Part shown: piece after piece, positions 1 to 58,554 of the stretch
Layout: each line of letters begins with the position of its first letter
Position numbering within the stretch: position 1 is the first letter of the stretch
Notes under the pieces: generated by a model
Databases searched by the model: none
The model's input: only the letters and a program-made list of their open reading frames with translations
Told to the model about the DNA's origin: nothing
Position numbers and translations under genes: made by a program
Assembly: GCF_913064665.1 (NCBI RefSeq)
Contig: NZ_CAJYBT010000021.1
Span: 1 to 58,554 of the forward strand
DNA: 58,554 bases
Source: an uncultured Thioclava sp.
GTDB lineage: Bacteria > Pseudomonadota > Alphaproteobacteria > Rhodobacterales > Rhodobacteraceae
Direction of reading: 5' to 3'

Positions 1-104
1 CCGCCGATGATGACGGTGGATTGCCCCGAAGGCACGACCAGATCGACGCCGCGCAGCACCTGCTTGGAGCCGAAGGATTTGGTGAGGGCGGAGAGCTCGA
101 TCAT
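1..104 (-). CDS. ABC transporter ATP-binding protein, MlaF-like (N-terminus only)
   Basis: Only about the first 34 codons lie in the window; the gene runs off the left edge. The start reads MIELSALTKSFGSKQVLRGV and continues to VIIGG, just before where the Walker A loop should complete. This is the normal opening of an ABC ATPase. Its ATG overlaps the stop of the downstream-reading MlaE-type permease gene (ATGA), so the two are translationally coupled. Pairing with an MlaE permease is the basis for calling it the ATPase of an Mla-type lipid transport system, which moves phospholipid between outer and inner membrane. The family call rests on context as much as on the short sequence. Confidence 0.75.
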   Translation of the reverse strand, partial: MIELSALTKSFGSKQVLRGVDLVVPSGQSTVIIG

Positions 105-892
105 GCGGAGAAGAACGCTTCGGTGAGAAGGTAATTTACGGTCAGGATCGCGACCGAGGCCGCGACCACGGCGGATTTCGTGGCCCGCCCAACGCCTTGC
201 GCGCCGCGCTGCGAATGCATCCCGTAATAGCAGCCCATGATCGCGACGATAAAGCCAAAGGCGGCGCCCTTGACCAGCCCCGAGCCGACATCCCAAAACT
301 CCAGGAAATCCCAAGTATTCTTGAGATAGGTGGTCGAATTAAACCCCAACCGCGAGGTGCCCAGCATCCAGCCACCCATGATCCCGATCACATCGCCCAC
401 GCCCACCAGAACCGGCACGCACAGCGTCGCGGCCAGCATCCGCGGCACGGTGAGATATTTCATCGGATGGGTCGACAGCGTGGTGAGCGCATCGATCTGT
501 TCGGTGACTTTCATCGTGCCGATTTCAGCCGCGATCGAGCTGGTGACGCGCGCCGCCACCATCAGCCCGCCCAGCACCGGCCCCAGCTCGCGCACCATGC
601 CGATCGCGGTGATCGAGGGCACGACCTGTTCCGCCGAGAACCGGGCGCTGCCTGCGTAGATTTGCAGCGCCAGCGCGGCCCCGGTGAATAGCGCGGTCAG
701 CCCGACCACGGGCAGTGACAGCCAGCCGATATTGAGGCACGCGCGCCAGAACTCCGCGATGTAGAAGGGCGGACGGAACAGGTGGCTGATCGCTGATCCG
801 GCGAACATCGCCAGACGTCCTGCTGCGGCCATCAATCCTAAAGTGGCGCGTCCCAGCGCGGCTAGCGGGGTGGTCAGGCTTGCGCTGCTCAT
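101..892 (-). CDS. MlaE-family ABC transporter permease
   Basis: This 263-residue polytopic protein has hydrophobic segments near residues 50-75, 145-175 and 205-255. The conserved MlaE core is visible: an ELGPVLGGLMVAARV stretch around residue 100, followed by a segment containing EIGTMKVTEQIDAL. In the Mla family this subunit forms the inner-membrane channel for phospholipid or sterol transport, together with an MlaF ATPase and an MlaD binding protein. The ATPase gene follows with a 4-base overlap. It starts inside the end of alr (ATGA overlap), so alr, permease and ATPase form one minus-strand transcription unit. The direction of transport cannot be told from sequence. Confidence 0.9.
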   Translation of the reverse strand: MSSASLTTPLAALGRATLGLMAAAGRLAMFAGSAISHLFRPPFYIAEFWRACLNIGWLSLPVVGLTALFTGAALALQIYAGSARFSAEQVVPSITAIGMVRELGPVLGGLMVAARVTSSIAAEIGTMKVTEQIDALTTLSTHPMKYLTVPRMLAATLCVPVLVGVGDVIGIMGGWMLGTSRLGFNSTTYLKNTWDFLEFWDVGSGLVKGAAFGFIVAIMGCYYGMHSQRGAQGVGRATKSAVVAASVAILTVNYLLTEAFFSA

Positions 893-1938
893 GTGCCGCG
901 CTCGGTATAAAAGCGCGTGTAGCGCGGCCCCAGCGCGGTCAGGATTTCATAGCCAATCGTGCCCGCGATATCTGCCAGCGCGTCGATTCCCTGCGCGGCG
1001 CAAATCAAATCGAGCGTGTCGGGAACCTCGTCGAGATCGGTGACATCGGCGGTGATCAGATCCATCGAGACCCGCCCGCGCACCGGGCAGGGTGAATCGC
1101 CCGCCCAGAGGTCGGAGATATTGGACAAGACGCGGTGAATCCCATCGGCATAGCCCGCCGCGACCGTCGCAATACGCGTCACACGCTCGGCCTGCCAGAG
1201 GTTGCCATAGCCCACGGTCTCGCCCGGCTGGACCTCGCGGGTCTGGATCACGGGCAGTGACAACGTGGCGACCGGCAGTGCGGCCTCGAACGGACGCCCG
1301 CCGTAAAGACCGATGCCGGGCCGCGTGAGGTCAAAATGATAATCCGGCCCCAGCAGGATGCCCCCGGTGGCCGAGAGCGAACGCGCCACGCCCGTGCCAT
1401 CGCTCATGCGGTGAAATTCAGCCAGTTGTTGCGCATTCATCGCATGGTCGGGCTCATCGGCGCAGGCCAGATGGCTCATGATCAGGGCAGGGTCTTTGGC
1501 CAGCAGCGCCGGGGCAGCTTGCGCCCAATCCTCTGCCTCAAGACCAAGCCGGTTCATGCCCGTGTCCAGTTGCACGCCAAAGGGCGCATCGGGCAGGGTC
1601 TCAAACTGGCGGGTGATTTGGTCAAGCGAGTTGAGCACGGGCGTCAGATTGGCATCGCGCAGGGTTTCAAAATCTCCCGCCATATGGCCGGAAAGCACAA
1701 ATATCTGCGCATCCGGCGCAAGGTAGGGACGAATTTTGGCGCCTTCTTCGGCGACTGCGACAAAGAATGTGCGCGCGCCCGCAGCGTAAAGCGTCTGCGC
1801 CACACGCGCGGCCCCCAGCCCGTAGCTGTCGGCCTTGACCACGGCGGCGGTGCGTGTGCCTGCGCCAGAGCGCGCATCAAGCGCAGTCCAATTCGCAACC
1901 AAAGCGTCGAGGTCGATATTCAATGATGCACTAGCCAT
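889..1938 (-). CDS. alr: Alanine racemase
   Basis: This PLP enzyme interconverts L- and D-alanine and supplies D-Ala for peptidoglycan. At 349 residues it is of usual length. The PLP-binding lysine is K35 in VVKADSYGLGA, and the second catalytic tyrosine is in the AAGYADG motif near residue 254. The C-terminal half carries the beta-domain signature VRGRVSMDLITADVT. The start ATG gives the expected N-terminus MASASLNIDLDAL. It overlaps the MlaE-type permease gene by 4 bases. Pairing of a cell-wall precursor enzyme with an envelope lipid transporter recurs in Rhodobacterales and is probably organisational. It could be a catabolic racemase, but no signal peptide is visible, so the cytoplasmic biosynthetic form is favoured. 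Confidence 0.95.
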   Translation of the reverse strand: MASASLNIDLDALVANWTALDARSGAGTRTAAVVKADSYGLGAARVAQTLYAAGARTFFVAVAEEGAKIRPYLAPDAQIFVLSGHMAGDFETLRDANLTPVLNSLDQITRQFETLPDAPFGVQLDTGMNRLGLEAEDWAQAAPALLAKDPALIMSHLACADEPDHAMNAQQLAEFHRMSDGTGVARSLSATGGILLGPDYHFDLTRPGIGLYGGRPFEAALPVATLSLPVIQTREVQPGETVGYGNLWQAERVTRIATVAAGYADGIHRVLSNISDLWAGDSPCPVRGRVSMDLITADVTDLDEVPDTLDLICAAQGIDALADIAGTIGYEILTALGPRYTRFYTERGT

Positions 1939-1982
1939 GGGTTCTTTTTCTGCGCGCGCGGCCCGAGGTCAAGCCCAAAGCA

Positions 1983-2696
1983 TCACGGAAAGCGCGCGCC
2001 TGTCTCCAAACGCAGCTTGATGGCGTCCGTCCCACCCTTATGCGCGGCCCAAATCAGCACCGCGCAGGCGGCCTGCGCGTAAAGCCCGTTGTCGCGCCCC
2101 GCGCGCGGTGCCCACTTAAAAGGCGAGGCGGGCAGGTCGGGCTGGGGCAACGCCTTGCAGCGCTCCATCCCGGCGCGCCCGGGGTTGAGATAGCGCGGAT
2201 CGTCAGACACCAGCACCGACAGCCCCTCATCGAACCAGGCTGGCATCTGGCCCCGGATCTGGCCAAGTGCGCCCAGACGGGCATGGGTCTCGGTATGGGT
2301 CAATTCATGCGCGAGGATCGTCTTGCTCAGCCCACGCGGGGCAAGTCGCACAATCGCCAAAGGCCCCAGCGAATAGGTCACCGCCGCAGCCCCGCGCCCG
2401 CCAAGGCGGCGATTGCAGGCACTGGTGACGCACGCCAGCATAAGGCTATGGGCGCGGCGGTCGGGATAAAAGGTGGCGACCTGCGCGCGCGCGGATTTTG
2501 TCAGCGCATTCAAGGTGCTGCGATCGGCTGCGGGCATGCTCGCCTCGACATACAGATCGGGCGCTAAGCGTTGCAATCCAAAGCAACGCGGACAAATCCC
2601 CGCCGCCAGCACCGGATAAAACCACATCAGCGCGGCTGCACCCAGCGCGGCGCCCGCAACAATCGCCAGTAAGGATACGCGCATCACTCGCCACAT
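1983..2696 (-). CDS. Putative membrane-anchored zinc peptidase (HExxH), family not recognised
   Basis: This 237-residue protein begins with one hydrophobic segment (about residues 5-33) that would anchor it or export it. A CPRCF cysteine pair follows directly. The core has AHELTHTETH (H130, E131, H134) and, 23 residues later, PAWFDEGLS with E157. That is the HExxH...E arrangement of gluzincin metallopeptidases, so H130, H134 and E157 would bind zinc and E131 would be catalytic. No named family was recognised. It lies 44 bases upstream of alr and 39 bases downstream of trmJ on the same strand, so it may share their transcript. Substrate unknown; an envelope protein is a reasonable guess. Confidence 0.7.
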   Translation of the reverse strand: MWRVMRVSLLAIVAGAALGAAALMWFYPVLAAGICPRCFGLQRLAPDLYVEASMPAADRSTLNALTKSARAQVATFYPDRRAHSLMLACVTSACNRRLGGRGAAAVTYSLGPLAIVRLAPRGLSKTILAHELTHTETHARLGALGQIRGQMPAWFDEGLSVLVSDDPRYLNPGRAGMERCKALPQPDLPASPFKWAPRAGRDNGLYAQAACAVLIWAAHKGGTDAIKLRLETGARFP

Positions 2697-2735
2697 GGCG
2701 CGTATGATGGGCCAAGGCGCGCGCTTGGCAAAGCC

Positions 2736-3497
2736 CTAGTCGCGGGCGCGGAAAATTTGTCGCAGCGCACCGTGCAGCATCTGCACCTCCGAGCGCGTCA
2801 TCGCAAAGCGCGTCCACATGTTGCGCAGGTTGCGCTTCATCATCGGGACTTTCTCGGGCGGATGGAAAAACCCGACCTCTTCAAGGCGGCTCTCGAAATG
2901 ATCGCCCAGTTTCTCGACATCCTGCGCGGTGGCGGGGATGTGGGCGGCCAGCCCCGGATCGCGCGGCGTGGCCTGCAAGCTGTGGCGCGAATATTCATAG
3001 GCGCTCAGCAGCACGGCCTGCGCCAGATTGAGCGAGAAGAATTCCGGGTTCACCGGCACTGTGATGATCGCATTGGCCCGCGTGATGTCGTCATTTTCCA
3101 GCCCCGTGCGCTCGGGGCCGAACAGAATGGCGATCTTTTGGCCCGCCAGAATACGCTGGCGCGCCTCAAGCATCGCAGCCTCGGGGGTGTAGATCGGCTT
3201 GGCCAGTTCACGCCCGCGGGCGGTGGTGGCAAAGACGAAATCGCAATCGGCTACGGCTCCGGCCACATCGTCAAATACGCCCGCGAAATCCAGCACCTGT
3301 CCCGCCGCGCCCGAGGCCATCGCCACCGCTTTGGGGTTGGGCCAGCCATCGCGCGGTTCCACCAGCCGCATCCGCGACAGCGAAAAGTTCAGCATCGCGC
3401 GCGCTGCCGCCCCGATATTCTCGCCCATCTGCGGGCGCACGAGGACAAAAACGGGTTGGGTGGGCTCGGCAGGGCTGGGATCGGGCAGATCGGGCAT
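2736..3497 (-). CDS. trmJ: tRNA (cytidine/uridine-2'-O-)-methyltransferase TrmJ
   Basis: This SPOUT-class enzyme 2'-O-methylates position 32 in the anticodon loop of certain tRNAs using SAM. It has 253 residues. The N-terminal part has the family opening FVLVRPQMGENIGAAARAM and a following block MRLVEPRDGWPN. The knotted SAM-binding region is seen as ILFGPERTGLENDDI and VPVNPEFFSLNLAQAVLL. These motifs define the TrmJ/YfhQ group within the TrmH superfamily. The start has a good ribosome-binding sequence (AGGAGAG) just upstream. The exact nucleotide modified cannot be told from sequence. Confidence 0.9.
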   Translation of the reverse strand: MPDLPDPSPAEPTQPVFVLVRPQMGENIGAAARAMLNFSLSRMRLVEPRDGWPNPKAVAMASGAAGQVLDFAGVFDDVAGAVADCDFVFATTARGRELAKPIYTPEAAMLEARQRILAGQKIAILFGPERTGLENDDITRANAIITVPVNPEFFSLNLAQAVLLSAYEYSRHSLQATPRDPGLAAHIPATAQDVEKLGDHFESRLEEVGFFHPPEKVPMMKRNLRNMWTRFAMTRSEVQMLHGALRQIFRARD

Positions 3498-3598
3498 GGT
3501 CTCTCCTTGTCTGGCGGCTCAATAGGGGCGCGCGTGGCCTCTGGCAAGGGCGCGGCGCTTGCGTTATGAGGCGTGCAAGCCGTTAAAGGAGCCACGCC

Positions 3599-4216
3599 AT
3601 GGCCGAAGATCGTCCGCAGATTTACCTGATCACCCCGCCCGCGTTTGATGCGGCGGAGTTCGCCCCCAAACTCGCCTCGGTGCTCGACGCCCATGAGGTC
3701 GCCTGCATCCGCCTGTCGATCGCGCTCAAAGATGAGCTTGAGATCGGGCGCGCCGCCGATGCGCTGCGCGAGGTGGCCCATGCGCGCGACGTGGCGCTGG
3801 TGATCGAAAGCCATGTGCAACTGGCGCAACGCCACGGTCTGGATGGGGTGCATCTGCTCGATGGCGCGCGCCAGATCCGCTATGCGCGCAAGACCTTGGG
3901 CGAAGAGGCCATCGTGGGCAGCTATTGCAGCGCCTCGCGCCATGAGGGGCTGAACGCAGGCGAGGCGGGGGCCGATTACGTCTGCTTTGGCCCGATCGGG
4001 GAAACCGCACTGGGCACCGCCGAGCGCGCCGAATTCGACCTGTTCGCCTGGTGGTCCGAAGTGATCGAAGTGCCTGTGGTGGCCGAAGGGGCGCTGAGTG
4101 AAGAGCTGATCGCGCAATTCACCCCCGTCACCGATTGGTTCGCGCTGGGCGAGGAAATCTGGCGCGAAGACGATCCGGCTACCGCGCTGGGCCGCTACAT
4201 CGCCGCGATGAGCTAA
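3599..4216 (+). CDS. Thiamine phosphate synthase-like (ThiE/TenI fold) protein
   Basis: The protein has 205 residues with a TIM-barrel layout typical of ThiE/TenI: IYLITPP at strand 1, LVIESHVQLAQRHGLDGVHL in the middle, IVGSYCSASRHEGLNAGEAGADYV, then FGPIGETA and a final VVAEGAL strand. ThiE joins HMP-PP and thiazole phosphate; TenI-like members are aromatase isomerases or lack known activity. Several ThiE signature residues (the GPIF-T-TK loop) are altered here to GPIGETALGTAE, so strict ThiE activity is not certain. AAGGAGCC precedes the ATG. A P-loop kinase gene follows 10 bases later on the same strand. Confidence 0.7.
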   Translation: MAEDRPQIYLITPPAFDAAEFAPKLASVLDAHEVACIRLSIALKDELEIGRAADALREVAHARDVALVIESHVQLAQRHGLDGVHLLDGARQIRYARKTLGEEAIVGSYCSASRHEGLNAGEAGADYVCFGPIGETALGTAERAEFDLFAWWSEVIEVPVVAEGALSEELIAQFTPVTDWFALGEEIWREDDPATALGRYIAAMS

Positions 4217-4226
4217 GGGAAAGCAG

Positions 4227-4901
4227 ATGATCGACTGGCTGGGCGATAGCGACGGGCCAATGGGCGATCACGGGGCGTTCATGCATCCCGAGCTTTGCGT
4301 GCCTCGCGCCGATCTGGCCGCCCATATCCGCCAATTGGAGGGGGATCGTCTGTTGATCGCGCTGGTCGGCGCCCCCGGTTCTGGCAAATCCCATCTCGCG
4401 CAGGAATTGGCGGCCGCACTTGGCCCCGAGGCGGCGATTGTCGCAATGGACGGGTTTCACCGCGACAATGACTGGCTGGATGCCCAGGGCCTGCGCGCCG
4501 TCAAAGGCGCACCGCAAACCTTTGACATCGAAGGCTTCGCAACCCTGCTTGCCCGCATGAAGACGGCGCAAACCGATTGCCCTGTGCCGATCTTTGATCG
4601 CGATATCGACGGCGTTGTCGAGGGCGGCGCGACCGTGCCCGCAACTGCGCGCATCGTGCTGGTCGAGGGCAATTACCTGCTGCTTACCCAACCCGGCTGG
4701 CGCGATCTCTACCCGCTGTTTGATCTCTCGATCCGCATCGACACCCCCGAGGCCGAATTACGCGACCGCCTTGTCCAGCGCTGGCGTGCGCAAAATCTGG
4801 ATGCGGCTGAAATCACTCGCCGGGTTGAGGAAAACGATCTGCCCAATGGCCGCGTAATCACCCGCGAGGGCCGCCCCGCCGATCTCGTGATCCGCGACTG
4901 A
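4227..4901 (+). CDS. P-loop nucleoside/sugar kinase-like protein (uridine kinase/PRK superfamily)
   Basis: The protein has 224 residues. The Walker A motif GAPGSGKSHLAQEL begins near residue 48, and AIVAMDGFHRDND follows as the substrate-side motif seen in uridine kinase, phosphoribulokinase and bacterial pantothenate kinase relatives. A VLVEGNYLLL strand supplies Walker B-like residues. The lid region is rich in arginine (RDRLVQRWRAQ). In this superfamily the enzyme phosphorylates a small hydroxylated substrate with ATP; Rhodobacterales members are often labelled only as nucleoside/nucleotide kinase family. It follows the ThiE-like gene by 10 bases and is probably co-transcribed, which could hint at a vitamin or nucleoside salvage role. 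The substrate is not determined. Confidence 0.75.
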   Translation: MIDWLGDSDGPMGDHGAFMHPELCVPRADLAAHIRQLEGDRLLIALVGAPGSGKSHLAQELAAALGPEAAIVAMDGFHRDNDWLDAQGLRAVKGAPQTFDIEGFATLLARMKTAQTDCPVPIFDRDIDGVVEGGATVPATARIVLVEGNYLLLTQPGWRDLYPLFDLSIRIDTPEAELRDRLVQRWRAQNLDAAEITRRVEENDLPNGRVITREGRPADLVIRD

Positions 4902-4964
4902 ATTTCCAAATTCCTGAAATATCCCGGGGTGAATGGCCGCAGGCCAGAGGGGCAGCGCCCCCTC
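4902..4964 (-). repeat. Dispersed intergenic repeat, family 1 copy A
   Basis: Read on the minus strand it goes GGGGGCGCTGCCCC, TCTGGCCTGCGGCC, then CCCCGGGATATTT. The same blocks in the same order occur at 24535-24594 and, less well conserved in the middle, at 48842-48912. It contains two short inverted repeats, GGGGC-GCT-GCCCC and GGCC-TGC-GGCC. It fills the whole convergent gap between the kinase gene and the MFS transporter gene and touches the stop codon of the latter, so it may serve as a shared 3' end or terminator. Confidence 0.75.
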
Positions 4965-6187
4965 TAGCGCGTTTCTTTCGGCCGCATCACCAGCCAGATC
5001 AGCGCCGCCCCCGCCAGCGTCAGGAAGGGTAGCATCGCTAGGTTCACCGCCTGCCAGCCCGCTTGCGTATTGCCCGCCCCCGAACAATTCATCAGCCCGC
5101 CCGAGGATAGCGAGGCCAGAAACACCCCGCCAAAGACCACGAAATCATTCATCCCTTGGACATGACCGCGCTCAGACGGAGTATGCGCCGAGGCCAGCAT
5201 CGCGGTTGATCCGATGAAGCCGAAATTCCAGCCCACTCCCAGCAGCATCAGCGCCAGATAGAACTTGTCCAGCTCCACCCCAGTCAACGCCACCGCCCCC
5301 GAGCACGCCAGAATCACCAGCCCGACGCCGACGATCACCTCTTTGCCAAAGCGCGAGATCAGGAAACCGGTGAAGAAGCTCGGCAGATACATTGCCAGCA
5401 CATGGGCGGACACGATATTGGCCGCGTCTCCCTGTTCAAAGCCGCAGCCCACCACGGCCAAAGGCGTCGAGGTCATCACCAGATTCATCAGCGCATACGA
5501 CACCATGGCGCAAATCATCGCCACCACGATCACCGGATCGCGCAGCAATTCGCGCCGCGTGCGGCCCTCGTGATGTTCGTGTTTCTTGCGACGACCGGGG
5601 GCGGGAATGTCGAGGAAGGCGAATAGAAATGGCCCCAGCGCGTTGATCGCAATGATCACCAGATAGGTCGCCATGAACGGCACCAGCATCGCCTGACTGG
5701 TGGCCTTGACCAGTTGCGGGCCGATGATCGCGGCCACCAGACCGCCCGCCATGACGTAGGAGATCGCCTTGGGCTGGAATTCCGGCGTTGCGGTATCGGT
5801 CGCGGCAAAGCGGTAAAACCCCTGCGCCGACATATAGATACCCGTCAGGAACGACCCCATCATGAAGACCGGGAACGACCCAATATATAGCGCATAGGCC
5901 GCCACCGCCGCGCCCGCAGCCCCCGCCGCATTGGCCAGAATGAACCCCGCGCGCCGCCCATAAGCGGCCATGAATTCCGACATCGGCTGCGCGCTCAGCA
6001 CCGAGCCCAGCACGATCAGCGACAGCGGCAGCGTCGCGAAACAGGGATTCGAGGCCAGCATCTGCCCCGCCAGCCCGCCGATCGTAAAGATCATCGGCAT
6101 CTGCGCGCCCAAAAGCGCCTGCGCCAGAACCAGCACGATCGTGTTGCGCTTTTGGCGCGAGGCGGGGGGAGAGGTGATATCGCTCAT
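4964..6187 (-). CDS. MFS transporter
   Basis: This 407-residue integral membrane protein has about twelve hydrophobic segments, the normal size of a major facilitator. The N-terminus (RNTIVLVLAQALLGAQMPMIFTIGG in part) and a basic cytoplasmic loop between the halves (RRKKHEHHEGRTRRELL, about residues 200-216) fit two six-helix bundles. The family includes proton-coupled exporters and importers of many small molecules. The substrate cannot be inferred, and no specific drug or sugar signature is seen. It is transcribed convergently to the P-loop kinase gene, and its stop codon abuts an intergenic repeat. It diverges from the AlkA-like gene with about 80 bases between them. Confidence 0.85.
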   Translation of the reverse strand: MSDITSPPASRQKRNTIVLVLAQALLGAQMPMIFTIGGLAGQMLASNPCFATLPLSLIVLGSVLSAQPMSEFMAAYGRRAGFILANAAGAAGAAVAAYALYIGSFPVFMMGSFLTGIYMSAQGFYRFAATDTATPEFQPKAISYVMAGGLVAAIIGPQLVKATSQAMLVPFMATYLVIIAINALGPFLFAFLDIPAPGRRKKHEHHEGRTRRELLRDPVIVVAMICAMVSYALMNLVMTSTPLAVVGCGFEQGDAANIVSAHVLAMYLPSFFTGFLISRFGKEVIVGVGLVILACSGAVALTGVELDKFYLALMLLGVGWNFGFIGSTAMLASAHTPSERGHVQGMNDFVVFGGVFLASLSSGGLMNCSGAGNTQAGWQAVNLAMLPFLTLAGAALIWLVMRPKETR

Positions 6188-6266
6188 ATCCGCTTGCTAG
6201 CGCGGCGTGAGAGGATGAGCAAGCGGGGGGCTGGCAAGCGGGGCCGTGATCGGGCAGGGTGCGGAA

Positions 6267-6899
6267 ATGGTTGGACGTATCATCACCTGTGACGACGATA
6301 TCGCGGAGGGCACAGCGTGGCTCTGCGCCACCGAGCCGCGCTTTGCGCAGGTCTGCGCGCAGACCGGGCCTTGGCCGCTGCGCCGACGCGAGGACGGGTT
6401 CGCCGCGCTGCGCGATGCGATTATCGGCCAGCAGGTCTCTGTCGCGGCGGCCAATGCCATTAAGAGCCGGGTGATCGAGGCGGGCTTTGGCGCGCCGGAT
6501 GCGATTGCAGGCGGCACGGAAGACGCTTTGCGCGCCTGTGGTCTGTCACGTCAAAAGGTGCGCTATTTGCAGGCGCTGGCGGGCTCGGGCGTGGATTTCG
6601 ACGCCCTGCGCAGCCTGCCCGATGAAGAGGTGATCGCGCAGCTTTTGCCGATCCCGGGCATCGGGCGCTGGACGGTCGAGATGTATCTGATGTTCGCGCT
6701 GGGCCGGGCTGATGTCTTCGCGGTCGACGATCTCGCGCTGGCGGAAGCGGCTCGCTTGCTTTTCGATCTGGCAGAACGCCCCAAGCGCAAGGAATTCAAC
6801 GCTTTGTCTGCCGCTTGGTCGCCGTGGCGCGCGGTTGCGGCGCGCGGGCTTTGGGCCTATTACGCAGCGTGCAAAAAACGCGAAGGAGTGGCGCCATGA
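6267..6899 (+). CDS. DNA-3-methyladenine glycosylase II family protein (AlkA-like)
   Basis: The enzyme excises alkylated bases from DNA to start base excision repair. It is a compact form of about 210 residues lacking the N-terminal domain of E. coli AlkA. The helix-hairpin-helix plus catalytic Asp block is seen as LLPIPGIGRWTVEMYLMFALGRADVFAVDDLAL, with the Asp pair in AVDD. DAIIGQQVSVAAA is the conserved first helix. The ATG at 6267 is preferred over an in-frame GTG 21 bases earlier because relatives begin with a VGRII-like sequence. The stop overlaps the next gene's ATG (ATGA), so it is coupled to the esterase gene. Confidence 0.85.
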   Translation: MVGRIITCDDDIAEGTAWLCATEPRFAQVCAQTGPWPLRRREDGFAALRDAIIGQQVSVAAANAIKSRVIEAGFGAPDAIAGGTEDALRACGLSRQKVRYLQALAGSGVDFDALRSLPDEEVIAQLLPIPGIGRWTVEMYLMFALGRADVFAVDDLALAEAARLLFDLAERPKRKEFNALSAAWSPWRAVAARGLWAYYAACKKREGVAP

Positions 6900-7558
6900 C
6901 ACGCAAACTGCAAGCCGGCCGCAAGGCGCCGCAATCGGGCAATGTAAAATCCATCATTGTGCTGTTGCACGGCTATGGCGCGGATGGCGCGGACCTGTTG
7001 GGGCTGGCCGATCCGCTGGGGCCGCACCTGCCCGACACGTTGTTCGTGGCCCCCGACGCGCCCGAGCCCTGTAAAGGCAGCCCGATGGGGCGGCAGTGGT
7101 TTCCGATCCCGTGGATCGACAATTCGACCGAGGAAGCCGCCGCGCAGGGGCTGCAAATGGCGGCCGCAGATGTGAACGCGTTTCTCGATGATCTGCTGGA
7201 AGAACATGGGCTTGGCGCGAAGAACCTTGCCGTGATCGGGTTCTCGCAAGGCACGATGTTGTCGCTTGAAGTGCTGCCGCGTCGCGCCGAACCGGTGGCT
7301 GCGCTGGTGGCGTTTTCGGGCCGGTTGTTGCGCCCCGAGGCGCTGGAAGCCGATGCGGTCTCGAAGCCGCCCGTTTTGTTGGTGCATGGCGATCAGGATC
7401 CGGTCGTGCCGTTTGAAGATATGTCCAAGGCGGGCAATGCGCTGGTCGCTGCCGGGTTTGAAACCTATGGCCATATCATGGAGGGCACGGGCCACGGCAT
7501 CGCGCCCGATGGCTTGCAAGTGGCGCTGGCGTTTCTGCGCGACAAGCTGGCGGGCTAA
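6896..7558 (+). CDS. Alpha/beta hydrolase, phospholipase/carboxylesterase family
   Basis: This 220-residue serine hydrolase of the YpfH/acyl-protein thioesterase-like family has its oxyanion region in IIVLLHGYGADGADL. The nucleophile elbow is GFSQGTMLSL with the catalytic serine. The acid is in VHGDQDPVVPFEDM, and the histidine is in the final GTGHGIAPDGL. All three triad members are present. It cleaves short-chain esters or thioesters in the cytoplasm, as there is no signal peptide. The ATG at 6896 overlaps the TGA of the glycosylase gene and has GAAGGAG at proper spacing, so an upstream in-frame extension is not needed. The physiological substrate is unknown. Confidence 0.88.
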   Translation: MTRKLQAGRKAPQSGNVKSIIVLLHGYGADGADLLGLADPLGPHLPDTLFVAPDAPEPCKGSPMGRQWFPIPWIDNSTEEAAAQGLQMAAADVNAFLDDLLEEHGLGAKNLAVIGFSQGTMLSLEVLPRRAEPVAALVAFSGRLLRPEALEADAVSKPPVLLVHGDQDPVVPFEDMSKAGNALVAAGFETYGHIMEGTGHGIAPDGLQVALAFLRDKLAG

Positions 7559-7675
7559 GCCGCGCGGCGCGTCACACCCCTGTCACCTTTCTCTGCCATC
7601 CATGCCGCAGGGCAGAAATTCGCGACATCAAGAGGCTTGCCAGATCGCGAACGCCATATATAGTCGATGTTAAGG

Positions 7676-7696
7676 CAGGGGCGGACCCCGCCCCTG
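7676..7696. other. GC-rich perfect hairpin between esterase and HNH genes
   Basis: CAGGGGCGG and CCGCCCCTG form nine perfect base pairs around a three-base loop. It sits 37 bases before the HNH gene start and about 120 bases after the esterase stop. There is no U-run, so a simple terminator is unlikely; it may be a 5' leader element or a dispersed palindrome. The remainder of this 175-base gap shows no gene. Confidence 0.5.
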
Positions 7697-7733
7697 GGCC
7701 AAACGCGGCAACAGGGCGAGGACGGTTGAACCC

Positions 7734-8333
7734 ATGCTGGACCATAGCGACAGCACCGATTTTCGAACGCAATTCACGCGTGATCCGGCAGCATTGCGCC
7801 GTCATCCCGCGCTTGTGCTCAACGCGGATTTCAGGCCGCTTTCCTATTATCCGCTGTCGCTTTGGCCCTGGCAGGAGGCGATCAAGGCGGTTTGCCTCGA
7901 CCGGGTCACGATATTGGCCGAATATGATACGGTGGTGCATTCGCAGCGGCAGGCCATAAAAATCCCCTCCGTCGTTGTTCTCAAAGATTATGTTCGACCC
8001 CAGAAGCGCGTGGCATTCACGCGCTTTAATCTTTTCCTGCGCGACGAATTCAAATGCCAATATTGCGGGGCCAAGGGCGATCTGACCTTTGATCATGTGA
8101 TTCCGCGCTCGCGCGGGGGGGTGACGAGCTGGGAGAACGTCGTCGCTGCTTGCTCGCCCTGCAATCTGCGCAAGGCCAACAAGCCGCTGGCGCGTTCGGG
8201 GTTGAAATTGCTCAAACCCGCGCGCCAACCCAGCCCCGAAGAAATGCAGCGCACGGGGCGGCGCTTTCCGCCCGGGCATTTGCACGAAAGCTGGATGGAT
8301 TTTCTCTATTGGGACACCGAACTGGAGGCCTGA
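7734..8333 (+). CDS. HNH endonuclease family protein
   Basis: The protein has 199 residues. The N-terminal half contains VLNADFRPLSYYPLSLWPW, a block conserved in a widespread alphaproteobacterial HNH protein. The HNH domain lies at about residues 103-150: FKCQYCGAKGDLTFDHVIPRSRGG, then WENVVAACSPCNLRKANK. Two CxxC pairs would bind a structural zinc, and DHVIP holds the catalytic histidine. HNH domains cut or nick DNA with a divalent metal. No methylase or restriction partner is nearby and the gene sits among housekeeping genes, so a chromosomal DNA-processing role is more likely than restriction. Its true function is not established. Confidence 0.88.
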   Translation: MLDHSDSTDFRTQFTRDPAALRRHPALVLNADFRPLSYYPLSLWPWQEAIKAVCLDRVTILAEYDTVVHSQRQAIKIPSVVVLKDYVRPQKRVAFTRFNLFLRDEFKCQYCGAKGDLTFDHVIPRSRGGVTSWENVVAACSPCNLRKANKPLARSGLKLLKPARQPSPEEMQRTGRRFPPGHLHESWMDFLYWDTELEA

Positions 8334-8424
8334 GGCCCCCTTTGTGCGCCCCATCCGCGTCTGTCGGCGATAAAATAATTGTGCGAGGGGCTGACGGGGA
8401 AACCGCTGGCGAAAGCGTCGTTGC

Positions 8425-8463
8425 GCCCCATCTAAGGGGCACACCCGGCGCTTGCCTGCCGGG
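8425..8463 (+). other. Two tandem hairpins in the leader of the aldo/keto reductase gene
   Basis: GCCCC-ATCTAA-GGGGC (8425-8440) is followed after three bases by CCCGGC-GCTTGCCT-GCCGGG (8444-8463). They lie 27 bases before the aldo/keto reductase start. Neither is followed by a U-run. They could form a structured 5' leader; no known riboswitch was recognised. The rest of the 156-base gap is otherwise featureless. Confidence 0.4.
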
Positions 8464-8489
8464 CTCTGACACAGAAAAAGGACAGTTTC

Positions 8490-9509
8490 ATGCGCTATAA
8501 ACGTCTTGGCCCAAGCGGGCTGTTCGTCTCTGAGCTTTGCCTTGGCACAATGACCTTCGGGGGCAGCGATGGCATCTGGGGCCAGATCGGGCAACTGGGC
8601 CAGAAAGAGGCCGATGATCTGGTGAAAACCGCGCTGGATGCGGGCATTAACTTTATCGACACCGCCAATGTCTATGCAGGCGGAGAGAGCGAACGCATCC
8701 TTGGCCAGTCTCTGAAAAACCTTGGTGTGGCGCGCGAGGATGTCGTGATTGCCACCAAGGTTCTGGGGCCGATGGGCGAGGGCGTGAATGCGCGCGGTGC
8801 CTCGCGCTATCACATTATGGATCAGTGCAAGGCCAGCCTTGAGCGGCTCCAGCTTGATCATATCGACCTCTATCAAATCCACGGGTTTGACCCCCATACG
8901 CCGATCGAAGAAACGCTGGAGGCGCTTGATACGCTCGTGCGTCACGGGCATGTGCGCTATATCGGGCTGTCCAATTGGGCGGCGTGGCAGATCGTGAAAG
9001 CGGTCGGGATCGCGCAGGCCCGCCAGCTCGCCCCGATCCTGTCTTTGCAGGCTTATTACACGCTGGCCGGGCGCGATCTGGAGCGCGACATCGTGCCGAT
9101 GCTGAAGGATGCCGGGATCGGCTTGATGGTCTGGAGTCCGCTGGCCGGTGGCTACCTGTCGGGCAAATATGACCGCGAGGGCAAGGGCAGCGATGGGCGG
9201 CGCGCCAATTTCGACTTCCCGCCGATCAACAAGGATCGCGCCTATGACGTGATCGAGGCGATGCGTCCGATTGCCGATGCGAAGGGCGTGTCGGTGGCGC
9301 AGATCGCGCTGGCTTGGCTGCTCCATCAAGACGCGGTGACCAGCGTGATCGTGGGGGCCAAACGCGTCGATCAGCTGCGCGACAATATCGCGGCGAGCGA
9401 GGTGAAGCTGAGTGAGGACGATCTGAAAACCTTGAACGCAGTCAGTGCGCTGCCGGCGGAATATCCCGGTTGGATGCTAGAGCGTCAGGGCGCCTATCGC
9501 GCGCAATGA
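8490..9509 (+). CDS. Aldo/keto reductase
   Basis: This NAD(P)H-dependent carbonyl reductase has 339 residues and a TIM barrel. The opening MRYKRLGPSGLFVSELCLGT is typical of the AKR11/YajO-like branch. The catalytic tetrad is visible: Asp in INFIDTANVYAGGESE, Tyr in the same block, Lys in VVIATKV, and His in LYQIHGFDPHTP. The C-terminal IVGAKRVDQLRDN loop binds the cofactor phosphate or ribose. It is probably monocistronic, between a hairpin-bearing leader and a shared terminator. The physiological substrate is unknown; this branch reduces sugar-derived and reactive aldehydes. Confidence 0.92.
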   Translation: MRYKRLGPSGLFVSELCLGTMTFGGSDGIWGQIGQLGQKEADDLVKTALDAGINFIDTANVYAGGESERILGQSLKNLGVAREDVVIATKVLGPMGEGVNARGASRYHIMDQCKASLERLQLDHIDLYQIHGFDPHTPIEETLEALDTLVRHGHVRYIGLSNWAAWQIVKAVGIAQARQLAPILSLQAYYTLAGRDLERDIVPMLKDAGIGLMVWSPLAGGYLSGKYDREGKGSDGRRANFDFPPINKDRAYDVIEAMRPIADAKGVSVAQIALAWLLHQDAVTSVIVGAKRVDQLRDNIAASEVKLSEDDLKTLNAVSALPAEYPGWMLERQGAYRAQ

Positions 9510-9517
9510 TCTGTGAG

Positions 9518-9542
9518 GGCAGGCCGGTTCGCCCGGCCTGCC
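9518..9542. terminator. Shared hairpin terminator between convergent genes
   Basis: GGCAGGCCGG and CCGGCCTGCC form ten perfect pairs around a five-base loop. It lies 9 bases after the aldo/keto reductase stop and 8 bases from the kdsA stop on the other strand. The position suits a bidirectional 3' end. No long U-run follows, so strength is uncertain. Confidence 0.55.
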
Positions 9543-9549
9543 GCTCGGC

Positions 9550-10383
9550 TTACAGCCGGATCGGGTCGTCCTTGGCCAGACGGTCGAATTGCATCAGCAC
9601 CTCGACCAGTTTCGGCATTTGATCGAGCGGGATCATATTGGGACCGTCCGAGGGTGCGGTGTCGGGCGCCTCATGGGTCTCGATGAACACGCCCGCAATC
9701 CCAAGGCTGACAGCGGCGCGCGCCATCACCGGGGCGAATTCGCGCTGCCCGCCGCTCGATCCGCCTTGCCCGCCGGGCTGTTGCACCGAATGGGTGGCGT
9801 CCATGATCACCGGATAGCCCGTGCGCGCCATCTCGGGCAGGGCGCGCATATCGGCCACCAGCGTGTTATAGCCAAACGAGGTGCCCCGCTCGGTCAGCAT
9901 GATCTTTTCATTGCCGGTCGAGGCCACTTTCGCGGCCACATTGGGCATGTCCCAAGGCGCAAGGAATTGCCCCTTCTTGATATTCACCACGCAGCCGGTT
10001 TCCCCCGCCGCGATCAGCAGATCGGTCTGGCGGCACAGGAAGGCCGGAATCTGGATCACATCGACCACCGCGCCCGCGATCCGGGCTTGTTCGGCGTCGT
10101 GGATGTCGGTCAAAACCGGGCAGCCAAGTTCGTCGCGCACGTCCGAGAGAATTTTGAGCCCCTCGTCGATGCCAAGACCGCGCACACCTTTCAGGCTGGT
10201 GCGATTGGCCTTGTCATAGCTGGCCTTGAAGATGAATTGCGCGCCCGCCTCGTCGCAGGCCCGCGCCATCGCTTGTGCGATCATCAGTGCATGATCGCGG
10301 CTTTCCAACTGGCAAGGCCCGGCAATCACCGTCAGCGGGCGATCGTTGGAGACGGTCAAACCGCCGATCTTTACGTCTTTCAT
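9550..10383 (-). CDS. kdsA: 3-deoxy-8-phosphooctulonate synthase (KDO-8-P synthase)
   Basis: The enzyme condenses phosphoenolpyruvate and arabinose 5-phosphate to KDO-8-phosphate, the first step to the Kdo sugar of lipopolysaccharide and of group 2 capsule linkers. At 277 residues it is of usual length. Family motifs are present: VIAGPCQLESRDHAL, FKASYDKANRTSLKGVRG, PVLTDIHDAEQ, NIKKGQFLAPWDM and MDATHSVQQPGG. It lies 27 bases downstream of the KpsE-like gene on the same strand, so it belongs to a capsule/Kdo unit. That suggests its product feeds capsule as well as lipid A. An FYNTLVADMRALPEM-type block is also conserved. Confidence 0.96.
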   Translation of the reverse strand: MKDVKIGGLTVSNDRPLTVIAGPCQLESRDHALMIAQAMARACDEAGAQFIFKASYDKANRTSLKGVRGLGIDEGLKILSDVRDELGCPVLTDIHDAEQARIAGAVVDVIQIPAFLCRQTDLLIAAGETGCVVNIKKGQFLAPWDMPNVAAKVASTGNEKIMLTERGTSFGYNTLVADMRALPEMARTGYPVIMDATHSVQQPGGQGGSSGGQREFAPVMARAAVSLGIAGVFIETHEAPDTAPSDGPNMIPLDQMPKLVEVLMQFDRLAKDDPIRL

Positions 10384-10410
10384 TGGTCTTCTCCGCAGCT
10401 TTGGGGCGGC

Positions 10411-12129
10411 TCAGCTTGAGACCTGTTCGCGCAGGATCGAAGCAGTGAGCGACAGCATCAGATAGATGCCCGAGAAGATCAGGAAAGCCAACACTGTGTT
10501 CGAAAATGAGCGCGGGTAGGTCGCCTCATCGGGGGCCACGGGGCGCACGCCCATCTCAAGGTAGCGCACCTGTTTATTGGCCTCGATCCGCGCGGTTTCC
10601 ATCTGTTGGGCGGCTGCGGAAAGCAGCATCTGGCGGGTCTGCAATTCGCCCTGCGCGATTTGCAACTGGCCCGTCACGGCAGCGAGGGATTCGCCGGATC
10701 CCTTGGCTTGCGTCAACTGGTTTCGCAGCTTTTCGATGACGCCTTTCAGACGCGCGATGTCGCCCTTGACCCCTTCGACGCGGGCTTGGTTCGGGCGCGG
10801 GTTATCCAGCAATTGCCCCAGCTCAAGGTTCTTCCTTTGCAGCTCGGTCTCAAAGCTGGATACCTGCGCCATCACCATCGAATTTTCACTGACCGGATCC
10901 AGAATTCCGACCTTTTCCTGCAGTTTTTGCACCTTGGCTTGCGCGGCAAAGACCTTGGCTTCGGCATCTTCATAGCTTTCGCGCGCGCCCTTCATCTGAT
11001 CGCCGCGCAGCCGCGAGGTCAGCTGGTCAACCTGCTGTTCCGCATAAGAAATAAGGGCTTCCGAGAATTTCTGGGACTCGGAGGGATTGGGCGCGACCAC
11101 CTCCATCTTGACGATGCCTTCAGAGGGGTCATAGCCGATTTTCACCATCTTTTCATACAGCCTGTAGGCTTGCTCATCGCTGGAGCCTTTGGGCAGGCGC
11201 TGCAGCGGGTCAATCGAGGGGTTTTCAAACACCGTCTTAAAGCCGAGATCCTTGTCGAGACGCTGCATCGCATCGCGCGACTGCAGGTAGGATTGCACGG
11301 TGACGGAATCCTGATTGGTCGCAAGCTGCGTGCCCGAGAACAGGCTGCCCAGCCCCGATTGGCCCAGACCTTCGGCCTTCTGAATCACGAAGGCGGATTT
11401 CGTCGCATACATCGGCGTGGCCATGACGTAGTAGTAATAGCCCGCGATGAGCGTCGGCAAGAAGACGAAAAACATCAGACGGGCCGTCAAAAGGGCCAGT
11501 TTGCGGCGGCGACGTTTCGAGATATCGCTTTGAATTTTAAAGATTTGTGCGGCGCGATGATCGGATGAGTTCACATCGGTCGAGGGCAGTTGCCCGGGTT
11601 GGGTCGTTTGCGGCAGTTGCACGCGCGTATCGGCCCCTGCGCCATCGGTGCGCGCCAGCGCGCGCGAGGTTGCTTCTTCCACCTCATGGGGCTTGATGAG
11701 CGCCACGATATTGGAGCGATCAAACGGGTCGATCCCGCGCCGCCGCAGCAGCAGCACCGCCTCAAAATCAGAGGTCGCCTGAATGCCGTGTTTCTGCGCC
11801 ATCCGGCGCGCCAGACGCAATTGGCGCCCCGTCAGCCCCTCGTTGCGCACGCGCGCGATCTCTTCTTCAAGCGTCAATTCGCCCGCAGCGATTACATCGG
11901 TCCCGCCAGCGGCGCTTGGGAATTTCTGATCGCCAAAGCCATCATCCTGAGGTTCAAAAATCGATGCAGGATCATCGGTTTGTGCATTTTTGGGTGGCGT
12001 GTTCGGGGTGGCTGCCTTGGGCGAAGGGGGGGCTGCGGGCGCAGGCGCTTTGGGCGCAGATTTGCCATCGGCCAACACGGGTGCGTCGCGACGGATGCGG
12101 TATTTCTGAGCCTTAGGATTGGTAGTCAT
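10411..12129 (-). CDS. Capsule polysaccharide export inner-membrane protein, KpsE-like (PCP family)
   Basis: This 572-residue protein is longer than E. coli KpsE because of a proline/alanine-rich cytoplasmic N-terminus (about residues 1-80) and an added helical region. A transmembrane segment lies near residues 225-250 (LMFFVFLPTLIAGYYYYVMA) and another at the C-terminus (VLAFLIFSGIYLMLSLTASIL). Between them is a periplasmic coiled-coil domain, as in polysaccharide co-polymerases. KpsE links the inner-membrane ABC exporter to the outer-membrane channel. The ATG at 12129 is chosen; a longer in-frame extension would only run antisense-free into the KpsT-like gene. It overlaps that gene by 17 bases. 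kdsA follows. Confidence 0.87.
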   Translation of the reverse strand: MTTNPKAQKYRIRRDAPVLADGKSAPKAPAPAAPPSPKAATPNTPPKNAQTDDPASIFEPQDDGFGDQKFPSAAGGTDVIAAGELTLEEEIARVRNEGLTGRQLRLARRMAQKHGIQATSDFEAVLLLRRRGIDPFDRSNIVALIKPHEVEEATSRALARTDGAGADTRVQLPQTTQPGQLPSTDVNSSDHRAAQIFKIQSDISKRRRRKLALLTARLMFFVFLPTLIAGYYYYVMATPMYATKSAFVIQKAEGLGQSGLGSLFSGTQLATNQDSVTVQSYLQSRDAMQRLDKDLGFKTVFENPSIDPLQRLPKGSSDEQAYRLYEKMVKIGYDPSEGIVKMEVVAPNPSESQKFSEALISYAEQQVDQLTSRLRGDQMKGARESYEDAEAKVFAAQAKVQKLQEKVGILDPVSENSMVMAQVSSFETELQRKNLELGQLLDNPRPNQARVEGVKGDIARLKGVIEKLRNQLTQAKGSGESLAAVTGQLQIAQGELQTRQMLLSAAAQQMETARIEANKQVRYLEMGVRPVAPDEATYPRSFSNTVLAFLIFSGIYLMLSLTASILREQVSS

Positions 12130-12766
12130 ACATCCGCTTCGCTTCTTCCAGAGTGTCAAACATATATAGCTGGCCATCGCGCAGAACGGCCGCCGAGCGG
12201 CAGAATTTTTCGAGCGTAGCGGGCTGGTGTGAGACCACGACAACGGTGGTGTCGCGCAGCCGCTCGCGCAAGATCGAACCCGCCTTGCGGTTGAATTCGA
12301 CATCGGTGGTGGACGGCATCCCCTCGTCGATCAGGTAGATGTCGAATTCCAGTGCCAAAAGCAACGAAAACGTGAACCGCGAGCGCATTCCCGAACTATA
12401 GGTGCCCACGGGCATGTCGAAATATTCGTCGATTCCGGTGAGCCAGCGGCAGAACGCCTCGACATAGTCGGGATCCAGCCCGTAAAGGCGTGCGATAAAG
12501 CGGGCGTTTTCGCGTGCGGTATGCTTGGTCACGACGCCGCCCATGAACCCAAGTGGAAATGAGACGCGGCAGGATTTGCGAATCTCGCCCTCATCGGGTT
12601 TTTCCAAGCCCGCCATCATGTTGATGATCGTCGTCTTGCCCGTGCCATTGGGGGCCAAAATGCCAAGCGAATTGCCCAATTCCACGCGAAAGCTGGCGCG
12701 ATCAAGGATCACCTTGCGCTGCTTACCCGTCCAAAAGGACTTTGAGACGTTTTCGAATTCGAGCAT
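12113..12766 (-). CDS. Capsule polysaccharide ABC exporter ATP-binding protein, KpsT-like
   Basis: This 217-residue ABC ATPase has the short size typical of KpsT. Walker A is APNGTGKTTIINMMAG (from about residue 38), the signature is GTYSSGMRSRFTF, and Walker B is FDIYLIDEGM, with the switch histidine in VVVVSHQ. The degenerate SSGM signature and the IDEGM Walker B are typical of polysaccharide exporters. It would power export of capsular polysaccharide across the inner membrane. The partner permease KpsM is not in this window: upstream lies a 148-base AT-rich gap and then a divergent UDG-family gene. The KpsE-like gene follows with overlap. Confidence 0.9.
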   Translation of the reverse strand: MLEFENVSKSFWTGKQRKVILDRASFRVELGNSLGILAPNGTGKTTIINMMAGLEKPDEGEIRKSCRVSFPLGFMGGVVTKHTARENARFIARLYGLDPDYVEAFCRWLTGIDEYFDMPVGTYSSGMRSRFTFSLLLALEFDIYLIDEGMPSTTDVEFNRKAGSILRERLRDTTVVVVSHQPATLEKFCRSAAVLRDGQLYMFDTLEEAKRMYDYQS

Positions 12767-12914
12767 GGCTTTGTGGGTCCGGCACTTTCTGTGCGCTAAA
12801 ACAGCATGAGATGAGTTGGTTAATAAAGTAACCTAAGCGTGGAATTGGGCATCATTATGTCTATTTACGAGTAGGTAAGGCAATGGAGAACGGTTTGTTT
12901 CGGGTTCAGAGACG

Positions 12915-13496
12915 ATGAGCGCCACAATTCACGATGAGATCCGCGCCTGCCGTATCTGTGCTCAGCGATTCCGGGCGAGCCAGACGCACCATGAGCCGCG
13001 CCCGGTGGTGTGGTTTGAACGCGGCGCGAAGGTGCTGATTGTCGGGCAGGCGCCGGGGCTGCGGGTGCATGAAACGGGGCGGCCCTTTACTGATCGGTCC
13101 GGCGATCGGCTGCGTGACTGGATGGGGCTGGACGAGGCGACGTTTTACGACCGCGCGCGCATCGCGATCGTGCCGATGGCATTTTGCTTTCCGGGCTATG
13201 ACGCAAAGGGCGCGGACCTGCCGCCGCCTGCGATTTGTGCGCAGACGTGGCGGGCCAGTGTGATGGCCGAGCTGGGCACGCCCGATCTGACGCTGTTGGT
13301 GGGGGGCGCCGCGCAACGCTGGCATCTGGGTACGCGCAATGTGACCGCCACCGTGGCAGGCTGGCGCGATCATGCGCCGCGCGTCTTTCCCTTGCCTCAT
13401 CCGTCGTGGCGCAATACGGGATGGCTCAAACGCAATGCGTGGTTTGAAACCGATCTGATCCCGGCGTTGCGTGCGAAGGTGAAGGAGCTGACATGA
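12915..13496 (+). CDS. Uracil-DNA glycosylase superfamily protein
   Basis: The protein has 193 residues. An N-terminal CRIC pair (C12, C15) and later cysteines in PMAFCFPG and PPAICAQTW could bind an iron-sulfur cluster, as in family 4/5 glycosylases. The uracil-pocket block is VLIVGQAPGLRVHETGRPF, followed by DRSGDRLRDWMGL, matching the GQAPG-E-G-PF pattern. The C-terminal LPHPSWRNTGW supplies the leucine-loop HPS motif. The superfamily removes uracil from DNA. Substrate range is not certain, since several subfamilies differ only in these loops. Its TGA overlaps the ATG of the SseB-like gene. Confidence 0.82.
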   Translation: MSATIHDEIRACRICAQRFRASQTHHEPRPVVWFERGAKVLIVGQAPGLRVHETGRPFTDRSGDRLRDWMGLDEATFYDRARIAIVPMAFCFPGYDAKGADLPPPAICAQTWRASVMAELGTPDLTLLVGGAAQRWHLGTRNVTATVAGWRDHAPRVFPLPHPSWRNTGWLKRNAWFETDLIPALRAKVKELT

Positions 13497-14293
13497 CCCC
13501 CTATGACCGCGCCCATGCGCTGATGCAGGCCGAACCCGAGAACGAAGCCAAGCGTCTGGCTGTGTATGACCGTCTCGCCGATGCCGAGCTGTTCTTGTTG
13601 CTCGAAGAAGAGCCCGAGGATGAAAACATCAAACCACAGGTTTTTGCCGCAGATGAGGGCGATTTCGTGCTGGTGTTTGACACCGAAGAGCGCATGGCGG
13701 AGTTCGCCGATGCCGCTCAGCCCTATGCCGCGCTCCCCGGTCGCGTGATCGCGCAGCATCTGGTGGGCGAGGGGATCGGCCTTGGGGTCAATCTGGGTGT
13801 GGCGGAATCTGCGATGCTGCTGCCGCCCGAGGCGCTGGATTGGTTGACCGAGACGCTGGCCAACACGCCCGCGCAGGCGCAGGGCCGCCCGGTCTCGTTC
13901 AGCGCGCCTGCGCTGTCGCCTGCGGTGCTGGCGCTGTTGATGCCCGCCTATCAGGCCAAGCTGGATCAGCTTGCCGGTATCGCGCAGGCGGCGGTGCTGG
14001 GGGGCGTGACCTATGATGATGGGCATCGTGGCCATGTGCTGGCCGTGATCGGCGCGCATGAGCATTTCCGCCCCGGCATTGCCAAGGCGATGGGCGAGGC
14101 GCTGACTTTTTCAGGCCTTGATGCGGGCGAACTGGATGTGACCTTTCTTGAGCCAAACGACGCATCAGCGAAAATCTTACTTGATCAAGGTCTTGTGCTG
14201 TATATCCCCGAGCCGGTCGAGGAAGAGGTGCAAGAAATCACCCCCGGCGCGGCCCCCGGCATGGACCCAACCAAGCCGCCGATCTTGCGCTAG
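13493..14293 (+). CDS. SseB family protein
   Basis: The protein has 266 residues. The N-terminal SseB domain is recognisable: YDRLADAELFLLLEEEPEDE, PQVFAADEGDFVLVFDTEERM, and an AALPGRVIAQHLVGEGIGLGVNLG block. A second, C-terminal domain (about residues 165-245) resembles the SseB C-terminal region. SseB proteins in E. coli are linked to serine sensitivity and sulfurtransferase activity, but the biochemical role is unclear. The acidic, soluble sequence has no signal peptide. It is coupled to the UDG-family gene by an ATGA overlap and ends 4 bases from the convergent FNT gene. Confidence 0.82.
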   Translation: MTPYDRAHALMQAEPENEAKRLAVYDRLADAELFLLLEEEPEDENIKPQVFAADEGDFVLVFDTEERMAEFADAAQPYAALPGRVIAQHLVGEGIGLGVNLGVAESAMLLPPEALDWLTETLANTPAQAQGRPVSFSAPALSPAVLALLMPAYQAKLDQLAGIAQAAVLGGVTYDDGHRGHVLAVIGAHEHFRPGIAKAMGEALTFSGLDAGELDVTFLEPNDASAKILLDQGLVLYIPEPVEEEVQEITPGAAPGMDPTKPPILR

Positions 14294-14296
14294 GGG

Positions 14297-15157
14297 TTAG
14301 TCGCTTTCGACCTCGTTCTTGACCTGACCCCAGGTGAGCAGGGTGAACACGGCCGTACCCCCCGCCACATTGCCCGCCAGCACCGGCAAAAAGAACCGCC
14401 CCAGCGCCTCGGAGATCGTCAGATCACCGTTCCAGATCAGCAGCCCCGCCTCGACCGAGCCGGCAATGACATGTGCCGATCCCGAGGCCGATAGCAGCCA
14501 CGTCATCCCGAGGATCACGAAAAACGCATTGCCTTGCGCGGCGGGGATGATCCAGACCACGGCGGCGATGATGATCCCGGCGGGGATGGCGCGGTAGAAA
14601 TTCGCGCTCGCCGTGCCTTCGGTGGCGTGGCGCGCCACGGCTAGCAAGCTGTCGCCCATTTGCGGGCTCAAGACATTTGGCAGGCTGAGAAAACCCGAGG
14701 CAATCGCGCAGCCCACCACATTGGCAAGCAGCACGATCCCCCAGAGCCATAACATCTTGCGCAGACATGACACCGAGCGATCGGCCACGACGGGCAAGAC
14801 CGTGGTGATCGTATTTTCGGTAAACAGTTGCATGCGGCCGAAAATGATTACCAGAAAGCCCACGGAATAGCCCAGAGATTCCACCAAGATCGCCCAATCG
14901 GCGTTGGGCAGATGGGCGTGCAGGGTAGCTTGTGCGAGCACCGAAAGGCTGATGAGCACCCCCGCCGCCAGCCCCGACCAGATCAGCGAGACGGTGGGGC
15001 GGTTGAGCTCTTCTTCGCCATCGCGGCGGATGACCTCATAGACCAGCCGGGCCGAAAGCCGCGAGGCGTGAAAGACCGATCTTTCCTCGGCGGGTTCACG
15101 GATGGCTTCGCGGGAGGCGGACTTTTCGGCGCGGGGGGAGGGGGTGTCGCTGTTCAT
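14297..15157 (-). CDS. Formate/nitrite transporter (FNT) family channel
   Basis: The protein has 286 residues and about six membrane helices after a hydrophilic N-terminus of roughly 60 residues. The FNT signatures GRMQLFTENTITTVLPVV and FILG-like GNAFFVILGMTWLLSASGSAHV are seen, along with LVNVVGC-type helix 3 sequence LLANVVGCAIASG. These pentameric channels carry small monovalent anions such as formate, nitrite or hydrosulfide across the inner membrane. The long N-terminal extension and sequence resemble the YfdC branch, whose substrate is not settled. No nitrite reductase or formate gene lies next to it. Confidence 0.86.
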   Translation of the reverse strand: MNSDTPSPRAEKSASREAIREPAEERSVFHASRLSARLVYEVIRRDGEEELNRPTVSLIWSGLAAGVLISLSVLAQATLHAHLPNADWAILVESLGYSVGFLVIIFGRMQLFTENTITTVLPVVADRSVSCLRKMLWLWGIVLLANVVGCAIASGFLSLPNVLSPQMGDSLLAVARHATEGTASANFYRAIPAGIIIAAVVWIIPAAQGNAFFVILGMTWLLSASGSAHVIAGSVEAGLLIWNGDLTISEALGRFFLPVLAGNVAGGTAVFTLLTWGQVKNEVESD

Positions 15158-15220
15158 GCGATCTGAACAGGCGAGGCGCGAAATTGTTCCCTGCCCTGTG
15201 TAATCCCCCGCGGCGCGCGC

Positions 15221-16195
15221 CTAGATCTCGCTTGCGCGCACCAGATCAATCATCGCCTGCGTGCCGCGCGCGTCCTCTAGCGTCCAGGGGTAGGGCGCGC
15301 CCTCGCGGATATGGCGCACGAAACTCTCGACCTGCAAGACATAGTGGTTCACGCCGGGAAAGCGCTGCACGCAATCGGGCTTGCCCGCGCGGATCAGCGT
15401 CACCTCGGCTTGGTCGAACACATTGGGGTTGAACGGGCAGTTCAGGCGGATCAGCCCGTCGCTGCCTTGAAACGTCACCTCTTGGCGCGGATGCAGCCGG
15501 GTCGAGGTGATCGCGGAATAGGTAAACGCGCCCTTGGCGTTTTCCATCGCGCCGGTGACTTGGGTGAAGGTGTCGACCGCGTTCTCGCGATGGATGATCG
15601 CGCGCAGATCGCGCGGCTCGGCGCGCGCGGCGTAGCGTACCGATGAATAGGCGTAAACGCCGATATCAGGGATCGAGCCCCCGCCGGTTTCGGGCTTGTT
15701 GCGGATGTTTTCGGGGTCAGAATTGTTGAAGCTGAACACCACATCGGCATGGCGCAACTCACCGATCTGGCCCTCGTCGAGCCACTGACGCGCGAGCTGC
15801 CATTGCGGGTGATGCACGATCATATAGGCCTCGGTCGCGAATTTGCCCGACGCATCGCGCGCTGCGATCAGGGTGTCGATGTCATCCGCCTGCATCGCGA
15901 TCGGCTTTTCGCACAGCACATGCTTGCCCGCCGCCAGCGCCTTGGCCGTCCACTCGACATGCAGCGTGTTGGGAAGCGGGATATAGACCGCCTCGATTTC
16001 GGGGTCCGCCAGCAGCGCGTCATAGCTGTCATGCACTTTAAGATCGGGCGCGAAGTTGATGAAATTCTGCGCTTTCTCGGCGCTGGAGGTGGCAAGGGCC
16101 GCCAATCTAGCACCACGCGCGGCGTGGATTGCGGGGCCCATATGCTGGCGGGCGAAATTTGCCGCCCCAAGTATTCCCCAGTTCATAACATCCAT
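15221..16195 (-). CDS. Gfo/Idh/MocA family oxidoreductase
   Basis: This NAD(P)-dependent sugar or polyol dehydrogenase-like protein has 324 residues. The Rossmann opening is NWGILGAANFARQHMGPAIH. The EKP motif that binds nicotinamide appears as HVLCEKPIAM near residue 95, and the C-terminal alpha/beta domain begins at GQIGELRHADVVF. The conserved GGSIPDIGVYAYSSVRY contains the Asp/Tyr active-site pair of the family. Reaction: oxidation or reduction of a hydroxyl on a sugar or inositol-like compound. The specific substrate is unknown. It stands alone, downstream of the rpoH terminator in the same orientation. Confidence 0.9.
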   Translation of the reverse strand: MDVMNWGILGAANFARQHMGPAIHAARGARLAALATSSAEKAQNFINFAPDLKVHDSYDALLADPEIEAVYIPLPNTLHVEWTAKALAAGKHVLCEKPIAMQADDIDTLIAARDASGKFATEAYMIVHHPQWQLARQWLDEGQIGELRHADVVFSFNNSDPENIRNKPETGGGSIPDIGVYAYSSVRYAARAEPRDLRAIIHRENAVDTFTQVTGAMENAKGAFTYSAITSTRLHPRQEVTFQGSDGLIRLNCPFNPNVFDQAEVTLIRAGKPDCVQRFPGVNHYVLQVESFVRHIREGAPYPWTLEDARGTQAMIDLVRASEI

Positions 16196-16288
16196 AGCGG
16201 TCCCCTTGCGTTGCTCGGGTCATGCTAGCGCAAACAGCGCCGGGTGCAACATAGCTGTGCCGCGTTGCGGGCACAGGCGCGGCGCGAC

Positions 16289-16322
16289 GAAAAAACACCG
16301 CCCCCGGTCGGGAGCGGCGTGA
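16289..16322 (-). terminator. Rho-independent terminator of rpoH
   Basis: On the minus strand CGCCGCTCCC-GACC-GGGGGCGGTG forms a GC-rich hairpin followed by a run of six T. It starts about 33 bases after the rpoH stop codon. Confidence 0.85.
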
Positions 16323-16354
16323 ATACTCGTTACGATACAGCAAGAAACAGAGTT

Positions 16355-17254
16355 TTAGGCGGGCACGCTCATGCCCTTTTCGCGCGCCAATTCGGTCATG
16401 CGCTTTTGCAGTTTTTCAAACGCGCGCACTTCGATCTGGCGGATACGTTCGCGCGAAACGTCATATTGGCCCGATAGCTCTTCGAGCGTGAGGGGATCAT
16501 CGCGAAGGCGGCGCTGCATCAAGATGTCTTTCTCGCGCTCGTTGAGAACATCCATCGACGCCATCAGCATCGCGCGCCGGGTTTCCAGCTCTTCGTTTTC
16601 GGCATAGGCCTCGGCTTGATCGGCATCCTGATCTTCCAGCCAATCCTGCCATTGTGCCGAGCCGCCGTCATCGCCCGCCCCGACCTGCGCATTCAGCGAG
16701 GCGTCCGCGCCCGACATTCGCCGGTTCATCGAGATCACCTCGGCTTCGGTCACGTTCAGATCATGCGCGATCCGGGCCACGTTTTCGGGGCGCATATCGC
16801 CGTCTTCATAAGCCCCGATCTTGGATTTCGCCTTGCGCAGGTTGAAAAACAACTTCTTCTGCGCGCTGGTCGTGCCCAGTTTCACAAGGCTCCACGAGCG
16901 CAGGATATATTCCTGAATCGCCGCGCGGATCCACCACATCGCATAGGTCGCAAGGCGGAACCCCTTTTCAGGGTCAAACCGCTTGACCGCCTGCATCAGA
17001 CCGACATTGGCCTCAGAAATCACCTCGGCTTGCGGCAGACCATAGCCACGATAGCCCATCGCGATCTTGGCGGCCAAGCGCAGGTGGCTGGTCACCATCT
17101 GGTGGGCCGCTTCGGTGTCTTGATGATCGGCCCAGCGTTTGGCCAACATATATTCCTGCTCTGGCTCCAGGAGGGGGAATTTCCGGATCTCTTGCAGGTA
17201 ACGATTCAACCCCTGTTCGGGGCTGGGGGCCGGAAGGTTGGTGTAACTGGTCAT
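16355..17254 (-). CDS. rpoH: RNA polymerase heat-shock sigma factor RpoH
   Basis: The protein has 299 residues. It has the sigma-70 region 2 block (SEANVGLMQAVKRFDPEKGFRLATYAMWWIRAAIQEYI, about residues 79-116) and a region 4 helix-turn-helix (LTLEELSGQYDVSRERIRQIEVRAFEKLQ near the C-terminus). The RpoH box between regions 2 and 3 is present as QKKLFFNLRKAKSKI. It directs transcription of chaperone and protease genes; in Rhodobacter relatives one paralogue also handles singlet-oxygen stress. This copy has its own terminator and a structured upstream region. A second rpoH probably exists elsewhere, so the I/II paralogue cannot be assigned here. Confidence 0.95.
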   Translation of the reverse strand: MTSYTNLPAPSPEQGLNRYLQEIRKFPLLEPEQEYMLAKRWADHQDTEAAHQMVTSHLRLAAKIAMGYRGYGLPQAEVISEANVGLMQAVKRFDPEKGFRLATYAMWWIRAAIQEYILRSWSLVKLGTTSAQKKLFFNLRKAKSKIGAYEDGDMRPENVARIAHDLNVTEAEVISMNRRMSGADASLNAQVGAGDDGGSAQWQDWLEDQDADQAEAYAENEELETRRAMLMASMDVLNEREKDILMQRRLRDDPLTLEELSGQYDVSRERIRQIEVRAFEKLQKRMTELAREKGMSVPA

Positions 17255-17366
17255 CTCTGTTCCATGTCTCCCTGTGTCGGCCGCTCAATATGAAGACCGT
17301 GAGCGGACGTTTCAAGGTCAACGCATTACGGAGCATATTGGTTCAATTTGGCACTGCGGCGCGGTG

Positions 17367-17419
17367 TCGCATATTTAGATGAACGGGAGATGAAGCGGCT
17401 TCCGTCGTCTAATATGCGA
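17367..17419. other. Long imperfect hairpin upstream of rpoH
   Basis: TCGCATATTTAGA (17367-17379) pairs with TCTAATATGCGA (17408-17419) with one bulged base. Inside it ACGGGAG pairs with CTTCCGT (one G-U). The total is about 19 pairs in 53 bases. It lies 113 bases upstream of the rpoH start and 23 bases beyond the end of the cardiolipin synthase-like gene, both on the minus strand. There is no U-run, so it does not look like a plain terminator. Candidates are a leader RNA structure, a 3'-end element of the upstream mRNA, a small palindromic mobile repeat or a protein-binding dyad. Confidence 0.55.
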
Positions 17420-17442
17420 TTATCACGCCCTTGTGAGGTATA

Positions 17443-18897
17443 CTACAGTACCGGCGCAAGGATCGACACAAGGTTATTGGCCAGTCGGCGCGCAAGCGAC
17501 CATTGTGCAAGGCTATCACTATCAATGCGCACCGAGTGCTCAAGCCAGCCGTCCTGCGCAGCGGCCAGATCGCGCGCCAGAGCCGGGTCGCTCATCAGCA
17601 CGCAGGCCTCGTAATTCAGCTCATAGCTGCGCCGATCCAGATTGGCCGAACCAAGGATCAGCGCGTGATCATCGGCCAGCAAGGTCTTGGCGTGCAATAT
17701 TCCCGGTCCGTGTTCGTAAATCTGCACGCCCGCGGCGATCAGGGCGGGATAATAGCTGCGCGAGGCCAGCGCGACAAAGCGGCTGTCATTGCGGCGCGGC
17801 ACAATCAGACGCACCACCACCCCGCGCCGCGCGGCGGCCCGCAAGGCGGCGTCCAAGCCCTCGCCGGGCACGAAATAGGGGGTTGTCAGCGTCAGGCTGT
17901 CACGTGCGGCCCCGATGGCTGCGTCAAACACATCCGGGATCGCGCGCGCATCCAGCATCGGCCCGCTGGCAAAGCAAATCGCGGGTGCGCCGAGGGCGGC
18001 TGTGGGGGAGGGTGTGACCTGCGTCTCGGGCGTGTCGGGCTCGGCCTCAAGCGCGCGGCCGGTATGGGTCATCCAATCGGTGGCGAAGATATGGGCATGT
18101 TGGGCGACGATTGGCCCCTCAAGGCGCAGCAAGATATCGGTCCAAGGGGCAAAGCGGGCTTTGATCTTGAACTCGGGGGCCGCGATATTGCGACTGCCGA
18201 TATAGGCGATGCGCGCGTCGATCACCGCCAGTTTGCGGTGGTTGCGCAGGTCAATCCGGCTGGTGGCGAGTTTGAACAGCGCCCAATGAAACGGAAAAGC
18301 CACGCTGGTTTGCACCCCGGCGGCCCGCATCGCTTGCCAATGGGGGGCCCGCAAGAAGGTGCGCGCGCCCAGGCCATCGACCAGCAGGCAGACCTCGACC
18401 CCGCGCTTGGCGGCCCGAATCAGCGCCTCGGCCAAGGCGCGCCCGACGGGATCATCCAGCCAGATATAGCTGATGATGTGAACCGAGTCGGACGCCGCCT
18501 CGATATCCTCGATAAGGGCGGCGATCTGGTCTTGGGCGGGCACCAGAAGACGCGGGGCGCAGGCGTGGCTGATGGCATAACCGTTCACGCTGGCGGCACG
18601 CGCGAAGGCTGCGCGCCACGCCTCGGGCGGGGGATCAAAGCGGTGCCGCGCGCGCGGCGGGGGCAGGGCGGCCAGCGTCTTGCGTTGCCGTTGCGCGATG
18701 CGAAAATTCAGCCGTGTCTCGCCCACCAGTAAATATAAAACCACCCCCGCCACAGGCACGGAGAAGATCAACACCAGCCAGCCTGCGCGCACCGCCGGGG
18801 GCTTGTCAGGGCGGGCCAGCACGCGGATCGCCGCCCCGATCTGCGCCAAAAGATGCAGCGCGACCGCAAGGTTGAGCGTGCCGAGCGCCTCGATCAT
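17443..18897 (-). CDS. Phospholipase D-family cardiolipin synthase-like protein
   Basis: The protein has 484 residues. Two N-terminal membrane segments (about residues 7-25 and 36-58) are followed by two PLD catalytic domains. The first HKD motif is seen as RNHRKLAVIDARIAYIGSRN and the second as LHAKTLLADDHALILGSANLD, and both keep His, Lys and Asp. Bacterial cardiolipin synthases transfer a phosphatidyl group between phosphatidylglycerols at the inner membrane, and this layout fits. The ATG at 18897 is chosen because it overlaps the rluD stop (TGATG) and gives the expected MIEALGTLNLAVALHLL start; a longer in-frame extension would overlap rluD. Confidence 0.88.
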   Translation of the reverse strand: MIEALGTLNLAVALHLLAQIGAAIRVLARPDKPPAVRAGWLVLIFSVPVAGVVLYLLVGETRLNFRIAQRQRKTLAALPPPRARHRFDPPPEAWRAAFARAASVNGYAISHACAPRLLVPAQDQIAALIEDIEAASDSVHIISYIWLDDPVGRALAEALIRAAKRGVEVCLLVDGLGARTFLRAPHWQAMRAAGVQTSVAFPFHWALFKLATSRIDLRNHRKLAVIDARIAYIGSRNIAAPEFKIKARFAPWTDILLRLEGPIVAQHAHIFATDWMTHTGRALEAEPDTPETQVTPSPTAALGAPAICFASGPMLDARAIPDVFDAAIGAARDSLTLTTPYFVPGEGLDAALRAAARRGVVVRLIVPRRNDSRFVALASRSYYPALIAAGVQIYEHGPGILHAKTLLADDHALILGSANLDRRSYELNYEACVLMSDPALARDLAAAQDGWLEHSVRIDSDSLAQWSLARRLANNLVSILAPVL

Positions 18898-19922
18898 CAC
18901 GCCCCCCTGCGCAGGCTTTCGATCAGGGCCTGCATATCGGCGGGTAGCGGGGCCTCGAAGGAGAGCTCTTCTTCGGTCACCGGATGGATAAAGCCCAACG
19001 TCGCGGCATGCAGCGCCTGACGCGGGAAGGCGCGCGCAGCCTCGGCCCCGTGTGCGCCCACGGCTTTTTCGCTGAGCTTGCGCTTGCCGCCATAGGTCGG
19101 ATCGCCCAGCAAACCGTGCCCGGCATACGACATATGTACCCGGATTTGATGCGTACGCCCGGTCTCCAGCCAGCAATCGATCAGCGCCGCGGCCCCGTGA
19201 AAGCCCTCAACCACATGGGTGCGCGTCACCGCATGTCGCCCGCCATTGGCCACGACCGCCTGTTTCTGACGGTCAGTCTTGTGGCGCGCAAGCTGGGTCG
19301 CGATTTTCAAAATGCCGCCATGTTCAAAGCTGACGCCCCGCGTGCCGCGCAGACGCGGATCGGCGGCGTCGGGGATGCCATGACAGACGGCTAGATAGTG
19401 GCGATGCACGGTGTGGGCCTCAAATTGCGCGGCCAGCCCGTGATGGGCGCGATCTGATTTGGCGACCACCAGCAGCCCAGATGTGTCCTTGTCGATGCGG
19501 TGCACGATGCCGGGGCGGGCCTGCCCGCCGACCCCCGACAGATTGCCGCCGAAATGGTGCAGCAGCGCGTTGACCAGCGTGCCCTCGGGCGTGCCCGGCG
19601 CGGGATGGGTGACCATGCCCGCAGGCTTGTTGACCACGATCAGATCGGCGTCTTCCCACAGCACCTCAAGCGGGATATCTTGGGCCAGCGTCTCGACCGC
19701 TTTGGGCGGCTCCAGCGCGATGGCGTAGATCTCGCCCTCGGTGACCTTGGCCTTCTGATCGGTGACCGGCGTGCCCTCACGGCTCACCGCGCCCTCTGCG
19801 ATCAGCCGTGCGAGGCGCGAACGCGACAGCGCCGCTTCCTCTGGCACAGCGGCGGCCAGTGCCTTATCAAGGCGCGGACCCATGCCCGGCCCGATCTCGA
19901 CGTTGAGGATATCTTTTACCAT
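18897..19922 (-). CDS. rluD: RluA/RluD family 23S rRNA pseudouridine synthase
   Basis: The protein has 341 residues. An S4-like N-terminal RNA-binding domain (RLDKALAAAVPEEAALSRSRLARLIAEG) is followed by the catalytic domain. The catalytic aspartate is in GIVHRIDKDTSGLLVVAK, the HRLDxxTSG motif of the family, with Ile in place of Leu. The C-terminal RTHQIRVHMSYAGHGLLGDPTYGG block is also conserved. RluD makes pseudouridines in helix 69 of 23S rRNA; RluA/RluC paralogues cannot be fully excluded. Its start codon overlaps, on the opposite strand, the start codon of the DUF6476-type gene (shared CATG). Confidence 0.88.
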   Translation of the reverse strand: MVKDILNVEIGPGMGPRLDKALAAAVPEEAALSRSRLARLIAEGAVSREGTPVTDQKAKVTEGEIYAIALEPPKAVETLAQDIPLEVLWEDADLIVVNKPAGMVTHPAPGTPEGTLVNALLHHFGGNLSGVGGQARPGIVHRIDKDTSGLLVVAKSDRAHHGLAAQFEAHTVHRHYLAVCHGIPDAADPRLRGTRGVSFEHGGILKIATQLARHKTDRQKQAVVANGGRHAVTRTHVVEGFHGAAALIDCWLETGRTHQIRVHMSYAGHGLLGDPTYGGKRKLSEKAVGAHGAEAARAFPRQALHAATLGFIHPVTEEELSFEAPLPADMQALIESLRRGA

Positions 19923-20247
19923 GTCCGACCTGCCTGACGATGATGTCCCTGCCACGCTGCCCCCTGATCTGCGCTTTCTCAAGCTGCTGGTCACGGTGCT
20001 GGCGGGCGTGATGATTTTGGGGCTTGTAGCGATTGTGACGCTGCTTGTCATCCGTCTGCAAACACCGAGCCCCTTGCCGCAAATTCCAAGCCAGATCACG
20101 CTGCCCGCAGGCGCTCATCCTGAGGCCGTGACATTCGCGCGCGGCTACACGGTTGTGGTGACCGATCAGGGCGATGTGCTGGTTTATAGCGCGACAGGGG
20201 CGCAACTGGCGCAGGTGGCGATCACGGGGTTGCAGGATGGACATTGA
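19921..20247 (+). CDS. Small membrane-anchored protein, DUF6476-like
   Basis: The protein has 108 residues. A short hydrophilic N-terminus precedes one membrane segment (LLVTVLAGVMILGLVAIVTLLVIRL, about residues 23-47). A proline-rich linker and a beta-rich domain then follow (FARGYTVVVTDQGDVLVYSATG). This fits the DUF6476 family of Rhodobacterales, of unknown function. The predicted topology has the soluble part in the periplasm. The ATG shares two bases with the divergent rluD ATG, so the promoters of the two genes must lie inside each other's coding DNA. Its 3' end overlaps the ybeY start by 11 bases, suggesting co-expression with ybeY. Confidence 0.75.
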   Translation: MSDLPDDDVPATLPPDLRFLKLLVTVLAGVMILGLVAIVTLLVIRLQTPSPLPQIPSQITLPAGAHPEAVTFARGYTVVVTDQGDVLVYSATGAQLAQVAITGLQDGH

Positions 20248-20740
20248 TATCGAAATCGAGGCTCCGGCTTGGGAGGCGCTGGACCTGCCGGCCTTGGTTG
20301 CGCATGTCGCGCCCTTGGTGTTGCGCGATCGCGGGCTCGACCCTGACATATGCACGCTGTCGATTCTGGCCTGTGATGATGCCCGTATCGCCGAGTTGAA
20401 CGCTGATTTTCGCGCCAAGCCTCAGGCGACCAACGTGCTAAGCTGGCCTGCGCAGGAACGTGGGGCGGATCAGCCCGGGGCCGAGCCCGACCGCCCCGCA
20501 CCCGATGTCTTTGGCGAGATCGCGCTGGGCGATGTCGCGATTGCCTATGAAACCTGTCAGCGCGAGGCGGCCGATCAGGGCAAACCCATTGAAAATCATG
20601 TGACGCATCTGATCATTCACGCTATTCTGCATTTGCTTGGTTACGATCATATTCATGAGCAAGATGCGCAGTTGATGGAACAAATCGAAGTTCGCCTGCT
20701 TGAAAACGAAGGGATAGTTAACCCATATGGACAAGACTAA
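20237..20740 (+). CDS. ybeY: Endoribonuclease YbeY (rRNA maturation factor)
   Basis: The protein has 167 residues. The zinc-binding triad of the UPF0054/YbeY family is seen as HAILHLLGYDHIHEQDA, giving H-x3-H-x5-H. An upstream FGEIALGDVAIAYETC strand and the NVLSWPAQE block, similar to TNVLSFP in other members, complete the core. YbeY is a single-strand-specific metallo-RNase needed for 16S rRNA 3' maturation and ribosome quality control. The ATG at 20237 lies within the end of the upstream DUF6476-like gene. The downstream corC and lnt genes repeat the usual ybeY-corC-lnt order of proteobacteria. Confidence 0.93.
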   Translation: MDIDIEIEAPAWEALDLPALVAHVAPLVLRDRGLDPDICTLSILACDDARIAELNADFRAKPQATNVLSWPAQERGADQPGAEPDRPAPDVFGEIALGDVAIAYETCQREAADQGKPIENHVTHLIIHAILHLLGYDHIHEQDAQLMEQIEVRLLENEGIVNPYGQD

Positions 20741-20772
20741 GCCCAAACGGGTCAAGATTTTGGAAAGGGACG

Positions 20773-21678
20773 ATGGAACAGGTCACTGACGCAGCGCAGC
20801 AGTCCGCCGACACTGAGGACGCGACTGAGGGTTCAGACAACGCTGAACCGGGACAGTCTTTTGAGCCCGCCGCGCGCGGGCTATTGAGCCGATGGTTCGG
20901 GGGACGCTCCTCTGCTGATGAGTCCCAGATCGAACAGTCCCATCCTCCAGCCCCCGTGCCGCCGCCGGGGCTGGGTAACCTGCGCCGGATGCGTGTTGGC
21001 GATGTTGCGATCCCCAAAGTCGAGATCGAGGCCGTGCCGGTCACTATCTCGCGCGACGAATTGGTGCAGAAATTCCGCGAGCATGGTTATTCGCGCCTGC
21101 CGGTCTTTAAAGAGACCTTGGATACGCCTTTGGGGCTTGTTCACCTTAAGGACTTGGCGCTGGAATACGGCTTTGGCTCGGGCAATGGGCGGTTCAATCT
21201 GCGCAAGCTGATCCGTCCGTTGCTGTATGTGCCCCCGTCCATGCCAATCGGTGTGCTGCTGCAAAAGATGCAGGTGCAGCGCATTCATATGGCCTTGGTG
21301 ATTGACGAATATGGCGGGGTCGATGGTCTGCTGACACTTGAGGATCTGATCGAACAGGTGATCGGTGAGATCGAGGATGAGCATGACGAGACCGACGACG
21401 GTTACTGGCGCGAGGAAAAGCCCGGCCAATGGATCGTGCAGGCGCGCGCGCCAGTGCATGAATTCGAAAGCGTGACGGGCATTCGACTGGCTGATGCCGA
21501 GGCTGATGACGAGATCGATTCAATGGGTGGGCTGTTGTTCATGCAATTGGGCCGGGTGCCCGCGCGCGGTGAGGTCGTGGTGACCGAAAACGGCGTCGAG
21601 TATGAAGTGATTGATGCCGATCCGCGCCGCATCAAGCGGCTGCGGGTGCGCCTGCCCGGCGTGGCAGCCGCCGAATGA
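20773..21678 (+). CDS. corC: Hemolysin/CorC-type CBS-domain protein
   Basis: The protein has 301 residues. After an acidic, low-complexity N-terminus (about residues 1-65), two CBS domains follow (about 75-200: VGDVAIPKVEIEAVP..., then VPPSMPIGVLLQKMQVQRIHMALVIDEYGGVDGLLTLEDLIEQVIGEI in part). A C-terminal CorC_HlyC domain ends in VEYEVIDADPRRIKRLRV. No DUF21 membrane domain is present, so this is the short soluble form. CorC-type proteins are linked to Mg/Co efflux; a direct role is not proven for the short form. The EYGGVDGLLTLED signature is intact. The stop overlaps the lnt ATG. Confidence 0.92.
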   Translation: MEQVTDAAQQSADTEDATEGSDNAEPGQSFEPAARGLLSRWFGGRSSADESQIEQSHPPAPVPPPGLGNLRRMRVGDVAIPKVEIEAVPVTISRDELVQKFREHGYSRLPVFKETLDTPLGLVHLKDLALEYGFGSGNGRFNLRKLIRPLLYVPPSMPIGVLLQKMQVQRIHMALVIDEYGGVDGLLTLEDLIEQVIGEIEDEHDETDDGYWREEKPGQWIVQARAPVHEFESVTGIRLADAEADDEIDSMGGLLFMQLGRVPARGEVVVTENGVEYEVIDADPRRIKRLRVRLPGVAAAE

Positions 21679-23246
21679 TCGCAGCGATGCGGGCCGGATT
21701 TCGCGCGCCATTGCGCCCGCGCTGGCAAGGCCTGCTTGGCGCGCTTGTGCTGGGCGCCTTGGTGGCGGCGGGGCAAGCGCCGCTGGGCCTGTGGTGGATC
21801 GCACTGCCCGCATTGGCTGGCGTGGTCTGGCTTGGCTCGGGGCAGCGTTGGGCGGCTTCGGTCGCGTGGATCGGATTCGCGGCGGGATTTGGCTATGCGC
21901 TTGCGGCGATGTTCTGGATCGTCGAACCCTTCATGGTCGAGGCCGAGGTTTACGGCTGGATGGCCCCCTTCGCGCTGATCCTGATGTCGGCGGGGATGGG
22001 CGTGTTTTGGGCGCTTGGGTTTGGCCTTGGCGCGCAAATCGGGCCGGGGCCGGGGCCGGGGGCGCGTGGCTTGGGGATCGCGCTGGGCATGGCGGCGTCG
22101 GATGCGTTGCGCTCGTATGTGTTTACCGGATTTCCTTGGGTGCTGGTCGGGCATATCTGGATCGGCACGCCCGTGGCGCAAGCGGCGGCCTTTGTCGGGC
22201 CTCTGGGGCTGAGCCTGCTCACGATGGGGATTGCGGCCGCCCCGGCGATGGCAGCAAGCCTGCGCGGTGGGCGCGGGGGGGCGCTGCTTGGCGTGGCGCT
22301 GCTCAGTTTGGGGGCGATCTGGTTGGCTGGCGCGGCACGTCTGGACGCGCCGACACCGGCGCGCACGCCCCCCGTCCATCTGCGTCTGGTGCAACCCAAT
22401 GCGGCGCAAAACCTCAAATGGTTGCCGCAATATCGGATGAAATTCTTTGATCGGTTGCTGCGCCTGACCAGCACGCCGCCCGAACCCGGCACGCCTAAGC
22501 CCGATCTGATCGTCTGGCCCGAAACCGCAGTGCCGTTCCTGTTGGATCGCCCCGGTCAGGGCCTTGAGCTATCGGTTCAGGCGGCAGGGGGCGTGCCGAT
22601 TGCGATGGGCATTCAGCGCAGCCAAGGATCGCGCTATTACAACTCGCTTGCGGTGATTGGGCCGGACGCTGTGGTGCGCGATATTTACGACAAATCCCAC
22701 CTCGTGCCCTTTGGCGAATACATGCCCTTTGGCGATTTTCTGGCGCGCTTTGGAATGACGGCCTTTGCGGCGCAGGTGGGCAATGGCTATTCTGCGGGCA
22801 CGGGTGAGAAGCTGCTGGACCTTGGCACTTTGGGCAAGGTTGCCCCGCTGATCTGCTACGAGGCGATTTTCCCACAGGATTTGATGCATTTCCCGTCGCG
22901 TCCCGACTGGATTTTGCAAGTCACCAATGATGCGTGGTTTGGCACGTTGAGCGGCCCTTACCAGCATCTCGCCCAAGCCCGGCTGCGCGCGATCGAACAG
23001 GGCCTGCCGCTGGCGCGCGACGCCAATACCGGGGTGAGCGCGCTGATCGACGCCAAGGGGCGCATCGTGGCCAGTCTGGGAATGGACCGTGCAGGGGTGC
23101 TCGATGTGACCTTGCCAGCCTCGCTGCCCAAGACGCTGTATGCCAAGCTGGGCGATGGGCCGATCATTGCGCTGATTGCGGCGTTATTCATCGTTTCCTT
23201 ACTGATTGCGCGCATTTTCATTGACCGCAGCGTCAAGCGGCACTAG
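21675..23246 (+). CDS. lnt: Apolipoprotein N-acyltransferase
   Basis: The enzyme adds the third acyl chain to the N-terminal cysteine of lipoproteins in the inner membrane. It has 523 residues with about six membrane segments in the first 200 residues and one near the C-terminus. Between them is a periplasmic nitrilase-like domain with its triad: Glu in IVWPETAVPF, Lys in YDKSHLVPFGEYMPFGDF, and Cys in VAPLICYEAIFP. WILQVTNDAWFG is also conserved. It starts 4 bases inside corC. The SAM/SAH riboswitch of metK follows within ten bases of its stop codon. Confidence 0.96.
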   Translation: MIAAMRAGFRAPLRPRWQGLLGALVLGALVAAGQAPLGLWWIALPALAGVVWLGSGQRWAASVAWIGFAAGFGYALAAMFWIVEPFMVEAEVYGWMAPFALILMSAGMGVFWALGFGLGAQIGPGPGPGARGLGIALGMAASDALRSYVFTGFPWVLVGHIWIGTPVAQAAAFVGPLGLSLLTMGIAAAPAMAASLRGGRGGALLGVALLSLGAIWLAGAARLDAPTPARTPPVHLRLVQPNAAQNLKWLPQYRMKFFDRLLRLTSTPPEPGTPKPDLIVWPETAVPFLLDRPGQGLELSVQAAGGVPIAMGIQRSQGSRYYNSLAVIGPDAVVRDIYDKSHLVPFGEYMPFGDFLARFGMTAFAAQVGNGYSAGTGEKLLDLGTLGKVAPLICYEAIFPQDLMHFPSRPDWILQVTNDAWFGTLSGPYQHLAQARLRAIEQGLPLARDANTGVSALIDAKGRIVASLGMDRAGVLDVTLPASLPKTLYAKLGDGPIIALIAALFIVSLLIARIFIDRSVKRH

Positions 23247-23254
23247 CTAAACCG

Positions 23255-23305
23255 CTACCCGCTCCAACGGCTTCCTGACGGTGCGGGGTAATTCACAACG
23301 GAGCA
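23255..23305 (+). promoter_or_regulatory. SAM/SAH riboswitch upstream of metK
   Basis: The short metK leader contains CCCGC, AACGGCTTCCTGACG and GCGGG, which form stem P1 and its loop. CACAACGGAGCA follows. These agree with what is remembered of the SAM/SAH aptamer described from Rhodobacterales: an AACGGCUUCCUG loop and a downstream GGAGCA that closes an H-type pseudoknot. GGAGC at 23300-23304 can pair with GCTTCC in the loop. GGAG is also the ribosome-binding site, 8 bases before the metK ATG at 23312. Ligand binding would therefore hide the Shine-Dalgarno and shut off metK translation when SAM or SAH is plentiful. Confidence 0.85.
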
Positions 23306-23311
23306 CGTCCC

Positions 23312-24478
23312 ATGACACGCGAAAGCTATATTTTCACTTCCGAGTCTGTCTCGGAAGGCCATCCTGATAAGGTCTGTGACCGGATATCGGATGCAGTTCT
23401 TGATACATTTCTGGCTGAAGAGCCCAATGCCCGCGTCGCCTGCGAGACGTTTGCCACCACCAATCAGGTTGTTGTCGGCGGCGAGGTTGGCCTGTCGGAC
23501 AAAGAAAAACTGGCCGAATATATGGGCCGGATCGACGGTATCGTGCGCGAATGCGTGAAAGATATCGGCTATGAGCAGGATGAGTTTCACTGGGCTACGC
23601 TGAACGTCTCGAACTTCTTGCACGCGCAATCGGCCCATATTTCGCAAGGCGTCGATAAGGACGGGGCGGGCGATCAGGGCATCATGTTTGGCTTTGCGAC
23701 CGATGAGACGCCCGAGCTGATGCCCGCGCCGATCCATTACAGCCACGCGATTTTGCGCCGTCTGGCAGAGGCGCGCAAATCGGGGGCCGAACCCACGCTG
23801 CGCCCAGATGCCAAGTCGCAGCTTTCGGTGCGCTATGAGGGCGGCAAACCGGTCGGGGTCAGCTCGATCGTGCTGTCGACCCAGCATTCCGATGCCAACC
23901 AGACCTCGGAAGATATCCGCGCGATTGTCGAACCCTATATCCGTGAAGTGCTGCCCGAGGGCTGGATTTCGCCCGACACCGAATGGTGGGTGAACCCGAC
24001 GGGCACGTTTGTGATCGGTGGGCCGGATGGCGATGCGGGCCTGACGGGGCGCAAGATCATCGTGGATACATATGGCGGTGCCGCGCCCCATGGCGGAGGT
24101 GCGTTTTCGGGCAAAGACCCGACCAAGGTGGACCGCTCGGCCGCCTATGCCGCGCGGTATCTGGCGAAAAACGTGGTCGCCGCCGGGCTGGCCAAGAAAT
24201 GCGTCATTCAGGTCAGCTATGCGATTGGTGTGGCCAAGCCGCTGTCGATCTATGCCGATACGTTTGGCACCGGCGTGGTGCCCGATGAGCAGATCGAAAA
24301 GGCGGTTGGCGCGGTGATGGACCTCACGCCCAAGGGCATTCGCGACGCGCTGGATCTGTGCCGCCCGATTTATTCGCGCACCGCAGCTTATGGGCATTTC
24401 GGTCGTGCGCCGGAGGCCGATGGTGGCTTTAGCTGGGAAAAGACCGATCTGATCGAGGCGCTCAAAAAGGTGATCTGA
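23312..24478 (+). CDS. metK: S-adenosylmethionine synthase
   Basis: The enzyme makes SAM from methionine and ATP. It has 388 residues, usual length. The first domain opens with [24 protein letters not shown], which holds the ATP- and metal-binding His and Asp. The hexapeptide-like [10 protein letters not shown] and the P-loop-like [25 protein letters not shown] are both present. The protein is cytosolic. Translation is probably controlled by the SAM/SAH riboswitch whose pseudoknot includes its ribosome-binding site, giving feedback from its own product. The C-terminal domain, ending in GFSWEKTD near residue 377, is complete. Confidence 0.97.
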
Positions 24479-24534
24479 GCGGTTGCAAGGGATGTGGCGC
24501 AGGCGGGGCAATGCTCCGCCTGTTGTCGTTTCGA

Positions 24535-24594
24535 GGGGGCGCTGCCCCCTCTGGCCTGCGGCCAGCCCCCCGGGATATTTCGATCAAGAGGAAG
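24535..24594 (+). repeat. Dispersed intergenic repeat, family 1 copy B
   Basis: GGGGGCGCTGCCCCC, TCTGGCCTGCGGCCA, then CCCCCCGGGATATTTCGATC and AAGAGGAAG. It matches copy A (4902-4964, opposite orientation) and copy C (48842-48912). It contains the same nested inverted repeats. It lies 57 bases after the metK stop and 59 bases before the DMT transporter start, where it could end the metK transcript. Confidence 0.78.
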
Positions 24595-24652
24595 GGGGCT
24601 TGAGGCGCGCCTCGTTCCGGGTCACTTTCAACGGCAATTGGAGGAGAGAACG

Positions 24653-25099
24653 ATGCCTGATTATCTGCGTTACGCTACCATCATGCTGTCTGCGGGTTTG
24701 GGGATTCCGGTTCTTGCAGCGCTGAATGCGCAACTGGGCGCGCGCATCGGATCGCCCGCCGTCGCGGCGGTGGTTTTATTTTGCGTGGCGCTGTCTGGCG
24801 CGGTGGCGGTCATGTCGGTGACAACCGGGCCCTCCGCGATTGCGCGCCTGCCGAGTCAACCGTGGTATTTGTTTCTCGCAGGGCTGTTGGTGGCGTTTTA
24901 TGTGCTGTCCGTCACGTTCATTGCGCCGCGCTTTGGCGTTGGCAATGCGGTGTTTTTCGTGCTGCTGGGGCAGATGATCTCGGCGGCGGCGATTGATCAA
25001 TTTGGGCTGTTCGGGGCCTTGGTGCGCCCGCTCACTCTGGCGCGGGGGGCAGGGATCGGCGCGATGTGTTTCGGGCTTTGGCTGATACAGAAGGCTTGA
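24653..25099 (+). CDS. Small DMT-superfamily membrane protein (DUF606/YdcZ-like)
   Basis: The protein has 148 residues and about five hydrophobic segments: MLSAGLGIPVLAALNAQLG, VAAVVLFCVALSGAVAVMSV, PWYLFLAGLLVAFYVLSVTF, NAVFFVLLGQMISAAAID and a last one near the C-terminus. The half-size layout and the N-AQLGARIGSP block are typical of DUF606 (YdcZ) proteins, which belong to the drug/metabolite transporter superfamily. They often act in pairs or as dimers; no second member is adjacent. The substrate is unknown. The ATG at 24653 has GGAGAGAACG before it; an in-frame upstream extension would read through the dispersed repeat and is rejected. Confidence 0.8.
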   Translation: MPDYLRYATIMLSAGLGIPVLAALNAQLGARIGSPAVAAVVLFCVALSGAVAVMSVTTGPSAIARLPSQPWYLFLAGLLVAFYVLSVTFIAPRFGVGNAVFFVLLGQMISAAAIDQFGLFGALVRPLTLARGAGIGAMCFGLWLIQKA

Positions 25100-25131
25100 G
25101 TTTTGCGCCCCCTCTCGTTAGAGGCCCGGCC

Positions 25132-25914
25132 ATGACACAGCATGATGACACCGCCCCGCGCGGCGAGACCTCTCACTCCGACCCCAACACCGCCCCGTGG
25201 CGCAATTTCTACGGGCGCCGCAACGGCAAGACGCTGAATAAGGCGCAACGGGCCTATCTGCGCGAAGATTTGGCGCAACTGTCGCCCGGTGCCGTGAGTT
25301 GGGCTGAAAACCCCGACCGCGTGCCCCTTGATATGGCCACGCGGTTTCATGGCAAACCGGTCTGGCTGGAGGTCGGCTTTGGCGGGGGCGAGCATATCGT
25401 GCATATGGCCTCGACCTATCCGGGGGTCGAGATCATCGGCTGTGAGCCCTATGTCAACGGCGTGGCGATGCTGTTGGGTAAGCTGCGGCGCACGCAACTG
25501 CGCTCGATTGCGGTGCATCCCGGCGATGCGCGCGATCTGATGGATGTGCTGCCTGAGGGCAGTATCGACAAGGCGTTTTTGCTCTATCCCGACCCTTGGC
25601 CGAAATCGAAACATCACCGGCGTCGCTTTGTGACCCAGGAACATCTGGAGCCGCTGCACCGCGCGCTCAAACCCGGCGCGGAATTTCGCGTGGCCACCGA
25701 TATTCCCGACTACGTCCGTCAGGCGGTCGAGGAAATCCCCAAAGCCGGGTTCGCGCCGCAATTCGAGGTGCCGCCCGCGTTTGATTTTGACGACCCCCAG
25801 CCGACCCATGGCGATTGGGATGCGCCTTGGGAGGATTGGCTGTCGACGCGCTATGAACAAAAGGCGCTGCGCGAGGGCCGCAAGCCCCATTACCTGACCT
25901 ATCGGCGGGTTTGA
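25132..25914 (+). CDS. trmB: tRNA (guanosine(46)-N7)-methyltransferase
   Basis: The enzyme methylates N7 of G46 in the tRNA variable loop with SAM. It has 260 residues, with an N-terminal extension before the conserved GRRNGKTLNKAQR. The SAM-binding motif is VWLEVGFGGGEHIVHMA. The catalytic Asp and substrate motif is KAFLLYPDPWPKSKHHRRR, which is diagnostic for TrmB. The C-terminal TRYEQKALREGRKPHYLTYRR block is also typical. The gene lies only 32 bases after the DMT transporter gene and may be co-transcribed. It ends against the convergent ttrA gene with a 32-base gap lacking an obvious terminator. Confidence 0.95.
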   Translation: MTQHDDTAPRGETSHSDPNTAPWRNFYGRRNGKTLNKAQRAYLREDLAQLSPGAVSWAENPDRVPLDMATRFHGKPVWLEVGFGGGEHIVHMASTYPGVEIIGCEPYVNGVAMLLGKLRRTQLRSIAVHPGDARDLMDVLPEGSIDKAFLLYPDPWPKSKHHRRRFVTQEHLEPLHRALKPGAEFRVATDIPDYVRQAVEEIPKAGFAPQFEVPPAFDFDDPQPTHGDWDAPWEDWLSTRYEQKALREGRKPHYLTYRRV

Positions 25915-25946
25915 GGAGGGCCAGGTGACCTGCGCGGCGCGCGCTG

Positions 25947-28900
25947 TTAAGCGATGCGCCAGATTTTCGCAGGCAGGCCTTGGCGCACGGCGGTGCCCGA
26001 GACCGGATCGACCCAGACGCCGGCTTTGTCGCGCGTCGGATCGATCAGCCCGAGATCATTGAGCAACACGCCCGCCGCCAGTCGCGGATCGCCCGGTTTG
26101 GTCTCGCCGTCGATGGTGATGTCATGCGCACCAAAGCCGCGATGACCAAAGCCGTGCTCGATTGCGACCGTGTCGGGCGCGATGCCCTCGCGCACCACCG
26201 CGACGCTTTCCAGCATGCCCCCCGGCGTTGTCAGGCGCACCATATCGCCGGTGCGGATGCCATGGGCGCGCGCCAATGCGCTGCCCACGATCACCGGGTT
26301 GGAGGCGACGATGCGCAACAGCACTTCGGCCCCGACAGAATACGAGTTCTGCAGTGGAGATTTGTAGCTGAAGACCCGGATCGGCCAGTCCTCTTTGGAA
26401 TAGTGATCGGAGACTTTCGATCCATCGGCGAATTCCGCCTCGCGCCAGGACGGGGTGCCGGGCACGCGGGTGCCGGTGGTGGCGCGGCGGAAGCTGCCGA
26501 GTTCCTCGTTCCAGATCATCATTGGTTTGTCGAACGCATAGGTCGCGCGCGCGCCGTCGTAGCTGCGCTCGATATTTTCATAGCGCCCGCCCTTGGCATA
26601 GATCGTCGCGGCGCGCCGCCATTCGTCGGGCTTGAGTACGGCTTGCAGGTCTTCCGCGATCCGCGCGACGTTGGACAGCGCGATATCTTCGTCGCTGGCG
26701 GGTGCCACCGGGGTCTTGCCCAGCATCGCGACATTGACCGCCCCGCGCAGATACCAATCCTCGGCTCGGTTGAGCGGATGCAGCACGCCCTGCGCATCGG
26801 GAATCGCCTCGTCGCCGAAACCGGGCAGGCCCATGCGTTTGGCCGTCGCGATCAGGAAGGTCTCCATCCCGACGCGGTCTCCTTGCGCATTCTTCTCCAT
26901 CCTTGGTTCGATCACCGGCCAGCGCGCGCAGGTCGCTTTGGTCGCCACGCCACCCCATGGCTTGGTGAAGCCCCACGTTTCATACATCACCGAATCCGGC
27001 ACGATATAGTCCGAGATCCCCGTGCTTTCATTGATGAAGGGATCAATCGAGATGATCAGCGGCACGACCTTGGGATCTTTCAGTTTTTCGACCAACGGCG
27101 CGACTCCGGGGATGCCATAGACCGGGTTGGTGTTGCGAAAGATCAGCGCCTCGGCCCCGTAGGGATAGTGGTTGACCATTGACGAAATCCACTCGGTCGC
27201 AAGGCCCGGCGCGTTGGGATACCAAGGGCCATCGGCGGGGTAGGGATTGCCCGCCGCTTTCTTGCGTTTGAATTCGCTGGTCTTTTCATAAGACACGTTG
27301 CGCCCCGCAGGCAGGCCTTTGGCTTTCACCGCGCCGGGGAAGCTGGCGAGGTCATAGGCCGGGCCCTTGTTTTCGGGGAACCCGCCGCCCGCGATCATTG
27401 CGCCGCCTTTCCAGTTCAGGTTGCCGATCAGCGTGTTGAGCATGCTGAGCGCATAGGCATTGGCAAAGCCCGACCCGCCCATCATCCCGCCATGGCTATC
27501 AACGGCGGCGCGGCGTCCATGGCTGGTGAATTCGCGCGCGAGGTCGATGATTTTGGCTGCGGGGATGCCGCAGGCTTCGCTATAGGCCTCAAGGCTTTGG
27601 CGATGGGCTTCGTCGCGCAACAGGCTGAGCGAGGTCTTAGCCGCGACGGGGCCGTTAGTGGTGTCCACCTCACCTTCAAAGAACAGCGGCGCGGGCGCGT
27701 TTCCGGCGGGAACGGGGCCATTTGACGACGCCACGAGATGGGGGTCGGCGTCGCAATAGGTGTCGCCCTCAACGGTCAGCCCCAGATCCGAGCCGCGCAG
27801 GAAATGCCCAAAGCGCGGATGGGTTTCGTCCACGATCACCAGATGGGTCGCGTTGGTCCAGCTTGCTTCACCCGCGGCATCGGCGGCGGCTTGCGAAGGC
27901 TGGGCGAGGTAGTCGTGATTGATCCGGTCATTGTCAAACATCCACGCCATCATCGCCATTGCCAGTGCCCCATCGGTGCCCGGTTTGATCGCCATCCAGC
28001 GCGACCGCTCGCCCGAGGGGCCGTTCTGCGCGTTGTTCAGGATCGGGTCGATCACCACATAGCTCAGATCGCCATCTGCGCGCGCCTTGGCCACCAGATT
28101 GCCGATGCGCTTGAACGGGTTGCCCGCATTGCCCGGCGCGGTGCCTGCGAAGATGATGAACTCGGCATTGGAAAAATCCGGCTTGGCATGGGGCATCGCC
28201 TTGAAGTCGCCAAACAGCGCGCCTGAGCCCGAGCGGAACGCTCCGCCGCAATAGCTGCCATGGCGGGTGAAGTTATTCGACCCGAAACTTTGCTTGAGCC
28301 AGCGCAGCACAAGATTGTCGCGCCCGTCATCGACGCAGTTCATCCACATCAAGCGGTTTGCGCGCGGGCCGAATTCGGGTGCACCCTCGACTGCTGGCGT
28401 TTCAAGGTCGCGAATTTCGCGCAGACCGGCGATGCGGCCCTCGCCAAACAGATCGCCGCCCTCGACGACCTCTTCGACAAGCTGTTCAAAGCTGATCGTC
28501 TGCCATTGTCCCGAGCCGCGCGGCCCGACCCGTTTCAGCGGTTTCAGCACCCGGCGCGGGTTCTCGACCTGTTGCAGCACGGCATTGCCGCGCCCGCAGG
28601 CGGTAGAGCGGTTGAGCAGCCCGTTGCCCTTACCAGCCTGCGCCATCGCAGCGAAACTTTCCGCGACCGAGCTTTCATAGGGGATGAAGGGATCGGTGCT
28701 CATCGGGGAATAGGGGTTGCCGGTGACGCGCAGCACCTTGTTGGCCGTCTTGTCCACCCGCACGCGCACGCCGCACATCGTGGTGCAGCCGATACACATC
28801 GTATAGCTCATCGCCTGATCGGGATTGAGCGCGATATCCCCGGTCTGCGGATTGACGCTGTATTCCGCCGGGCTCGAGTTGCCGGTGAGATGTTCGTTGC

Positions 28901-29024
28901 GCGGCACCGCGCCCGACCACTTACCCTTGGCCAGCTTTTTCACGGTTCCGGCATAGCCTACTCCGAACGTGGCCAGTGCCCCGGTCGCGACGGCACCTTT
29001 GAGAATGTTGCGGCGATTGGTCAT
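25947..29024 (-). CDS. ttrA: Tetrathionate reductase catalytic subunit TtrA
   Basis: This molybdopterin guanine dinucleotide enzyme of 1025 residues reduces tetrathionate to thiosulfate in the periplasm. The N-terminus MTNRRNILKGAVATGALATF is a twin-arginine signal. The [4Fe-4S] cysteines are in MCIGCTTMCGVRVRV, with a fourth in TACGRGNAV. The Mo-ligand cysteine is probably in HGSYCGGAFRSGSG. Length and domain order match Salmonella TtrA. It ends the minus-strand operon after ttrB and ttrC, 10 bases beyond ttrC. A related polysulfide or arsenate-type reductase is conceivable, but the ttrSRBC context makes TtrA the best call. Expression probably depends on TtrSR. Confidence 0.93.
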   Translation of the reverse strand: MTNRRNILKGAVATGALATFGVGYAGTVKKLAKGKWSGAVPRNEHLTGNSSPAEYSVNPQTGDIALNPDQAMSYTMCIGCTTMCGVRVRVDKTANKVLRVTGNPYSPMSTDPFIPYESSVAESFAAMAQAGKGNGLLNRSTACGRGNAVLQQVENPRRVLKPLKRVGPRGSGQWQTISFEQLVEEVVEGGDLFGEGRIAGLREIRDLETPAVEGAPEFGPRANRLMWMNCVDDGRDNLVLRWLKQSFGSNNFTRHGSYCGGAFRSGSGALFGDFKAMPHAKPDFSNAEFIIFAGTAPGNAGNPFKRIGNLVAKARADGDLSYVVIDPILNNAQNGPSGERSRWMAIKPGTDGALAMAMMAWMFDNDRINHDYLAQPSQAAADAAGEASWTNATHLVIVDETHPRFGHFLRGSDLGLTVEGDTYCDADPHLVASSNGPVPAGNAPAPLFFEGEVDTTNGPVAAKTSLSLLRDEAHRQSLEAYSEACGIPAAKIIDLAREFTSHGRRAAVDSHGGMMGGSGFANAYALSMLNTLIGNLNWKGGAMIAGGGFPENKGPAYDLASFPGAVKAKGLPAGRNVSYEKTSEFKRKKAAGNPYPADGPWYPNAPGLATEWISSMVNHYPYGAEALIFRNTNPVYGIPGVAPLVEKLKDPKVVPLIISIDPFINESTGISDYIVPDSVMYETWGFTKPWGGVATKATCARWPVIEPRMEKNAQGDRVGMETFLIATAKRMGLPGFGDEAIPDAQGVLHPLNRAEDWYLRGAVNVAMLGKTPVAPASDEDIALSNVARIAEDLQAVLKPDEWRRAATIYAKGGRYENIERSYDGARATYAFDKPMMIWNEELGSFRRATTGTRVPGTPSWREAEFADGSKVSDHYSKEDWPIRVFSYKSPLQNSYSVGAEVLLRIVASNPVIVGSALARAHGIRTGDMVRLTTPGGMLESVAVVREGIAPDTVAIEHGFGHRGFGAHDITIDGETKPGDPRLAAGVLLNDLGLIDPTRDKAGVWVDPVSGTAVRQGLPAKIWRIA

Positions 29025-29034
29025 GGCGGTCTCC

Positions 29035-30156
29035 TCAGACAGAGCGAGCAGGATGAGCGGGCGCAGAAGGGCGACGCCCGGCGGGCGGGGTCGCATCGGC
29101 CCAGGGGAAGAAGGTCGTGTAGGCGATGAGCAGGAAGATCCAGAGCCCGAAGGTGCCGATCACCCCCATCAGCCCGTCAAAGCCACTGGGCAGCAGCGCG
29201 TCATACAGGCCAGAGCCGACTTTCGGCACCGCCTGACCGCCCATGAAGACCGTCCAGCGAAACATCCAAGCGGCGTGGATCGCGATCAGCCCGGTCGCCC
29301 AGCCGGTATTGCGCGGCGCGACAAGCGCCAGCACGAAGGGCACAACGATGGCCAGCGCGCCCCAAGCCGCGATTTGCTTCCAGATCGGGAACCCCGCGAC
29401 CGAGGCCAGAGCTTGGCTATGGGCGGGCGACAGGCCCGAGCGGGCAATCGTGAACCAGATGATGCCAAGCCCACCAACCACGGCCAGCGCAAAGACCAGA
29501 TCGCGGTTGAGCGTTTCTTCGAGCGCGCCGTCGCGGTTCAGAACGCGTTCGAGCACCAGCATCACCCCCAGCGCGCCGACAAAGCCGGTGGCGGCGAATT
29601 GCAGCGGCAGCAGTGGTGAGTTCCACAGCGGGCGGGCGCGCACCACGGCGACCTCGGTGCCAGTGTAAAGCAGGATCCCCAGCGCCGCGAGCCCCGCGCC
29701 TAGGCCAAGCAGGCGGGCAAAGCCATTCGCCTCACCCTTCAGCGCCAGCAGGCGAAACAGCCAGGCAAAGCGCCAGTTTTCCTGCCCCATCGCATAAAAG
29801 GCGGGGCGGTGAATGGCCCATGCAAAGCCCAGCAACAGCGCGACGTAGCTCGGCACGATCCACGCGCCCCACGCCATCCAGGATGTCGTATGGGTGTAGA
29901 CGAAGAACTCCCAAAAGCGGAACGGCTGGTGTAGATCGGCCAGCAGCGCGACGGGGGCGACAACACCGGTGGTGACGGCCACCATCAGCGCCAGCCGTGC
30001 CTTGGGAAGATCGCCCGCCCGTCCCAGCACGAAACCGGGCAGCGCCATCAAAAGCGCCGTGCTTGAGATCGCGATCAGGAAGAAATATTGCACTGCCCAA
30101 GGCAGCCAGGCGGCCTCATGCACGGCTCCGACGAGTTCGTGGACTTGAACCTGCAT
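29035..30156 (-). CDS. ttrC: Tetrathionate reductase membrane subunit TtrC (NrfD family)
   Basis: This 373-residue NrfD/PsrC-type integral membrane protein has about nine hydrophobic segments. It would oxidise quinol and pass electrons to the TtrB iron-sulfur clusters. ADLHQPFRFWEFFVYTHTTSWMAWGAW is the conserved NrfD quinol-site region. The ATG at 30156 is preferred to the GTG three bases earlier because AAGGAGG sits seven bases before the ATG. Its start overlaps the ttrB stop (TGATG), so the two are translationally coupled. At the C-terminus, after the last helix, comes a proline-rich tail. Confidence 0.92.
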   Translation of the reverse strand: MQVQVHELVGAVHEAAWLPWAVQYFFLIAISSTALLMALPGFVLGRAGDLPKARLALMVAVTTGVVAPVALLADLHQPFRFWEFFVYTHTTSWMAWGAWIVPSYVALLLGFAWAIHRPAFYAMGQENWRFAWLFRLLALKGEANGFARLLGLGAGLAALGILLYTGTEVAVVRARPLWNSPLLPLQFAATGFVGALGVMLVLERVLNRDGALEETLNRDLVFALAVVGGLGIIWFTIARSGLSPAHSQALASVAGFPIWKQIAAWGALAIVVPFVLALVAPRNTGWATGLIAIHAAWMFRWTVFMGGQAVPKVGSGLYDALLPSGFDGLMGVIGTFGLWIFLLIAYTTFFPWADATPPAGRRPSAPAHPARSV

Positions 30157-30908
30157 CACAGACCCTCCTTATGGCTGCTCACGCTATCGGCCATCTCGGG
30201 ATGATAGGCGGCCTCACCGGCCACCCGACCGTCCAGCAGGTCATCCAGACCGATGTAATAGACATTGGGATTGGTGTGCATCTCGGGGCGTAGCACCGAG
30301 ACCTCGTTCTCGCGCAGCATCCGCGACACCTCGCTGCCGGCATCGTTCAGATCGCCGAAATTGCGCGCCCCGCCAACGCAGGTCTCGACACAGGCTGGCA
30401 GCAGCCCCGCCTGTGTGCGGTGGAAACAGAAGGTGCATTTATCCGCCACCTGCGTCTCATGGTTGATGAAGCGCGCGTCATAGGGGCAGGCCTGCACGCA
30501 ATAGGCGCAGCCCACGCATTTGCTGGCATCCACCAGCACTTCGCCATTCTCCGCCTTGAAGGTCGCCTCGACCGGGCAGACCGGCAGGCAGGGCGGATCA
30601 TCGCAATGGTTACACAGCCGGGGCAGCATCACCATTGCCGGGTCCTGACCGTCCTTGACCAGTTCATAGACCGAGACATGGGTGCGAAACGCGCCTTCGG
30701 GGACGGCGTTTTCCATGATGCAGGCGACGGTGCAGGCCTGACAGCCGATGCATTTGCGCAGATCGACCACCATGCCCCAATGCGGGACGGCGGTGGGCGT
30801 GTCGGATTGCGCGGCTTCGGCGGCTTGGCTCGCACCTGCGATTGAGGCGGCGGCGCCGATGGTCACCTTGCCGATCGCGCCAAGAAAGCCGCGGCGGGTC
30901 GTGTCCAT
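30156..30908 (-). CDS. ttrB: Tetrathionate reductase iron-sulfur subunit TtrB
   Basis: This 250-residue electron-transfer subunit has four [4Fe-4S] clusters. The N-terminus MDTTRRGFLGAIGKVTIG is a twin-arginine signal with a following AAASIAGASQAAEAA hydrophobic stretch. Cysteine motifs in order are CIGCQACTVAC, CNHCDDPPCLPVC, CVGCAYCVQAC and a pair in KCTFCFH with CVETC. It bridges TtrC in the membrane and TtrA in the periplasm. It is the first structural gene of the ttrBCA operon; a 97-base gap with inverted repeats separates it from ttrR upstream. Confidence 0.95.
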   Translation of the reverse strand: MDTTRRGFLGAIGKVTIGAAASIAGASQAAEAAQSDTPTAVPHWGMVVDLRKCIGCQACTVACIMENAVPEGAFRTHVSVYELVKDGQDPAMVMLPRLCNHCDDPPCLPVCPVEATFKAENGEVLVDASKCVGCAYCVQACPYDARFINHETQVADKCTFCFHRTQAGLLPACVETCVGGARNFGDLNDAGSEVSRMLRENEVSVLRPEMHTNPNVYYIGLDDLLDGRVAGEAAYHPEMADSVSSHKEGL

Positions 30909-30957
30909 AGGGCTGATCCTTTCTATGCTGGGTCAGCCCGAACTTTACGTTGATGCC

Positions 30958-30979
30958 TTGCACCGCTCTATCGGTGCAA
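30958..30979. promoter_or_regulatory. Inverted repeat upstream of ttrB, candidate TtrR operator
   Basis: TTGCACCG-CTCTAT-CGGTGCAA is a perfect dyad with 8-bp arms and a 6-bp spacer, centred about 60 bases upstream of the ttrB ATG. This position suits binding of an activator such as TtrR in front of the ttrBCA promoter. A second palindrome, GGGGTTAACCCC (30995-31006), lies just beyond and touches the ttrR stop codon. As RNA, either could also fold as a hairpin between ttrR and ttrB. The choice between DNA operator and RNA structure is open. Confidence 0.5.
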
Positions 30980-31005
30980 ACCCCGAAGGGTCTGGGGGTT
31001 AACCC

Positions 31006-31623
31006 CTAATCCGCCTGCCATCCCGCCGCGACAAGGCGTCGCACCAGATCGGCAGCGCTGCTGGCTTGCATCTTGTCCATCACGTTGTGGCGGTGGTTTT
31101 CCACTGTTTTGAGACTGATACCCAGATCATGCGCGATCTGCTTGTTCTGCCGCCCTGCCAGCACGGCGCGCGCCACTTCGGCCTCGCGCGCGGTCAGGCT
31201 TTCGATGCCCCGGGTCAGCTGTTCGCGCCCGCCCAGCGATTGCGCGCGTTCGCCGCTGACACGCAGCGCCTCGTTGATGCGCTCGACAAGGGCCATGCCA
31301 TTGACCGGCTTTTCAAAAAAATCCATCGCGCCAGTCCGCATCGCGCGCACCGCCATCGGCACATCACCATGCCCCGTGATCATGATCACCGGCAGCGGGC
31401 AGTCCCGCCGCCCCAGCTCGTCCAGCAGGTCCAGCCCCGTCATTCCGGGCATGCGGACATCGGCAAGAATGCAGCCCACAATCTGATTGCCCAGCGTGGC
31501 CAGCAGATCGGCGGCGCTGGCATGCGATGCAATCGTCAGCCCCAGCGAGGACAGCAAGAACCCCAGCCCCTCGCGCGCGGCGCGGTCATCATCGACGATA
31601 TGGATCACGGGCGTGTCGTTCAT
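31006..31623 (-). CDS. ttrR: Tetrathionate response regulator TtrR (FixJ/LuxR type)
   Basis: The protein has 205 residues. The receiver domain has the phospho-acceptor D55 in CILADVRMPGMTGLDLL, acidic residues in IVDDD, and the conserved lysine in FEKPVNG. A C-terminal LuxR-type helix-turn-helix is seen in LTAREAEVARAVLAGRQNKQIAHDLGISLKTVENHR. In Salmonella TtrR activates ttrBCA when TtrS senses tetrathionate. It overlaps ttrS by 4 bases (ATGA) and precedes ttrB by 97 bases. Similarity to FixJ alone would allow other roles; the locus fixes the call. Confidence 0.92.
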   Translation of the reverse strand: MNDTPVIHIVDDDRAAREGLGFLLSSLGLTIASHASAADLLATLGNQIVGCILADVRMPGMTGLDLLDELGRRDCPLPVIMITGHGDVPMAVRAMRTGAMDFFEKPVNGMALVERINEALRVSGERAQSLGGREQLTRGIESLTAREAEVARAVLAGRQNKQIAHDLGISLKTVENHRHNVMDKMQASSAADLVRRLVAAGWQAD

Positions 31624-33428
31624 GCGGCATCCTCACCGATTGGCAGCCAGATCGCCACCCGCAATCCCACCCCATCCGCCGGACGCTGCGCGCGCATCCA
31701 GCCGCCATGCGCCTCAATGATCGAGCGCGACAGGGCCAGCCCCAGCCCGATCCCTTCGGGTTTCGTGGTGTAAAACGCCTCGGCGAAATGGGCCATCGCG
31801 GTCTCGGACATGCCCGTGCCGCGATCGCGCAGCGACAGGCAGATCCCCGCGCCACGACCGGGTTCTTCGGCGCGTTCGGCAGTGATGAGAATGCGGCGCT
31901 GGGCGGGCTCGGTCTGTGCCATCGCGTCCACCGCGTTCTGCACGAGGTTAAGGATCACCTGCGTCAGATGTACCCGGTCGCCGATCACTTGCGGTAGCCC
32001 CTCGGCGCACAACACCTCGACGCGCACGCCCGCGCGGTGGGTCTGGGCGTGATACAGCGCGCTGCATTCCGCCAGCAGTTCGCAGATGTTGATCGGGGCG
32101 CGCTGGCTTTCGCGTTTGCGCACGAAGGCGCGGATGCGGCGGATCACGGTGGCCGCGCGCTCGGCCTGCGCGGCGATCTCGCCCGAGGCGGTCTCCATAT
32201 CGCCCTGCGAGAAATTGCCCGTCTTGAGCCGCAGCAAGCAGCCCTGCGCATAGTTGGAAATCGCCGAAAGCGGCTGGTTCAGCTCATGCGCGATGGACGA
32301 GGCCATCTCGCCCAGAATCGAGAGCCGCGCGACATGTTCCAGCTCGCGCATATGCAGCCGGTCGGCGGTTTCGGCGCGCTCGCGTTCGATCATCTCTTGC
32401 TTGAGTTGGGTGTTGGCCGCGTCCAGCGCCCGCGTGCGCCGCCGCACCAGTGTCTCGATGCGCACGGAATAAAGCGCCCAGAACATCAGCGCCACGGCCA
32501 GCGCGATCAACCAGTCGCGGTAATCGGCGATAAAATCGCGCAGGTTGACCGGGCCGGTGCGGGCATAGGGGCCAAGCTGCAACTGGCGCAGCAGATCATG
32601 CACCGGCTGGTAATCCAGCGGCACCGTCCAGCGATTGCCCGAGGGCATCTGCATCAGCGCAATCGCCACCTGCTTGGCCAGTTCGGGCGAGGTCGCGGGC
32701 GTTTTCGCAAAGGGCCAACCGGGATAGACCCTGCTCGAGAGCGCACATTGCGTCTGGCCAGATGGCTGAAGGGCAAAAGCGTGCAGCGCCCCGTAGCGCA
32801 CCGGGTCGTCGCGCTGCAATTGCTCAAGCATGCAAGGGCGCAGCACCGCCGCATCGGCGCGCCCCTCCAGCACCGCTTGGGCGGCGCGCTGCATCGGATA
32901 GCCCGTCACCTCAAGCTGCACCTTGGCGGGCAGTCGGGGATCGGCTTTCAGCATCTCGGACCAGATCACCTGAAACCCACCAAACGCCTCGGGGGCGGTG
33001 ATCGCCATCTTGCGCCCGGCGAGATCATCGAGGGTTTTCAGGTCTTGGGTCGTGACCAGCGTCGAGCCCACCGGCTGATCGGACTGCGCGGTGGCGATGC
33101 GGCTGATATGATGGCGATATTCCAACTCGGCATAATTGCCCGGATTGGTGATGACGAAATCCAGATCCTGCGCCGCAAGCGCCGCGTCGAGCTGATGGAT
33201 ATCAAGCGGCTCGAAGCGGAAATCATAGCCGGGCAGGGCCGCATCCAGCGCGGCTTCGGTGGGCTTCCAATGGCTGAGCGAGTGATCCGAGCCGAGGTAA
33301 TCCAGAACCCCGATCCGCAGCGTCTCTTGCGCCTGCGCTGCCGGGGCGAGCAGGATGAGACAAGGGAGCATCGCCAGAACATGCCGCCCACCAACCCGCA
33401 ACCGCGCGGCCACGATCTTCAATGTCAC
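31620..33428 (-). CDS. ttrS: Tetrathionate sensor histidine kinase TtrS
   Basis: The protein has about 602 residues. A signal segment ends at AAQAQ, then a periplasmic PhnD/phosphonate-binding-like domain follows (TLRIGVLDYLGSDHSLSHW..., including FVITNPGNYAELEY). A membrane helix is near residue 320 (DWLIALAVALMFWALYSVRI). The kinase core has the H-box LGEMASSIAHELNQPLSAIS (His near 381), an N-box ILNLVQNAVDAM and glycine boxes. This architecture matches Salmonella TtrS. The start is uncertain: GTG at 33428 gives a basic n-region before the signal helix; ATG at 33371 is the alternative. Upstream in-frame sequence does not look coding. Confidence 0.9.
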   Translation of the reverse strand: MTLKIVAARLRVGGRHVLAMLPCLILLAPAAQAQETLRIGVLDYLGSDHSLSHWKPTEAALDAALPGYDFRFEPLDIHQLDAALAAQDLDFVITNPGNYAELEYRHHISRIATAQSDQPVGSTLVTTQDLKTLDDLAGRKMAITAPEAFGGFQVIWSEMLKADPRLPAKVQLEVTGYPMQRAAQAVLEGRADAAVLRPCMLEQLQRDDPVRYGALHAFALQPSGQTQCALSSRVYPGWPFAKTPATSPELAKQVAIALMQMPSGNRWTVPLDYQPVHDLLRQLQLGPYARTGPVNLRDFIADYRDWLIALAVALMFWALYSVRIETLVRRRTRALDAANTQLKQEMIERERAETADRLHMRELEHVARLSILGEMASSIAHELNQPLSAISNYAQGCLLRLKTGNFSQGDMETASGEIAAQAERAATVIRRIRAFVRKRESQRAPINICELLAECSALYHAQTHRAGVRVEVLCAEGLPQVIGDRVHLTQVILNLVQNAVDAMAQTEPAQRRILITAERAEEPGRGAGICLSLRDRGTGMSETAMAHFAEAFYTTKPEGIGLGLALSRSIIEAHGGWMRAQRPADGVGLRVAIWLPIGEDAA

Positions 33429-33839
33429 ATCGCTATTCCCACAATCACGCGCCTGAGCCAGATCCGTTCGCCCAGCTTTCGGGATGCCAGAATGCTTTGG
33501 CGCGGTCAAATGGCACGCATCTCGGTTGCGCAGGTGATACGGCCTCAATCGCTGCAGAGGGAAAGAAAAAGGCGGCCTGGACCGCGCGATCATTGTTGGG
33601 GGAGAGGCCATGAAGCCATTCCTTCCCGAGACACAGCGCCAATCCATCTTGGGCCGTTGATCGTCTCCACGCGTCACCCCGATGGTTGGCGACAATGGGA
33701 AAGGGCGCGGCGTGCTGCGCGCCCTTGTCACGCCTGTGCGCTTCTGTAGCGCCCCGTGTTGGTTTCGTCGGTTTCGACGGCACGTATTTATAACGCAGGG
33801 GAGGCGAGAAAACCTTCACGGTCGAACACGGAGGCGGTC
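33429..33839. other. Intergenic region between ttrS and the MocA-like gene
   Basis: These 411 bases hold no gene that can be supported. The minus-strand frame of ttrS stays open through most of it, but the composition (many Arg, Ser and Pro, no conserved block) does not look coding. The region should contain the ttrSR promoter. It is also the left border of the accessory block that begins with the MocA-like gene. No transposase, tRNA or clear direct repeat was seen here. Confidence 0.5.
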
Positions 33840-34391
33840 TCAATTCCGCCAGAGGTCTTGCGGAATGTCGATGTCACAGGCTTCTTGGGCCGAGAGGGGA
33901 ATAAGCGACTTGTGCGGCAGGGCGCGCAGCAGCTCTCGGGCGCCTTGATCCTGTTCCGGGTCGGGCATGCGCCGCATATCATCTGCGACCAAAAGTGCCG
34001 GCGGCATCGAGATGCCGTTGAAAACGCAGGCGCGGCTGCCGCTGTCGCTATTCACCAAGGTTCGGAGTGTGTCAGTTGAAACGGAGGGCATGTCGCCCAA
34101 TACGAACAGCGCGCGTTCCGCGTGCAGCGTCATAGCGCAGTCGCGCGCCATTCGCCACGTCCGAGAGAGCGGCAGGCCCCGCTCAATCTGATGCACTTGG
34201 AACGACGCAGGGAGCGCTGCGCCCACCCTCTCGGAAGAGACGAGCGCAAGAAGCGCGTCGCACCCCGCTGCCTCGAGGGAGCGCGCAGCTGCAAGCACCA
34301 GAGGCGCGCCGTTCCAGTCTGCAAGAAGCTTGTCCTGAGAGCCGAAGCGACGAGAGGCGCCAGCGGCGAGAAGGATGCCGAGCGTGCGCAT
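33840..34391 (-). CDS. MobA-like NTP transferase, probable molybdenum cofactor cytidylyltransferase (MocA type)
   Basis: The protein has 183 residues. The nucleotidyltransferase opening is LGILLAAGASRRFGSQDKLL, with the later LFVLGDMPSVSTDTL metal-binding block and a C-terminal CDIDIPQDL. This is the MocA/CoxMSL-associated branch, which converts molybdopterin to MCD, the cofactor form used by xanthine oxidase-family enzymes. That fits the CoxM/S/L-type hydroxylase genes in the same block and the XdhC-like protein at its far end. It lies downstream of the NIPSNAP gene by 17 bases, in the same orientation. Confidence 0.85.
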   Translation of the reverse strand: MRTLGILLAAGASRRFGSQDKLLADWNGAPLVLAAARSLEAAGCDALLALVSSERVGAALPASFQVHQIERGLPLSRTWRMARDCAMTLHAERALFVLGDMPSVSTDTLRTLVNSDSGSRACVFNGISMPPALLVADDMRRMPDPEQDQGARELLRALPHKSLIPLSAQEACDIDIPQDLWRN

Positions 34392-34408
34392 GGTGACTTG
34401 CGCCCGGT

Positions 34409-34720
34409 TCAGTCAAGCGGAGAGAAAGCGGCGGGTTGCAGGAAGATGCTTTCCTGATGCACGAGATAGGGAAGGATCTTGGGCACGAAACCCTGCCAGT
34501 CCGAGTCTGCGCCGAGCTTGGCTCTTTGTGCGCTGCGGTGGCCATAATCTTCATAGGCCCAAAGGAAGGTGACCGCGTTCAGTACGCCACTGTCACTGAC
34601 CCAGCATCCGGCGAGCTTCGCGTATTGACTGATGATATGAAGCCCCTCGGCCTCATAGAGCTTGAGGAATTCAGGCGCTTTCCCGGGCGTGATGCGGTAG
34701 GTTCTTTGTTCATAGATCAT
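34409..34720 (-). CDS. NIPSNAP family protein
   Basis: The protein has 103 residues. The N-terminus MIYEQRTYRITPGKAPEFLKL and the central WVSDSGVLNAVTFLWAYEDYGHR match the ferredoxin-like dimeric alpha/beta barrel of NIPSNAP proteins, found in many catabolic clusters with no fixed activity. The ATG at 34720 is chosen because GGAG lies six bases upstream; the ATG 15 bases earlier has no good site. It diverges from the TetR gene, and a candidate operator lies between them, so it may be induced with the importer operon. It probably forms a small unit with the MocA-like gene. Confidence 0.82.
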   Translation of the reverse strand: MIYEQRTYRITPGKAPEFLKLYEAEGLHIISQYAKLAGCWVSDSGVLNAVTFLWAYEDYGHRSAQRAKLGADSDWQGFVPKILPYLVHQESIFLQPAAFSPLD

Positions 34721-34815
34721 GATGCGCTCCGGCATGAATGGCTTTGAATCTTAGGCACTGGTGCGCCACGATGTGTTAAGGCTATGACCAAATTCTTGGT
34801 GCACGCAACATTTAA

Positions 34816-34831
34816 GTCGTCACTCGACGAA
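34816..34831. promoter_or_regulatory. Candidate TetR operator 1 (tetR/NIPSNAP intergenic)
   Basis: GTCGTCACTCGACGAA contains perfect 5-bp arms TCGTC and GACGA around a 4-bp spacer. It is 14/16 identical to the site at 35732-35747 before the binding-protein gene. It lies 95 bases upstream of the NIPSNAP start and 96 bases upstream of the chosen tetR start, where a regulator could control both divergent genes. Confidence 0.6.
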
Positions 34832-34927
34832 AAAAGCTTTGCCCGCGCGCGTCGTGGGCTACTATGCAATATTAAGGGCGTTGCGTCCGACGTCATGGTT
34901 AAGAACAACGGATGCGAGGGGGATAAC

Positions 34928-35623
34928 GTGCAGGCCAAATCGACAGCAGCTCGGGGTGCGCCAAAAGCGCGCGGCACCGGAAACAAGCCTGGTTCGCCGC
35001 AGGGTTCTGTCCGGATGCCGTTCAACAAGCGCCGCGCTCAGATTCTGGACGTCGCGACCGACTTCTTTGCCGAGAATGGCCTTACGGGGCAGACGCGTCA
35101 GCTGGCGGAGAAGTGCGGCATTTCGCAACGCCTTCTCTACCGCTTCTTTCCGACGAAGGAAGATCTGCTCAAGGAGGTCTATAACCAAGAAATCCTTGGC
35201 GCATTCAAGGCAGTCTGGTTCGTGGATCTTCAGGATCGTTCGCGGCCGGTTTCAGAGCGCCTCGAGGCTTTCTATCGCGACTACCTTCAGTCTACATTGA
35301 CGCGCAAGTGGTTGCGGCTGCTCCTTTACGCCTCTCTGGCCGAAGCAAATATGGCGCCTGACTACATCGCGGCGATCATCATGCAGGTGCTAGAGGTCGT
35401 AATGCGCGAGGTGGCGCATGAGAAGGGGGTGTCCCTGCCCGAAGAGCCTGCATTGCTCCACGAGATGGCATGGACGCTGCATGGTGCGATCTCTCACTAC
35501 GCGATTAGGCGTCACATTTATCAGAGCAGCCTGTCCCTGTCCGAGGACCAGGTGGTGTCAATGCATGTTCGAGTGTTCCTTGCGGGCTTCGGGGACATGA
35601 TCGACGTGTGTCGCGGCGACTGA
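34928..35623 (+). CDS. TetR/AcrR family transcriptional regulator
   Basis: The protein has 231 residues. The N-terminal helix-turn-helix is RRAQILDVATDFFAENGLTGQTRQLAEKCGISQRLLYRFFPTKEDLLKEVY (in part, about residues 35-85), a classic TetR DNA-binding domain. The C-terminal ligand-binding domain is helical and unlike named families. GTG at 34928 is chosen as start because GAGGGGG lies five bases before it. The longer in-frame start at 34784 would place the candidate operator inside the gene. A start at ATG 35018 is also possible. It is divergent from NIPSNAP and upstream of the importer operon, and it probably represses both until a catabolic substrate binds. Confidence 0.88.
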   Translation: MQAKSTAARGAPKARGTGNKPGSPQGSVRMPFNKRRAQILDVATDFFAENGLTGQTRQLAEKCGISQRLLYRFFPTKEDLLKEVYNQEILGAFKAVWFVDLQDRSRPVSERLEAFYRDYLQSTLTRKWLRLLLYASLAEANMAPDYIAAIIMQVLEVVMREVAHEKGVSLPEEPALLHEMAWTLHGAISHYAIRRHIYQSSLSLSEDQVVSMHVRVFLAGFGDMIDVCRGD

Positions 35624-35731
35624 CCGCCACAATCAGCTACATTTCTTACGTTTTCAGCTGCGGCGATGGCCACGGATGCTGAAAATTTGTGCAATTTCCG
35701 TCGGGGAAGGTGAATCTTCACTTTTTCGTTT

Positions 35732-35747
35732 GTCGTCAATTGACGAA
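35732..35747. promoter_or_regulatory. Candidate TetR operator 2 (before the importer operon)
   Basis: GTCGTCAATTGACGAA has arms TCGTC and GACGA around AATT. It overlaps a possible -35 element, TTGACG (35740-35745). It lies 110 bases before the binding-protein start and matches the site at 34816-34831 at 14 of 16 positions. A repressor bound here would block polymerase. Confidence 0.6.
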
Positions 35748-35857
35748 TTAATAAATCGCCAATAGCGTCGATTCTTACAAACAAGTTCAACGGGAACGGT
35801 GCGCTGCGAAGGGACCTCAATCGAACTCGGGGCGGGCGGCCATGCAAAAGGAATCGA

Positions 35858-37192
35858 ATGATGCTCAAGGATAAGATGCGCCAGCTCGGGCGCCGGGATT
35901 TCCTCCGCTATTCGGCGGCGGGTGCAGGGGCGCTAATGGCGCCGGGTCTGGTTCGTCCGGCGCGCGCCGAGACCGCAGGGCTGACGATGCACACATGGTC
36001 CGCCGCAGTCGACACCGTGCAGAGTCACCTCAGCGCCTTCACGGCCGAAACCGGGATTCCCGTGAATTACGGAAATTCGCCCTGGGCGCAGTATCGCGAG
36101 GGCATGGTCGCAAAATTCGTTGGCGGTGCGCCGCTCGACGCGATGTGGGTGTCGGATTCGTGGCTGCCGGAATGGGCCGAGGCTGGCTGGATCGCTCCGG
36201 TCGATGAATTCGACAGCCTGATGAAATACAACGCTGAGGCCGAGGATTTCTGCACCCAGTCGATGACCTATGGCGGTCGGCAATACGGCCTGACCTATTA
36301 CACCGACTACATGGCGTTCCTTTATGACGAGGCGAAGCTCAAGGAAGCTGGCTTTGATGCGCCGCCGTCGAGCTGGGATGAGCTGGTGGAGCAGTCCCGG
36401 GTCATGAAGGAAAAGGGCATTGCCGAATATCCGATGATGCTCGCGATGGCGCAAGAAAGCTGGCTGATCGAGTTCATCTCGACGCTGGTCTACTCGCATG
36501 GCGGCCGACTGGTCGACGACAGCGGCTCGGCCGTTATGCAGGACTCGAAGGAAGGTGCTGTCGAGGCGCTGCAATGGGTGGTTGATGCGGTAGACAAGCA
36601 CAAGATCGTATCGCCCGCCTGCGTCGAAACCGGCGAACTGGCTGGCTTGAAGTCGTTTGCGGCGGGGAACCATGCCTTCGCGATGGTCGCAAAATACCGT
36701 CTGCGGATGCTCAACGACCCTGCGCAATCGCAGATCGCGGGCAATGTGAAGCAAGCGATGATGCCGCAAGGCGCGAACGGCTCTCACGCGACAGTGGGCT
36801 GGATGCGTTTCCATGGCATGTCGACGCAAGCCGCGCAGGACAAGGCGCGCGCCGAGAACACCGCGAAGCTGATCGAATGGTTCGGCGGCAAGTCGGACGG
36901 AGCCTACACGTTCCAGAAGCTCCTGTTCCTCGATATCGGGGCCGGGTTCGGTGTGAAGCCGCTGTTCGAGGATCCGGAGATCCGCGCGGCCTACGACTCT
37001 TATGGTGATGTCAATATGATCCAAGCCCAGCAGGCGCTTGCCCGCAAGAAGGACACGATCACCCCGTGGTTCGGTGAGTGGAACGACACCAATGGTTCGG
37101 CCTGGCAATCGGCGATCCTTGGAAATGTCGATGCCGCCGGGGCGGTCAAGAAATCTGCCGATCTGTGGAACGAGCTGAAGGACAGCTACTAA
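35858..37192 (+). CDS. ABC importer substrate-binding protein (family 1)
   Basis: The protein has 444 residues. A twin-arginine-like signal, LGRRDFLRYSAAGAGALMAPG, ends near ARAE at residue 36, so the protein may be exported folded through Tat. The mature part has the MalE-like family 1 fold: NSPWAQYREGMVAKFVGGAPLDAMWV, YGLTYYTDYMAFLYDEAKLKEAGF, and a late KFAMVAKYR-like segment AFAMVAKYRLRML. Family 1 proteins mostly bind oligosaccharides, polyols or glycerol phosphates. Here the operon partners are a molybdenum hydroxylase and an amidohydrolase, so the ligand is not assumed to be a sugar. A hairpin follows its stop codon. Confidence 0.9.
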   Translation: MMLKDKMRQLGRRDFLRYSAAGAGALMAPGLVRPARAETAGLTMHTWSAAVDTVQSHLSAFTAETGIPVNYGNSPWAQYREGMVAKFVGGAPLDAMWVSDSWLPEWAEAGWIAPVDEFDSLMKYNAEAEDFCTQSMTYGGRQYGLTYYTDYMAFLYDEAKLKEAGFDAPPSSWDELVEQSRVMKEKGIAEYPMMLAMAQESWLIEFISTLVYSHGGRLVDDSGSAVMQDSKEGAVEALQWVVDAVDKHKIVSPACVETGELAGLKSFAAGNHAFAMVAKYRLRMLNDPAQSQIAGNVKQAMMPQGANGSHATVGWMRFHGMSTQAAQDKARAENTAKLIEWFGGKSDGAYTFQKLLFLDIGAGFGVKPLFEDPEIRAAYDSYGDVNMIQAQQALARKKDTITPWFGEWNDTNGSAWQSAILGNVDAAGAVKKSADLWNELKDSY

Positions 37193-37200
37193 GCAGGCGA

Positions 37201-37224
37201 GGCGGGCCTTGTAGAAGGCCCGCC
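37201..37224 (+). other. Perfect hairpin after the binding-protein gene
   Basis: GGCGGGCCTT-GTAG-AAGGCCCGCC, with ten perfect pairs, begins 8 bases after the binding-protein stop and lies 32 bases before the first permease gene. No U-run follows. Such hairpins often stabilise the binding-protein mRNA or partly terminate transcription so that the binding protein is made in excess over the membrane parts. Confidence 0.65.
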
Positions 37225-37256
37225 GACTGTCGGGCAGGGCAACGGGAGAGCATGAC

Positions 37257-38168
37257 GTGGCGGATACAATGATTGGGGCGACACGCCCGAGATGGCGGCT
37301 AGGATACGAGGAGCGCAGCGCTATGCTGTTTCTTGCTCCGGTGATGGCTGTGCTGGGCGCGGTCGCGGTCTTCCCGATCGCCTATTCGCTTTATATCAGC
37401 TTCTTCAGCATCAAGCTGACGCGCCCGAACCGGACCCCTTTCGTTGGTCTCAAGAACTATACCGATCTTTTGGGGGACGAGGCTTTCTGGGGCGCGGTCT
37501 GGCGCACGGTGAGTTTCTCGCTCGTCTCAGTCAGCGCGATCGCCGTCATCGCATTGCTTGTCTCTCTGCTGCTGAACCAGGAATTCCGTGGTCGCCGTAT
37601 TCTCTCCACGATCCTGCTGGTGCCTTGGGCGATCCCCTATGTCGCGAACGCGCTGATGTGGAAATGGATCTACGATTCCAGCTATGGCGCGCTGAACGGC
37701 ATTCTTTATCAGCTTGATTTCATAGATAAATACATGGTCTGGCTGGGGGATCAGGACAAGACGCTGTTCTTGATTGCGAATGCTTTCGTGTGGAAGGAAG
37801 TGCCACTGGCCACGATCCTTCTTCTGGTCTCGCTCAAGTCGATTCCGGCGGATCTGTATTTGGCCGCGCGCGTCGATGGAGCGACGGTTTGGCAGCGCTT
37901 CGTGCATGTCACCCTGCCTGCGATGAAGCCCGGTTTCATGTTGGTGATGATCTACGAGACGATGATGGCGATCCGCCATTTCGACCTGTTCTTCGTGCTG
38001 ACCGAGGGTGGGCCTGGCAGCGCCTCGCATGTGCTGTCTTGGCACATCTATGTCGAAACCTTCCGCAACCTCTCTTTCGGTAGCGGGGCCGCGATGTCCT
38101 ACCTGCTCGCAATCGCGACCTTCGCACTTTCCTACCTCTTCATTCGAACGCTGGGGCGCAAGATCTGA
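37257..38168 (+). CDS. ABC importer permease, MalF/UgpA type
   Basis: The protein has 303 residues with six membrane segments. The first follows a short basic N-terminus (APVMAVLGAVAVFPIAYSLYISF). The EAA loop that contacts the ATPase is seen as IPADLYLAARVDGATVWQRFVHVTLPAMKPG. The GTG at 37257 is used, with GGGAG 8 bases upstream; an ATG 12 bases later is an alternative. It is the first of two permeases that would form the heterodimeric channel for the substrate delivered by the binding protein. It is 1 base from the second permease gene, so it is closely coupled. Confidence 0.92.
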   Translation: MADTMIGATRPRWRLGYEERSAMLFLAPVMAVLGAVAVFPIAYSLYISFFSIKLTRPNRTPFVGLKNYTDLLGDEAFWGAVWRTVSFSLVSVSAIAVIALLVSLLLNQEFRGRRILSTILLVPWAIPYVANALMWKWIYDSSYGALNGILYQLDFIDKYMVWLGDQDKTLFLIANAFVWKEVPLATILLLVSLKSIPADLYLAARVDGATVWQRFVHVTLPAMKPGFMLVMIYETMMAIRHFDLFFVLTEGGPGSASHVLSWHIYVETFRNLSFGSGAAMSYLLAIATFALSYLFIRTLGRKI

Positions 38169-38169
38169 C

Positions 38170-39135
38170 ATGACCAATATGCCTATCACCCCTCCCGTCG
38201 ACACGATCGACTACCGTCGCCGCCAGACCATGGCGCGCATTGTCCAGCGCGTTGTGATCTTGGTCTCTGCGATTGTCCTCGCGATTTATGTGCTCGCTCC
38301 GGTCTCCTGGCTCGTCTCCTCGGCGTTCCAGACCGAGACCGAGATCGTCTCGATCCCGCCGCACTGGATCCCCGATGAGCCCACGCTGGGCAATTTCAAG
38401 GCGATTTTCACGGCCGGAGACAGCGCGCCGGTTACCTACGAGACGCGCTCGGGCACCGATCCTGCGGCGGGTAACTTTATCCCCTCGACCGCGAAGAACC
38501 TGCTGCCCTCGATGGGGAACAGCCTGATCGTGGCGACGCTCGTCGTGATCCTTAACCTGCTTGTCGGCGTGCCAGCCGCCTATGCCATCGCGAAGATACG
38601 GTTCTGGGGGCGCAACGCTTCGGTCTACTTTATCCTGCTCACACGCGTCATTCCCGATATTGCGCTGGTCGTGCCCTTCTTCCTTGTGATCCGCAAACTG
38701 GGGATGCTCGACACGCTTTGGTCGCTGGTGATCACCTATCTCGCAGTCACGGTGCCATTCACGGTTTTCATCCTGATTCAGTATTTCGAGGGCTTGCCGG
38801 ACGAATTGGATAAAGCCGCGCGGGTTGATGGCTGTTCGCGGCTTCAGGCGCTGATCAAAGTGTTCCTGCCGCTCTCGCTGCCTTCGCTCGTGGCCGTGGT
38901 GCTGTTCACCTTCCTTACCAGCTGGAACGAGTTCCTGCTCGCCTTGATGTTCACGCAGACCTCGGCGTCGCAGACCCTGCCGATCCTGCTGGCCTCGTTC
39001 ACCTCTGATTTCACGGTGAGTTTCTCATTCCTCAACGCCGCAGGCGTGCTGGCGATAGTGCCGCCAGTCATCGTCGCCATCGTCTTCGAACGCTACATCG
39101 TTTCCGGTCTGACCGCCGGGGCAGTCAAAGGTTAG
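38170..39135 (+). CDS. ABC importer permease, MalG/UgpE type
   Basis: The protein has 321 residues. A first membrane helix (VVILVSAIVLAIYVLAPVSWLVSSAF) is followed by a long periplasmic loop of about 70 residues, longer than in E. coli MalG. Five more helices come next. The EAA loop is LPDELDKAARVDGCSRLQALIKVFLPLSLPSL. The ATG at 38170 is chosen directly after the first permease stop. It pairs with the upstream permease. The larger periplasmic loop could be part of substrate recognition. Confidence 0.92.
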   Translation: MTNMPITPPVDTIDYRRRQTMARIVQRVVILVSAIVLAIYVLAPVSWLVSSAFQTETEIVSIPPHWIPDEPTLGNFKAIFTAGDSAPVTYETRSGTDPAAGNFIPSTAKNLLPSMGNSLIVATLVVILNLLVGVPAAYAIAKIRFWGRNASVYFILLTRVIPDIALVVPFFLVIRKLGMLDTLWSLVITYLAVTVPFTVFILIQYFEGLPDELDKAARVDGCSRLQALIKVFLPLSLPSLVAVVLFTFLTSWNEFLLALMFTQTSASQTLPILLASFTSDFTVSFSFLNAAGVLAIVPPVIVAIVFERYIVSGLTAGAVKG

Positions 39136-39148
39136 AAAGGATAACGTT

Positions 39149-40258
39149 TTGGCCCGGATCCGTTTCACAAACGTCAACAAGAAATACGCCAACGGCTTCC
39201 ATGCCGTTCGCGATCTCAACCTCGATATCGAGGATCGTGAGTTCATCGTCCTGCTTGGCCCCTCGGGCTGTGGCAAATCCACGACCCTCAATATGATTGC
39301 GGGGCTCGAGGAGGTATCGGATGGTGATCTGATCTTTGACGAGCAGGTTGTGAATTACGTTCCGCCGCACAAGCGCGACGTCGCGATGGTATTCCAGAGC
39401 TACGCGCTTTATCCGCACAAGACGGTCTATGAGAATATCGGCTTTGGACTGCGGATGCGGAACGTGCCGAAGGAAGAAATCGACAAGAGCGTGCGCGACG
39501 CCGCGCAGAAACTCGAGATTTCGCATCTGCTCGATCGGCGCCCGTCGCAGCTTTCGGGTGGCCAGCGTCAGCGTGTGGCGCTGGGCCGGGCGATGGTGCG
39601 TGCGCCGTCGGTCTTCCTTATGGACGAACCTCTTTCGAACCTTGACGCGGCCTTGCGCATCTCGATGCGCGCGGAGATCAAGGAACTCCATCGCGCAATG
39701 GAGACGACTTTCGTCTACGTGACCCACGATCAGGCCGAGGCTCTCACGCTCGCGGACCGTATCGTGGTGATGAACGATGGGGTGGTGCAGCAGATCGGCA
39801 CTCCGGACGACATCTATGAGCGACCGGCGAACACTTTCGTCGCGTCTTTCCTCGGAAGCCCGCCGATCAACTATTTTGACGGCGTGCTCGAGGCCGGATC
39901 GAACGGTGGAATGGATTTTGTACGCGACGGGCTGCGTCTTGTGCTGCCGGAGGCGCACGCGGCGCGCCTGAAAGGACAGGAGGGCCGCGAGGTCCGGCTG
40001 GGAATCCGGGCTGAGGATGTCGCGGAAGGCCCCGCGGAGCGTGAGGTCAACGCGCTTAGCGGCACCGTGAACTCGGTGCTTCCGGTCGGCTCGGATCAAT
40101 ATCTGGGAATGGATTTCGGGGGAAAAGAGCTGTTCTTCCGCGTCGGCAAGGATCTGCGCCATGCCTTCGGCGAAAAAATCACGCTCGCTGTGGATCTCAA
40201 CCGCCTGCATGTCTTTGATCGTGAAACCGGTCAGTCGTTGATCTGGAACGCAGTATAA
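39149..40258 (+). CDS. ABC importer ATP-binding protein, MalK/UgpC type
   Basis: The protein has 369 residues. Walker A is LLGPSGCGKSTTLNMIAGLEE (GPSGCGKST), the Q-loop is VFQSYALYPHKTV, the signature is LSGGQRQRVALGRAMV, and Walker B is VFLMDEPLSNLDA with the switch histidine in YVTHDQAEALTLADR. The C-terminal third (about 235-369) has TOBE-like regulatory segments. The start is TTG at 39149, with AAAGGATAAC upstream. It energises the two permeases. MalK-type ATPases can serve several importers. Confidence 0.93.
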   Translation: MARIRFTNVNKKYANGFHAVRDLNLDIEDREFIVLLGPSGCGKSTTLNMIAGLEEVSDGDLIFDEQVVNYVPPHKRDVAMVFQSYALYPHKTVYENIGFGLRMRNVPKEEIDKSVRDAAQKLEISHLLDRRPSQLSGGQRQRVALGRAMVRAPSVFLMDEPLSNLDAALRISMRAEIKELHRAMETTFVYVTHDQAEALTLADRIVVMNDGVVQQIGTPDDIYERPANTFVASFLGSPPINYFDGVLEAGSNGGMDFVRDGLRLVLPEAHAARLKGQEGREVRLGIRAEDVAEGPAEREVNALSGTVNSVLPVGSDQYLGMDFGGKELFFRVGKDLRHAFGEKITLAVDLNRLHVFDRETGQSLIWNAV

Positions 40259-40262
40259 AGCG

Positions 40263-41132
40263 ATGAAACCGGCCCCATTCCTCTATCACCGGCCTGCGAA
40301 CCTAGCGGACGCCCTGTCGCTTTTGCGCGCGCACGGGTCCGCCGCGAAGCCGCTTGCCGGTGGCCAAAGCCTGGGGCCGATGCTCAACATGCGTCTGGCG
40401 CGGCCGGGACATCTGGTCGATCTCAATGACCTGATCGAACTGGACAGCGTCCGGGTGACGGATAGCTTCGTCGAGATTGGCGCGCTGACGCGCCATCACC
40501 GCCTTGCCATCGCGTCGGAAGTGCGGCGCAGTCTGCCGCTTTTGAGTGCCGCCGCCGCAACTATCGGGCACTACGCTATCCGCCAGCGCGGCACGATCGG
40601 CGGCAGTCTCGCCCATGCGGATCCGGCCGCCCAGTTGCCGCTGATCGCGGTCACGCTCGGCGCCTCGCTGGTGATCGCGGGGCCGGAGGGAACGCGCGAG
40701 GTTGCCGCGTCCGATTTCCTGCAATCGATCATGACGGTTGATCTGCGCGATGGCGAACTCATCACTGCGCTGCGCTTTCCGCTCCCGGTTGGCGGATTGT
40801 GGGCCTTCGAATATTTCTCCCGCCGTCACGGCGATTTCGCGCTTGTCAGCGTCGCGCTGAGTTTCGCGCGCGACGAAGAGGGCAAAATCGATGCGCTGCG
40901 GATCGGACTCGGCGGTGTTGAGACTGTTCCGTTGCGCTTGCCCGAAATCGAAGCGCGCATGCAGGGGCGACCGGCAGATGAAACCACCATTCGCGACCTC
41001 GCGGCGGCGGTCGCTGCGACGATTGCGCCCGAGGACAGTGAGCAGGTGCCTGCCGTCTACCGCCGGGAACTCGCCGAAACGCTTGTTGTTCGCGCGTTCC
41101 AGTCTGCTCTGAACCGGGAGGAGGGTGCATGA
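40263..41132 (+). CDS. FAD-binding subunit of xanthine oxidase-family hydroxylase (CoxM type)
   Basis: This 289-residue medium subunit passes electrons from the iron-sulfur centres to FAD. FAD-binding motifs are seen as AKPLAGGQSLGPMLNMRLARPGHLVDL (in part, from about residue 29) and TIGGSLAHADPAAQLPLIAVTL. The C-terminal CoxM domain follows from about residue 180 (FEYFSRRHGDFALVSVAL). Gene order M-S-L is that of carbon monoxide dehydrogenase and related enzymes. It starts 4 bases after the ABC ATPase stop, a tight junction that ties importer and hydroxylase into one operon. Its stop overlaps the small-subunit ATG. Confidence 0.92.
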   Translation: MKPAPFLYHRPANLADALSLLRAHGSAAKPLAGGQSLGPMLNMRLARPGHLVDLNDLIELDSVRVTDSFVEIGALTRHHRLAIASEVRRSLPLLSAAAATIGHYAIRQRGTIGGSLAHADPAAQLPLIAVTLGASLVIAGPEGTREVAASDFLQSIMTVDLRDGELITALRFPLPVGGLWAFEYFSRRHGDFALVSVALSFARDEEGKIDALRIGLGGVETVPLRLPEIEARMQGRPADETTIRDLAAAVAATIAPEDSEQVPAVYRRELAETLVVRAFQSALNREEGA

Positions 41133-41626
41133 ACGCTTCGACACACGAGCCCCTGACGCTTTCACTAAGCGTGAATGGCGAAACACACGATCTGCAGGTG
41201 CCCGCGCGCAAGCTGCTGTCGGATGTGCTGCGCGAGGATCTTGGCCTGACAGGCACACATGTGGGCTGCGAACACGGCGTCTGCGGCGCCTGCACCGTGC
41301 TGATCGATGGGCGTCCGGCCCGCGCCTGCCTGACCTTCGCCGCCCAGATGGAGGGGCATGAGGTCACGACGATCGAGGCCGTGGGACGGCCCGATGCGCT
41401 TTCGGCGCTCCAGCAGGCGCTGCACGAGGAACATGGGCTGCAATGCGGTTTCTGCACAGCTGGCATCGTGATGACCTTCGAGCATTACCTGCGCGAGAAC
41501 CCGACCCCCACCGCAAGCGAGGTGCGCGATGTGTTGTCGGGCAATCTGTGCCGCTGCACCGGCTATCAGAATATCGTGGCCGCGGTGTTGAAGGCTGCGG
41601 CACGGATGCGTGGAGAGTCGGTATGA
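41129..41626 (+). CDS. [2Fe-2S] small subunit of xanthine oxidase-family hydroxylase (CoxS type)
   Basis: The protein has 165 residues and carries two [2Fe-2S] clusters. The N-terminal plant ferredoxin-like domain has C47, C52, C55 and C67 (GCEHGVCGACTVLIDGRPARAC in part). The C-terminal four-helix domain has C106, C109, C141 and C143 (QCGFCTAGIVM and GNLCRCTGYQNI). All eight ligands are present. It relays electrons from the molybdenum site to FAD. It overlaps CoxM by 4 bases and the large-subunit gene by 4 bases. Confidence 0.95.
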   Translation: MNASTHEPLTLSLSVNGETHDLQVPARKLLSDVLREDLGLTGTHVGCEHGVCGACTVLIDGRPARACLTFAAQMEGHEVTTIEAVGRPDALSALQQALHEEHGLQCGFCTAGIVMTFEHYLRENPTPTASEVRDVLSGNLCRCTGYQNIVAAVLKAAARMRGESV

Positions 41627-44001
41627 GCAGCGCCTTCACCGAGATCGGCCGCGCCTTGCCGCGCAAGGAAGATCGACGTCTCGTCACTGGCCGCGGGCGC
41701 TATCTCGACGATCTTGCCGTTCCCGGCGCGCTGCATGTGAGCTTCGTGCGCTCGCCCCACGCCCATGCGCGCATCCTCGGAATCGACAGCGCCGAAGCCT
41801 CTGAAATGCCGGGGGTCGTTGGTATCTTCACCGGGCGCGACCTTGATCAATTGACGACGCGGCTGCGCATCGCGCCGCCGATTGAGGGGCTGCAACCGAC
41901 CGAACTCACGACGCTTCCGATCGAGAAAGTGCGTTTCCACGGCGATCCGGTGGCCTGCGTGGTCGCGACCGATCGCTACCTAGCCGAGGATGCCGCCGAA
42001 TGTGTCACCGTCGAATATGACCAACTCCCTGCGGTGACCTCGATCGCGCAGGCCCTCGCGCCCGACGCGGTTCTGGTCGATGAAACCTTGTCCAGCAACA
42101 TGGTCTCGCATCAGAGCCTGTGTGTCGGCGATCCTGCGGCACGTCGGGCCGAGGCGCATCGCGTGATCGAGGCCCGTTTCGCGCTCCATCGCCACACGCA
42201 TGTCCCGCTGGAGACGCGCGGTTGCCTTGCCGATTGGGATGACGGAAGAGCGCATCTGAACATGCATATCGGCAATCAGGTCCCGCACCCTTTGCGCAGC
42301 CAGCTCGCCAAGCGGCTGGGTCTGTCGGAAAGTCAGGTCACGGTGATCAGCCCCGATGTGGGCGGTGCGTTCGGTCAGAAGATCGCGCTCTACCGCGAGG
42401 AACTCACGGTGGCGGCCCTCTCGCGTCACTTGCGCCGCCCGCTGCGTTGGCGCGAAGATCGCATGGAGAACCTGATGGCCGCCGCTCATGCGCGGGAATA
42501 CGAGTGCCGCACCCGCACCTCGGTAAGCGAAACCGGACGGATTCTCGGTCTTGAGCTTGAGCTCGACGAGGATTTTGGCAGCTACTGCTTTTTCCCGGCC
42601 AATTACATGGCCCGGGTTATCGCACTTATCATGACCGGCCCCTATCGGATCCAAGACTACGCCTATGAGGTCCGCGTCGCGCTGACCAACAAATGCGGCG
42701 CTGGCCCGATGCGCGCGCCAATGGCGGTTACAAGCTGGGTGATGGAGGGCACGATCGACGCCATTGCCCGCGAGCTTGGCCTCGACCCGATCGAGGTGCG
42801 CCGTATCAATGCGCTTGGCCCGGAAGACTTGCCCTATAAGATGCCCACGGGCGAACTCCTCGAGGATGTCACCCCTCGGGAAACGCTTGAGACTGCGGTT
42901 GCCGCGATCGATGTCGCGGCATTCCGCGAGCGGCAAGCGCAGGCACTTTGCGAAGGCCGGTATCTGGGGCTCGGGCTGTGCACGGTGATCGAAAGCACGA
43001 CCTACGGATCGGAATTCTACAAGTCTGCCGGCATTCCGGGATCAGGGCATGAAGCGGCTTGGGTACGGATCGAACCGAGCGGGGCGGTCAATGCCTCTGT
43101 CGGGTTGATGGGCACGGGACAGGGCTACGAGAGCCCGCTTGCGCAGGCGGTTGCCGAAGGGCTTGGTGTGCGCTCGGAAGATGTCACGGTCCACATGGGC
43201 AACACCGATGTCGCGCCCTATGGCATGGGCAGCCGCGGTGGACGCGGCGCGACCGCCGGGGGCGGAACGCTCTATCTCTGTGGGCTCAAGGCGCGCGAGC
43301 GGGTGCTCGTGATTGCGGCCTCAATGCTGGATCTCAACGGGGCTGGCGAGCTGCGAATGCGCGCGGGTCAGATCGAACGAATGATTGACGACAACTGGCA
43401 GGAGACGGGTCTCACGCTGGCGGATGTCGCGCGGCGCGCCTATCTTGACCCGTTAGCGCTGCCCGAGGGGATCGCGCCCGGGCTCGACTTCTCGCATAGC
43501 TACGATCCGCCTGCGATGACCTATTCCAATTCGACCCATGCTTGCGAGGTCGAAGTCGATCCGCGCACCGGCGCAATTTCGATCGACCGGTATCTCGTCG
43601 CCGAGGATTGCGGCACCGTTCTCAACCCGATCGTGGTGCGCGGCCAGCAGCAAGGTGCGATCGCGATGGGGCTAAGCGGCGCGCTGCTCGAACAGGTTGT
43701 TTATGACGGCTCGGGGCAGAACCTCTCTGCGACGCTCGCCGATTACCTTGTCGCGTCCCCGAACGAATTGCCCGAGTTCGAAATCCTACATCACCATACT
43801 CCGAACCGCCGCACCCCCGCTGGGATCAAGGGCATGGCCGAAGGCGGAGTGATGGGCGCAATCGGCGTGATCGCCAATGCAGTGAGCGATGCGCTCGCGC
43901 CTCGCGGCGTGACGATTGAGCGTCTTCCGCTGACCCCGCAATCCATTCGCGCGCTCCTGCGAGAGGCAGCGCCCAGCCCAAAGAAAAGGACCCAGCCGTG
44001 A
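41623..44001 (+). CDS. Molybdopterin-binding large subunit of xanthine oxidase-family hydroxylase (CoxL-like, not CO dehydrogenase)
   Basis: The 792-residue catalytic subunit binds MCD and hydroxylates or oxidises its substrate with water as oxygen source. The N-terminal a/b hammerhead (RKEDRRLVTGRGRYLDDL) and Mo-binding segments such as VISPDVGGAFGQKIALYRE are present. The catalytic glutamate is probably E740 in GIKGMAEGGVMGA. At the active-site loop where true CO dehydrogenase has AYRCSFR, this protein has GPMRAP (G361-P366), keeping only the arginine. That argues against CO oxidation and for an aldehyde or N-heterocycle substrate. The usual length is about 750-810 residues. Confidence 0.92.
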   Translation: MSSAFTEIGRALPRKEDRRLVTGRGRYLDDLAVPGALHVSFVRSPHAHARILGIDSAEASEMPGVVGIFTGRDLDQLTTRLRIAPPIEGLQPTELTTLPIEKVRFHGDPVACVVATDRYLAEDAAECVTVEYDQLPAVTSIAQALAPDAVLVDETLSSNMVSHQSLCVGDPAARRAEAHRVIEARFALHRHTHVPLETRGCLADWDDGRAHLNMHIGNQVPHPLRSQLAKRLGLSESQVTVISPDVGGAFGQKIALYREELTVAALSRHLRRPLRWREDRMENLMAAAHAREYECRTRTSVSETGRILGLELELDEDFGSYCFFPANYMARVIALIMTGPYRIQDYAYEVRVALTNKCGAGPMRAPMAVTSWVMEGTIDAIARELGLDPIEVRRINALGPEDLPYKMPTGELLEDVTPRETLETAVAAIDVAAFRERQAQALCEGRYLGLGLCTVIESTTYGSEFYKSAGIPGSGHEAAWVRIEPSGAVNASVGLMGTGQGYESPLAQAVAEGLGVRSEDVTVHMGNTDVAPYGMGSRGGRGATAGGGTLYLCGLKARERVLVIAASMLDLNGAGELRMRAGQIERMIDDNWQETGLTLADVARRAYLDPLALPEGIAPGLDFSHSYDPPAMTYSNSTHACEVEVDPRTGAISIDRYLVAEDCGTVLNPIVVRGQQQGAIAMGLSGALLEQVVYDGSGQNLSATLADYLVASPNELPEFEILHHHTPNRRTPAGIKGMAEGGVMGAIGVIANAVSDALAPRGVTIERLPLTPQSIRALLREAAPSPKKRTQP

Positions 44002-44891
44002 CAGAACAGAAACCCAGCGTCGGCTTCATCGGACTCGGAATCATGGGGCAGCACATGGCGGGGCACATCCTCGCCGCGGGTTACCCTCTCAATATCTACA
44101 ACCGCACCCGCGCCAAGGGCGATGCTCTGGTCGCTCAGGGCGCTCAGTGGTTTGACAGTCCCGGTGCCGTGGCCGCAGTCAGCGATATCACGATCACCAT
44201 CGTGGGCTACCCCGCCGATGTCGAGCAAGTCTACCTCTCCAAGGGCGGGATCGTCGCCAAGGCGCGACCGGGAGCCGTGTTGATCGACATGACCACGTCG
44301 AGCCCGGCCTTGGCCGCGAGGATCGCGCAGGCTGCGCTTGAACGCGGGATTTCGGCGCTCGACGCTCCAGTGTCGGGGGGCGACGTCGGTGCGAAGGCGG
44401 GAAAGCTTGCGATTATGGTGGGGGGCGAGACGAGCGCCTTCAATCAGGTGCTCCCGGTATTGGAATTGATGGGGGCGAATATTGCGCTGATGGGCAAGGC
44501 GGGTTCTGGCCAGCACACCAAGATGGCCAACCAGATTGCCATCGCCTCGACCATGCTTGCGGTGGCTGAAAGCGTCAGCTACGCGCGTGTCGCCGGTCTG
44601 AACCCGCATCAGGTTCTCAAGGTAATCGGAACCGGGGCGGCCTCGAGTTTCCTGCTCAACGGGCTTGGGCCGAAGATGGTGGACGAGGATTTCGCACCTG
44701 GTTTCTTCATCCACCACTTCGTCAAGGACATGACCATTGCGCTGGAAGAGGCCAAAAAACTGGGTCTCGATCTGCCCGGTCTCGCGCTGGCGCGCAGGTT
44801 GTATCTCACGCTTATCGACAATGGTTTCGGAGAAGAGGGCACGCAGTCGCTCTACCGGGCTTATAACGCGATCCATGCGGAGGCGCGGTGA
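43998..44891 (+). CDS. 3-hydroxyisobutyrate dehydrogenase-family NAD(P)-dependent reductase
   Basis: The protein has 297 residues. The Rossmann opening is VGFIGLGIMGQHMAGHILAAGY. The substrate motif is DAPVSGGDVGAKAGKLAIMVGG, and the catalytic lysine is in GSGQHTKMANQIAI. This beta-hydroxyacid dehydrogenase family includes tartronate semialdehyde reductase, 3-hydroxyisobutyrate dehydrogenase and 2-(hydroxymethyl)glutarate dehydrogenase. It would interconvert a beta-hydroxy acid and its semialdehyde. GTG start at 43998 overlaps the CoxL-like stop; its own stop overlaps the CoxG-like ATG. The tight overlaps suggest it acts on a product of the hydroxylase pathway; the substrate is open. Confidence 0.88.
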   Translation: MTEQKPSVGFIGLGIMGQHMAGHILAAGYPLNIYNRTRAKGDALVAQGAQWFDSPGAVAAVSDITITIVGYPADVEQVYLSKGGIVAKARPGAVLIDMTTSSPALAARIAQAALERGISALDAPVSGGDVGAKAGKLAIMVGGETSAFNQVLPVLELMGANIALMGKAGSGQHTKMANQIAIASTMLAVAESVSYARVAGLNPHQVLKVIGTGAASSFLLNGLGPKMVDEDFAPGFFIHHFVKDMTIALEEAKKLGLDLPGLALARRLYLTLIDNGFGEEGTQSLYRAYNAIHAEAR

Positions 44892-45481
44892 TGCGGTTCG
44901 AGGGAGATCACCTGATCCCGGCTGATCCCGAAACGGTGTGGAGCGGGCTCAACGACCCCGAGGTGCTGCGCCGCGCGATCCCGGGCTGCGAGTCGATGGA
45001 ACAGACTGGTGAGGCCGAATATACTGCGACGGTTGTGGCGCGGGTCGGCCCGGTCTCGGCCCGCTTTCGCGGCAAGGTCGAGTTCTCCGATCTGGTGCCC
45101 CCGGTCTCTTACCGGATCAGCGGGCGCGGGCAGGGCGGGCCTGCGGGTTTCGCCAAGGGGGGCGCGGACATCCGGCTCGCGCATGAAGGCGAGGGCACGC
45201 GGTTGTCCTATGTCGCTGATGTCGAGGTGGGCGGCAAACTGGCCGCAGTCGGCGGGCGGTTGATTCAGGGCGTGGCGCGCAAGAATGCCGAGGATTTCTT
45301 CAATGCCTTCTCGCGGGTCGTGACCGGCGAGGTGGATACGGGGGTTCCTGCAAGCGACGGCGCGATCCAACCGGGGGCGATGGCCGCCGTCGCGGCGGGG
45401 CATATCCCGCTCATCGACCGTGTCGCATGGCTTTTGGTCGGGCTCGGGCTTGGGCTCGGGGGCTGCTGGCTCTTTGGTTGA
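44891..45481 (+). CDS. CoxG-like SRPBCC-family protein
   Basis: The protein has 196 residues. The CoxG domain (about 1-150) opens MRFEGDHLIPADPETVWSGL and contains NDPEVLRRAIPGCESM, typical of CoxG/DUF1857-like START-fold proteins encoded with molybdenum hydroxylases. A hydrophobic C-terminus (VAWLLVGLGLGLGGCWLFG) could anchor it to the membrane. In Oligotropha, CoxG helps attach CO dehydrogenase to the cytoplasmic membrane. By analogy this one may recruit the hydroxylase to the inner membrane, near quinone. The ATG overlaps the upstream stop (TGATG). Confidence 0.85.
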   Translation: MRFEGDHLIPADPETVWSGLNDPEVLRRAIPGCESMEQTGEAEYTATVVARVGPVSARFRGKVEFSDLVPPVSYRISGRGQGGPAGFAKGGADIRLAHEGEGTRLSYVADVEVGGKLAAVGGRLIQGVARKNAEDFFNAFSRVVTGEVDTGVPASDGAIQPGAMAAVAAGHIPLIDRVAWLLVGLGLGLGGCWLFG

Positions 45482-45492
45482 AAGGACGCGCG

Positions 45493-46665
45493 ATGAATAT
45501 CACCCCGGCGATCAAGGCGATGGAAGACCAGCTTGTCGAATGGCGGTGCGCGCTGCATCTCCGCCCCGAACTGGCCTTCGAGGAACACGAGACCGCCGCC
45601 TTCATCGCCGCGCGTCTGCGCTGGTTCGGACTCGAGGTTCATGAGGGGCTGGCCGGGACCGGTGTGATCGGCGTCCTTCGCAATGGCGAGGGCCCGTGCG
45701 TTGGTCTGCGCGCCGATATCGACGCGCTGCCGATAGCGGAATTGACCGGTGCCACCTATGCCTCGGAAATTCCCGGCAAGATGCATGCCTGTGGCCATGA
45801 CGGGCATACCACGATGCTTCTGGGGGCCGCGCAGGCGATGGCGGCCGATCCGCCGGGGCCGGGCACGGTGGTGTTCATCTTCCAGCCCGCTGAGGAAAAC
45901 GAAGGCGGCGCGCGGGTGATGATCGAAGATGGATTGCTCGAACGTTTCCCGCTCGACAGCATCTATGCGCTGCACAACTGGCCGGGGCTGGAGGCAGGCA
46001 GGATCGCGATGCGCGCAGGTCCCGTGATGGCCGCTTTCGACACGTTCGAATTGAAGGTGATCGGCAAGGGATCGCATGGCGCGATGCCGCATGAGGGGAT
46101 CGACCCGATCACACTGGCCGCACAGTTGCAACTGGCCTGGCAAACCATCGTCAGCCGCGCGGTGGATCCGACCGATGCGACGGTGATCTCGGTGACGCAG
46201 ATCCATGCCGGCCACACGCTTAATGTCATTCCGGAAGAGGTGATCTTGCGCGGAACGGTGCGAACCTTGCGACCCGAAACGCGCGACTTCGTGCAGACCG
46301 AGATGACGCACCGCGCCGAAATGATCGCCGCAGCCTATCGCGCAACTGCGCAGCTCACATATCAGCGCCGCTACCCGGCCACGATTAACGCGTCCGAACC
46401 GGCCGAAACTGCGCGCCGCGCAGCCGAGGCGATCTTGGGCCGCGAGGCGGTGCAGACCGATTACGCCCCCAGCATGGCGAGCGAGGATTTCGCTTTTCTG
46501 CTGGAAAAGGTGCCCGGCGCTTATGGCTGGATTGGCAATGGATCGGCTGAGGGCGGGCGCAACCTGCACAGCCCGCACTACGATTTCAACGATGCGATCC
46601 TGCCGCTGGGCGTGCAGTTTTTCGTCGAGGTTTCCCGCCGTGCGCTGACCGGGGCGAACGATTGA
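45493..46665 (+). CDS. M20-family amidohydrolase
   Basis: This 390-residue metal-dependent hydrolase belongs to the hippurate/N-acyl-amino acid/IAA-amide group. The metal site is seen as MHACGHDGHTTMLLGAAQAM (C100, H102, D103, H105), with the Glu pair in QPAEENEGGARVMIEDGL. The dimerisation (lid) domain runs from about residue 180 to 295, and a final HSP-like H is in NLHSPHYDFND. It cleaves an amide bond to a small acid. The ATG at 45493 follows the CoxG-like stop by 11 bases. Its presence suggests that the imported compound, or an intermediate after hydroxylation, contains an amide or N-acyl group. Confidence 0.9.
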   Translation: MNITPAIKAMEDQLVEWRCALHLRPELAFEEHETAAFIAARLRWFGLEVHEGLAGTGVIGVLRNGEGPCVGLRADIDALPIAELTGATYASEIPGKMHACGHDGHTTMLLGAAQAMAADPPGPGTVVFIFQPAEENEGGARVMIEDGLLERFPLDSIYALHNWPGLEAGRIAMRAGPVMAAFDTFELKVIGKGSHGAMPHEGIDPITLAAQLQLAWQTIVSRAVDPTDATVISVTQIHAGHTLNVIPEEVILRGTVRTLRPETRDFVQTEMTHRAEMIAAAYRATAQLTYQRRYPATINASEPAETARRAAEAILGREAVQTDYAPSMASEDFAFLLEKVPGAYGWIGNGSAEGGRNLHSPHYDFNDAILPLGVQFFVEVSRRALTGAND

Positions 46666-46675
46666 GGGGGCGGCC

Positions 46676-47596
46676 TTGACCCATCCTGCCGCGCAAGATC
46701 CGTGGTTCGAACTGGCACGGTCCGACGCGCCCGGCGCGATCGCGGTGATTTCTGGCATCGAAGGCCCGGCTTATCGTAATGTCGGCACGGCGATGGCGAT
46801 CTTGCATGACGGTCGGCGCGTTGGGGCGCTCAGCGCGGGCTGTATCGAGGAAGATGTGGTCGAACATGCGCGTGCTGCGCTGGCCGACGGGCAGGTTCGC
46901 AAGCTGCACTATGGCGCGGGCTCGCCCTTTTTCGATTTGAAACTGCCCTGCGGAGGTGCACTTGAGATCACCGTTATCCCTGCGCCAGACCGGGCGTTGT
47001 TGTGCGAGCTTGCTGCAAGGCGCGCACGCCGCGAAGAGACTGCACTGTGGCTAAGCGCTGCTGGCGGTTTGGATTTCGCACAAGAGGGCGCGGAGCCCGG
47101 CGAACCGGGCGCGCTACGCGTCGCGTTTCGCCCCGAGCCGCGCTTTGTGATCTTTGGCGCAGGTGCCGAAGCGGTGTTCTTCTCGGATCTGGTGCGGGCC
47201 ACCGGCGCGCCGCATCTTCTGTTCACGCCTGAGGACGCCACATTCGCCAATGCCATCGCTGCAGGTTGCTCGGTTCGTATGTTGGACCGCGCTGGGATCC
47301 TTCCCGAGGCCGCTATCGACGCGCGCACGGCCGTGATCTTTCTTTTTCACGATCACGATTGGGAACTGGAGATCCTTGAGGCGGCGCTCGCAACCCCCGC
47401 TTTCTACATCGGCGCGCAGGGCAGTGTGCGCACGCAAAACCGACGGCTGGAAGGTTTGCGGGCACGCGGTATCGATGCGGCGACGCGCGCGCGGGTGCGC
47501 GGACCGATCGGGTTGATCCGCTCTGCGCGCGATCCGCGACTGCTGGCCGTATCGGTGCTGGCCGAGGTGCTGGCTCAGGTGGAAAGCGGCGTCTGA
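46676..47596 (+). CDS. XdhC/CoxI-family maturation protein
   Basis: The protein has 306 residues. An N-terminal XdhC-CoxI domain is visible (AIAVISGIEGPAYRNVGTAMAIL..., GALSAGCIEEDVVEHARAAL). The C-terminal XdhC Rossmann domain opens with RFVIFGAGAEAVFFSDLV and contains FYIGAQGSVRTQNRRLEGL. XdhC proteins bind the molybdenum cofactor, promote sulfuration of the Mo centre and load it into xanthine oxidase-family enzymes. This one is probably dedicated to the upstream hydroxylase. It starts with TTG, 10 bases after the amidohydrolase stop, and ends the operon. Confidence 0.88.
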   Translation: MTHPAAQDPWFELARSDAPGAIAVISGIEGPAYRNVGTAMAILHDGRRVGALSAGCIEEDVVEHARAALADGQVRKLHYGAGSPFFDLKLPCGGALEITVIPAPDRALLCELAARRARREETALWLSAAGGLDFAQEGAEPGEPGALRVAFRPEPRFVIFGAGAEAVFFSDLVRATGAPHLLFTPEDATFANAIAAGCSVRMLDRAGILPEAAIDARTAVIFLFHDHDWELEILEAALATPAFYIGAQGSVRTQNRRLEGLRARGIDAATRARVRGPIGLIRSARDPRLLAVSVLAEVLAQVESGV

Positions 47597-48209
47597 AATT
47601 CGTGCCCACGGGCCCGAGAACACCCGCGCGAATTGCATCCACTCGCGCCATCCCCAGCTCGACAAGCAGCTCGACCTGCACCGTTATCGGGGCTTTCACC
47701 GCGCGCGGGCAGACGATAGCGGATAGCTTGAACTGGGAGAATGGGTTGAACGCATCCATTTTCTCAGCTTCAGCGGGTTGGGAGCGCTACGCCGTAATTG
47801 GGGAAAGGGCGAAGGTTTCGGCCCAGAGTGCCGCCGTCAGGTTCTCATCGCGCTGTCGCCCCGCCTCGGGTTGCCTCAAGAAACGATCTTGCGCGCGTCG
47901 CATCGGCTGATGATTTACCCGGAGTCCGAGCTGTTCGAACCGGGCGCGATCCTCGGCCGCCTGAGCGCCGCACAGTGCCCGCAATTCGACGCGGTCACCC
48001 AGAGTCTCGCCCGTGCATAACGCGAGATCCGCTCGCTCCTCAAACGCCGTGTCGAGGTCTACCGCCCCGAGCGCCTCTAGCTGTCCTAAGGGCGGCTGGT
48101 CGGGCTGCAATGTCAGTCCGCCTGCCACGTAAGGCGGCCGGATCTTGCAGTTCGTCTCTCTCTCAAAACCCCACCGAAAGGACTCTAAAATGACCCATCA
48201 CACACACCC
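47597..48209. other. Region without an intact gene after the XdhC-like gene
   Basis: No ORF here can be supported as a functional gene. Several overlapping frames of about 80-150 codons exist on both strands. One minus-strand stretch (MDAFNPFSQFKLSAIVCP..., about 47590-47759) and a plus-strand frame (47778-48020) read somewhat like protein, but neither has a recognised match and both end without partners. The region may be decayed coding DNA from the same mobile element whose end lies just downstream. Confidence 0.45.
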
Positions 48210-48682
48210 GCTGATTTCATCCCGCAAGAGCTGCGCGCACAGCGCGCAGAACTGTGCAACGTGCTTAATGGGTGCAGCGCCAAGACGAGATCGAATCTTG
48301 GGTCTTCAAGGCTTTGCAGGAAGCGCTCGTGTTGGACGCAGTCTCTAAAGTCTTTGATACCGCTCTTCAAGATGCGCTGAGCCAGCTTCGCAAAAAACCG
48401 CCCGATCAAGAATTCCCTGCGCTAGTGGCGGCGCTGGATGGTATCGAGCTGAAGATCAAGAACCTCGTGCGTTCGCTCGAAAACGGCGCGCCCTATGCCA
48501 ATTTGAAGCCCCGCATGGAGGAATTGGAGGCCCAAAAAAAGGCGCTCGAGAAAAAGATCAGCGCCATCGCAAAGACAGCCACGGTGCCCCCAGCCGCAGG
48601 CACAGCCCCGAGCCACGTCTTGGAGCGGCTCTCGCCCCTCTTGAAGGATCCAGACTGGGTGCATCTGGCCAATGAGCACTAA
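48210..48682 (+). pseudogene. Decayed C-terminal fragment of a putative large serine recombinase
   Basis: From about 48272 an open frame reads QRQDEIESWVFKALQEALV, then a helical Glu/Lys-rich stretch (LKPRMEELEAQKKALEKKISAI). This matches the segment that follows the zinc ribbon in large serine recombinases and precedes or forms the C-terminal coiled coil. Just upstream, in another frame, SCAHSAQNCATC looks like the zinc-ribbon remnant, broken by a frameshift and an in-frame stop. The catalytic N-terminal domain is missing. Large serine recombinases integrate phages and islands, so this is a likely scar of the element that brought the adjacent operon. A simple coiled-coil protein is the alternative. 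Confidence 0.55.
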
Positions 48683-48841
48683 GCCACTTGAGTCCGAAGG
48701 TCCCCCCCTCACACCGGATCCAGCAAATCCAAAGCAAATTGCCGAGAGCGAAACTGATCTCGGCGATTTGTCTTATGCCGCAGAGCAGCCAATACTCCTG
48801 ATCGAGAGATTCAGAGGAGATCGGCAAATAGCGGTCAAGCT

Positions 48842-48912
48842 GGGGGCGCTGCCCCCATCTGCCAAAGCCAAGGCTTTGACAGCCCCCCGGGATATTTTAG
48901 TCAAGAGGAAGA
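48842..48912 (+). repeat. Dispersed intergenic repeat, family 1 copy C
   Basis: GGGGGCGCTGCCCCC, then a diverged middle (AAAGCCAAGGCTTTGAC with its own inverted repeat AAAGCC-AA-GGCTTT), then AGCCCCCCGGGATATTTTAG and TCAAGAGGAAG. Ends match copies A and B; the middle differs but keeps a hairpin, as expected if folding matters more than sequence. It lies 70 bases before aroA. The sequence between the recombinase fragment and this repeat shows no gene. Confidence 0.75.
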
Positions 48913-48981
48913 GGCGCGCAGCGGGGGCTTCCGCCTCGGGCCGGATCGCGCTAACACAGGCGCGATAAACAGGAGAAAACC

Positions 48982-50328
48982 ATGTCCGGCCACGGCGATC
49001 CGATCAAGATGACAGCCCATAAATCGGGCCCGCTGCGCGGCACTGCCGAGGTGCCCGGCGACAAGTCGATCAGCCACCGCGCGCTGATCTTTGGCGCGCT
49101 TTGTGTAGGCGAAACCAAGATCACGGGCCTGCTGGAAGGCGAGGATGTTTTGGATACCGCGAAAGCGATGCGCGCGTTTGGGGCTGAGGTGACGCGCCAC
49201 GGGCCGGGCGCGTGGTCGGTCCATGGTGTCGGCGTGGGCGGATTCGCCGAGCCCGAACAGGTGATCGATTGCGGCAATTCGGGTACGAGCGTGCGGCTGA
49301 TCATGGGCTGCATGGCGACGTCGCCGATCACTGCGACCTTCACGGGCGATGCCAGTTTGCGCAAACGTCCGATGGGGCGCATCACCGATCCAATCGCGCT
49401 GTTTGGCGCGCAAAGCTATGGCCGCGCAGGTGGGCGCTTGCCGATGACGGTTGTGGGCGCACACGATCCGGTGCCGGTGCGCTACACGCCGCCGATGGCC
49501 TCGGCACAGGTCAAATCGGCGGTGCTGCTGGCGGGGCTGAACGCGCCGGGCCAGACCGTCGTGATCGAGAAAATTCCGACCCGCGATCATACCGAGCGCA
49601 TGCTGCGCGGCTTTGGCGCGGATGTCAGCGTCGAGCAGACCGATGAGGGGCAGGTGATCACGCTGCAAGGCCAGCCCGAACTGGTCGCCCAAGAGGTCGC
49701 CGTGCCGCGCGATCCGTCCTCGGCGGCCTTTCCGGTCTGTGCGGCGCTGATCGTGCCAGGGTCCGATATTCTGGTGCCCGGTGTCAGCCAAAACCCAACG
49801 CGCAACGGGCTGTTTACCACGCTGCGTGACATGGGCGCGGATATCGAATTTCTCAATGAACGCGAAGAGGGTGGCGAGCCCGTTGCCGATCTACGTGTGC
49901 GCTATTCTGAGCTGCATGGCATCGACGTGCCCGCAAGCCGCGCCTCGGCCCAGATCGACGAATACCCGGTGCTGTCGGTCGTGGCAGCCTGTGCCACGGG
50001 CGTCACGCGGATGCCCGGCGTGCATGAGCTGCGCGTGAAGGAAAGCGACCGGATTGATGCAATGGCGCGCGGGCTTGAGGCCTGCGGTGTGCGCATCGAA
50101 GAAGACGAGGACACGCTGATCGTTCATGGCATGGGACCGGGGGGCGTGCCGGGCGGGGCAATCTGCGCCAGCCATCTCGATCACCGCATCGCAATGAGTT
50201 TTCTCGTGCTGGGGATGGCGGCGCAAAATCCGGTCTCGGTGGATGATGGCAGCCCGATTGCCACCTCCTTCCCGATCTTTGAGGATTTGTTGGCGCGGCT
50301 TGGAGCTACGATCCGGCGCGAGATTTGA
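48982..50328 (+). CDS. aroA: 3-phosphoshikimate 1-carboxyvinyltransferase (EPSP synthase)
   Basis: The enzyme transfers the enolpyruvyl group of PEP to shikimate 3-phosphate, the sixth step of the shikimate pathway. It has 448 residues. The two inside-out barrel halves are complete: [33 protein letters not shown]-like [27 protein letters not shown]-like [15 protein letters not shown], and the late [19 protein letters not shown]. The loop near residue 95-105 (CGNSGTS then the alanine/serine position) resembles class II-like alphaproteobacterial forms, but glyphosate sensitivity cannot be judged here. Start has GGAG 8 bases upstream. cmk follows, as in many proteobacteria. Confidence 0.97.
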
Positions 50329-50336
50329 CAGGGCAG

Positions 50337-50418
50337 GACGCTCCGCGAGGAGTATTTGGGGCTAGATGAAAGACTGGTTTGGTTTCATCTAGCCAGAAAT
50401 ACTCCCGCCGGAGGCGTC
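50337..50418. repeat. Inverted pair of family 2 repeats
   Basis: Two copies of GAGTATTT-(GG/CT)GG-CTAGATGAAA face each other: arm 50337-50372 and arm 50383-50418, separated by about 10 bases. They match at roughly 30 of 36 positions and would fold into a very long hairpin. A single copy of the same unit is at 56379-56442. It sits 8 bases after the aroA stop and 31 bases before cmk, so it could end the aroA transcript. Confidence 0.8.
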
Positions 50419-50449
50419 TGAGGGGGCAAGCGAGGAAAGGTCCAAGGGG

Positions 50450-51034
50450 ATGCGCTTTACGGTTGCCATTGACGGCCCTGCCGCTGCAGGCAAGGGCACG
50501 ATCAGCCGGGCGGTGGCGGCGCGGTTTGGCTTTGCCCATCTTGATACGGGCGCGCTCTATCGTGCGGTCGGGGTCAAGGGTGGCGATCCGGTGGTGGCCG
50601 CGCAAACGCTTGGGCCCCAAGATCTGGCGCGCGAAGATTTGCGCACGGGGGCAGCGGGGCAGGCGGCCTCGAAAGTTGCCGCGATCCCCGAGGTGCGCGC
50701 CGCGCTGGTGCAATTTCAGCGCGAGTTTGCGCGCCGCGAGGGTGGGGCGGTGCTTGATGGGCGCGATATTGGCACGGTGATTTGTCCGGATGCCGAGGTG
50801 AAGCTGTTTGTGACGGCAAGCCCGGAAGTGCGCGCGCATCGACGTTGGCTGGAGTTGGGGGGGGATGAGCGCGAGGTGCTGGCGGATGTGCGTGAACGCG
50901 ATGCGCGCGATATGAACCGGGCCGATGCGCCGCTGCGTCCGGCCGAAGATGCGCTGGTGCTGGATACGTCGGAAATGGGTGTCGACGCGGCGGTGCAAGC
51001 GGCCTGCGATTTGATCGCAGCGCGCCGCAGATAA
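50450..51034 (+). CDS. cmk: Cytidylate kinase
   Basis: The enzyme phosphorylates CMP and dCMP with ATP to the diphosphates. It has 194 residues, slightly shorter than the E. coli enzyme. Walker A is [20 protein letters not shown]. The substrate-binding [14 protein letters not shown] and the [21 protein letters not shown] block are conserved. [27 protein letters not shown] matches the lid and C-terminal region. A ribosome-binding AAGGG lies just upstream. In related genomes rpsA usually follows directly, but here three other genes come in between. Confidence 0.95.
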
Positions 51035-51069
51035 TTGGCGTTTGCGCAGCGGCACCCCATATCAGGGCA

Positions 51070-51636
51070 ATGCTGCGTTTGATTTGCCTTTGCCTGTTGC
51101 TTGCCGGACCTGCTGCTGGGCAGGACCGCCCTCAAGGTCTGCTCTGGTCTGACACCGCCTTGCCGCGCACGTTACCCTTGCAGGTCAAAACCGCCAAGGG
51201 GCGCGATTATTACCTTGTTTTGCGCGATGTGGCGACCGGGCGCGACGTGATCGGAGCCTATGCGCGTGGCGGCGATTTCTTTCGGCTGCTAGTGCCTCCG
51301 GGCCGGTTCGAGGTGCAGATCGCGAGCGGTCAGGCTGCGGATTGGCAGGGCCGTGGGGCGCTGTTTGGGGCGCAGACGCAGCGCTTTGTGCTTGAGCCGC
51401 CGCTGGATTTCGGTGTGAGTGGTTTTGCGCGCAAAGGCGGCCATCTGCTGGATCTGCGCGATTTGGGTGCGATTGTGCAAACGAGCCTTGGGATTTGTCA
51501 ACGCCTCGCGCTGGATCCCGAGAGCGTGCGCATCAAACCCGATGCACCGATGCCCGGGGTGAGCCCCCGGGATCCCATGGAAAAGCCTGAATTTCTCACG
51601 CCACGATACCGCGAGGTTAGCCGCATTTGTGATTAG
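51070..51636 (+). CDS. Hypothetical exported protein
   Basis: The protein has 188 residues. The N-terminus MLRLICLCLLLAGPAAGQ is a signal peptide, with probable cleavage after AAG. The mature part has beta-strand-rich sequence (PLQVKTAKGRDYYLVLRDVATGRDVIGAYARGGDFFRLLVPPGRFEVQIASG in part), suggesting a small periplasmic domain. A single C-terminal pair of cysteines (GICQ near 141 and the last RICD) could form a disulfide. No family was recognised. It lies 35 bases after cmk and is probably read through from it. Confidence 0.7.
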   Translation: MLRLICLCLLLAGPAAGQDRPQGLLWSDTALPRTLPLQVKTAKGRDYYLVLRDVATGRDVIGAYARGGDFFRLLVPPGRFEVQIASGQAADWQGRGALFGAQTQRFVLEPPLDFGVSGFARKGGHLLDLRDLGAIVQTSLGICQRLALDPESVRIKPDAPMPGVSPRDPMEKPEFLTPRYREVSRICD

Positions 51637-51733
51637 CAAATGAGGTGTTTTGGATATATCTTCACGAAACGGTGAACCAAGCCGCCTTTGAGCGCGTTTT
51701 CACTGCGTCTGGTTTCGCAAGGATATTTGACCG

Positions 51734-52279
51734 ATGATTGCCCGCTGTGTCGCCGCCCTGATGGCCTTTGCTCTGATGACAGGCCTCGCCGTTGCGAGCC
51801 CCGACGTGCCGCCCGATATCCGGTTTGATCTGATTGAGGGCGGTCAGATGAGATTAGCCGATTACAAGGGCAAGGTGGTGTTGGTGGTGAATACTGCTTC
51901 GAAATGCGGTTATGCCGGGCAATTCAGCGAGTTGCAGGCGCTGGCGGATCGCTATGGCGACAAGGGTTTGGTGGTCCTGACCGTGCCTTCCAACGATTTC
52001 AAACAGGAACTGAAATCGGGCGAAGAGGCCAAGCGCTATTGTGCAATGACCTTTGGTGCCGAATTACCGATGGCGCAGATTACACACGTTTCGGGGGGGC
52101 AGGCGCATCCGTTTTATGCCTGGTTGCGCGCCGAGAAGGGCTTTGAGCCGAACTGGAATTTCAACAAGGTGCTTCTGGGCCGCGATGGCGCCGTGATTGA
52201 GACCTTCCGGGCAGGTGCCGCGCCGCTGTCGAGCAAGATAACGGGTTCGATCGAGGCGGCGCTATCGCAGGCGATGTAG
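51734..52279 (+). CDS. Glutathione peroxidase family protein, exported
   Basis: The protein has 181 residues. A signal peptide (MIARCVAALMAFALMTGLAVA) points to the periplasm. The peroxidatic cysteine is C58 in VVNTASKCGYAGQFSELQAL, in cysteine rather than selenocysteine form. Other tetrad members are the Gln in NDFKQELKSG (motif altered from NQFGGQEP) and Trp-Asn in EPNWNFNKVLLGRDG. It reduces peroxides with thiols; bacterial forms often use thioredoxin-like donors rather than glutathione. It has its own 97-base upstream gap with TTTCAC-like and AAGGATA sequences. It stands next to a BLUF photoreceptor gene. Confidence 0.9.
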   Translation: MIARCVAALMAFALMTGLAVASPDVPPDIRFDLIEGGQMRLADYKGKVVLVVNTASKCGYAGQFSELQALADRYGDKGLVVLTVPSNDFKQELKSGEEAKRYCAMTFGAELPMAQITHVSGGQAHPFYAWLRAEKGFEPNWNFNKVLLGRDGAVIETFRAGAAPLSSKITGSIEAALSQAM

Positions 52280-52379
52280 GGGCAGGGGGGGAATTTTTGC
52301 GCGCTATGTCTTCTGCTATAGCTTGCGCGCTGCGGCCGTGTCAGAATTCAGGTCTGTAGCTTTGCGCGAGATATCTGCC

Positions 52380-52874
52380 ATGGGTTTTGTTCACTTCCTT
52401 TACCGTTCCATTCCCGCTTTCGCCGATTTCGACGACAGTGATCGCGATATCCTGCGCAGTGCGTTGCTCAACAATGCCGCGCATGGGATCACGGGCTATC
52501 TGTGGCGCACGGGCGATCAGTTCGTTCAGGCGCTGCATGGGCCGGCCGATGCGATGGATGTGTTGTATCGGCGTCTGACCGAGGATCCGCGCCATAGCGA
52601 TCTGGACCTGTTGCTGCGCGCGCCTGCGCCGGCGGAGTCGCCCTTTGAAAGCTGGTCGATGGGCTATGATCATTTCATCGATTCCGAACTGGGGCTAGAG
52701 CGCGATCTTGACGGCGCGCGTCCGACCCTGACGCCTGATCGCGTGCAGATGGTTTGGGACGGGCTGGTGCGCGCGGCGCATTCCGCGATGCAGTTCGGCT
52801 CGATCCAGCCGATGGCGCGCGCGCCTCTGGAAAGCGAAGTCGAATACTTGGCACGAATTTCAGCCGCACAGTAG
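52380..52874 (+). CDS. BLUF-domain blue-light photoreceptor
   Basis: The protein has 164 residues. The BLUF domain (about 1-100) keeps the whole flavin switch: Y8 in VHFLYRS, N32 in NNAAHGITGYL, Q50 in DQFVQALHG, W92 and M94 in ESWSMGYDHF. These align with Y21, N45, Q63, W104 and M106 of AppA and nearly match the numbering of the short cyanobacterial PixD. BLUF proteins bind FAD and respond to blue light by a Gln flip. A C-terminal helical extension (about 105-164) carries no output domain, so it must act through a partner. The ATG at 52380 is chosen; a TTG start 57 bases earlier is less likely. Confidence 0.88.
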   Translation: MGFVHFLYRSIPAFADFDDSDRDILRSALLNNAAHGITGYLWRTGDQFVQALHGPADAMDVLYRRLTEDPRHSDLDLLLRAPAPAESPFESWSMGYDHFIDSELGLERDLDGARPTLTPDRVQMVWDGLVRAAHSAMQFGSIQPMARAPLESEVEYLARISAAQ

Positions 52875-53072
52875 CGCGCGCCGGGGTGAAATGGCCGTTC
52901 CCGCTGTGCGCGCAGGCCAAAGAAAGCTTGCCGTAGCGGCGAATCCCACCTATATCGGCGCGGTCTGAAAGGGTCTGGCATCGCCATGGCCCGGATCGGC
53001 ATATTCAATGAAAGACCGGCGGAGCCAACCGCATGGCCAGTAAACCGACTATGAAAAGGAAACTAAAACCGC

Positions 53073-54752
53073 ATGTGCGCTAAAGCAACCATGGAAGAAT
53101 TCGAAGCCCTCTTGAATGAGAGCCTCGAGATCGACACCCCCCAAGAGGGATCTGTCGTTAAAGGCAAAGTGATCGCCATCGAGGCCGGTCAAGCCATCAT
53201 CGACGTCGGCTACAAAATGGAAGGCCGCGTTGATCTCAAAGAATTCGCCGATCCCGGCGAAGCGCCCAAAATCGAAGTTGGCGACGAAGTCGAGGTATTC
53301 CTTGACCGCGTCGAGAACGTGCGTGGCGAGGCTGTTATTTCGCGCGAGAAAGCTCGCCGTGAAGAAGCCTGGGATCGTCTCGAAGAAGCCTATGCGAAAG
53401 AAGACCGCGTCGAAGGCGCTATCTTTGGTCGCGTCAAAGGCGGCTTCACTGTTGATCTGGGCGGCGCTGTTGCGTTCCTGCCCGGCTCGCAAGTCGATGT
53501 GCGCCCCGTGCGCGATGCAGGCCCGCTGATGGGTCTCAAGCAGCCCTTCCAAATCCTGAAAATGGACCGTCGCCGCGGCAATATCGTCGTGTCGCGCCGT
53601 GCTATCCTTGAAGAAAGCCGCGCCGAACAGCGCGCCGAGGTCATCGCGAACCTCACCGAGGGTCAGGAAGTCGAAGGCGTCGTCAAGAACATCACCGAAT
53701 ACGGCGCATTCGTCGATCTCGGCGGTGTGGACGGCCTGCTGCACGTCACCGACATGGCATGGCGCCGTGTGAACCACCCCTCCGAGATCCTTGCGATCGG
53801 CGAAACCGTCAAGGTTCAGGTCGTCAAGATCAACAAGGAAACCCATCGTATCAGCCTGGGCATGAAACAGCTCCAGTCCGATCCGTGGGATGCCGTCGAG
53901 TCCAAGTTCCCGCTCGAGTCGGTTCACACCGGCCGCGTGACCAACATCACCGATTACGGTGCATTTGTTGAGCTGGAACCGGGCGTCGAAGGTCTGGTGC
54001 ACGTTTCGGAAATGTCGTGGACGAAGAAAAACGTCCATCCCGGCAAGATCGTTTCGACCTCGCAAGAGGTTGAGGTCATGGTGCTGGAAATCGACACCGC
54101 CAAGCGCCGCGTCAGCCTTGGTCTCAAGCAGACCATGCGCAACCCGTGGGAAGTCTTTGCCGAAACCCACCCGGTGGGCACCATCATCGAAGGCGAAGTC
54201 AAGAACATCACCGAATTCGGTCTGTTCGTTGGTCTCGACAACGACATCGACGGCATGGTTCACCTCTCCGACCTGAGCTGGGAGCAGCGCGGCGAAGAGG
54301 CGATCCAGTCGTTCCGCAAAGGCGACATGGTTAAAGCCGCTGTCACCGAAGTGGACACCGACAAAGAGCGTATCTCGCTCTCGGTCAAGGCGCTGGATGC
54401 CGACACGTTCTCTGATGCCGTTGACGGCGTGAAGCGTGGCTCGATCATCACCGTTGCGGTGACTGCGATCGAAGATGGCGGGATCGAAGTGGAATATAAC
54501 GGCATGAAGTCGTTTATCCGCCGCTCCGATCTGGCCCGTGACCGTGCCGATCAGCGCCCCGAGCGTTTCGGCGTTGGTGACAAGGTTGACGTGCGTGTGA
54601 CCGCCGTTGACTCCAAGACCCGCAAACTGGGTGTGTCGATCAAAGCACGCGAAATCGCCGAAGAGAAAGACGCCGTGGAACAATACGGTTCGTCGGACTC
54701 GGGGGCATCGCTTGGCGACATCCTGGGTGCCGCTCTCAAGGGCGACAACTAA
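53073..54752 (+). CDS. rpsA: 30S ribosomal protein S1
   Basis: The protein has 559 residues and about six S1 RNA-binding repeats. Clear units include EGSVVKGKVIAIEAGQAIIDVGYKMEGRV, EGQEVEGVVKNITEYGAFVDLGGVDGLLHVTDM, HTGRVTNITDYGAFVELEPGVEGLVHVSEM and GTIIEGEVKNITEFGLFVGLDNDIDGMVHLSDL. The protein binds mRNA leaders and helps start translation. It starts MCAKATMEEFEALLNESL; the 198-base leader upstream contains an A-rich stretch (GAAAAGGAAACTAAAACCGC) serving as ribosome-binding region. In E. coli S1 represses its own leader, which could apply here. A strong terminator follows the stop. Confidence 0.97.
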   Translation: MCAKATMEEFEALLNESLEIDTPQEGSVVKGKVIAIEAGQAIIDVGYKMEGRVDLKEFADPGEAPKIEVGDEVEVFLDRVENVRGEAVISREKARREEAWDRLEEAYAKEDRVEGAIFGRVKGGFTVDLGGAVAFLPGSQVDVRPVRDAGPLMGLKQPFQILKMDRRRGNIVVSRRAILEESRAEQRAEVIANLTEGQEVEGVVKNITEYGAFVDLGGVDGLLHVTDMAWRRVNHPSEILAIGETVKVQVVKINKETHRISLGMKQLQSDPWDAVESKFPLESVHTGRVTNITDYGAFVELEPGVEGLVHVSEMSWTKKNVHPGKIVSTSQEVEVMVLEIDTAKRRVSLGLKQTMRNPWEVFAETHPVGTIIEGEVKNITEFGLFVGLDNDIDGMVHLSDLSWEQRGEEAIQSFRKGDMVKAAVTEVDTDKERISLSVKALDADTFSDAVDGVKRGSIITVAVTAIEDGGIEVEYNGMKSFIRRSDLARDRADQRPERFGVGDKVDVRVTAVDSKTRKLGVSIKAREIAEEKDAVEQYGSSDSGASLGDILGAALKGDN

Positions 54753-54780
54753 GACACTGGCAGGCCCGTCCTGTCACGCG

Positions 54781-54811
54781 AAAGGCCCCGCCTGATCGGC
54801 GGGGCCTTTTT
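54781..54811 (+). terminator. Rho-independent terminator of rpsA
   Basis: GGCCCCGCC-TGATC-GGCGGGGCC, with nine perfect pairs and flanking A/T pairs (AAA before, TTTTT after). It begins 32 bases after the rpsA stop. Confidence 0.93.
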
Positions 54812-54887
54812 GCGTCGATAAGCGATTCGGAGTATGCGCCCGGTGCGGATGATTTTTGCGCTTTGCATTGCTGTTTTCTGCATTTGC

Positions 54888-54907
54888 AAAAGCGGAAATC
54901 CGCTTTT
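54888..54907. other. Short perfect palindrome upstream of ihfB
   Basis: AAAAGCGG-AAAT-CCGCTTTT, eight pairs around four bases, lies about 140 bases before ihfB and 77 bases after the rpsA terminator. It could be a second weak terminator or a binding site near the ihfB promoter. The rest of this 234-base gap between the terminator and ihfB is AT-richer than its surroundings and probably holds the ihfB promoter, but no single promoter stands out. Confidence 0.5.
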
Positions 54908-55045
54908 ATCGCAGCCAACAGGCGGTGAACCCCCCGAAATTTCAAGCCTTTGCTGTTTCTTGCTCCAAAGTTTGATCCTATAGTCGTCTCAATAGGTTCG
55001 ATGAATCCGGGGGCATAACCCGGCGCCACCCTTGGGGGAATAACG

Positions 55046-55333
55046 ATGATCCGATCTGAGTTGATTGCGAAGATTTCCGAGGATAACCCGCATCTGTTCC
55101 AGCGAGATGTCGAGAAGATCGTGAATACGATTTTCGACGAGGTCACCGAAGCGCTGGCAGCGGGCGACCGGGTTGAGCTGCGCGGTTTTGGGGCATTTTC
55201 GGTCAAACAGCGCGATGCACGCGTTGGGCGCAACCCGCGCACCGGTGAGGCGGTCGAAGTGGACGAGAAACATGTCCCCTTTTTCAAGACCGGTAAGCTG
55301 CTGCGCGACCGGTTGAACGGACAAGAGGGCTGA
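55046..55333 (+). CDS. ihfB: Integration host factor subunit beta
   Basis: The 95-residue DNA-bending protein has the HU/IHF fold. [19 protein letters not shown] is the usual IHF-beta opening. The conserved [27 protein letters not shown] contains the DNA-intercalating RNPRTG loop with its proline. IHF-alpha is encoded elsewhere. It bends DNA sharply and helps recombination, replication and transcription. It lies downstream of rpsA as in many proteobacteria, but a terminator and a 234-base gap suggest it has its own promoter. lapA starts 6 bases after its stop. Confidence 0.96.
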
Positions 55334-55339
55334 GCCAAG

Positions 55340-55696
55340 ATGATGCGTGCGCTTCGGCTGCTGTTTCTGGGCCTTCTGGCCATCTTGTTGATCGCTTTGG
55401 CCTTGGCCAACCGCGATATCGTCACGTTGCGGCTGCTGCCCAATGAGGCGGGAAGCTTCCTTGGCTATAGCTGGAGCCTGCAGATGCCGCTGTTCCTGGT
55501 GGTGTTCGCAGGGGTGATTCTGGGGCTGCTGATCGGGTTCGTCTGGGAATGGATCCGCGAGGCCAAGCTGCGTCGCACCGCCAGCCGTGCCACGCGCAAG
55601 GCCGACAAGCTTGAGGCCGAGGTGAAAACGCTGCGCCATAAAAGCGACGGTCCCAAGGATGACGTGTTGGCGCTGCTTGATTCGCCTGCGCGTTAA
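55340..55696 (+). CDS. lapA: LapA family protein (DUF1049)
   Basis: This 118-residue inner-membrane protein has two membrane segments (RLLFLGLLAILLIALALANRDIV in part, residues 4-20, and LFLVVFAGVILGLLIGFVWEW, about 49-69) and a basic cytoplasmic tail that may form a coiled coil (KLRRTASRATRKADKLEAEVKTLR). In enterobacteria LapA acts with LapB and FtsH in control of LpxC and thus lipopolysaccharide synthesis. The role in Rhodobacterales is inferred only. It is 6 bases after ihfB and 3 bases before trpF, so is co-transcribed. Confidence 0.87.
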   Translation: MMRALRLLFLGLLAILLIALALANRDIVTLRLLPNEAGSFLGYSWSLQMPLFLVVFAGVILGLLIGFVWEWIREAKLRRTASRATRKADKLEAEVKTLRHKSDGPKDDVLALLDSPAR

Positions 55697-55699
55697 GTC

Positions 55700-56371
55700 A
55701 TGACCACGCTTGCCATTGATCGCGGCGCGCCAGGCTCGGTGCGGGTGAAAATCTGCGGCTTGCGCAACGCGCAGGATGTGGCTGCGGCCACGCAAGCGGG
55801 CGCGCGCTATCTTGGCTTTGTGTTCTTTCCCAAATCGCCGCGCCATGTTGAGATCGCGCAGGCGCGCAATCTGGCGATTGAAGTTCCCCCCGGTGTCGCG
55901 AAAGTCGCGCTGGTGGTGAATGCTACAGATGCCGAGCTGGATGCGATCTGCGCCGCAGTGCCCCTTGATATGGTGCAGCTTCATGGCAGCGAAAGCCCGG
56001 CGCGCGTGGCCGAGATTCGCGCGCGGTTTGGCCTGCCGGTGATGAAGGCCGTGGGCGTGGCCGAGACGGGCGATCTGTCCAAGATTGCAGAATACGAGGC
56101 GGTGGCGGATCAGATCTTGGTTGATGCCAAAGCGCCCAAAGGGGCCGCGCTGCCCGGCGGCAATGGGCTGGCGTTCGATTGGCGCCTGATTGCGGGGCGC
56201 GAATGGGCCAAGCCGTGGATGCTGGCGGGGGGGCTGACGCCTGAGAATGTGGCCGAGGCGATCCGCCTGACTGGCGCGCGTCAGGTCGATGTTTCTTCGG
56301 GCGTCGAAAGCGCGCCGGGGGTAAAAGATGCGGCCCGGATCCGCGCCTTTCTCGAGGCTGCGCGCGGCTGA
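55700..56371 (+). CDS. trpF: Phosphoribosylanthranilate isomerase
   Basis: The enzyme performs the Amadori rearrangement in tryptophan synthesis. It has 223 residues in a TIM barrel. The catalytic cysteine is in [37 protein letters not shown] (KICG), and the catalytic aspartate region is in [19 protein letters not shown]. The final phosphate-binding strands are [15 protein letters not shown] and [15 protein letters not shown]. An N-terminal extension of about 15 residues precedes the usual start, so a later start codon is possible. trpB follows 136 bases later after an intergenic repeat. Confidence 0.96.
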
Positions 56372-56378
56372 GGGCCGG

Positions 56379-56442
56379 GTGGGGGCTCTGCCCCCGTCTC
56401 CTGCGGAGCCTCCCCCGGAGTATTTCTGGCTAGATGAAAGGG
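56379..56442 (+). repeat. Dispersed intergenic repeat, family 2 single copy
   Basis: GGGGGCTCTGCCCCC, TCTCCTGCGGAG, then CCTCCCCCGGAGTATTTCTGGCTAGATGAAAG. Its right half matches the inverted pair at 50337-50418, and its left half resembles family 1 copies. That suggests one modular family with two right-end types. It occupies much of the trpF-trpB gap. Confidence 0.8.
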
Positions 56443-56507
56443 CGGGCGCTTTATCTTGGGGCGCTTTGTCGATACATCCCGAACAAGAACTCTGCGTGAG
56501 GTGAGAC

Positions 56508-57740
56508 ATGGCCGACGATCTGATCAACTCTTTCATGAACGTGCCCGATGATAACGGGCGCTTTGGTATTTATGGCGGGCGCTTTGTGTCTGAGACCTTG
56601 ATGCCGCTGATCCTTGCGCTTGAGGCGCAATATGAGCACGCCAAGACCGACGCGAGTTTCTGGGCCGAGATGGACGATCTGTGGAAACATTATGTTGGCC
56701 GTCCGAGCCCGCTGTATTTTGCGCCGCGTATGACCGAAGAATTGGGCGGCGCGAAGATTTACCTCAAGCGCGACGAGTTGAACCACACCGGCGCGCATAA
56801 GATCAACAACGTGCTGGGCCAGATTTTGTTGGCGCGCCGGATGGGCAAGACCCGGATCATCGCTGAAACGGGCGCGGGTCAGCATGGTGTGGCCACGGCG
56901 ACGGTCTGTGCGCGCTTTGGTCTGAAATGCGTGGTCTATATGGGGGCAACGGATGTCGAGCGTCAGGCGCCCAACGTGTTCCGCATGCGTCTGTTGGGCG
57001 CCGAGGTGGTGCCGGTGAAATCGGGCCGAGGTACGCTGAAGGATGCGATGAACGATGCGTTGCGCGATTGGGTGACCAATGTGCGCGACACGTTTTACTG
57101 CATCGGCACGGTGGCGGGGCCGCATCCCTATCCCGCGATGGTGCGCGATTTCCAGTCGATCATCGGCAAGGAAGTGCGCTGGCAGCTTGAAGAGCAAGAG
57201 GGCGAAGGCCGTCTGCCCGACACGCTGATTGCTGCGATCGGGGGCGGCTCGAACGCGATGGGGCTGTTCCATCCGTTCCTGGATGATCCCTCGGTTAATA
57301 TCATTGGGGTCGAGGCAGGTGGTCACGGCGTGGATGAAAAGATGGAGCATTGCGCGAGCCTCACCGGCGGGCGCCCCGGCGTGCTGCATGGCAACCGCAC
57401 CTATCTGTTGCAGGACGACGATGGTCAGATCCTTGAGGGCCATTCGATTTCTGCCGGGCTGGATTACCCCGGGATCGGTCCGGAGCATGCCTGGCTGCAT
57501 GACACGGGCCGCGCGCAATACGTCAATATCACCGATAAAGAGGCGCTGGAGGCGTTCCAGTTCTCGTGCCGTCTTGAGGGCATCATTCCCGCGCTGGAGC
57601 CCAGCCATGCGCTGGCCCATGTGATGAAGATCGCCCCGACCTTGCCCCCCGAGCATATCATCGTGATGAATATGTGTGGGCGCGGCGACAAGGATATTTT
57701 CGCCGTGGCCAAGCATCTGGGCTTTGACATGGGGATGTAA
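56508..57740 (+). CDS. trpB: Tryptophan synthase beta chain
   Basis: The enzyme joins indole and serine to tryptophan with PLP. It has 410 residues. The Schiff-base lysine is K98 in [35 protein letters not shown]-like [20 protein letters not shown] and the glycine-rich phosphate loop [13 protein letters not shown] are present. [21 protein letters not shown] is the conserved COMM-domain-adjacent block. The gene follows trpF across an intergenic repeat; trpA is not in the window, which is usual when it lies further on or elsewhere in Rhodobacterales. Confidence 0.97.
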
Positions 57741-57804
57741 GGCCCGGGGGGGGTCGCTTGGACGGCGGGCAGGGGTGGCACGCTGAGTTGTGTGCATAAC
57801 GGCC

Positions 57805-57833
57805 TTGACCTTGGACCTGTGAGCGCTTCTTTA
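57805..57833 (+). promoter_or_regulatory. Candidate promoter of sodB
   Basis: TTGACC (57805-57810), a 17-base spacer and TCTTTA (57828-57833) give a sigma-70-like promoter. It is about 40 bases before the sodB ATG, leaving a short leader with GAGGATAAA as ribosome-binding site. Assigned by eye; the -10 is weak. Confidence 0.4.
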
Positions 57834-57872
57834 AAGGGGAACCCACGAACCTTCTTACTGAGTGAGGATAAA

Positions 57873-58472
57873 ATGGCTTTTGAACTTCCCGATCTTCCCT
57901 ATGCCCATGACGCGCTGGCCGGTCTTGGCATGTCGAAAGAGACGCTCGAATATCACCACGACCTGCACCACAAGGCCTATGTCGACAATGGCAACAAGGC
58001 CGTTGCTGGCACCGAATGGGAAGGCAAGTCGGTTGAAGAGGTCATCAAGGGCACCTATCAGGCCGGTGCCGTTGCGCAAAATGGCATCTTCAACAACGCC
58101 TCTCAGCATTGGAACCACACCCAGTTTTGGGAAATGATGGGTCCGGGCGGCGACAAGATGCCGGGCGAGCTGGAAAAAGCGCTGGTAGATACTTTTGGCT
58201 CGGTCGACAAATTCAAAGAGGCCTTCGCAGCTGCCGGTGCGGGTCAATTTGGCTCGGGTTGGGCGTGGCTGGTGAAAGAGGCCGATGGCGGTCTCAAGGT
58301 CACCAAGACCGAGAATGGCGTGAACCCGCTCTGCTTTGGTCAGACTGCGTTGCTGGGCTGCGATGTGTGGGAGCATTCCTATTACATCGACTTCCGCAAT
58401 AAGCGCCCGGCTTACCTGAGCAACTTCCTCGACAAGCTGGTCAACTGGGAAAACGTGGCCTCGCGTCTCTGA
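57873..58472 (+). CDS. sodB: Superoxide dismutase, iron/manganese family
   Basis: The enzyme dismutates superoxide in the cytoplasm. It has 199 residues. Metal ligands are seen as the His in TLEYHHDLHHKAYVD, His in NNASQHWNHTQFW, and Asp and His in GCDVWEHSYYIDFRNKRPAY. The NNASQHWNHTQFW segment and AGAGQFGSGWAWLV favour the iron-type branch, though cambialistic use cannot be excluded. The ATG at 57873 has GAGGATAA at good distance; an upstream in-frame extension is rejected. It appears monocistronic, with its own promoter and a terminator. Confidence 0.95.
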   Translation: MAFELPDLPYAHDALAGLGMSKETLEYHHDLHHKAYVDNGNKAVAGTEWEGKSVEEVIKGTYQAGAVAQNGIFNNASQHWNHTQFWEMMGPGGDKMPGELEKALVDTFGSVDKFKEAFAAAGAGQFGSGWAWLVKEADGGLKVTKTENGVNPLCFGQTALLGCDVWEHSYYIDFRNKRPAYLSNFLDKLVNWENVASRL

Positions 58473-58494
58473 TCGCGCAGCCAGTTTCTAGGAT

Positions 58495-58521
58495 AGGGCG
58501 TCCCGTCGGGGCGCCCTTTTT
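58495..58521 (+). terminator. Rho-independent terminator of sodB
   Basis: AGGGCG-TCCCGTCGGGG-CGCCCT with an inner CCC-GTC-GGG pairing, followed by TTTTT. It begins 23 bases after the sodB stop. The last 33 bases of the window hold no further feature. Confidence 0.88.
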
Positions 58522-58554
58522 CTTTGCCAGCTCCTTGCCCGCGCGGTAGATTTC

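What the first reader, a model, noticed from the sequence alone, without database searches (positions are those of the whole stretch)
33840..47596. Self-contained import-and-oxidation operon built around a non-CO molybdenum hydroxylase
Seen: ABC importer genes (binding protein, two permeases, ATPase) run directly into CoxM/S/L-type hydroxylase, a beta-hydroxyacid dehydrogenase-family enzyme, a CoxG-like protein, an M20 amidohydrolase and an XdhC-like protein, with 4-base overlaps or gaps under 15 bases from the ATPase onward. A MocA-like gene on the other side of the regulator completes cofactor supply. Known: CoxG, XdhC and MocA proteins serve xanthine oxidase-family enzymes. Inference: the block takes up one compound, oxidises it, and cleaves an amide. 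I know of no described pathway with this exact gene set.
Basis: partly seen in the sequence, partly recalled or inferred. Interest (0 to 1): 0.78.

Follow-up and report, generated by a model that had tools for sequence, protein, structure and literature searches.

The report
Uptake-and-oxidation operon of unknown substrate
A bacterium of the Thioclava group carries a compact, self-regulated block of genes that appears to bring one unknown compound into the cell and oxidise it with a molybdenum enzyme; relatives suggest that import and oxidation are the old core and the amide-cutting enzyme a later addition.

Summary
In detail: every named gene is there, with the spacing described. The host shares its genus with Thioclava marina.

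Among 27 loci with an orthologous large subunit (CoxL-like), an importer is linked in 20, FeS and FAD subunits in 10, the beta-hydroxyacid dehydrogenase in 15, the M20 enzyme in 8, and the MocA-like gene plus xdhC in 5, all Thioclava. So "imports and oxidises one compound" holds up; the amide step and private cofactor supply are lineage-specific.

New: a palindrome TCGTCANTTGACGA, overlapping a conserved promoter-like TTGACG-N17-TAGCGT, precedes the importer in 9 of 9 TetR-bearing loci. In 8 of 8 Thioclava carriers every exact copy lies at the cluster. This looks like a one-regulon switch.

Also new: 17 orthologues lack adjacent FeS and FAD genes yet keep the molybdenum-site motifs.

The enzyme is not a typical CO dehydrogenase; its nearest solved relative is quinoline 2-oxidoreductase. 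The substrate stays unknown. My searches of open full text showed no pathway with this gene set. New variant of a known kind.

The parts
33840..34391 (-). MobA/MocA-like NTP transferase, presumed molybdenum cofactor nucleotidyltransferase
   Evidence: Pfam NTP_transf_3 7.3e-21; MocA model 49.2 bits, under its cut-off of 186.45; linked only in the 5 Thioclava-type loci of 27
34409..34735 (-).
   Evidence: Pfam NIPSNAP 1.5e-24; present in the same 9 of 27 loci as TetR, though in L056 at another place in the cluster; closest solved chain 5ixu, E 1.4e-45
34817..34830 (.). operator-like site O1 between NIPSNAP and tetR (one mismatch in the window)
34895..35623 (+). TetR-family regulator (mechanical ORF begins at 34784; start moved to the ATG at 34895 because homology in L004, L055, L057 and L058 begins at residues 41-48)
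   Evidence: Pfam TetR_N 1e-11
35733..35746 (.). operator-like site O2, perfect palindrome TCGTCAATTGACGA
   Evidence: TCGTCANTTGACGA in 9 of 9 TetR-bearing loci; all exact copies in 8 of 8 carrier genomes of the genus lie at the cluster
35740..35768 (+). promoter-like TTGACG-N17-TAGCGT whose first hexamer lies inside O2
   Evidence: not listed by the consensus scan, TAGCGT matching only 3 of 6 of TATAAT
35858..37192 (+). periplasmic substrate-binding protein, family 1, with an RRDFL twin-arginine-like leader
   Evidence: SBP_bac_1 1e-25; nearest solved chains mostly named sugar-binding; leader read by eye from the translation
37257..38168 (+). ABC permease, UgpA/MalF type
38170..39135 (+). 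ABC permease, UgpE/MalG/GlcU type (ATG start counted by eye from the translation)
39149..40258 (+). ABC ATPase, UgpC/MalK type
   Evidence: NF008653 above cut-off
40263..41132 (+). CoxM-like FAD subunit with AGGQSL and TIGG motifs
   Evidence: FAD_binding_5 1.7e-46, CO_deh_flav_C
41129..41626 (+). CoxS-like 2x[2Fe-2S] subunit with 8 cysteines
   Evidence: Fer2, Fer2_2
41623..44001 (+). Mo-binding large subunit of a molybdenum hydroxylase; loop TNKCGAGPMRAPM, Glu in KGMAEGG
43998..44891 (+). beta-hydroxyacid dehydrogenase family (HIBADH / tartronate semialdehyde reductase-like)
   Evidence: NAD_binding_2 8.3e-52, NAD_binding_11; below all listed NCBIfam cut-offs
44888..45481 (+). CoxG-like protein with a C-terminal hydrophobic stretch
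   Evidence: COXG 3.1e-36; solved CoxG 8uds_D 3e-9
45493..46665 (+). M20 amidohydrolase, ILL2/YxeP-like
   Evidence: Peptidase_M20 4.9e-46; TIGR01891 above cut-off
46676..47596 (+). XdhC-like Mo-cofactor insertion factor
   Evidence: XdhC_CoxI, XdhC_C; one of 2 XdhC_CoxI matches in this genome

Best explanation
This is a TetR-controlled catabolic regulon for one small, polar organic compound. Without inducer, TetR sits on O2, over the first promoter hexamer, and blocks the importer-hydroxylase operon; O1 lets it control itself and the divergent NIPSNAP-mocA pair. The inducer is probably the imported compound or a product of it. The compound is caught by a twin-arginine-exported family-1 binding protein and brought in by a UgpC/MalK-type ABC importer. 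A cytoplasmic three-subunit molybdenum hydroxylase, nearest in sequence to quinoline 2-oxidoreductase, adds an oxygen atom from water. Electrons pass through two 2Fe-2S clusters and FAD to the respiratory chain, with CoxG holding the enzyme at the membrane. The beta-hydroxyacid dehydrogenase then interconverts a semialdehyde and a beta-hydroxy acid derived from the product. In some lineages an M20 enzyme opens an amide, before or after oxidation, and in Thioclava XdhC and a MocA-like enzyme supply the cofactor privately. Shown by sequence: gene content, orthology, gene linkage, conservation of the palindrome and promoter-like element, catalytic motifs. Inferred: that TetR binds the palindrome, repression as the mode of control, the order of steps, membrane tethering, the substrate. 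Likeliest substrate class: a polar N-heteroaromatic compound or an aldehyde (about 0.5 together, neither tested).
For: Families and spacing. Importer linked to the large subunit in 20 of 27 orthologous loci, on both sides of the main split of the family tree. Palindrome in 9 of 9 TetR-bearing loci: window, four Thioclava, two other genomes of the same family, Ciceribacter, Burkholderia. In the genus the exact 14-mer occurs in 9 of 16 genomes: in all 8 carriers only at the cluster, and once in 8 non-carriers, where none of the cluster's proteins matches the 3 kb around it; the reversed control pattern hits once in 16 genomes. Catalytic Glu, GG[AGS]FGQK and GQGYE conserved. Best solved relative quinoline 2-oxidoreductase, 505.5 bits, against 434.5, 429.2, 386.3 and 385.8 for four CO dehydrogenase sequences. 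CoxG homologues as membrane anchors: PMC11962113 (passages). XdhC with MocA-type genes beside hydroxylases of this kind is known: PMC2997495 (passages).
Against: No substrate, transcript or protein was measured. A family-1 binding protein suggests a sugar-like ligand rather than a heteroaromatic one. CoxG is absent from G279 and not seen in any of the 17 loci without FeS/FAD subunits, nor in L006, so tethering is not universal. The second promoter hexamer is far from the sigma-70 consensus; the consensus scan did not list it and found 1 promoter-like site in the region against 3.4 in shuffles. O1 is imperfect in the window, L007, L056 and L058 and was not found at up to 2 mismatches in L057. 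HIBDH is missing from 12 of 27 loci; 10 of these show at least 1 kb downstream of the large subunit, 2 do not. In L056 (Burkholderia) NIPSNAP is not divergent from tetR, so that arrangement is not fixed.
Confidence: 0.6

Rival explanations
1. Ring-opening pathway for an N-heterocycle: the hydroxylase makes a lactam, the ring opens to an amide, M20 hydrolyses it, and the HIBDH-like enzyme reduces a 2-formyl acid. This is the logic of nicotinate fermentation (hydroxylase, enamidase, 2-(hydroxymethyl)glutarate dehydrogenase; the last step recalled) or of quinaldine breakdown (hydroxylase, later N-acetylanthranilate amidase).
For: Nearest solved hydroxylase attacks quinoline; 2-hydroxymethyl glutarate dehydrogenase 3cky matches the HIBDH at 1.2e-45; M20 and HIBDH occur together in 8 of 27 loci; in 5 loci of the branch without FeS/FAD subunits (L009, L011, L012, L013, L016) a homologous FAD_binding_3 monooxygenase follows (L009 copy identified). 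E. barkeri route: PMC9304392 passages. Quinaldine route: PMC3534580 passages.
Against: No ring-reducing or ring-cleaving family among the cluster's proteins; M20 is not the fold of either precedent amidase (enamidase fold recalled; the other is alpha/beta-hydrolase by a cited title); M20 not seen in 19 of 27 loci; 3cky is only sixth among HIBDH matches.
Confidence: 0.3
2. Oxidation of a sugar-derived or other aldehyde to an acid, the product then being handled by the HIBDH-like enzyme as in tartronate semialdehyde or threonate metabolism, with M20 removing an N-acyl group from an amino-sugar derivative.
For: Sugar-type importer; glyceraldehyde dehydrogenase models are the best NCBIfam hits of the M and S subunits and second best of L; 2-hydroxy-3-oxopropionate reductase and L-threonate dehydrogenase models match the HIBDH.
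Against: All these enzyme scores lie under the models' cut-offs; nearest solved large subunit is a heteroaromatic hydroxylase; an FAD_binding_3 monooxygenase accompanies 5 loci without FeS/FAD subunits.
Confidence: 0.25
3. Two unrelated operons that happen to be adjacent: a sugar importer followed by a hydroxylase operon.
For: Wider gaps in the importer part (234 bases tetR-sbp, 64 bases sbp-perm1); ABC genes not seen beside 7 of 27 orthologues, 5 of which show at least 2 kb upstream.
Against: Only 4 bases between ATPase and coxM; linkage in 20 of 27 loci across alpha- and betaproteobacteria; the one conserved palindrome and promoter-like element lies ahead of the whole run.
Confidence: 0.05
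4. Ordinary aerobic CO dehydrogenase operon.
For: CoxM/S/L/G-type subunits; NF040766 is the top NCBIfam family for L (535.4 bits).
Against: 535.4 against a cut-off of 950 and 485.7 against 991.15; loop GPMRAPM where CO dehydrogenases align with AYxCSFR.
Confidence: 0.01

Closest known systems
Quinoline 2-oxidoreductase (large subunit PDB 1t3q_B)
   Same: Full-length homology of the large subunit, catalytic Glu region aligned; three-subunit layout (recalled for the quinoline enzyme)
   Different: Active loop PMRAPM instead of the aligned quinoline-enzyme loop; importer, HIBDH and M20 attached
Quinaldine 4-oxidase pathway of Arthrobacter Rue61a (PMC3534580, passages and reference titles)
   Same: Mo hydroxylase starts the pathway and an amidase is part of it
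   Different: Amidase is alpha/beta-hydrolase fold (cited title); no HIBDH or family-1 importer recalled
Nicotinate catabolism of Eubacterium barkeri (PMC9304392, passages; 3cky)
   Same: Mo hydroxylase and amide hydrolysis, and (recalled) a HIBADH-family dehydrogenase, in one route
   Different: No enamidase or 6-hydroxynicotinate reductase family named among the cluster's proteins; the nicotinate dehydrogenase chain 3hrd_A is only tenth among solved relatives of L
Aerobic CO dehydrogenase (CoxMSL with CoxG)
   Same: Subunit types and a CoxG-like protein
   Different: No CO active loop; below the family cut-offs
[quoted passage not shown] the original paper not seen)
   Same: A dehydrogenase of a heterocycle for which a CoxG homologue is proposed as membrane anchor
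   Different: Sequence not compared here; importer and HIBDH not recalled

Membership tests
Xanthine oxidase family (molybdenum hydroxylases) | MoCoBD_1, MoCoBD_2 and a/b-hammerhead domains in L, 2x2Fe-2S in S, FAD domain in M | tested here: met
   eight cysteines in S
Xanthine oxidase family (molybdenum hydroxylases) | catalytic glutamate near the C-terminus of L | tested here: met
   KGMAEGG in the window; the Glu is kept in all 26 aligned rows that reach this point, a 27th (L024) being cut by its contig end
Xanthine oxidase family (molybdenum hydroxylases) | Mo-cytosine-dinucleotide cofactor and hydroxylation by water | not testable with these tools
   needs the purified enzyme
Aerobic CO dehydrogenase | AYxCSFR active loop binding the Cu-S-Mo centre (role of the loop recalled) | tested here: not met
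   window has TNKCGAGPMRAPM
Aerobic CO dehydrogenase | score over curated family cut-offs | tested here: not met
   535.4 of 950 and 485.7 of 991.15
Quinoline 2-oxidoreductase | closest solved large subunit | tested here: met
   1t3q_B 2e-150, best of 41 distinct sequences
Quinoline 2-oxidoreductase | acts on quinoline | not testable with these tools
   needs an assay; loop residues differ
MocA (Mo cofactor cytidylyltransferase) | TIGR03310 cut-off of 186.45 bits | tested here: not met
   49.2 bits; it may still work like MocA
UgpC-type ABC ATPase | NF008653 cut-off of 432 bits | tested here: met
   457.4 bits
Local TetR-type regulator | HTH domain plus conserved palindrome overlapping a promoter-like element next to its gene | tested here: met
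Local TetR-type regulator | binds the palindrome and represses | not testable with these tools
   needs protein-DNA binding and expression tests
Tartronate semialdehyde reductase / 3-hydroxyisobutyrate dehydrogenase | equivalog cut-offs | tested here: not met
   246 of 340.75; 182.5 of 291.6
DoeB2 (N-acetyl-diaminobutanoate deacetylase) | NF038260 cut-off of 550 bits | tested here: not met
   347.8 bits; generic TIGR01891 is met (342.7 over 153.75)

The most novel reading that the evidence does not exclude
The family splits once into three-subunit enzymes, like the window's, and a branch in which the large subunit has no FeS and FAD partner genes beside it but keeps its Mo-site motifs. In 10 of these 17 loci it still sits directly behind the same importer. 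The novel reading: the large subunit works without dedicated electron-transfer subunits, by passing electrons to another acceptor, borrowing a shared FeS/FAD pair, or catalysing a non-redox step, in a previously undescribed import-coupled pathway whose core is importer plus Mo subunit plus beta-hydroxyacid dehydrogenase. The window's complete enzyme would be the natural reference for testing this.
Probability: 0.25. Interest if true: 0.72.

Novelty: new variant of a known kind. Interest (0 to 1): 0.5.

Why it matters
It turns a loose guess into a small testable unit: one regulator, two operator-like sites, one promoter-like element, one importer, one hydroxylase. Because the palindrome is conserved from Thioclava to Ciceribacter and Burkholderia, any cultured carrier with a reporter could reveal the inducer and so the substrate. 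The same family offers a natural comparison between a complete molybdenum hydroxylase and orthologous large subunits without partner genes beside them, which bears on how these enzymes hand on their electrons.

Tried and rejected
CO dehydrogenase: rejected on the active loop and the cut-offs. Recent horizontal transfer of the block within the genus: not shown. The block sits in different flanks, but its fourfold-site identity to the window's (64.7% in G254, 63.4% in G1033, 14 genes) is only moderately above that of 10 core genes beside the insertion (55.8% and 58.5%). The core averages printed (64.2% and 69.0%) include antisense and overlapping frames and are replaced. Integration machinery: no tRNA in the window; no direct or inverted match of 11 bases between the two edges of the 23-kb insertion. 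Between the block's own edges one 11-base direct match was seen (33697 and 47801); no chance level was worked out for it and I draw nothing from it. Binding-protein structure: the AlphaFold model failed (mean pLDDT 40.3), so no fold search was run. A wider regulon in the genus: not seen, the exact 14-mer lies only at the cluster in carriers; the site in one non-carrier, G1044, lies between genes that look by eye like an AraC-type regulator and a peptide-ABC permease (translations, no domain search). Literature: ten searches; aimed at the gene set, at the genus 29, 81, at lone large subunits 63, at precedents 42, 43, 62. None showed this gene set in the listings seen; one search found 409 papers with three of its four terms, of which 12 were listed, and subscription journals are mostly not held.

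Sampling limits: 22 of the 27 loci came from one scan that needs exact matches to peptide patterns of the window's CoxL, so the sample is biased towards its kin and the counts are not frequencies in nature. The window and four Thioclava loci are close relatives and count as nearly one lineage. Three further Thioclava carriers (G1035, G1039, G1043) were not fetched whole and are not in the table. Presence used tblastn E 1e-6 and identity cut-offs set by me (35-50%). In the family, class and phylum searches only the best 2-3 first-look candidates per genome were scored.

Full report
WHAT IS THERE. I add a NIPSNAP-family gene at 34409-34735 on the minus strand, between the MocA-like gene and tetR, and move the likely start of tetR from 34784 to 34895, because homology in L004, L055, L057 and L058 begins only at residues 41-48. 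The binding protein begins with RRDFL followed by a hydrophobic stretch, which looks by eye like a twin-arginine leader (translation). The 'MocA' is a MobA/MocA-like NTP transferase that does not reach the MocA cut-off.

WHICH ORGANISM. The host genome G000 shares its genus with G254. G254's hit on contig 2 (420610-422982) falls inside the contig range of L003, Thioclava marina, and both contigs are 867681 bases long. So the host is of that genus by the search's own grouping.

THE ENZYME. The large subunit matches quinoline 2-oxidoreductase best among solved chains (505.5 bits; four CO dehydrogenase sequences at 434.5, 429.2, 386.3 and 385.8). The active loop is TNKCGAGPMRAPM where CO dehydrogenases align with AYxCSFR. 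PMRAPM and GQGYE are kept in all 27 rows of the motif alignment; the catalytic Glu is kept in the 26 rows that reach it (row L024 is cut by its contig end; row L026 is a second copy of the L003 locus; the Ciceribacter gene was left out because of a frame change). FeS and FAD subunits keep eight cysteines and flavin-type motifs. CoxG carries a C-terminal hydrophobic stretch. Published work shows CoxG homologues anchoring dehydrogenases to membranes (PMC11962113, passages), and XdhC-type factors, in places beside MocA-type genes, serving hydroxylases of this family (PMC2997495, passages).

HOW RARE AND WHERE. In the family draw there is a clear gap: 4 of 295 genomes hold a copy at 73% identity or more (G000, G254, G168, G279), and every other match listed in that call is 39% or less (the list is cut and at most 3 candidates per genome were scored). 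In wider draws, 1 of 385 class genomes and 1 of 398 phylum genomes, in both cases G000 itself, reach E 1e-180. In the genus 8 of 16 carry it. Named relatives outside Thioclava: a Ciceribacter thiooxidans plasmid (72%) and Burkholderia cenocepacia (64%), then Geminicoccaceae, Acetobacteraceae-type genomes, Caldovatus, Phreatobacter and others at 56-61%.

WHAT IS CORE. I tabulated 27 loci with an orthologous large subunit: 22 from the scan, the window, and L055-L058. Importer genes linked: 20 of 27; in two of the seven without, L020 and L021, the upstream flank is under 1 kb and cannot tell. FeS plus FAD subunits: 10 of 27. HIBDH: 15 of 27. CoxG: 8 of 27. M20: 8 of 27. TetR plus NIPSNAP: 9 of 27. 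MocA-like plus XdhC: 5 of 27, all Thioclava-type. G168 has the cluster up to CoxG but no M20; G279 has M20 but no CoxG. L006 has importer, FeS, FAD and large subunits but no HIBDH, CoxG or M20 in 4 kb downstream. So importer plus large subunit is the most widely kept linkage, HIBDH next; amide cleavage and cofactor supply look like additions. Many contigs are short, so absences are lower-grade evidence than presences, and the sample is biased towards relatives of the window's CoxL, with five near-identical Thioclava rows.

A BRANCH WITHOUT PARTNER GENES. In the tree (26 orthologues, 10 paralogues, quick method, SH-aLRT support only; the Ciceribacter row left out) the orthologues form one group (100). 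Taking the paralogues as outside, eight three-subunit loci form one group (99), Geminicoccaceae L006 joins the rest (81, weak), and all 17 loci without linked FeS and FAD genes form one group (99). The program warned of long branches among the paralogues and for L024 and L056. Ten of the 17 show at least 2 kb on both sides of the gene. 211 of 762 gap-free columns are invariant and only 3 are fixed differences between the two kinds (9 and 16 rows; L024 and L026 dropped). The genomes behind seven of these loci do hold FeS-subunit genes elsewhere (4 to 12 Fer2_2 matches each); in the nine genomes of this branch searched with the window's CoxS, no match exceeded 57% identity. In Caldovatus sediminis I looked at 9 further stretches: five more large subunits stand without M or S within the stretch, two sets are complete, one M-S pair stands without an L, and one S stands alone. 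So lone large subunits outnumber free pairs in what I looked at there, and a shared pair remains possible. In five loci of this branch (L009, L011, L012, L013, L016) a homologous FAD_binding_3 monooxygenase follows (L009 copy identified). L009 also carries an HpcH/HpaI aldolase and L016 an FAA hydrolase: surroundings of the aromatic-catabolism type, though whether they share an operon is not known.

THE SWITCH. Upstream of the binding protein, in 9 of 9 loci with TetR, lies TCGTCANTTGACGA, whose second half contains the first hexamer of TTGACG-N17-TAGCGT (TAGCGT in 7, TAGCTT in L055, TATTTT in L056). Outside Thioclava these TetR proteins are only 55-62% identical to the window's. A second site lies before tetR: exact in L003, L004, L005 and L055; one mismatch in the window and L007; two in L056 and L058; none found at up to two in L057 (the better strand counted). 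In L056 NIPSNAP is not next to tetR but near the M20 gene. Across 16 genus genomes the exact 14-mer occurs in 9: in all 8 carriers only at the cluster (in three of them, G1035, G1039 and G1043, judged by its distance of 6-7 kb from CoxL), and once in a non-carrier. The reversed control pattern occurs once. In the window, 6 matches at up to two mismatches, that is 3 places each read on both strands, were seen against a shuffled mean of 1.16; the third place, inside coxL, has two mismatches and is probably chance. A site over a promoter element suggests repression; that is inference. The consensus promoter scan did not list this promoter and found fewer sites than in shuffled sequence (1 against 3.4), so the promoter claim rests on conservation alone.

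WHERE THE BLOCK SITS. Window 25.9-48.9 kb is an insertion: in four relatives (G1036, G1046, G254, G1033) the core genes at its two edges are adjacent, 2 to 46 bases apart in the alignments. It holds a tetrathionate-reductase block (25.95-33.5 kb), found elsewhere in G254 and G1036, and the present block. Among the window and the four other Thioclava loci the block aligns over about 13.75 kb with sharp edges, except between the close relatives L004 and L005, where the flanks align too (the flanks held for the four loci are about 2.2 kb on one side and 6.4 kb on the other). The unit therefore sits in at least four genomic contexts in the genus. No repeats or tRNA mark the 23-kb insertion, and divergence at fourfold sites does not show recent transfer.

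MECHANISM AND SUBSTRATE. I commit to uptake of one small polar compound, hydroxylation by the Mo enzyme, and further handling by the HIBDH-like enzyme, under a TetR-type switch (0.6). Heteroaromatic (0.3) and aldehyde or sugar-derived (0.25) substrates remain rivals: the hydroxylase points to the first, the importer to the second. The M20 enzyme's nearest solved relatives are ILL2 and YxeP, consistent with cutting an N-acyl or amino-acid conjugate; where in the pathway it acts is open.

NOVELTY. Each part is known; the set, its core and its switch did not turn up in my searches of open full text (gene set; genus: 29, 81; lone large subunits: 63). I rate it a new variant of a known kind, interest 0.5, with the branch lacking partner genes as the most novel open reading.

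Noticed in passing
window 25917-48971: A 23-kb insertion upstream of aroA: in four relatives the core genes at its two edges are adjacent. It stacks a tetrathionate-reductase block and the present block, which sit apart elsewhere in the genus.
   Followed up: partly
L008-L024 (17 loci; Caldovatus, Acetobacteraceae-type, Phreatobacter and others), around the large-subunit gene: Orthologous Mo subunits without linked FeS and FAD genes, forming one branch of the tree with the Mo-site motifs kept.
   Followed up: partly
L069:2072-6892 (Caldovatus sediminis): A more distant lone large subunit (35%) also has a HIBDH-family gene nearby (31%), so the pairing recurs outside the orthologous family.
   Followed up: no
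L067:4469-5784 (Caldovatus sediminis): An M plus S pair with no L within the 11 kb looked at: candidate shared partner for lone large subunits.
   Followed up: no
window 31006-33731 (-): TtrS-like histidine kinase with a phosphonate-binding-protein-type sensor domain, next to a FixJ/TtrR-type regulator; both below the models' cut-offs; belongs to the tetrathionate block.
   Followed up: no
window 47602-48971: No recognised gene between xdhC and aroA; the ORF at 48272-48682 reminded me of a recombinase tail, but Pfam gave only one sub-threshold match, to an unrelated family.
   Followed up: partly
L055 about 13.9-14.8 kb: CoxL of Ciceribacter thiooxidans is split in two overlapping frames (sequencing error or decay); left as found.
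   Followed up: no
window 35858-37192: Binding protein has a twin-arginine-like leader (RRDFL), which would mean export in folded form; read by eye, no signal-peptide program run.
   Followed up: no
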